Below are positions 1 through 18,175 of a DNA stretch of 18,175 nt, in pieces. The notes beneath the pieces were generated by a model, which worked only from the letters and a program-made list of their open reading frames with translations, did no database searches and was not told the DNA's origin. The position numbers and the translations under genes are program-made. The stretch lies in assembly GCA_030039095.1 (NCBI GenBank), contig JASHQP010000554.1, forward strand, positions 1 through 18,175, in the 5' to 3' direction. Origin of the DNA: Streptosporangiaceae bacterium (lineage in GTDB: Bacteria > Actinomycetota > Actinomycetes > Streptosporangiales > Streptosporangiaceae). Every line of letters begins with the position of its first letter. Position 1 is the first letter of the stretch.

Positions 1-1
1 G

Positions 2-748
2 GCGTCGGCGGCGAGCCTTGGCTGCGCGGCGGCGTCGGTGGCGCTGCTCGCCGGGTGGGCCGCCGTCGAGCTGCGGTCCCGCCGCCCGCTGATCGACCTG
101 CGGCTGCTGCGGCGCCGCAGCGTGCTCGCCGCGAATGTCACCGCGTTTCTGGTGGCCGTGGGCTTCTACCCGCTGGGCTCGCTGATCGTCCGCTACGTGC
201 AGACGCCGCCCGGCACCGGCTACGGCTTCGGCGCGTCGGTGGTGGTCGCCGGGCTGATGCTGACGCCGTTCTCGCTGGCCAGCTTCGCCGCGTCGCGGGT
301 CGCCGGCCGGCTGGCCCGGCGCACGTCCGCGGAGGTGGTGGTGGCGGCGAGCTGCGTGCTGCTGATCGCCTCGATGGCCGCCTTCCTGCTGGCACGCGGC
401 GGGTACTGGCAGATCGTGGCGGCCATGGCGCTGGACGGCTTCGGAGTCGGGTGCGTGTACGCGGTCAACCCGCTGCAGATCACCGGCGGGGTGCCGGCCG
501 CGGAGACCGGGAGCGCGATCAGCTTCTACCAGCTGGTGCGCACGGTCGCGTACTCGCTGGGCAGCACGCTGAGCGCCACGGTGCTCGTGCTGTACCTGCC
601 GCGCGGCCGGGTGTTCCCGGGCGACGCCGGCTACAGCGCCGCCGCCGTGGTGTGCGCCGCGGTGCTGGTCGCCGCGCTCGCGGCCAGTGGCTTTTTCGCG
701 CTGCGAAGCCGCGGTTCCGGTCCCGCCGTGCAGATCCCGGGTGGCTGA
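2..748 (+). CDS. MFS multidrug/solute exporter, C-terminal part (5' truncated)
   Basis: The reading frame is open from the first bases of the window and ends at TGA 746-748, so this is the C-terminal end of a longer gene. About 245 residues are visible. They are strongly hydrophobic and show a run of membrane helices separated by short basic loops such as RSRRP, RRRS and RLARRTS, as in major facilitator transporters. The segment with SFYQLVRTVAYSLGS followed by a final helix and a short polar tail resembles the last third of DHA2-type (EmrB/QacA-like) drug:proton antiporters. A likely role is proton-coupled export across the cytoplasmic membrane; the substrate cannot be predicted. An ATG at 428 and a GTG at 38 lie in frame, but the hydrophobic sequence continues upstream to the window edge, so the true start lies outside. 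A terminator-like hairpin follows, so it is probably not co-transcribed with the downstream operon. Confidence 0.85.
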   Translation, partial: ASAASLGCAAASVALLAGWAAVELRSRRPLIDLRLLRRRSVLAANVTAFLVAVGFYPLGSLIVRYVQTPPGTGYGFGASVVVAGLMLTPFSLASFAASRVAGRLARRTSAEVVVAASCVLLIASMAAFLLARGGYWQIVAAMALDGFGVGCVYAVNPLQITGGVPAAETGSAISFYQLVRTVAYSLGSTLSATVLVLYLPRGRVFPGDAGYSAAAVVCAAVLVAALAASGFFALRSRGSGPAVQIPGG

Positions 749-800
749 CGCGATCGGGCCGATCCGCGCGGTCGCGCAGGCCGGCCCGCCGCTGCATGGG

Positions 801-829
801 GCTTCCGCCTGCCGGAAGCAGCCTGTTTT
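801..829 (+). terminator. Putative intrinsic terminator after the MFS gene
   Basis: A perfect 7-bp inverted repeat, GCTTCCG (801-807) and CGGAAGC (813-819), encloses a 5-base loop. Four T residues follow at 826-829, six bases beyond the stem. It lies about 50 bases after the MFS stop codon. The T-tract is short and displaced, as is common in high-GC actinobacteria, so the call is moderate. It would separate the MFS transcript from the catabolic operon. Confidence 0.5.
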
Positions 830-871
830 CCGCGGACGAGACCCGGTTACGTTGTGCGTGTCATGCAAGTT

Positions 872-881
872 TGTCGCGACA
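872..881. promoter_or_regulatory. 10-bp perfect palindrome TGTCGCGACA, possible operator
   Basis: TGTCGCGACA is fully self-complementary and lies about 150 bases before the first gene of the operon, in sequence with no coding features. Such palindromes often bind dimeric repressors of the TetR or GntR type, but I see no second copy and no regulator gene in the window. No convincing -35/-10 pair could be assigned. A TACGTT at 848-853 fits a loose TAnnnT -10 pattern but lacks a good -35 partner. Confidence 0.25.
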
Positions 882-971
882 TTGGCAGCCGGGGCGTCCG
901 CGAAACCGACCGGAGGTCTCGGCCCTGGCGCATCCCCTGAGAGCCGGGGCAGGCGCAACACCGAAGTCGAG

Positions 972-990
972 CTGGCAGATGCCGTGCCAG
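972..990 (+). promoter_or_regulatory. Leader hairpin upstream of the operon
   Basis: The arms CTGGCA (972-977) and TGCCAG (985-990) are perfect 6-bp complements around a 7-base loop. It sits 13 bases before the much stronger start-codon hairpin and would form in the 5' untranslated RNA if transcription starts upstream. It may be part of a structured leader or a coincidence in GC-rich sequence. Confidence 0.3.
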
Positions 991-1002
991 GCGCCCGTGA
1001 GT

Positions 1003-1038
1003 GCCTTCATCGGCGTCTCTAGGAGAGCCGATGAAGGT
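1003..1038 (+). promoter_or_regulatory. Long inverted repeat enclosing the RBS and start codon of the operon's first gene
   Basis: CCTTCATCGGC (1004-1014) and GCCGATGAAGG (1027-1037) are perfect 11-bp complements. After one bulged G (1015), TCTC (1016-1019) pairs with GAGA (1023-1026), leaving a three-base TAG loop. G1003 and T1038 can add a G-U pair. The result is 15 Watson-Crick pairs with a single bulge. The Shine-Dalgarno AGGAG (1021-1025) lies in the loop and upper stem, and the ATG (1031-1033) lies inside the lower stem. In RNA this would mask translation initiation; in DNA it could be an operator with half-sites 23 bp apart. The structure is read directly from the sequence; the function is inferred. 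Confidence 0.7.
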
Positions 1039-2374
1039 TCGAAGATCAGCTAGCGTACTGAGTTTGGTCGCGGCCTGCGCGCTGGCCCTGGCCGCATGCA
1101 GTTCCTCGAGCAGCTCGCCGGGCAGCGCAGCCAAACCCGCCGCGACCACGCCGGCGTCCTCGTCGGGCATCGGTGACTACCACCCGGTCAGCGACTACAT
1201 GGCGTACATCGGCGGGCACTCGGGCGCGGCCAACTCCAAGCTGTCGCCCATCGACATCGGCGTGGTCAATCAGCAGGGCGGCAGCGCGGACATCGCCCCG
1301 GAGTGGACGAACGGCGCGCAGATCGCGGCTGACTTCATCAACTCCGACGCCGGCGGCATCGACGGCCATCCGGTGAAGCTCGTCACCTGCTTCATCCCGG
1401 ATGTTGTCGCCAACGCCGCGCAGTGCGGCCAGGAGATGGCCAACAACTCCGGCGTCCAGGCCGTCTCGGTGGGCGCGGTCGCCATCGGCAACGAGGCGAT
1501 GGAGTCCGCGCTCGCGCCGACGGGCAAGGTGCTCGTCTTCGGCGTCTCCGTCAGCCCGGTCGACACCACGTACAAGAACGGCTACATCCTCTTCGGGGAC
1601 GCAACACACGTGGAGGCGCCCCTCGCGACGTTCATCAAGCAGTACCTGCACTCCAAGAGCGTGGCGATCATCTATCCGGACCTTCCGGGCAGCAACATCG
1701 ACGCCGAGATCACCGAGGCGGCGCTGAAGTACGAGCACGTCCCGGTGAAGGTCGTCGGCTTCGACCCCACCACCACGAACCTTGCCGGACCGGTGATCGC
1801 GTCCGGGGCAGCGACGGCTGGCCTGGTGATCAACGACTCGCCGAGCCCGCAGATCTGCTCCGCGATCTACAAGGCGCTCGAGCAGCTCAACATCACCACG
1901 CCGGTGCTGGCCAACGTGCCGTGCGATTCCACGGTGACCGCCACCGGCGACGGCGGGTCGCTGCCGGTCGGCTGGTACTACGCCAGCGCGAACCCGCTGC
2001 CGGGCGACGCGTCGGATCCCAGCCTGGCGGCCTTCAAGAAGGTCGCGGACCAGTTCGGCAACGCTGTGTACGCCGCGGATGCCTGGACCGCCGACTCGTT
2101 CGCGCAGTTCCTGACCATCGCCAAGTGGGACGGCGATCTGCTCAGGGCCGGCAAGCCGATCACGGCGGCCAACCTGAACGCGCTGGCCAAGTCGTTCAAG
2201 GGCCCGGTGCCGCAGGGCGCACCGACCTTGGTCTGCGGGTCGTTCCCGCAGGCGCCGGCGGTCTGCAACGACGAGGTGTCGTTCTTCCAGAACACCGCGC
2301 CGGGGGTGTTCAAGGCGATCGCCAGGTGGATCGGGCCGCCGGCCGGCTTCGTGATCCCCAAAGGCCTGCAGTGA
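1031..2374 (+). CDS. Liv-type ABC transporter substrate-binding lipoprotein
   Basis: This 447-residue protein should bind the imported substrate outside the membrane and deliver it to the permease and ATPases encoded further along the operon. The N-terminus has a basic start (MKVRR), a hydrophobic segment and a lipobox LAAC with the lipidated Cys at residue 23, followed by a Ser/Pro/Ala-rich linker. The mature part opens with IDIGVVNQQGG and carries a GAQIAADFINSDAGGIDGHPVKL stretch, hallmarks of the type I periplasmic-binding fold of the LivJ/LivK (Peripla_BP_6) family. The ATG at 1031 was chosen because AGGAG lies just upstream and it gives a canonical signal peptide; a GTG at 1001 would add ten residues and has no good RBS. 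The initiation region is folded into a strong hairpin. The stop overlaps the SDR start. Family members bind amino acids, amides, urea or aromatic acids, so the ligand is open. Confidence 0.9.
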   Translation: MKVRRSASVLSLVAACALALAACSSSSSSPGSAAKPAATTPASSSGIGDYHPVSDYMAYIGGHSGAANSKLSPIDIGVVNQQGGSADIAPEWTNGAQIAADFINSDAGGIDGHPVKLVTCFIPDVVANAAQCGQEMANNSGVQAVSVGAVAIGNEAMESALAPTGKVLVFGVSVSPVDTTYKNGYILFGDATHVEAPLATFIKQYLHSKSVAIIYPDLPGSNIDAEITEAALKYEHVPVKVVGFDPTTTNLAGPVIASGAATAGLVINDSPSPQICSAIYKALEQLNITTPVLANVPCDSTVTATGDGGSLPVGWYYASANPLPGDASDPSLAAFKKVADQFGNAVYAADAWTADSFAQFLTIAKWDGDLLRAGKPITAANLNALAKSFKGPVPQGAPTLVCGSFPQAPAVCNDEVSFFQNTAPGVFKAIARWIGPPAGFVIPKGLQ

Positions 2375-3213
2375 GTGCGGTGGTGGACCGGGAGGAGCTT
2401 TCCGGGCAGGTGGCGGTCGTTACCGGGAGCGGCCGGGGATTCGGCCGGGCGATCGCCGAGGGGCTGGCCGCCGCCGGGGCGGCGGTGGTCGTGACCTCGC
2501 GGACCGAGCCGGAGATCGATGACACGGTCACGTCGATCGAGGCGGCAGGCGGCATGGCGCTGGGCGTGGTGGCTGACGTGACCAGGCTGCCGGACGTGCA
2601 GCGCCTGCGGGCTGCGGGCGAGAAGGAGTTCGGGCCGGTGACCCTGGCCGTCCACAACGCGGGGGTGCCGTGGCCGTTCGGGCCCACCTGGCTGGTGGAC
2701 CCGGGCCGGTGGTGGAGCGCCCAGCAGGTTCACGTGCTCGGGGCGATGCACTGCATCTCCGCGTTCGTGCCCGCCATGGTGCAGGGTCAGGGCGGCCGGG
2801 TGATCGTGATCTCCAGTGCCGGGGGCACCAGGGTCACCCCGTACATGTCCGGTTATGCCGTGGCGAAGGCCACCCAGATAAGGCTGGTCCAGTTCCTGGC
2901 CGCCGAGGGCCGGGACGCGGGCGTGTCCGCCTTCGCCGTTCACCCCGGCGACGAGCTCACCGGGATCTCCGACCTGACGATGAGCGACCCGGACGCCCAG
3001 CGCTGGGTGCCCTGGTTCGTCGGCGACCTGACCAGCCGCAAGGAGGCAGGGTCCGACGGCACCGCGGGCTTCCGCGCGTGTGCCACGCTCTGCGCACGGC
3101 TCGGCTCCGGCCGCTACGACCGGCTCTCCGGCCAGTACCTGACTCCCGGTGACGACCTCGACGGGCTGCCGGACACCGAGTTCGAGGACGCGGCCGCGGC
3201 CAGTCCGCCCTGA
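2371..3213 (+). CDS. Short-chain dehydrogenase/reductase (SDR)
   Basis: The 280-residue length is normal for a classical SDR, a cytosolic NAD(P)-dependent oxidoreductase acting on alcohols or ketones. The cofactor motif TGSGRGFG is at residues 18-25, the NAG motif at 96-98 (HNAG), the catalytic Ser at 148/149 (VISSAGG), and the YxxxK pair is Tyr162 and Lys166 (YAVAK). A PG turn follows (HPGDELT). The Asn that usually completes the catalytic tetrad appears to be His121 (QQVHVLG). An Arg at residue 44 at the end of the second strand (VVVTSRTEP) is compatible with NADP preference, but this is weak. The GTG start overlaps the preceding TGA as GTGA, and AAAGG at 2360-2364 gives the RBS, so translation is probably coupled to the binding protein. 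The position suggests oxidation of a hydroxyl on the imported compound or an intermediate. Confidence 0.88.
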   Translation: MSAVVDREELSGQVAVVTGSGRGFGRAIAEGLAAAGAAVVVTSRTEPEIDDTVTSIEAAGGMALGVVADVTRLPDVQRLRAAGEKEFGPVTLAVHNAGVPWPFGPTWLVDPGRWWSAQQVHVLGAMHCISAFVPAMVQGQGGRVIVISSAGGTRVTPYMSGYAVAKATQIRLVQFLAAEGRDAGVSAFAVHPGDELTGISDLTMSDPDAQRWVPWFVGDLTSRKEAGSDGTAGFRACATLCARLGSGRYDRLSGQYLTPGDDLDGLPDTEFEDAAAASPP

Positions 3214-3224
3214 TCCGGGACGTG

Positions 3225-3250
3225 CAGGGCAGCGATGTCTCAGTGCCCTG
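3225..3250 (+). promoter_or_regulatory. Intercistronic inverted repeat between SDR and CoA-transferase genes
   Basis: CAGGGCA (3225-3231) and TGCCCTG (3244-3250) are perfect 7-bp complements with a 12-base loop. It fills most of the 55-base gap and ends ten bases before the AGGAGG RBS of the next gene. No T-tract follows, so it is not a standard terminator. It may affect mRNA stability or partial read-through; function is unproven. Confidence 0.3.
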
Positions 3251-3268
3251 GTGGGCGATAGGAGGAGC

Positions 3269-5551
3269 ATGCGCGGTCCGCTGACCGGCCTGCGGGTCAT
3301 CGACTTCGGCCAGTATGTGGCCGGCCCGCTTGCCGCCGTGCTGCTCGCCGACCAGGGTGCCGAGGTCATTCATGTCGATCCGCCGGGCGGCCCGCGCTGG
3401 GGTGGCGTCGCCGACGCGTTCCTCAACCGGGGCAAGCGCCGGGTGATCCTCGACCTGAAGCGGCCGGCCGACCTCGACGCCGCGCGGCGGCTGATTGCCT
3501 CGGCGGATGCCGTGATCGAGAACTTCCGGCCCGGCGTGCTCGGGCGGCTCGGCCTGGCCCCCGAGTCGCTGGTGTCGCAGTGCCCCGGGCTGATCGTGTG
3601 CTCCATGCCGGGCTTCGGCCGCGACGATCCGCGTGCCCGGCTGCGCGGCTTCGAGGGCATCATCGCCGCGGCGACGGACAACTGCCATCCGCGCGTGGGC
3701 GAAGAGCCACCCGGCTGGGACTGGAGCCGGCCCACGTACTCCGCGCTGCCGCTCGCCTCCAGCTTCGCCGCCTACCTCGCGGGCGTGAGCATCGTGATGG
3801 CGCTGATCGCGCGGCGCCGAACCGGCCGCGGCCAGCTGGTCGAGGTGCCGCTGTTCGACGCCATGTTCACGCTGATCGGGCACTCCGGCGCGTACGCGGA
3901 CCAGCGGGGCCTGCGTCCGCCGCGTGGCATCCACGGCCGTGGTGCGGGCACGTTCCGGTGCAGCGACGGCCGGTTCGTCCAGTTCGACACCTCGAGCCCG
4001 CGGCATCTGTCCTGGTACGCCCGCGCCGCCGGGCTGCTCGGCAGCTTCGACGCCGACCTGCTCGACCTGGCCGCCAACGCCAGCCCCGAGGTGAACGAGC
4101 GGCTGCACGAGCGGCTGCGCGCGGAGTTCGCCACCCGCACCGCCTTGCAGTGGGAGGACCTGGGGAACGCGGCCGGCGCCGCCATCGGGTTCGTGCGCAC
4201 GCCGGCCGAGTGGATCGGCACCGAGCACGCCAGGCTGAGCCACGCCGTGGCGCAGGTCGAGGATCCCGAGCTCGGCCCGATCTGGTGCGCGGGGCTGCCG
4301 GTCTGGCTCGGCGCGTTCCCCGACCCGAAGGTCGAGCCACGCCGGCTGCCCGGTCAGGACACGCTCGAGGTGCTGGCGGAGGTGGCGGATGCGCCGCCGC
4401 TGGAGACCGGGCCCGGGCCAGAGCCCGGTCTCGACCGCCCGCTGGACGGCATCCGGGTGCTCGATCTCGGGCTCGCGCTCGCCGGGCCGACCTGCGGGCG
4501 GATCCTGTCCGAGTTCGGCGCGGACGTGGTGAAGGTCAGCGCGCCGAACGCCGGCGTCGGCGGGTACCTGAACCGCGGCAAGGAGTCCATCCTGGTCGAC
4601 CTCGCGACCGTGGCCGGCCAGGAGGTCTACTGGCGGCTGGTGGACCGTGCAGACGTCGTGCTGGAGAACTTCTCCCCTGGCACCGCCGACCGCCTGGCGA
4701 TCGGTCACGCGGAGGTGCGCGCGCGCCGGCCCGGGGTCGTGTACGCGTCGATCAGCTGCTACGGCCTCGGCGGGCCGTGGCAGGGCCGCCGGGGGTGGGA
4801 GCGCCAGGGTCAGGCGGTGACCGGGATCATGGAACGCACCGGGCTGCCGTCGGTGCTCGGCCCCTACAACATCGTCGACATCGGCACCGGCATCCTCGGC
4901 GCGTTCGCCATCGCGCTCGGGCTGTACCACCGCCAGCAGACCGGCGAGGGCGGGCTGGTGAGCGGGTCGCTCGCGCAGACCGGGACCTACCATCAGGCCA
5001 TCTTCATGTTCGACGTCCCCGGCTACGTCCCGTCCGAGCCGCGTGGGTACGCGGCCCTCGGCGAAGGGCCGCTGCAGCGGTTCTACCGCGCCAGCGACCG
5101 GTGGTTCTTCCTCGGCGCCCGCCCGGCCGACCTGCCCGCGCTCGCCGAGATCACTGGCTCGGCAGACCTGGCCAGCCGCGCCGGCCCGGCTCTCGGGCAT
5201 GAACTCGCCGACGCGTTCAAGGGCGAATGCGCCGTCGGGCTGGTCGGCAGGCTCACCGACGCGGGCATCGCCGCCCACGCCGTGGTGCCGATAGCGGAGC
5301 TGATGACCGACGACGTGGTGCGGGCGCGCGGGCTGAGCGTGACCCAGGAGGTGCCCGGCGCGGGAAGCTGCACGATGCCGGGCATCTCGCCGCGGCTTTC
5401 CGCGACGCCTGCCCGGGTCGGGCGGCCGCCCCGGCAGCCGGGCGCGGACGCGGAGGCCGTGCTGGCCGCGGTCGGCATGGCCGACAGGCTGGATGCGCTC
5501 GACCGGAGCTGGGTGGTGCGGGCCACCGAGCTGCCAGCGGCGTGGCCATAG
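3269..5551 (+). CDS. Tandem class III (CaiB/BaiF) CoA-transferase, two modules in one chain
   Basis: At 760 residues the protein is about twice the usual 380-430 of class III CoA-transferases, which move CoA between carboxylic acids. Module 1 starts at residue 1 with PLTGLRVIDFGQYVAGP; module 2 restarts at about residue 389 with PLDGIRVLDLGLALAGP. Each has the FLNRGK/YLNRGK, NFRPG/NFSPG and TGRGQ/TGEGG segments of the family. In module 2, Asp537 (NIVDIGTG) sits where the catalytic Asp is expected. Aligning module 1 without gaps from its TGRG motif puts Ser164 at that position, so module 1 is probably non-catalytic. The DMSP enzyme DddD has a similar two-domain design with its active Asp in the second half, but this protein cannot be equated with DddD. 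The ATG follows AGGAGG at 3260-3265. Likely role: CoA activation of an acid intermediate. Confidence 0.9.
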   Translation: MRGPLTGLRVIDFGQYVAGPLAAVLLADQGAEVIHVDPPGGPRWGGVADAFLNRGKRRVILDLKRPADLDAARRLIASADAVIENFRPGVLGRLGLAPESLVSQCPGLIVCSMPGFGRDDPRARLRGFEGIIAAATDNCHPRVGEEPPGWDWSRPTYSALPLASSFAAYLAGVSIVMALIARRRTGRGQLVEVPLFDAMFTLIGHSGAYADQRGLRPPRGIHGRGAGTFRCSDGRFVQFDTSSPRHLSWYARAAGLLGSFDADLLDLAANASPEVNERLHERLRAEFATRTALQWEDLGNAAGAAIGFVRTPAEWIGTEHARLSHAVAQVEDPELGPIWCAGLPVWLGAFPDPKVEPRRLPGQDTLEVLAEVADAPPLETGPGPEPGLDRPLDGIRVLDLGLALAGPTCGRILSEFGADVVKVSAPNAGVGGYLNRGKESILVDLATVAGQEVYWRLVDRADVVLENFSPGTADRLAIGHAEVRARRPGVVYASISCYGLGGPWQGRRGWERQGQAVTGIMERTGLPSVLGPYNIVDIGTGILGAFAIALGLYHRQQTGEGGLVSGSLAQTGTYHQAIFMFDVPGYVPSEPRGYAALGEGPLQRFYRASDRWFFLGARPADLPALAEITGSADLASRAGPALGHELADAFKGECAVGLVGRLTDAGIAAHAVVPIAELMTDDVVRARGLSVTQEVPGAGSCTMPGISPRLSATPARVGRPPRQPGADAEAVLAAVGMADRLDALDRSWVVRATELPAAWP

Positions 5552-5566
5552 CGGTACTGGGGTTCG

Positions 5567-5580
5567 CGGGGGTGTCCCCG
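5567..5580 (+). repeat. Short GC hairpin before the first MetE-like gene
   Basis: CGGGG (5567-5571) and CCCCG (5576-5580) pair around a GTGT tetraloop in the 51-base gap between the CoA-transferase and the MetE-like gene. It is short and there is no T-tract. It is recorded for completeness as the only structure in this gap. Confidence 0.2.
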
Positions 5581-5602
5581 GTTCGGAGAAAGGCAGAAAA
5601 CC

Positions 5603-6760
5603 TTGCAACGGAGCCAGACCAGATTCCTCACCACGCACACGGGCAGCCTCATCCGCCCGGGCACGCTGACCGAGGAGCCATCGCGCGACGCGGCCGGGAG
5701 CACGCGCGCGGACTACGAGCGCGCGCTCACGGCGGCCGTCGCCGACGTGGTACGCAAGCAGGCAGACGTCGGCCTCGACGTCGTCAACGACGGCGAGTAC
5801 GGCAAGTCGAGCTGGTCTGCGTACGTGCTGGACCGGATCAGCGGGTTCGAGATCCGCGACGACGTGATCAAGCCGCTGGACTGGCTGGGCCGGGACCGGG
5901 ACCGGTTCCGGGGCTTCTTCACCGAAACCGACGAACTGCCCGCACTGGCCGGCGCGCCCGCCGAGATATGCGTCGGCCCGATCAAGTACATCGGTCACGA
6001 CCAGGTGAACCGGGACCTCGCCAACCTGAAGGCCGCCGCCTCCGGCCTGACCGGCGGCCAGGAGGTGTTCTTCACCAGCGTCGCCCCGGCGAGCACCGCC
6101 TACCAGGGCGTGAACGAGTACTACGCCACGGACGAGGAGTATGCGTTCGCGATAGCCGACGCGCTGCGCGAGGAGTACCTGGCGGTCCACGAGGCCGGCT
6201 TCGTCCTGCAGGTGGACGACGCCGTCCTGGCCAACATGTACGACCATCTGGCGTCCGGCGGGGAGGACAACTACCGGCGCTGGGCTCAGGTGCGCATCGA
6301 CGCGCTCAACCACGCGCTGCGTGGCATCCCCGAGGACCGGGTCCGTTACCACGTCTGCTTCGGCAGCTGGCACGTCCCGCACGTCGCCGACGCTCCGCTG
6401 GAGGCGCTGATCGACTTCATCCTCCAGGTGAAGGCCGGCGCGTACTCCATCGAGGCCGCGAATCCGCGGCACGAGTGGGAGTGGGAGATCTGGGAGCAGG
6501 CGAAGCTCCCGGCCGGGAGGATCCTCATCCCCGGTGTCATCACCCACCACACCACCACGGTCGAGCACCCGCGGCTGGTCGCACAGCGGATCGAGCGGTT
6601 CGCCAGGATCGTCGGCCCCGAGAACGTGATCGCCGGCGCCGACTGCGGCTTCGCCCAGGCGTCCGGCATCCGGCGCACGCATCCGGAGGTGATGTGGGCG
6701 AAGTTCGAGGCGCTAGCGGCAGGCGCCGCGATCGCCTCCCAGAGGGTCTTCGGCCGGTGA
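5603..6760 (+). CDS. Short MetE-like zinc enzyme (cobalamin-independent methionine synthase C-terminal domain family), copy 1
   Basis: This 385-residue protein corresponds to the catalytic C-terminal barrel of MetE alone; full MetE is about 750 residues. The N-terminus LTTHTGSLIRP and the NDGEY segment are typical of the family. All four expected zinc ligands are visible: His250 and Cys252 (YHVCFGS), Glu284 (YSIEAAN) and Cys348 (GADCGF). In this superfamily zinc activates a thiol for alkylation, either by a folate methyl group (methionine synthesis) or by an epoxide (epoxyalkane:coenzyme M transferase). The location between a CoA-transferase and a dioxygenase argues for a catabolic methyl or alkyl transfer rather than housekeeping methionine synthesis, but this is inference. 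The TTG start is preceded by GGAGAAAGG at 5585-5593 and places the conserved TTHTGS near the N-terminus, as usual. A paralogue lies at 13817-15028. Confidence 0.87.
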   Translation: MQRSQTRFLTTHTGSLIRPGTLTEEPSRDAAGSTRADYERALTAAVADVVRKQADVGLDVVNDGEYGKSSWSAYVLDRISGFEIRDDVIKPLDWLGRDRDRFRGFFTETDELPALAGAPAEICVGPIKYIGHDQVNRDLANLKAAASGLTGGQEVFFTSVAPASTAYQGVNEYYATDEEYAFAIADALREEYLAVHEAGFVLQVDDAVLANMYDHLASGGEDNYRRWAQVRIDALNHALRGIPEDRVRYHVCFGSWHVPHVADAPLEALIDFILQVKAGAYSIEAANPRHEWEWEIWEQAKLPAGRILIPGVITHHTTTVEHPRLVAQRIERFARIVGPENVIAGADCGFAQASGIRRTHPEVMWAKFEALAAGAAIASQRVFGR

Positions 6761-6772
6761 GAGGAGAACATC

Positions 6773-7399
6773 ATGACGGTGCAAGAGCAGGGGAGGGCCG
6801 GGGAAGCGCGGCGCAGCGGGGTGCCGGGGAAGATGGCGGGCAAGCTGCCGGGAGTCCCGGAGACGCCGGCCCCGCAGCCGGGCGAGCTCAGGCAGACCCC
6901 GCAGGAGATCGAGGGCCCGTACTTCCGGCTCGGCGCCCCGAGGCGGTCCAGCCTGCTCGAGCCAGGCGACAAGCCGGAGATCGTGCTGACCGGGCGGGTG
7001 CTGACCCCGGAAGGCAAGCCGATCAGCGGCGCGGTCGTCAACTTCTGGTCGTCTGACGCGCACGGAAACTACGACATGGTCGGCTACCGGTACACCGGCT
7101 ACGTGGTGACCGGCGCCGACGGCCGGTACGAGGTCACCACGATCATCCCCGGCTGCTACCAGCCACGAATGGCCAAGCACATCCACGTCCGGGTGCAGGG
7201 AGTCAGCAGCCCGGTAACGACCCAGCTGTACATCGAGGGCGAGCCGGGCAACACCGACGACGACTTCTATCACCCCGACCTGCTGGTGCCCTGCACGACC
7301 GACCAGGACGGCGTCAGGCACGGCAGCTTCGACTTCGTCATCAAGCAGGTCACCGAGGAGGAGAACGTCACGCCGGAAACCCTCGCGGCCCGGTCGTAG
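6773..7399 (+). CDS. Intradiol ring-cleavage dioxygenase family protein
   Basis: The 208-residue protein has the protocatechuate/catechol intradiol dioxygenase core: the EGPYF motif near residue 47, the strand segment VLTGRVLTPEGKPISGAVVNFW, and the ADGRYEVTTIIPGCY turn. The non-haem Fe(III) ligands expected for this family are present: Tyr100 (HGNYD), Tyr129 (GCYQPR), His136 and His138 (KHIHV). Members open aromatic ortho-diols between the two hydroxyls using O2. The size fits a protocatechuate 3,4-dioxygenase subunit type rather than the longer catechol or hydroxyquinol 1,2-dioxygenases, and no partner subunit gene is present, so it may act as a homo-oligomer. A Gln/Pro/Gly-rich stretch of about 40 residues precedes the core. 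The ATG follows GAGAGGAG, 12 bases after the previous stop. The true diol substrate is unknown; no muconate cycloisomerase or lactonase genes follow. Confidence 0.85.
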   Translation: MTVQEQGRAGEARRSGVPGKMAGKLPGVPETPAPQPGELRQTPQEIEGPYFRLGAPRRSSLLEPGDKPEIVLTGRVLTPEGKPISGAVVNFWSSDAHGNYDMVGYRYTGYVVTGADGRYEVTTIIPGCYQPRMAKHIHVRVQGVSSPVTTQLYIEGEPGNTDDDFYHPDLLVPCTTDQDGVRHGSFDFVIKQVTEEENVTPETLAARS

Positions 7400-7410
7400 G
7401 CAGGTATGGC

Positions 7411-9417
7411 GTGTCCGAGGTCATAGCGTTCCTGTTGCTCGGGATCGGCTCCGGCGGCCTGATCGCGGGCGTGGGGATGGGCGTCGTGCTGAGCTACCGC
7501 GGCGGCGGGGTGATCAATCTCGCGGTCGGTGCGATAGCGATGCTGGCCGGCTACTTCTTCTGGTCGATCACGGCTGGGGAATTCGCCACGATACCCACGG
7601 TCCTCGCGGTCATCATGACACTGATCTTCGCGGCGGTCGTGGGCGTGGCATTCGAGTTGCTCGTGGTCCGGCCGCAGCGGACCGCGACGCCGCTGGCCAA
7701 GCTGATCGCCGCGCTCGGGGTGCTGCTGGCGCTCCAGGCGGCGGTCATCCTGGCCTTCGGCCAGGCCTCGCGGCCGCAGCCGACGATCCTGCCCACCCAG
7801 AATCTGATCATCTCGGGCGCGCCGGTGGCGGTGTACAACTTCATCATCGGCGGCATCCTGCTGGTGATCGCTGCCGGGCTGATCGCGCTCTACCGGTGGA
7901 CCAGGTTCGGGCTGTCCACCAGGGCGGCGGCGGAGAACGAGGCGCACGCCATGTTCATGGGTCTGTCGCCGAACTGGCTGTCGCTGGTGAACACCGTGAT
8001 GATGAGCGTGCTGATGGGCGTCATCGGCCTGCTCGCCGCGTCGGTGACCCAGCTCGACAGCCAGACCCTGCCGCTGCTCGTGGTGCCCGGGCTGGCCGCG
8101 GCGATGTTCGGGCGGTTCACCTCGTTCGGTGTGACGTACGTGGCCGGCATCCTGCTCGGCATGGGTGAGTCGCTGCTGCTGTACCTCACCACGCTGTCCT
8201 GGTTCCCGAGCAACGGCGGGCCCGGGATACCGCTGCCCGGCGTCCAGGAGCTGCTGATCTTCCTGGTGCTGGTGGTGGCGATGTTCTTCCGGGCCGGGAA
8301 GATCCCGGGCCGCGGGGACGTGCTCGAGCGGCGGCTCCCGATCGCCCCCAGGCCCAGGGCGCCGTTGCGCAGCACGCTGATCTACGGCGCGCTGGCCGCG
8401 GTCGCGCTGCCGCTGCTGCCCGGCGGCTTCCGCGCCGCCCTGATCGTGTCGCTCATTTCCGCGATCCTGCTGCTGTCGCTGGTGATCATCACCGGCTACC
8501 TTGGCCAGGTCTCCGTGGTCCAGCTCGCGCTCGGCGGTGCCGCGGGCTTCGCGGTCTCGCACTTCGCGATCAACTTCGGCATCGGCTTCCCGGCGGCCCC
8601 GATCATGGGGATCATCGTCGCGACCCTGCTCGGGCTTGTCTGCGGCATCCCGGCGCTGCGCGTACGCGGCGTGAGCCTGGCGGTGGTGACCCTGGCCGCC
8701 GCCGTGGCCATCGAGGACTTCGGCTTCGCGAACACCAGCTGGGGCGGCGGCTACACCGGCTCCCCGGTGCCCGCCCCCTCGCTGCTGGGCTTCGACTTCG
8801 GCCCGAACGCATCCCTGCACGGGCTGTTCGGGCCCGAGCCGAGCCCGCTGTTCGGCTGGTTCGTGCTCATCGTGCTCGCGGTGATCGGGCTGCTCGTGTG
8901 CAACCTGCGGCGCAGCGCGCTCGGCCAGGACATGCTGGCGGTGCGTGCGAACGAGCGGGCGGCGGCGGCCGCGGGCATCGACGTGCGCTACACCAAGCTG
9001 CTCGGCTTCGCGCTGTCGGCCGCGATCGCGGGTGTGGGCGGGGTGCTGCTGGCCTACCAGTACGCGTCCATCACCGCGGACAGCTACGACACGTTCACGG
9101 CGCTGGCGCTGATCGCCTTTGCCTACATCTCCGGCATCACCACCGTGGCGGGCGCGGTCTGGGGCGGGCTCATCTTCATCGGCGGCATCTTCGCCTACGC
9201 GCTGCAGGACTGGTTCGGGCTGCAGGGCGAGTGGTTCACGCTGGTCGGCGGGCTGCTGCTGGTCCTCACGCTGGTGCAGCAGCCGCAGGGGGTGGCGACC
9301 GGGCTGTTCTACGGCGACAGACCCCTGCGCATCTCGCTGCCGCTGCGCGGGCGGGGCGGCCCGCCGCAGACCCCCGAGCCGGCGGACAGCGTCGGCGAGG
9401 CGAAGGTGGCGTCATGA
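7411..9417 (+). CDS. Fused LivH-LivM type ABC transporter permease
   Basis: One 668-residue membrane protein contains both permease halves of a Liv (branched-chain amino acid type) importer. The LivH half covers about residues 1-300, beginning GIGSGGLIAGVGMGVVLSYRGGGVINLAVG, with its cytoplasmic ATPase-contact loop near residues 170-190 (RAAAENEAHAMFMGL). A short basic linker (RRLPIAPRPRAPLR) leads to the LivM half from about residue 320, with TGYLGQVSVVQLALGG and a second contact loop near 511-530 (VRANERAAAAAGID). The GTG start at 7411 follows CAGG at 7401-7404 and lies 11 bases after the dioxygenase stop; an ATG at 7406 is in the wrong frame. The stop overlaps the LivG start as ATGA. Placement inside the enzyme operon shows the transporter serves this pathway. 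Confidence 0.93.
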   Translation: MSEVIAFLLLGIGSGGLIAGVGMGVVLSYRGGGVINLAVGAIAMLAGYFFWSITAGEFATIPTVLAVIMTLIFAAVVGVAFELLVVRPQRTATPLAKLIAALGVLLALQAAVILAFGQASRPQPTILPTQNLIISGAPVAVYNFIIGGILLVIAAGLIALYRWTRFGLSTRAAAENEAHAMFMGLSPNWLSLVNTVMMSVLMGVIGLLAASVTQLDSQTLPLLVVPGLAAAMFGRFTSFGVTYVAGILLGMGESLLLYLTTLSWFPSNGGPGIPLPGVQELLIFLVLVVAMFFRAGKIPGRGDVLERRLPIAPRPRAPLRSTLIYGALAAVALPLLPGGFRAALIVSLISAILLLSLVIITGYLGQVSVVQLALGGAAGFAVSHFAINFGIGFPAAPIMGIIVATLLGLVCGIPALRVRGVSLAVVTLAAAVAIEDFGFANTSWGGGYTGSPVPAPSLLGFDFGPNASLHGLFGPEPSPLFGWFVLIVLAVIGLLVCNLRRSALGQDMLAVRANERAAAAAGIDVRYTKLLGFALSAAIAGVGGVLLAYQYASITADSYDTFTALALIAFAYISGITTVAGAVWGGLIFIGGIFAYALQDWFGLQGEWFTLVGGLLLVLTLVQQPQGVATGLFYGDRPLRISLPLRGRGGPPQTPEPADSVGEAKVAS

Positions 9418-10199
9418 CGGCTTTGCTGCAGGCCAGTGGTGTCTGCGTGAACTTCGGCTCGGTCCGTGCGCTGGCGGGCGTCGACATTGAAGTGCCGGCC
9501 GGCCAGCTCGTCGGGCTCATCGGCCCGAACGGGGCCGGCAAGACGACGTTCATCGACGCAGTGACCGGGTTCGTACCCGCCGGCGGCCAGGTGCTGTTCG
9601 GCGGGCAGGACATTTCCGGGGCGCCCCCGCATGTCCGGGCCAGGCTCGGCCTGGCCCGGACCTGGCAGACCATCGAGCTGTTCGACGACCTGACCGTGCA
9701 CGAGAACCTGGTGGTGGCGGCGCGGCGGCCGACGCTGGTCGGTTCGTTCAGGGAAGTGGTGCTGGGCCGGAACCGGCGCGCCGAGGCCAGGGTCGACAAC
9801 GCGATCCGGGTCCTCGAGCTCGAGGAGTTCGTCGACCGGATGCCGGGCGAGCTGCCCCAGGGCAAGCGCAAGCTGGTCGGCGTCGCCCGCGCGCTCGCCG
9901 GGGAGTCGAACCTGATCCTCCTGGACGAGCCGGCCTCGGGCCTGGACACGTCGGAGAGCCTCGACCTCGGCCGGCGGCTGCGCCGGGTGGTGGACGAGGG
10001 GGTGTCCATGCTCCTCGTCGACCACGACATGGGCCTTGTGCTGACCATCTGCGACAACGTGTACGTGCTCGACTTCGGCCGCCTGCTGGCGCACGGCGCG
10101 CCCGCCGAGGTGCGCAATGACCCGCAGGTGCTGGCCGCCTACCTCGGCGGCGCGGCGGGCGGCCAGGTGCCGTCGGGGGCGCTGGGGGAGGACAAGTGA
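9414..10199 (+). CDS. livG: LivG-like ABC transporter ATP-binding protein
   Basis: This 261-residue nucleotide-binding subunit powers the Liv-type importer from the cytoplasmic face. Walker A GPNGAGKT is at residues 37-44, the signature region is LPQGKRK at 147-153, Walker B ends in Asp171-Glu172 (LILLDEP), and the switch His follows in LLVDHDM. The signature departs from LSGGQ, with Pro replacing Ser; LivG proteins of actinobacteria often vary here, so I do not take this as inactivation. The ATG overlaps the permease stop (ATGA), and its own stop overlaps the LivF GTG, so the permease and both ATPases are translationally coupled. It is assigned as LivG rather than LivF by order, by its longer helical insert around residues 100-125, and by its looser signature. 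Confidence 0.9.
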   Translation: MTALLQASGVCVNFGSVRALAGVDIEVPAGQLVGLIGPNGAGKTTFIDAVTGFVPAGGQVLFGGQDISGAPPHVRARLGLARTWQTIELFDDLTVHENLVVAARRPTLVGSFREVVLGRNRRAEARVDNAIRVLELEEFVDRMPGELPQGKRKLVGVARALAGESNLILLDEPASGLDTSESLDLGRRLRRVVDEGVSMLLVDHDMGLVLTICDNVYVLDFGRLLAHGAPAEVRNDPQVLAAYLGGAAGGQVPSGALGEDK

Positions 10200-10945
10200 C
10201 CGGCCAGATGCTCGAGATCGACGACCTGTCGGCCGGCTACAACGGCGCCGAGGTCATCAGGCACATCAGCATCACGGTCGGCAGCGGCGAGGTGGTCGCG
10301 CTGTTCGGCCCGAACGGGGCCGGCAAGACCACGACGCTGCGCGCCATCTCCGGCCTGGTGCACCCGACGCGCGGCCGGGTGGTCTACGAGGGCAGGGATC
10401 TGGCCAGGCAGTCGCCGACCTCGCGCGCCCGTGCCGGGATCGCGCACGTGCCGGAGGGACGCGGCATATTCTTCGGCCTGACCGTGGCCGAGCACCTCAG
10501 GCTCGGCTACCGCGGCGAGCGTCTGGACCCCGCGATCGTCTACGAGTACTTTCCCGCGCTCCAGCCTCTCACCGGCCGCCGCGCCGGGCTGCTGTCCGGC
10601 GGTGAACAGCAGATGCTCGCGGTCGGCCGGGCGCTGGCCCGACGCCCCAGGCTGCTGCTGCTCGACGAGCTGAGTCTCGGGCTCGCGCCCATGCTCGTGG
10701 AGCGGCTGCTGCCGGTGGTGCGCACGTACGCCCAGGACAGTGGCTGCGCCGTCCTGCTGGTCGAGCAGCACGTGCAACTGGCCACCGAGATCGCGGATCG
10801 CTGCTATGTGCTGTCGCACGGCGACATCGTGCTGCACGAGACCGCTGCGCGGCTGCTGCAGGCTCCGGCGATCCTGTTCGCCAGCTATGTCGGGCAGCAG
10901 GCGTTGCCGGCCGATGAAGCTGCCGCGCCGGGGAGCGGCACGTGA
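10196..10945 (+). CDS. livF: LivF-like ABC transporter ATP-binding protein
   Basis: This 249-residue second ATPase of the importer has Walker A GPNGAGKT at 38-45, a canonical signature LSGGE at 133-137, Walker B Asp157-Glu158 (LLLLDEL) and the H-loop in LLVEQHV. The motif HVPEGRGIFFGLTVAEHL is typical of LivF, where PEGR-type sequences follow the Q-loop. The GTG at 10196 overlaps the LivG stop and has GGAGG at 10186-10190 at good spacing; an in-frame ATG at 10208 is a less likely start. It presumably pairs with the LivG-like protein as a heterodimer beneath the fused permease. A 92-base gap follows before the ThDP enzyme gene. Confidence 0.92.
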   Translation: MTGQMLEIDDLSAGYNGAEVIRHISITVGSGEVVALFGPNGAGKTTTLRAISGLVHPTRGRVVYEGRDLARQSPTSRARAGIAHVPEGRGIFFGLTVAEHLRLGYRGERLDPAIVYEYFPALQPLTGRRAGLLSGGEQQMLAVGRALARRPRLLLLDELSLGLAPMLVERLLPVVRTYAQDSGCAVLLVEQHVQLATEIADRCYVLSHGDIVLHETAARLLQAPAILFASYVGQQALPADEAAAPGSGT

Positions 10946-11037
10946 CGATCCGCGGCCCGCGCCCGGTGAGCGGGAAGCCCGGCCCCGCCGCGCATCAGAG
11001 ATCGCCCATCCGCCCGACGTCCGTGCAGGAGAGAGAG

Positions 11038-12765
11038 ATGGCAGAGCCGAAGATCAGCGGGGCCGAGTACCTGGCGCGGGCGCTGGACGCCTACGGGGTC
11101 ACGGCCGTGTTCTTCGTCCCGACGATCTTGAGCAGGACGCTCTACGAGATGGAGGCGCGGACCGGCATCCGGCGCATTCTCACGCACGGCGAGAAGGCGG
11201 CCGTGTACATGGCAGACGGCTATGCCCGCGCCAGCGGCCGGCCCGGCGTGTGCATGGCGCAGACCGTGGGTGCCGCGAACCTGGCGGCCGGGATGCGGGA
11301 CCCGTTCCTCGGCTGCTCACCGGTGCTGGCACTGACGGGGGGGCCATACAACTCGAGCCGCGGCCGCAACTATTACCAGGAGATCGAGGACTTCCCGCTG
11401 TTCAAGCCCGTGACGAAGCTCAGCGCGCAGGTCACCGACGCCGGCCGGCTGCCCGACCTGCTCGCGCACGCCTTCGCGACCGCCACCACCGGCAAGCCGG
11501 GCCCCGTGCACCTGGAGGTCGATGGGCACTGCGGCGAGGGAGTGGAGAACACCGAAACCGACGCGACAGTCCCGGTGGCCCGGCCGGTGACCGTGCCCGG
11601 GCTGCGCGCCCGCCCGGCGGCAGAGTCGGTTGCCGCGGCGGCAAGGCTGCTGCGCGAGGCCAGCCGTCCGGTCATCGTGGCGGGCGGGGGTGTGCGCGCG
11701 TCCGGCGCCCAGGCCGAACTGCGCATGCTCGCCGAGCGCCTGGATGTGCCGGTCGCGACGTCCCTGAACGCCAAGGACGTGCTGCCCGGCGACCACCCGC
11801 TCAACGTTGGCGTGCCTGGCCTGTACTCCAGGGCGAGCGCGAACCACGCGTTGCTCGAGGCGGACCTGGTGATGTACGTCGGCAGCAAGACCGGCAACCA
11901 GGTCACGATGAACTGGCAGGTGCCGCCGCTGTCGGTCAGGGTCGTCCAGCTGGACATAGACCCCGCCGAGATCGGCCGGCACTACCCGGACACGCTCGGC
12001 GTGCTGGCCGACGCCAAGCTTGGCCTGGCCGATCTCGCCGCCGCGCTCGGCGGGGAGCCTGGCGGCCACTCGGCCTGGGCGCGGCGTGCCCAGCAGCTGG
12101 TTCGGTCGTGGCGGGGCTGGATGCATGACGCGATGACCTCAGACCAGGTCCCGATCCGGCCGGAGCGGCTGTCGGCCGAAATTACCCGGCACCTGCCGGA
12201 CGACGCCCTGCTGGTATCCGACACCGGCCACTCCGGCATGTGGACCGGCGGCATGATCGACCTGAACCAGCCCGGCCAGGGCTACATCAGGGCCGCGGGA
12301 TCGCTGGGATGGGGACTGCCGGCCGCGATCGGCGCCCAGGTCGCCCAGCCCGGCCGGCCCGTGATCCTGTTCACCGGCGACGGCGGGCTCTGGTACCACG
12401 TCGGCGAACTCGAAACCGCGGCCCGGTGGCAGATCCCAGCGGTCGTCGTGGTCAACAACAACAGCTCGCTGAACCAGGAGATCCACGTCTACAGCGCGGC
12501 GTATGGCGGCTCGCTGCGTGGCAGGCACGGTGAGCTCTGGCGCTTCAAGGAGACAGACTTCGCCCAGGTGGCAGGGTCCATGGGTGTGCTGGGGCTGACG
12601 GTCAGGAAGGCATCGGACTTCGAGGGGGCGCTGGAGCAGGCGCTGGCGGCCAGCGGGCCGGCCGTGATCAACGTGGTCACGGATGCCGATGCTCTCGCGC
12701 CGAGGGGCGTCACGCAGCCCGCCCCGCACGCTGACCAGGCCGCCGAGCGCAAGGACACGCCGTGA
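11038..12765 (+). CDS. Thiamine-diphosphate-dependent decarboxylase/lyase (acetolactate synthase/benzoylformate decarboxylase superfamily)
   Basis: The 575-residue protein has the three-domain layout of this superfamily. The N-terminal pyrimidine-binding domain carries the activating Glu52 in THGEKAAVYMADGYAR, a central domain includes PVIVAGGGVRASGA, and the C-terminal pyrophosphate domain has GDG at 447-449 and Asn473-475 (VVNNNSS), the ThDP/Mg motif. Such enzymes break or form C-C bonds next to a carbonyl, for example decarboxylating 2-oxo acids or carboligating aldehydes. The active-site sequence does not let me choose between decarboxylase, lyase and synthase. Oxalyl-CoA decarboxylase is unlikely, since its GDS-type motif is absent. 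The ATG at 11038 is preferred because AGGAG lies at 11027-11031. A GTG at 10942, overlapping the LivF stop, would add 32 residues of unconserved, Pro/Arg-rich sequence. Cytosolic. Confidence 0.88.
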   Translation: MAEPKISGAEYLARALDAYGVTAVFFVPTILSRTLYEMEARTGIRRILTHGEKAAVYMADGYARASGRPGVCMAQTVGAANLAAGMRDPFLGCSPVLALTGGPYNSSRGRNYYQEIEDFPLFKPVTKLSAQVTDAGRLPDLLAHAFATATTGKPGPVHLEVDGHCGEGVENTETDATVPVARPVTVPGLRARPAAESVAAAARLLREASRPVIVAGGGVRASGAQAELRMLAERLDVPVATSLNAKDVLPGDHPLNVGVPGLYSRASANHALLEADLVMYVGSKTGNQVTMNWQVPPLSVRVVQLDIDPAEIGRHYPDTLGVLADAKLGLADLAAALGGEPGGHSAWARRAQQLVRSWRGWMHDAMTSDQVPIRPERLSAEITRHLPDDALLVSDTGHSGMWTGGMIDLNQPGQGYIRAAGSLGWGLPAAIGAQVAQPGRPVILFTGDGGLWYHVGELETAARWQIPAVVVVNNNSSLNQEIHVYSAAYGGSLRGRHGELWRFKETDFAQVAGSMGVLGLTVRKASDFEGALEQALAASGPAVINVVTDADALAPRGVTQPAPHADQAAERKDTP

Positions 12766-13820
12766 CGACCGAGTTCAGCTACGACGTCGACGCCCACTGG
12801 GAACAGCTTCCTGCCGGGATAACGCACAAGGACGTGTCGGCGGTGGGCGTCGACTCGCACGACCGCGTGTACGTGCTCACCAGGCATGACTCGAACCTCC
12901 TCGTGTACGAGTCCGACGGCTCGTTCATCACCGCCTGGGGCGGCGGTGCCTTCACCAACCCGCACGGGCTGACCGTGGGCCCGGACGACGCGGTGTACAC
13001 CGTGGACAACGGCGACCACTCGGTGCGCAAATTCTCACCGGACGGCAAGCCGCTGATGACGCTGGGCCGGCCGGGCGAGCCGGCCGACACCGGCCACCAG
13101 CAGGGCGTGCCGTTCATCGTGCACAACGTGGAAACGGTCAAGCGGCCTGGTCCGCCGTTCAACGGCTGCACGAACCTTGCCGTCGCGGCGGACGGCCGCA
13201 TCTACGTCGCCGACGGCTACGGGAACTGCCGCGTGCACGTGTTCGCGCCGACCGGAGAGCTGCTCTCGTCCTGGGGCGACGTGGGCATCGGGCCAGGGGA
13301 GTTCCACCTGCCGCACGGCATCGCGATCGGCCCGGACGGGCGGGTGTACGTCTGCGACCGGGAAAACGACCGCATCCAGGTCTTCGACGCCGGCGGCGGC
13401 TACCTCACCGAGTGGACCGACGTGCAGCGGCCGTGCCAGATCGCCGTCGACCCCGCCGGTTACGCGTACGTGGCCGAGCTGTGGCGGCCCAAGGGCAAGG
13501 GCTCGTTCACGCACGGGTTCATGCGCGAGGACCGGCCGGGCCGGGTCACGATCTACGACCGGTACGGGTCCATCGTCGCCCGGTGGGGCGCCAGCACGAT
13601 CAACCGTGCCGCACCAGGCTGCTTCGTCGCGCCGCACGGCATCGCCGTCGACTCGCGCGGCGACGTGTACGTCTGCGAGGTCACTTACACGTTCGGCATC
13701 CGGGCCAACGGCCTGGACCCGGCCGAGTGCGGTGCTCACCAGATCCAGAAGTTCACCCGCCGCGACGGCCAGGCCGGCCCACGGGAAACGCAGCGGACAG
13801 GAAGGAATGCGGGCAGATGA
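12762..13820 (+). CDS. NHL-repeat beta-propeller resembling peptidyl-alpha-hydroxyglycine alpha-amidating lyase (PAL)
   Basis: The 352-residue protein is built of NHL-type blades; clear ones start near residues 25, 64, 132, 181, 224 and 289. Three PHG(I/L) motifs place His68, His185 and His292 at equivalent blade positions, spaced 117 and 107 apart, close to the zinc His spacing in eukaryotic PAL. The segment DGYGNCRVHVF, with Tyr153, matches the DGYxNxR motif holding the catalytic Tyr of PAL, and Arg41 (LTRHD) may match its catalytic Arg. PAL splits carbinolamides (N-C-OH) into an amide and an aldehyde such as glyoxylate. There is no signal peptide, so it should act in the cytosol, probably on a small molecule rather than a secreted peptide. 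The GTG start and ATGA end overlap both neighbours. The fold call is firm; the lyase activity is inferred from residues. Confidence 0.82.
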   Translation: MTTEFSYDVDAHWEQLPAGITHKDVSAVGVDSHDRVYVLTRHDSNLLVYESDGSFITAWGGGAFTNPHGLTVGPDDAVYTVDNGDHSVRKFSPDGKPLMTLGRPGEPADTGHQQGVPFIVHNVETVKRPGPPFNGCTNLAVAADGRIYVADGYGNCRVHVFAPTGELLSSWGDVGIGPGEFHLPHGIAIGPDGRVYVCDRENDRIQVFDAGGGYLTEWTDVQRPCQIAVDPAGYAYVAELWRPKGKGSFTHGFMREDRPGRVTIYDRYGSIVARWGASTINRAAPGCFVAPHGIAVDSRGDVYVCEVTYTFGIRANGLDPAECGAHQIQKFTRRDGQAGPRETQRTGRNAGR

Positions 13821-15028
13821 AGCTGAGCACCGACCGGATCCGGGTGACGCACGGCGGAAACCTGCCCCGGCCGAAGCCGTTCGACGAACTGCTGCGCCAG
13901 GGTGCCGTGGTAACCGCCGAGGTGGCCGGGCAGTTGCCGGCCGCGGTGCGGGGCGTGGTGGACCGCCAGATCGAGTGCGGCGTGGACGTTGTCAACGACG
14001 GCGAATACGTCAAAGCGGCCGGCGGCGGCAGCTATGCCGGGTACATCCACCAGCGGGTGGCCGGGTGGGAGGTGCTGCCGGTCGACCCCGCGCAGCCGCG
14101 GAAGCGGGAAGGCGTGGCAGCGCGTGAGCGGCGGATGTTCCCGGGGGTCTACGAGTCCGGCCTGTGGCTGTCGGGATCCGGCGGCCCGGTCCGGCCCGGC
14201 TTCTTCACGCCGGGAGCGCCGCCGGAGCCGACGACCGAACGGGTGTGCACGGGCCCGGTCGCTTATACCGGGCACGCCGCGATCAAGGCAGACGTGGACG
14301 CGCTGACCATGGCGCTGGAGGGGAGGGACACCGACCAGGTCGAGGGGTTCGTTGCCGCGCTCGGCCCGCTCAGCCTGGGTGCGGGCGCCCGCAACGAGTA
14401 TTACGCCAGCGAGGACGAGTACATGACCGCCGTGGCCGAGTGCGTGCGCGAAGAGTACAAGGCGATCACCGACGCCGGGCTGATCGTGCAGATCGATGAG
14501 CCCGAGTTCGCAACCTCCTGGCAGTTCTACCCGGACTGGGACGTCGACCAGTACCACAGGTACCTGGCCTTCTGCGTCGAGATCATCAACCACGCGCTGG
14601 AGGGCCTGCCGGAGGAGCGGGTGCGGTTCCATGTGTGCTGGGGATCCGGGCACCGGCCGCATGTCACCGACATCGGCCTGGCTCACATCGCCGGCCATCT
14701 CCTGAGCATCAACGCGCAGGCCTACTCGGTCGAAGCCGGCAACGTCCGGCACGCCCATGAATGGCGCGTCTGGGACGACGTCAAGCTCCCCGACGGCAAG
14801 ATCCTGGTCCCAGGCGTCGTCTCCCACGCGACCGATCTGGTCGAGCACCCCGAGCTCATCGCCGAGCGCCTGGTGAACTTCGCCAGCGTCGTGGGGAAGG
14901 AGAGCCTGCAGGCCGGGACGGACTGCGGCATCGGCTCCCGGGTCGGCCACGAGGACATCGTCTGGGCCAAGCTGCGGGCCATGTCCGAGGGCGCGGCGCT
15001 TGCAAGCAGGCAACTCTCGGGCAAGTGA
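13817..15028 (+). CDS. Short MetE-like zinc enzyme, copy 2
   Basis: This 403-residue protein is a paralogue of the product of 5603-6760. Shared landmarks are THGGNLPRP at the N-terminus, VVNDGEY, an NEYYASEDEYMTAV segment (NEYYATDEEYAFAI in copy 1), and the complete zinc set His272 and Cys274 (FHVCWGS), Glu306 (YSVEAGN) and Cys370 (GTDCGIG). It differs by a roughly 20-residue Gly/Pro-rich insertion around residues 95-140 and by AAGGGSYAGY in place of SSWSAY after NDGEY, so the two probably act on different alkyl donors or acceptors. The ATG overlaps the propeller gene stop as ATGA, with AGGAAGG about ten bases upstream. Like copy 1, it lacks the N-terminal barrel of classical MetE and no corrinoid protein is encoded nearby. 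Confidence 0.87.
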   Translation: MKLSTDRIRVTHGGNLPRPKPFDELLRQGAVVTAEVAGQLPAAVRGVVDRQIECGVDVVNDGEYVKAAGGGSYAGYIHQRVAGWEVLPVDPAQPRKREGVAARERRMFPGVYESGLWLSGSGGPVRPGFFTPGAPPEPTTERVCTGPVAYTGHAAIKADVDALTMALEGRDTDQVEGFVAALGPLSLGAGARNEYYASEDEYMTAVAECVREEYKAITDAGLIVQIDEPEFATSWQFYPDWDVDQYHRYLAFCVEIINHALEGLPEERVRFHVCWGSGHRPHVTDIGLAHIAGHLLSINAQAYSVEAGNVRHAHEWRVWDDVKLPDGKILVPGVVSHATDLVEHPELIAERLVNFASVVGKESLQAGTDCGIGSRVGHEDIVWAKLRAMSEGAALASRQLSGK

Positions 15029-15043
15029 TGGAGGCGTGACGGC

Positions 15044-16267
15044 ATGACGTATGACCTGGTGATCAAGGGCGGCCACGTGCTGGACCCCGGCCAGGGGCTG
15101 GACGAAGTGCTGGACATCGCGATCAGCGGTGGCAAGATCGCGCGGATCGCCGGGGACATCTCAGCCGCGGATGCGGCGCGGGTGATGGAGATACGCGGGC
15201 CGGGCCGGCACGTCGTGCCCGGGCTGATCGACCTGCATACCCATGTGGCGCACGGTGCGGTCACCGAAGGCGTCGGGATGGGATGCTGTGACCCCGACGT
15301 CATTGGCGTGCGGTCCGGGGTCACCACGGTTGTGGACTGCGGCTCGGTCGGCGTGGCGAACATCGGGGTATTCCCGGCGCACATTCTGCCGAGAACCGCC
15401 ACCCGGGTGATCACCTACGTCAACATCGGCAGCCACGCGCACACGATGCCCGGCCCGGCGGACGTCGCCAGCCTGGACGACATCGACCGTGCCGCGCTCG
15501 AGTCATGCGCGGAGCACAACCCCGGCCTGATTGCCGGCGTCAAGCTCCGGCTGGTGGGCCCGGCCATGGCCGAGCTCGGCGAGGAAGTGATCAGGGCGTC
15601 CAGGCAGGCAGCCAGGTACCACAGCGTCCCCCTTATGGTGCACATCGGCGACTTCACCGCCACGACCGAGGAAGCGGCGAAGCGATCCGGGCAGCTGACC
15701 AGGTTCCTGCTCCAGACGATGGAGCCCGGCGACATCCTGACCCATTTGTGCACGCCGAACGCCGGGCGGGTGCTCGACTCCTCCGGCCATCCATACCCCG
15801 AGGTTGCGGAGGCCCGTGCGAACGGTGTCGTGCTCGACTCGGCGCTAGGCCGGGGCAACTTCGGCTACGAAGTCGCCAGCCGGCAGGCCCAGCTCGGGCT
15901 GCACCCCGACACGATCAGCAGCGACCTGACGGCCCTCGGACAGACCTTCCACAGCCTGCTGGAGTGCATGGCCAAGTTCATGGCCATCGGGTACAGCCTC
16001 CCCGACGTGGTGCGGATGACGACGGCCAACCCGGCCAGGGTCCTGGGCATGGCCGACGAGATCGGCGCGCTCGCGGTCGGCAGGGACGCCGATGTCACGA
16101 TCCTGGAGCTGTCCGAAGGAGACTTCAGCTTCACCGACACCACGGGCCGGGCGTTCCGTGGGGGCTACGGCCTCGTTCCCGTGCAGACGCTCCGCGCTGG
16201 CCAGGTCCATGCGCCGCACTGGGGCACTCACCCTTGGGGCTGGCTGCCGGCGTCGGCGGGCCAGTGA
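15044..16267 (+). CDS. Amidohydrolase-superfamily metallohydrolase (amidohydrolase/deacetylase type)
   Basis: The 407-residue cytosolic protein has the composite fold of the superfamily: an N-terminal beta segment with VIKGGHVLDPGQ, then the barrel. The dinuclear metal ligands are all visible: His65 and His67 (LHTH), Lys167 as the likely carboxylated bridge (AGVKLRL), His200 (MVHIGD), His234 (LTHLCTP) and the catalytic Asp294 (SSDLT). The C-terminal NPARVLGMADEIGALAVGRDADV segment is typical. The closest recognisable group is the amidohydrolase/deacetylase set related to dihydroorotase and D-aminoacylases, which hydrolyse amides, cyclic imides or esters. It is the last gene of the plus-strand run, 15 bases after the second MetE-like gene, with GGAGG at 15030-15034 as RBS. 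It may hydrolyse the amide released by the propeller lyase, but that link is a guess. Confidence 0.88.
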   Translation: MTYDLVIKGGHVLDPGQGLDEVLDIAISGGKIARIAGDISAADAARVMEIRGPGRHVVPGLIDLHTHVAHGAVTEGVGMGCCDPDVIGVRSGVTTVVDCGSVGVANIGVFPAHILPRTATRVITYVNIGSHAHTMPGPADVASLDDIDRAALESCAEHNPGLIAGVKLRLVGPAMAELGEEVIRASRQAARYHSVPLMVHIGDFTATTEEAAKRSGQLTRFLLQTMEPGDILTHLCTPNAGRVLDSSGHPYPEVAEARANGVVLDSALGRGNFGYEVASRQAQLGLHPDTISSDLTALGQTFHSLLECMAKFMAIGYSLPDVVRMTTANPARVLGMADEIGALAVGRDADVTILELSEGDFSFTDTTGRAFRGGYGLVPVQTLRAGQVHAPHWGTHPWGWLPASAGQ

Positions 16268-16273
16268 CCAGTC

Positions 16274-16292
16274 GCCGGCGGGCAGGGCCGGC
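16274..16292. terminator. Possible bidirectional hairpin at the convergent gene junction
   Basis: Two copies of the self-complementary hexamer GCCGGC (16274-16279 and 16287-16292) can pair around a 7-base loop in the 33-base gap between the converging amidohydrolase and ammonia-lyase genes. There is no T-tract on either strand. GC-only hairpins occur often by chance in this composition, so this is a weak call. Confidence 0.25.
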
Positions 16293-16300
16293 ATCCCACC

Positions 16301-17905
16301 TCACCGCAGTTCGCCGCCGGCGGCGGACACGGCTGCGGCGAGCCTTCCGCTGCGGAGCAGGTCCTCGGCGGCGGCGAGCTCCGGCGCCAGGAACCGGTCG
16401 GCGCCCGGGCCCGGCACGGCAGTGCGCAGCTCGGCGACGGCGGCAGCGGTGGCCCGCGAGGGCTGCAGCGGGGCCCGCAGGTCGATGCCGCGAGCGGCGG
16501 CGACCAGCTCAATGGCCAGGATCCGGCGCAGGTTCGCGACCGAGGAGCGCAGCTTGCGCGCCGCGCCCCAGCCCATCGACACGTGATCCTCCTGCATCGC
16601 CGAACTCGGGATCGAGTCCACGCTGGCCGGGGCGGCCAGCCGCTTGTTCTCGGCGACCATCGCGGCCTGGGTGTACTGCGCGATCATCAGGCCGGAGTCC
16701 ACGCCGGGGTCGTCCGCCAGGAACGGCGGCAGGCCGCCCGAGCGCGCCGGGTCCAGCAGCCGGTCGGTGCGCCGTTCCGCCATCGAGCCCAGATCGGCGG
16801 CCGCGATCGCGAGGAAGTCGAGCACGTAGGCGACGGGCGCGCCGTGGAAGTTCCCGTTCGAGGTCACCCGGCCGTCGGCCAGCACGACCGGGTTGTCGAT
16901 CGCGGCGGCGAGTTCCCGCGCCGCCACGGTCTCGGCGTGCGCCACCGTGTCCCGCACCGCCCCGGTGACCTGCGGGGCGCAGCGCAGCGAGTACGCGTCC
17001 TGCACCCGGGTGTCGCCCTCACGGTGCGAGGCGACGATCTGCGAGCCGGCCAGCACCCGCAGCATGTTGTCCGCGCTGGCCGCCTGGCCGGGATGCGGCC
17101 GCAGCGGCAGGTGCAGCTCGGGCAGGAACACCTGGTCGGTGCCCAGCAGCGCCTCGACGCTCATCGCGGCGATGACGTCGGCCGCCGTGCACAGCGCGGC
17201 GAGGTCGGCGCAGGCCATGATCAGCATGCCGAGCATGCCGTCGGTGCCGTTGATGAGCGCCAGCCCCTCCTTCGCCTCCAGGGCGACCGGCGTGATCCCG
17301 GCGCGGTCGAGGGCCGCCGCGCCGGACACCCGCTCACCCTCCCTCGTCATCGCCTCGCCCTCGCCGAGGAGCACGAGCGCGCAGTGCGCGAGCGGGGCGA
17401 GGTCGCCGCTGCAGCCGAGCGACCCGTGCTCCGGCACCACCGGGGTGATGCCGGCGTTCAGCATGGCCGCGAGCGTCTCGGCCACCACCGGCCTGACGCC
17501 GGTCCGGCCGGACGCGAGCGTCTTGCACCGCAGGAACATGAGCGCCCGGACGACCTCCCGCTCGACCGGGTCCCCGGCGCCGGCCGCGTGCGACCGGATG
17601 AGGCTGAGCTGCAGCTTCGCGCGCAGGTCCGGGCTGATGTGCCGGGTGGCGAGCGCCCCGAACCCGGTCGAGATGCCGTAGGCGGGCGTGGGCGCCGCGG
17701 CGAGGTCGTCGACGACGCTGCGCGAGGCGGCCATCGCGTCCAGCGCCGCCGCCGCCAGCCGGACCGGTGCGTCGCGCCTGGCGACCTCCAGCACGTCGGC
17801 CGGGGTGACCCCGGCCGTCCCGATCACGATCTCGCCGGCTGTCTCGCCGGCCTCGGTCTGTGCCGCGGGCACGGCGTCGCTCAGCACGGGCTCGGTCGCG
17901 GTCAT
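16301..17905 (-). CDS. Histidine/aromatic amino acid ammonia-lyase family protein (MIO-type)
   Basis: At 534 residues this matches HAL-family size. Family enzymes eliminate ammonia from histidine, phenylalanine or tyrosine using an MIO electrophile made from an internal tripeptide. That tripeptide here is Cys165-Ser166-Gly167 in GSLGCSGDLAPLAH instead of the usual Ala-Ser-Gly; Ser and Gly are intact, so MIO formation remains plausible. Other family residues are in place: Tyr76 (YGISTGFG), the VQDAYSLRC segment, and AENKRLAAPASVDSIPSSAMQEDHVSM. The substrate-selecting pair is Ser105-His106 (LIRSHAAG), the pattern of histidine ammonia-lyases rather than PAL. The ATG is preceded on the minus strand by AAAGGAG six bases away. 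It runs opposite to the main operon and 45 bases after a third MetE-like gene, with no other hut genes, so simple histidine degradation is not certain. Confidence 0.88.
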   Translation of the reverse strand: MTATEPVLSDAVPAAQTEAGETAGEIVIGTAGVTPADVLEVARRDAPVRLAAAALDAMAASRSVVDDLAAAPTPAYGISTGFGALATRHISPDLRAKLQLSLIRSHAAGAGDPVEREVVRALMFLRCKTLASGRTGVRPVVAETLAAMLNAGITPVVPEHGSLGCSGDLAPLAHCALVLLGEGEAMTREGERVSGAAALDRAGITPVALEAKEGLALINGTDGMLGMLIMACADLAALCTAADVIAAMSVEALLGTDQVFLPELHLPLRPHPGQAASADNMLRVLAGSQIVASHREGDTRVQDAYSLRCAPQVTGAVRDTVAHAETVAARELAAAIDNPVVLADGRVTSNGNFHGAPVAYVLDFLAIAAADLGSMAERRTDRLLDPARSGGLPPFLADDPGVDSGLMIAQYTQAAMVAENKRLAAPASVDSIPSSAMQEDHVSMGWGAARKLRSSVANLRRILAIELVAAARGIDLRAPLQPSRATAAAVAELRTAVPGPGADRFLAPELAAAEDLLRSGRLAAAVSAAGGELR

Positions 17906-17915
17906 CGGCGGCTCC

Positions 17916-17943
17916 TTTGTCGTCGGCGAGCGTTTGTCGTCGG
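17916..17943 (-). repeat. Two 11-bp direct repeats just before the ammonia-lyase RBS
   Basis: TTTGTCGTCGG occurs at 17916-17926 and again at 17933-17943, 17 bases apart. On the minus strand each reads CCGACGACAAA, and the second copy runs into the AAAGGAG Shine-Dalgarno of the ammonia-lyase gene. The pair fills most of the 45-base gap between the MetE-like and ammonia-lyase genes. It could be a tandem binding site or a local duplication. Confidence 0.6.
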
Positions 17944-17950
17944 TGTGGGG

Positions 17951-18175
17951 TCAGCCCCAGACGTCTCGGGCGGTCTCTACGATCAGCCGGAGCTTGGCCA
18001 CCTCCTGGTCGTAGCTGACGACGTTGCCCTCGACGGTGGAGGAGAAGCCGCACTGCGGGGACAGGCACAGCTGGTCCAGCGGCACGTACTTGGCGGCCTC
18101 GTCGATCCGCCGCTTCAGCGCGTCCTTGGACTCCAGCCCGCCCCGCTTGGTGGTGACCAGGCCGAGCACGACCAT
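17951..18175 (-). CDS. Third MetE-like (methionine synthase II family) protein, C-terminal fragment at window edge
   Basis: Only the last 74 residues are visible; the frame is open to the window end and the Met there is internal to the family fold. The segments VVLGLVTTKRGGLESKDALKRRIDEA and LCLSPQCGFSST, then a C-terminal LRLIVETARDVWG, are characteristic of the cobalamin-independent methionine synthase C-terminal domain, and Cys42 of the fragment is the last zinc ligand. The motif SPQCGF differs from the ADCGF and TDCGI of the two plus-strand paralogues, so this is a distinct branch. It precedes the ammonia-lyase gene in the same direction with a 45-base gap and is probably co-transcribed with it. 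Confidence 0.85.
   Translation of the reverse strand: MVVLGLVTTKRGGLESKDALKRRIDEAAKYVPLDQLCLSPQCGFSSTVEGNVVSYDQEVAKLRLIVETARDVWG

Follow-up and report, generated by a model that had tools for sequence, protein, structure and literature searches.

The window, by which we mean the whole 18,175-nt stretch of DNA that was analysed, carries twelve plus-strand genes spanning positions 1031–16267 (ORF positions). In order, these encode a Liv-type substrate-binding lipoprotein (SBP), an SDR dehydrogenase, a double-domain class III CoA-transferase (CaiB2), a short core MetE-like protein (MetE1), an intradiol dioxygenase-like protein, a fused LivH–LivM permease (LivHM), the ATPases LivG and LivF, a ThDP enzyme, a PAL-like propeller, a second MetE-like protein (MetE2) and an amidohydrolase (Table 1). 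Successive genes are spaced by −4, 55, 51, 12, 11, −4, −4, 92, −4, −4 and 15 bases, which amounts to five 4-base overlaps and a largest gap of 92. These computed spacings confirm the layout described in an earlier note on this DNA. Its claim of a complete Liv importer also holds, with SBP, the fused LivHM, LivG and LivF all present, as does its description of a facing pair formed by an ammonia-lyase gene (HutH) and a partial gene for a third PF01717 protein (MetE3). All 15 window proteins were scanned with Pfam and NCBIfam models.

Table 1. Genes of the window, with the protein-family models that they match.
Feature	Position	Strand	Length (aa)	Models and remarks
MFS gene, end part	2–748			Outside the coordinates of the proposed module
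SBP, Liv-type substrate-binding lipoprotein	1031–2374	+	447	PF13458 (Peripla_BP_6)
SDR dehydrogenase	2371–3213	+	280	PF00106; 4-base overlap with SBP gene
CaiB2, double-domain class III CoA-transferase	3269–5551	+	760	PF02515, two stretches
MetE1, short core MetE-like protein	5603–6760	+	385	PF01717 only; TTG start
Intradiol ring-cleavage dioxygenase-like protein	6773–7399	+	208	PF00775, 59.6 bits
LivH–LivM fused permease	7411–9417	+	668	PF02653 (BPD_transp_2), two stretches
LivG ATPase	9414–10199	+		PF00005 and PF12399
LivF ATPase	10196–10945	+		PF00005
ThDP enzyme, acetolactate-synthase-like	11038–12765	+	575	PF02776, PF00205, PF02775
NHL/PAL-like six-bladed propeller	12762–13820	+	352	
MetE2, short core MetE-like protein	13817–15028	+	403	PF01717
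Amidohydrolase/deacetylase-type enzyme, metal-dependent	15044–16267	+	407	PF01979; metal-site motifs present
HutH histidine ammonia-lyase, convergent neighbour	16301–17905	−		TIGR01225, 666 bits (cut-off 539.15)
MetE3, C-terminal part of third MetE-like protein	17951–18175	−	74	PF01717 at cut-off, 21 bits; truncated at window end

The twelve-gene group is a real unit, beyond what chance would produce, because its full order recurs in another genome and its core parts are found in three phyla. Genome G001 (loci L002 and L085) repeats the whole gene order with two insertions and protein identities of 65–81%; for example, the SDR is 75% identical in L085, where the SBP counterpart occupies the same place with 65% identity over 278 of 447 residues before being truncated by the contig end. 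The ThDP enzyme is 77–78% identical in L001, L002 and L004. Genes in the relatives were called with a simple composition caller that is prone to misses and misframes, and a 460-aa ORF in L085 was missed by it. The earlier note had looked to related genomes for signs that these genes are unrelated neighbours; the relatives gave no such signs, and both the order and a wider core of CaiB2, amidohydrolase, propeller and MetE2 recur.

Co-occurrence points the same way. The propeller gene adjoins MetE2 in 17 of 19 close loci, compared with a propeller near only 1 of 46 other MetE-like loci, contig ends being scored as misses in both counts. Among 150 genomes of one order, CaiB2 (E < 1e-150) and the propeller match the identical six, all of which carry MetE2, where survey counts reflect a limited number of first-look candidates scored per genome. 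In a tree, MetE2 forms one clade (support 100/100) that spans three phyla, and its companions in Actinomycetota include an amidohydrolase and a CoA-transferase besides the propeller. Named carriers of the core include Pseudonocardia thermophila DSM 43832, Phytohabitans maris and Sphingomonas gei. Other parts vary by lineage, namely MetE1 with the intradiol-like protein, the ThDP enzyme and the type of importer. Loci L005 and L006 lack ThDP and Liv genes between the others, and MetE1, the intradiol protein and the ThDP enzyme are not seen in the stretches covered at L007, L014, L019 and L077–L081. Thus, the proposal of a single co-evolved pathway stands as far as a co-inherited, catabolic-looking unit is concerned, and fails in so far as the unit is not one indivisible pathway.

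Plasmid searches returned only relatives of below 60% identity, and the best plasmid relative of MetE2 adjoins metE and propionate genes. A plasmid locus of Rhodococcus NJ-530 (L068), whose CaiB2 is 43% identical, was rejected as an instance of this pathway: identities between its LLM, VOC and FAH proteins and the called proteins of L001–L065 reach 28–35% at most, in a comparison that left out ribB and flavin reductase, which were not called. Distant propellers (42% identity) reside on rhizobial plasmids, and no MetE was found in the listed annotation around two of them (L067 and L069). The surroundings of the first include genes for a CoA-transferase, a 4-carboxy-4-hydroxy-2-oxoadipate aldolase and hydantoinases, and those of the second include amidohydrolases, a Rieske protein and a VOC protein.

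Both complete MetE-like proteins of the operon resemble the core methionine synthases (core-MetE, MesA–MesD; PMC7005905, PMC7857596) in that they comprise PF01717 without the folate-binding N-terminal domain and carry the His, Cys, Glu and Cys zinc ligands. MetE1, which corresponds to the MetE catalytic domain, retains all seven of the residues listed in PMC7857596 for zinc binding (H250, C252, E284 and C348) and for the Ser, Glu and Asp of the homocysteine site (S15, E65 and D205, the Ser by motif position). MetE2 retains six of the seven (H272, C274, E306, C370, E63 and D227) and differs in having N15 as the equivalent of Ser433. Its homocysteine-site Glu and Asp are invariant among the 17 and 18 sequences aligned. 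The structural model of MetE2 (pLDDT 87.5) matches MetE-family proteins in all 32 top-ranked solved chains. MetE2 resembles 3rpd, a structure of MesD, only weakly (41 bits). Unlike the MesD/MesX pairing, no DUF1852/MesX protein occurs among the 15 scanned window proteins, and MetE1 and MetE2 further differ from the core methionine synthases by their place in catabolic-looking operons that include an adjoining propeller gene. MetE2 relatives are numerous (7850 scored at E < 0.001) and, where named by their source, are usually called methionine synthase-type methyltransferases; one Chloroflexota genome yields 35 MetE-like matches, some of them partial.

The propeller model fits 3fvz, a PAL structure, over 282 residues and has a six-bladed NHL propeller fold. 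Positions R41, H68, Y153, H185, R200 and H292 are invariant in 16 of 16 aligned sequences; these three His, one Tyr and two Arg presumably occupy the places of the catalytic set of PAL, with which the operon protein also shares its six blades. A carbinolamide step, as the earlier note suggested, is therefore possible, given that the residues presumed to match the PAL set are kept. The NHL domains of TRIM and Thin proteins fit the propeller model as well as 3fvz, and they rank above the PAL structure among its matches. The operon protein differs from PAL in that no PHM-type monooxygenase adjoins it, its neighbour being MetE2 in 17 loci, and no monooxygenase able to make a PAL substrate occurs among the 15 scanned window proteins.

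The remaining enzymes carry recognizable site residues. CaiB2 has a VDIGTG motif solely in domain 2, whose Asp we take to be catalytic, and the ThDP enzyme has the HGEKA Glu and GDG...NN motifs, to which we assign the roles usual for such enzymes. The best NCBIfam model for the amidohydrolase is PRK09237, at 333 bits below the cut-off of 371, and its solved relatives are 8wzy, 8je0, 2ics and 2ogj. It is like the Cog3964 amidohydrolases Atu3266 (2ogj) and EF_0837 (2ics) in its metal-site motifs (127 and 129 bits), and differs in that its best NCBIfam model stays under the cut-off; those two enzymes reportedly hydrolyse acetyl-mandelate. The intradiol-like protein has Y100, Y129, H136 and H138 as candidate iron ligands, assuming that these are the two-Tyr, two-His ligand positions, and its closest solved relatives are 4ilv and 4ilt. 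It is small and divergent. Across loci, three types of ring-opening dioxygenase lie near the core (intradiol, BphC-like and LigAB), including a BphC-like gene in four of nine alphaproteobacterial loci; searches with ring-opening enzyme queries found none at L007, L014 and L019. Locus comparison shows that the importer also differs in type between lineages carrying the core, and an aromatic-acid/H+ symport-type MFS protein, scoring below the NCBI cut-off, occurs in sphingomonad loci.

A block of one-carbon genes accompanies the core. Among the matches listed, a second MetK of one type (at least 73% identity) occurs in 8 of the 150 genomes, comprising all six core carriers and 2 of the 144 others (hypergeometric P = 2e-9, shared ancestry ignored). 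Five of the six carriers have it 10–17 kb away from the core, accompanied by MTHFR, PurU and a kinase. At this distance, the block in all five Streptosporangiales clusters comprises MTHFR, a protein of 492 aa (u492), a core MetE, MetK, PurU and a PfkB kinase, and in G001 and G007 the block is mostly together on other contigs, with the kinase not found in G001. The u492 protein, which has no Pfam or NCBIfam match, occurs in 9 of the 150 genomes, including all six core carriers, as well as in G002, G003, G007 and the Chloroflexota genome G009, and is absent from four of four sphingomonad genomes. Relatedness between u492 and a 457-aa sphingomonad protein adjoining MetE genes was not detected (probability 0.2, from very shallow alignments). 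Some block members occur without the module (second MetK and u492 in G013 and G124; u492 in G076), and four further genomes (G010, G029, G073 and G115) have two MetK matches of housekeeping type among the matches listed. Outside the MetE2 clade, too, MetE-like genes have PurU-like genes in their vicinity (L028 and L029). The block is equally consistent with SAM production for a methylation.

Reading the substrate, the thiol, the direction of methyl flow and the order of steps from the observed gene content, site residues, gene order and co-occurrence, we tentatively infer that the operon serves the import and aerobic breakdown of an aromatic compound that carries an O-, N- or S-methyl group and is probably an acid, ester or amide, a reading that we regard as plausible if somewhat short of probable. 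The Liv importer would take up the compound, and the amidohydrolase, propeller lyase and MetE2 would free its side-chain and alkyl groups. The methyl acceptor of MetE2, and of MetE1 in the present family, may be a thiol activated by zinc, homocysteine being the likeliest, so that the methyl group would enter the methionine/SAM pool. In the actinobacterial relatives it would be handled by MTHFR, the 492-aa protein, the further core MetE and the second MetK, often with PurU and the kinase. CoA-transferase, ThDP enzyme and SDR would act on the acyl part, and the ring would be opened by a dioxygenase, of the intradiol type in the present operon. Three themes of the earlier note, namely alkyl transfer, activation with CoA and opening of an aromatic ring, are supported by the co-occurrence, the gene content and the ring-opening types nearby.

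A more specific version of this proposal is a new, aerobic form of aromatic demethylation that needs neither cobalamin nor folate in the demethylating step, in which MetE-type zinc enzymes with homocysteine as acceptor are partnered by a PAL-type propeller, and the methyl group leaves through a dedicated block that includes a second SAM synthetase. We consider this version somewhat unlikely as a whole, and we know of no enzyme shown to demethylate an aromatic by a MetE-type mechanism. LigM and DesA of Sphingobium SYK-6 carry out tetrahydrofolate-dependent O-demethylation. That system is alike in its methylated aromatic substrates, in passing the methyl group to the one-carbon pool and in its linked MTHFR/PurU-type genes, and LigAB- and LigI-type genes lie near some clusters here as well. 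However, its demethylase is GcvT-type and uses folate, whereas the one proposed here would be a MetE-type zinc enzyme. Consistent with the earlier note's view that no characterized pathway has this gene set, we found no description of it in open-licence PMC papers.

The methyl group could instead flow the other way, with MetE1 and MetE2 as methionine synthases and the MetK, MTHFR and PurU block making SAM for a methyltransferase that acts on the substrate or product. The grouping of MTHFR with a core MetE and MetK is readily understood as a path from folate through methionine to SAM, and u492 resembles a SAM-dependent methyltransferase by eye, but it matched no family model, MetE1 and MetE2 sit within operons with importers, CoA-transferase and ring-opening enzymes, and the SAM block has a core MetE of its own; we judge this account unlikely. 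We give a slightly lower rating to MetE2 acting in the manner of epoxyalkane:coenzyme M transferase, as a zinc enzyme that lets a thiol open an epoxide or attack an electrophilic intermediate before the propeller or amidohydrolase completes the step. The Asn in place of Ser hints at a different thiol, and a MetE2 homologue (P0047) is publicly named epoxyalkane–coenzyme M transferase. However, the invariance of the homocysteine-site Glu and Asp speaks against this, the 15 scanned window proteins include none recognised as serving coenzyme M synthesis, and the link to SAM-cycle genes would be left without explanation. Just as improbable in our estimate is that one transcript joins several partial pathways, with only CaiB2, amidohydrolase, propeller and MetE2 tied together and MetE1, the intradiol protein, ThDP enzyme and SDR serving other compounds. 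The gene absences at L005–L007, L014, L019 and L077–L081 fit such a patchwork, but the conservation of the whole order in G001 and the 4-base overlap joining the ThDP gene to the propeller gene do not.

By far the least probable is catabolism of a histidine-betaine or ergothioneine-type imidazole that includes the facing ammonia-lyase. HutH and the third MetE-like gene do face the operon. However, HutH, which scores above its model cut-off, is present in 141 of the 150 genomes, of which only six have CaiB2 and the propeller, and in G001 it lies on a contig other than that of the module. No MetE3 match occurs in the flanks (up to about 1.5 kb) of 12 of 12 HutH loci, the best 12 of the 141. C-termini related to that of MetE3, itself a possible member of the module, occur in L058 (78%), L121 (75%) and L050 (59%). 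On the distribution of HutH we rejected the imidazole reading that the earlier note entertained; we judge that HutH lies outside the module, which leaves no reason to suppose an imidazole substrate.

The module ties one MetE-like clade to apparent catabolism, and a second SAM synthetase is retained in the actinobacterial carriers tested. Should demethylation prove to be the right reading, the operon would represent a new route for aromatic matter that bears methoxy or N-methyl groups, the MetE-like expansion in the one Chloroflexota genome would amount to a catalogue of demethylases, and a large family with possibly misleading names would gain a testable function. Even if that reading fails, the co-occurrence set provides a short gene list.

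Gene calls, intergenic spacings and Pfam content all bear out the twelve-gene plus-strand set and the facing pair that the earlier note had described. In order, the twelve genes encode a Liv-type binding protein, an SDR, a two-domain class III CoA-transferase (CaiB2), a short MetE-like protein (MetE1), an intradiol-dioxygenase-like protein, a fused LivHM, LivG, LivF, a ThDP enzyme that is acetolactate-synthase-like by NCBIfam, an NHL propeller, a second MetE-like protein (MetE2) and an amidohydrolase, with successive spacings of -4, 55, 51, 12, 11, -4, -4, 92, -4, -4 and 15 bases. Facing them are a histidine ammonia-lyase and the end of a third MetE-like gene (MetE3). The nearest named relatives of the window are metagenome-assembled Streptosporangiaceae/Trebonia genomes.

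Coordinates of features in the window and in related loci
Feature	Locus	Position	Strand
Twelve-gene run	window	1031-16267	+
HutH	window	16301-17905	-
460-aa ORF	L085	12932-14314	-
Thiolase-type/ChsH2-type pair	L085	3514-5117	-
Thiolase-type/ChsH2-type pair	L065	766-2554	-
SMP-30/gluconolactonase-type propeller and MetE2	L016	10001-12235	
DUF6282 protein and 309-aa protein	L077	16550-18395	-
u492	L104	9100-10578	
MttB-like and folate genes	L109	918-9931	

The twelve genes form a genuine unit. When genome contigs were scanned with MetE2 as the query, 65 loci were returned; in the relative G001 (L002 and L085) all twelve genes recur in the same order, from binding protein to amidohydrolase, with 65-81% identity to the window and two insertions. 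One, between LivF and the ThDP gene, encodes a thiolase-type protein and a ChsH2-type OB-fold protein, which suggests an acyl-CoA retro-aldol step; such a pair lies in or near MetE-like clusters of two phyla. The other, between SDR and CaiB2, is a 460-aa ORF absent from the window, by eye a type I CoA-transferase, a type other than that of CaiB2. Two loci (L005 and L006) carry CaiB2, MetE1, intradiol, propeller, MetE2 and amidohydrolase genes with no Liv or ThDP gene between them.

The 65 loci were split into 19 whose MetE2 is at least 55% identical and 46 with other MetE-like proteins, contig ends being scored as misses. On this count the propeller is present in 17 of the 19, the amidohydrolase in 9 and CaiB2 in 5, versus 1, 0 and 0 of the 46. 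The propeller adjoins MetE2 on the same strand in all 17 cases. In one of the remaining two, the Chloroflexota locus L018, CaiB2 adjoins MetE2; in the other, an alphaproteobacterial locus (L016), an SMP-30/gluconolactonase-type propeller takes the place of the NHL protein beside MetE2. A whole-genome search added five genomes in which the amidohydrolase, propeller and MetE2 genes are consecutive (5/5); CaiB2 lies upstream of them, and by eye Liv is replaced by a dipeptide-type importer. Streptosporangiales and Phytohabitans clusters have in common a DUF6282 protein and a protein of 309 aa that matches no Pfam family.

A survey of 150 genomes from the order to which G001 belongs gave MetE2 matches (E < 1e-100) in seven, one of them only 43% identical. 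CaiB2 (E < 1e-150) and the propeller (E < 1e-60) occur in an identical set of six, all with MetE2, and in every case the genes are confined to about 14 kb of a single contig. The core of CaiB2, amidohydrolase, propeller and MetE2 is very probably a co-inherited catabolic unit. In a tree of 28 MetE-like proteins, nine MetE2 sequences from Actinomycetota, Chloroflexota and Alphaproteobacteria form one clade (support 100/100) that excludes MetE1. Horizontal spread of MetE2 is hinted at, because the Phytohabitans sequence groups with alphaproteobacterial ones (moderate support, 91/90). The 8.3-Mb Chloroflexota genome that holds L018 (G009) has 35 MetE2 matches, some partial, a large MetE-like expansion.

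The ammonia-lyase, which had been proposed as a pathway member, is an ordinary HutH and is judged to lie outside the unit. It scores above NCBI's hutH cut-off, HutH is present in 141 of the 150 genomes (mostly at 65-72% identity), and in G001 HutH and the module are on different contigs. No MetE3 match was found in the HutH flanks, of up to about 1.5 kb, of the 12 loci fetched (the best 12 of the 141). The cofactor triad position of the window's HutH reads Cys-Ser-Gly, as in all 12 of these loci; the usual triad is Ala-Ser-Gly.

Upstream of the core in five of five Streptosporangiales clusters (L104-L108) is a one-carbon (C1) block comprising MTHFR, a 492-aa protein (u492), a further core MetE, SAM synthetase (MetK), PurU, a PfkB-type kinase and a BphC-like dioxygenase, with 10-17 kb between the SAM synthetase and CaiB2. 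This MetK is an additional copy of a distinct type: it shares at least 73% identity with the L104 protein, where the housekeeping copy shares about 62-66%, and it occurs in 8 of the 150 genomes: all six module genomes plus G013 and G124 (hypergeometric P = 2e-9, ignoring shared ancestry). Among the matches listed, four others (G010, G029, G073 and G115) have two MetK proteins, both resembling the housekeeping copy. Block and module are on separate contigs in G001 (MTHFR, u492, core MetE, MetK and PurU, with no kinase found) and in the Pseudonocardia genome G007 (u492, core MetE, MetK, PurU and kinase). MetE3 is a possible further member: in G002 (L121), a C-terminus 75% identical to it lies about 8 kb from the block.

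u492, for which no Pfam or NCBIfam match was found, occurs in 9 of the 150 genomes (the six module genomes, G013, G124 and G076) and also in G002, G003, G007 and G009, and was absent from the four sphingomonad genomes searched. It adjoins MTHFR and core MetE in Actinomycetota and one Chloroflexota genome (L104-L108, L113, L114 and L116-L121), with no core MetE seen nearby in L118; by analogy, it may serve its neighbouring core MetE as MesX serves MesD. The C1 block is wider in distribution than the module. From the distribution of the block, the second MetK and u492, genes moving methyl groups between folate, methionine and SAM are therefore kept by the actinobacterial carriers tested, and the flow could run in either direction. 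In the alphaproteobacterial L015, the propeller-MetE2 pair has partial matches to MTHFR and PurU no more than 11 kb away; PurU-like genes also occur in L028 and L029, which belong to the loci with other MetE-like proteins. Upstream of the Pseudonocardia thermophila cluster (L109) are an MttB-like methyltransferase (below cut-off), formate-THF ligase, a weakly cyclohydrolase-like gene and, by eye, ETF-like genes.

Ring-opening dioxygenases of three kinds, which have different folds, lie near the core: intradiol-like proteins (window, L002, L005 and L006), BphC-like proteins (4/9 alphaproteobacterial loci and 5/5 Streptosporangiales clusters), none of those scanned reaching NCBI's equivalog cut-offs, and LigA with LigB (L018). 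A LigB-type protein is present in L065, a more distant Dehalococcoidia locus (MetE2-like, 39%); with the queries used, no such dioxygenase was found in L007, L014 or L019. Alphaproteobacterial loci (7/9) and Streptosporangiales clusters (4/5) have in common a LigI-like amidohydrolase (Amidohydro_2; 44-48% identity). MFS proteins of the aromatic-acid/H+ symport kind (below cut-off) are encoded in sphingomonad loci, where TonB receptors were also recognised by eye.

From the observed gene content, gene order, residues and co-occurrence we infer a tentative mechanism, in which every substrate, the thiol, the sequence of steps and the way the methyl group flows are part of the inference, and rate the whole as somewhat short of an even chance. 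The substrate would be imported, the amidohydrolase would cleave an ester or amide, the propeller would carry out a lyase step and MetE2 (with MetE1 in the window's family) would transfer a methyl group to homocysteine; SDR, CoA-transferase and ThDP enzyme would provide oxidation and acyl handling before a dioxygenase opens the ring. The enzyme families are each already known, and their combination was not found described in the open-licence papers searched. One-carbon-linked aromatic demethylation systems are known, and the module would work like them, its transfer enzyme being of another kind if this reading is true.
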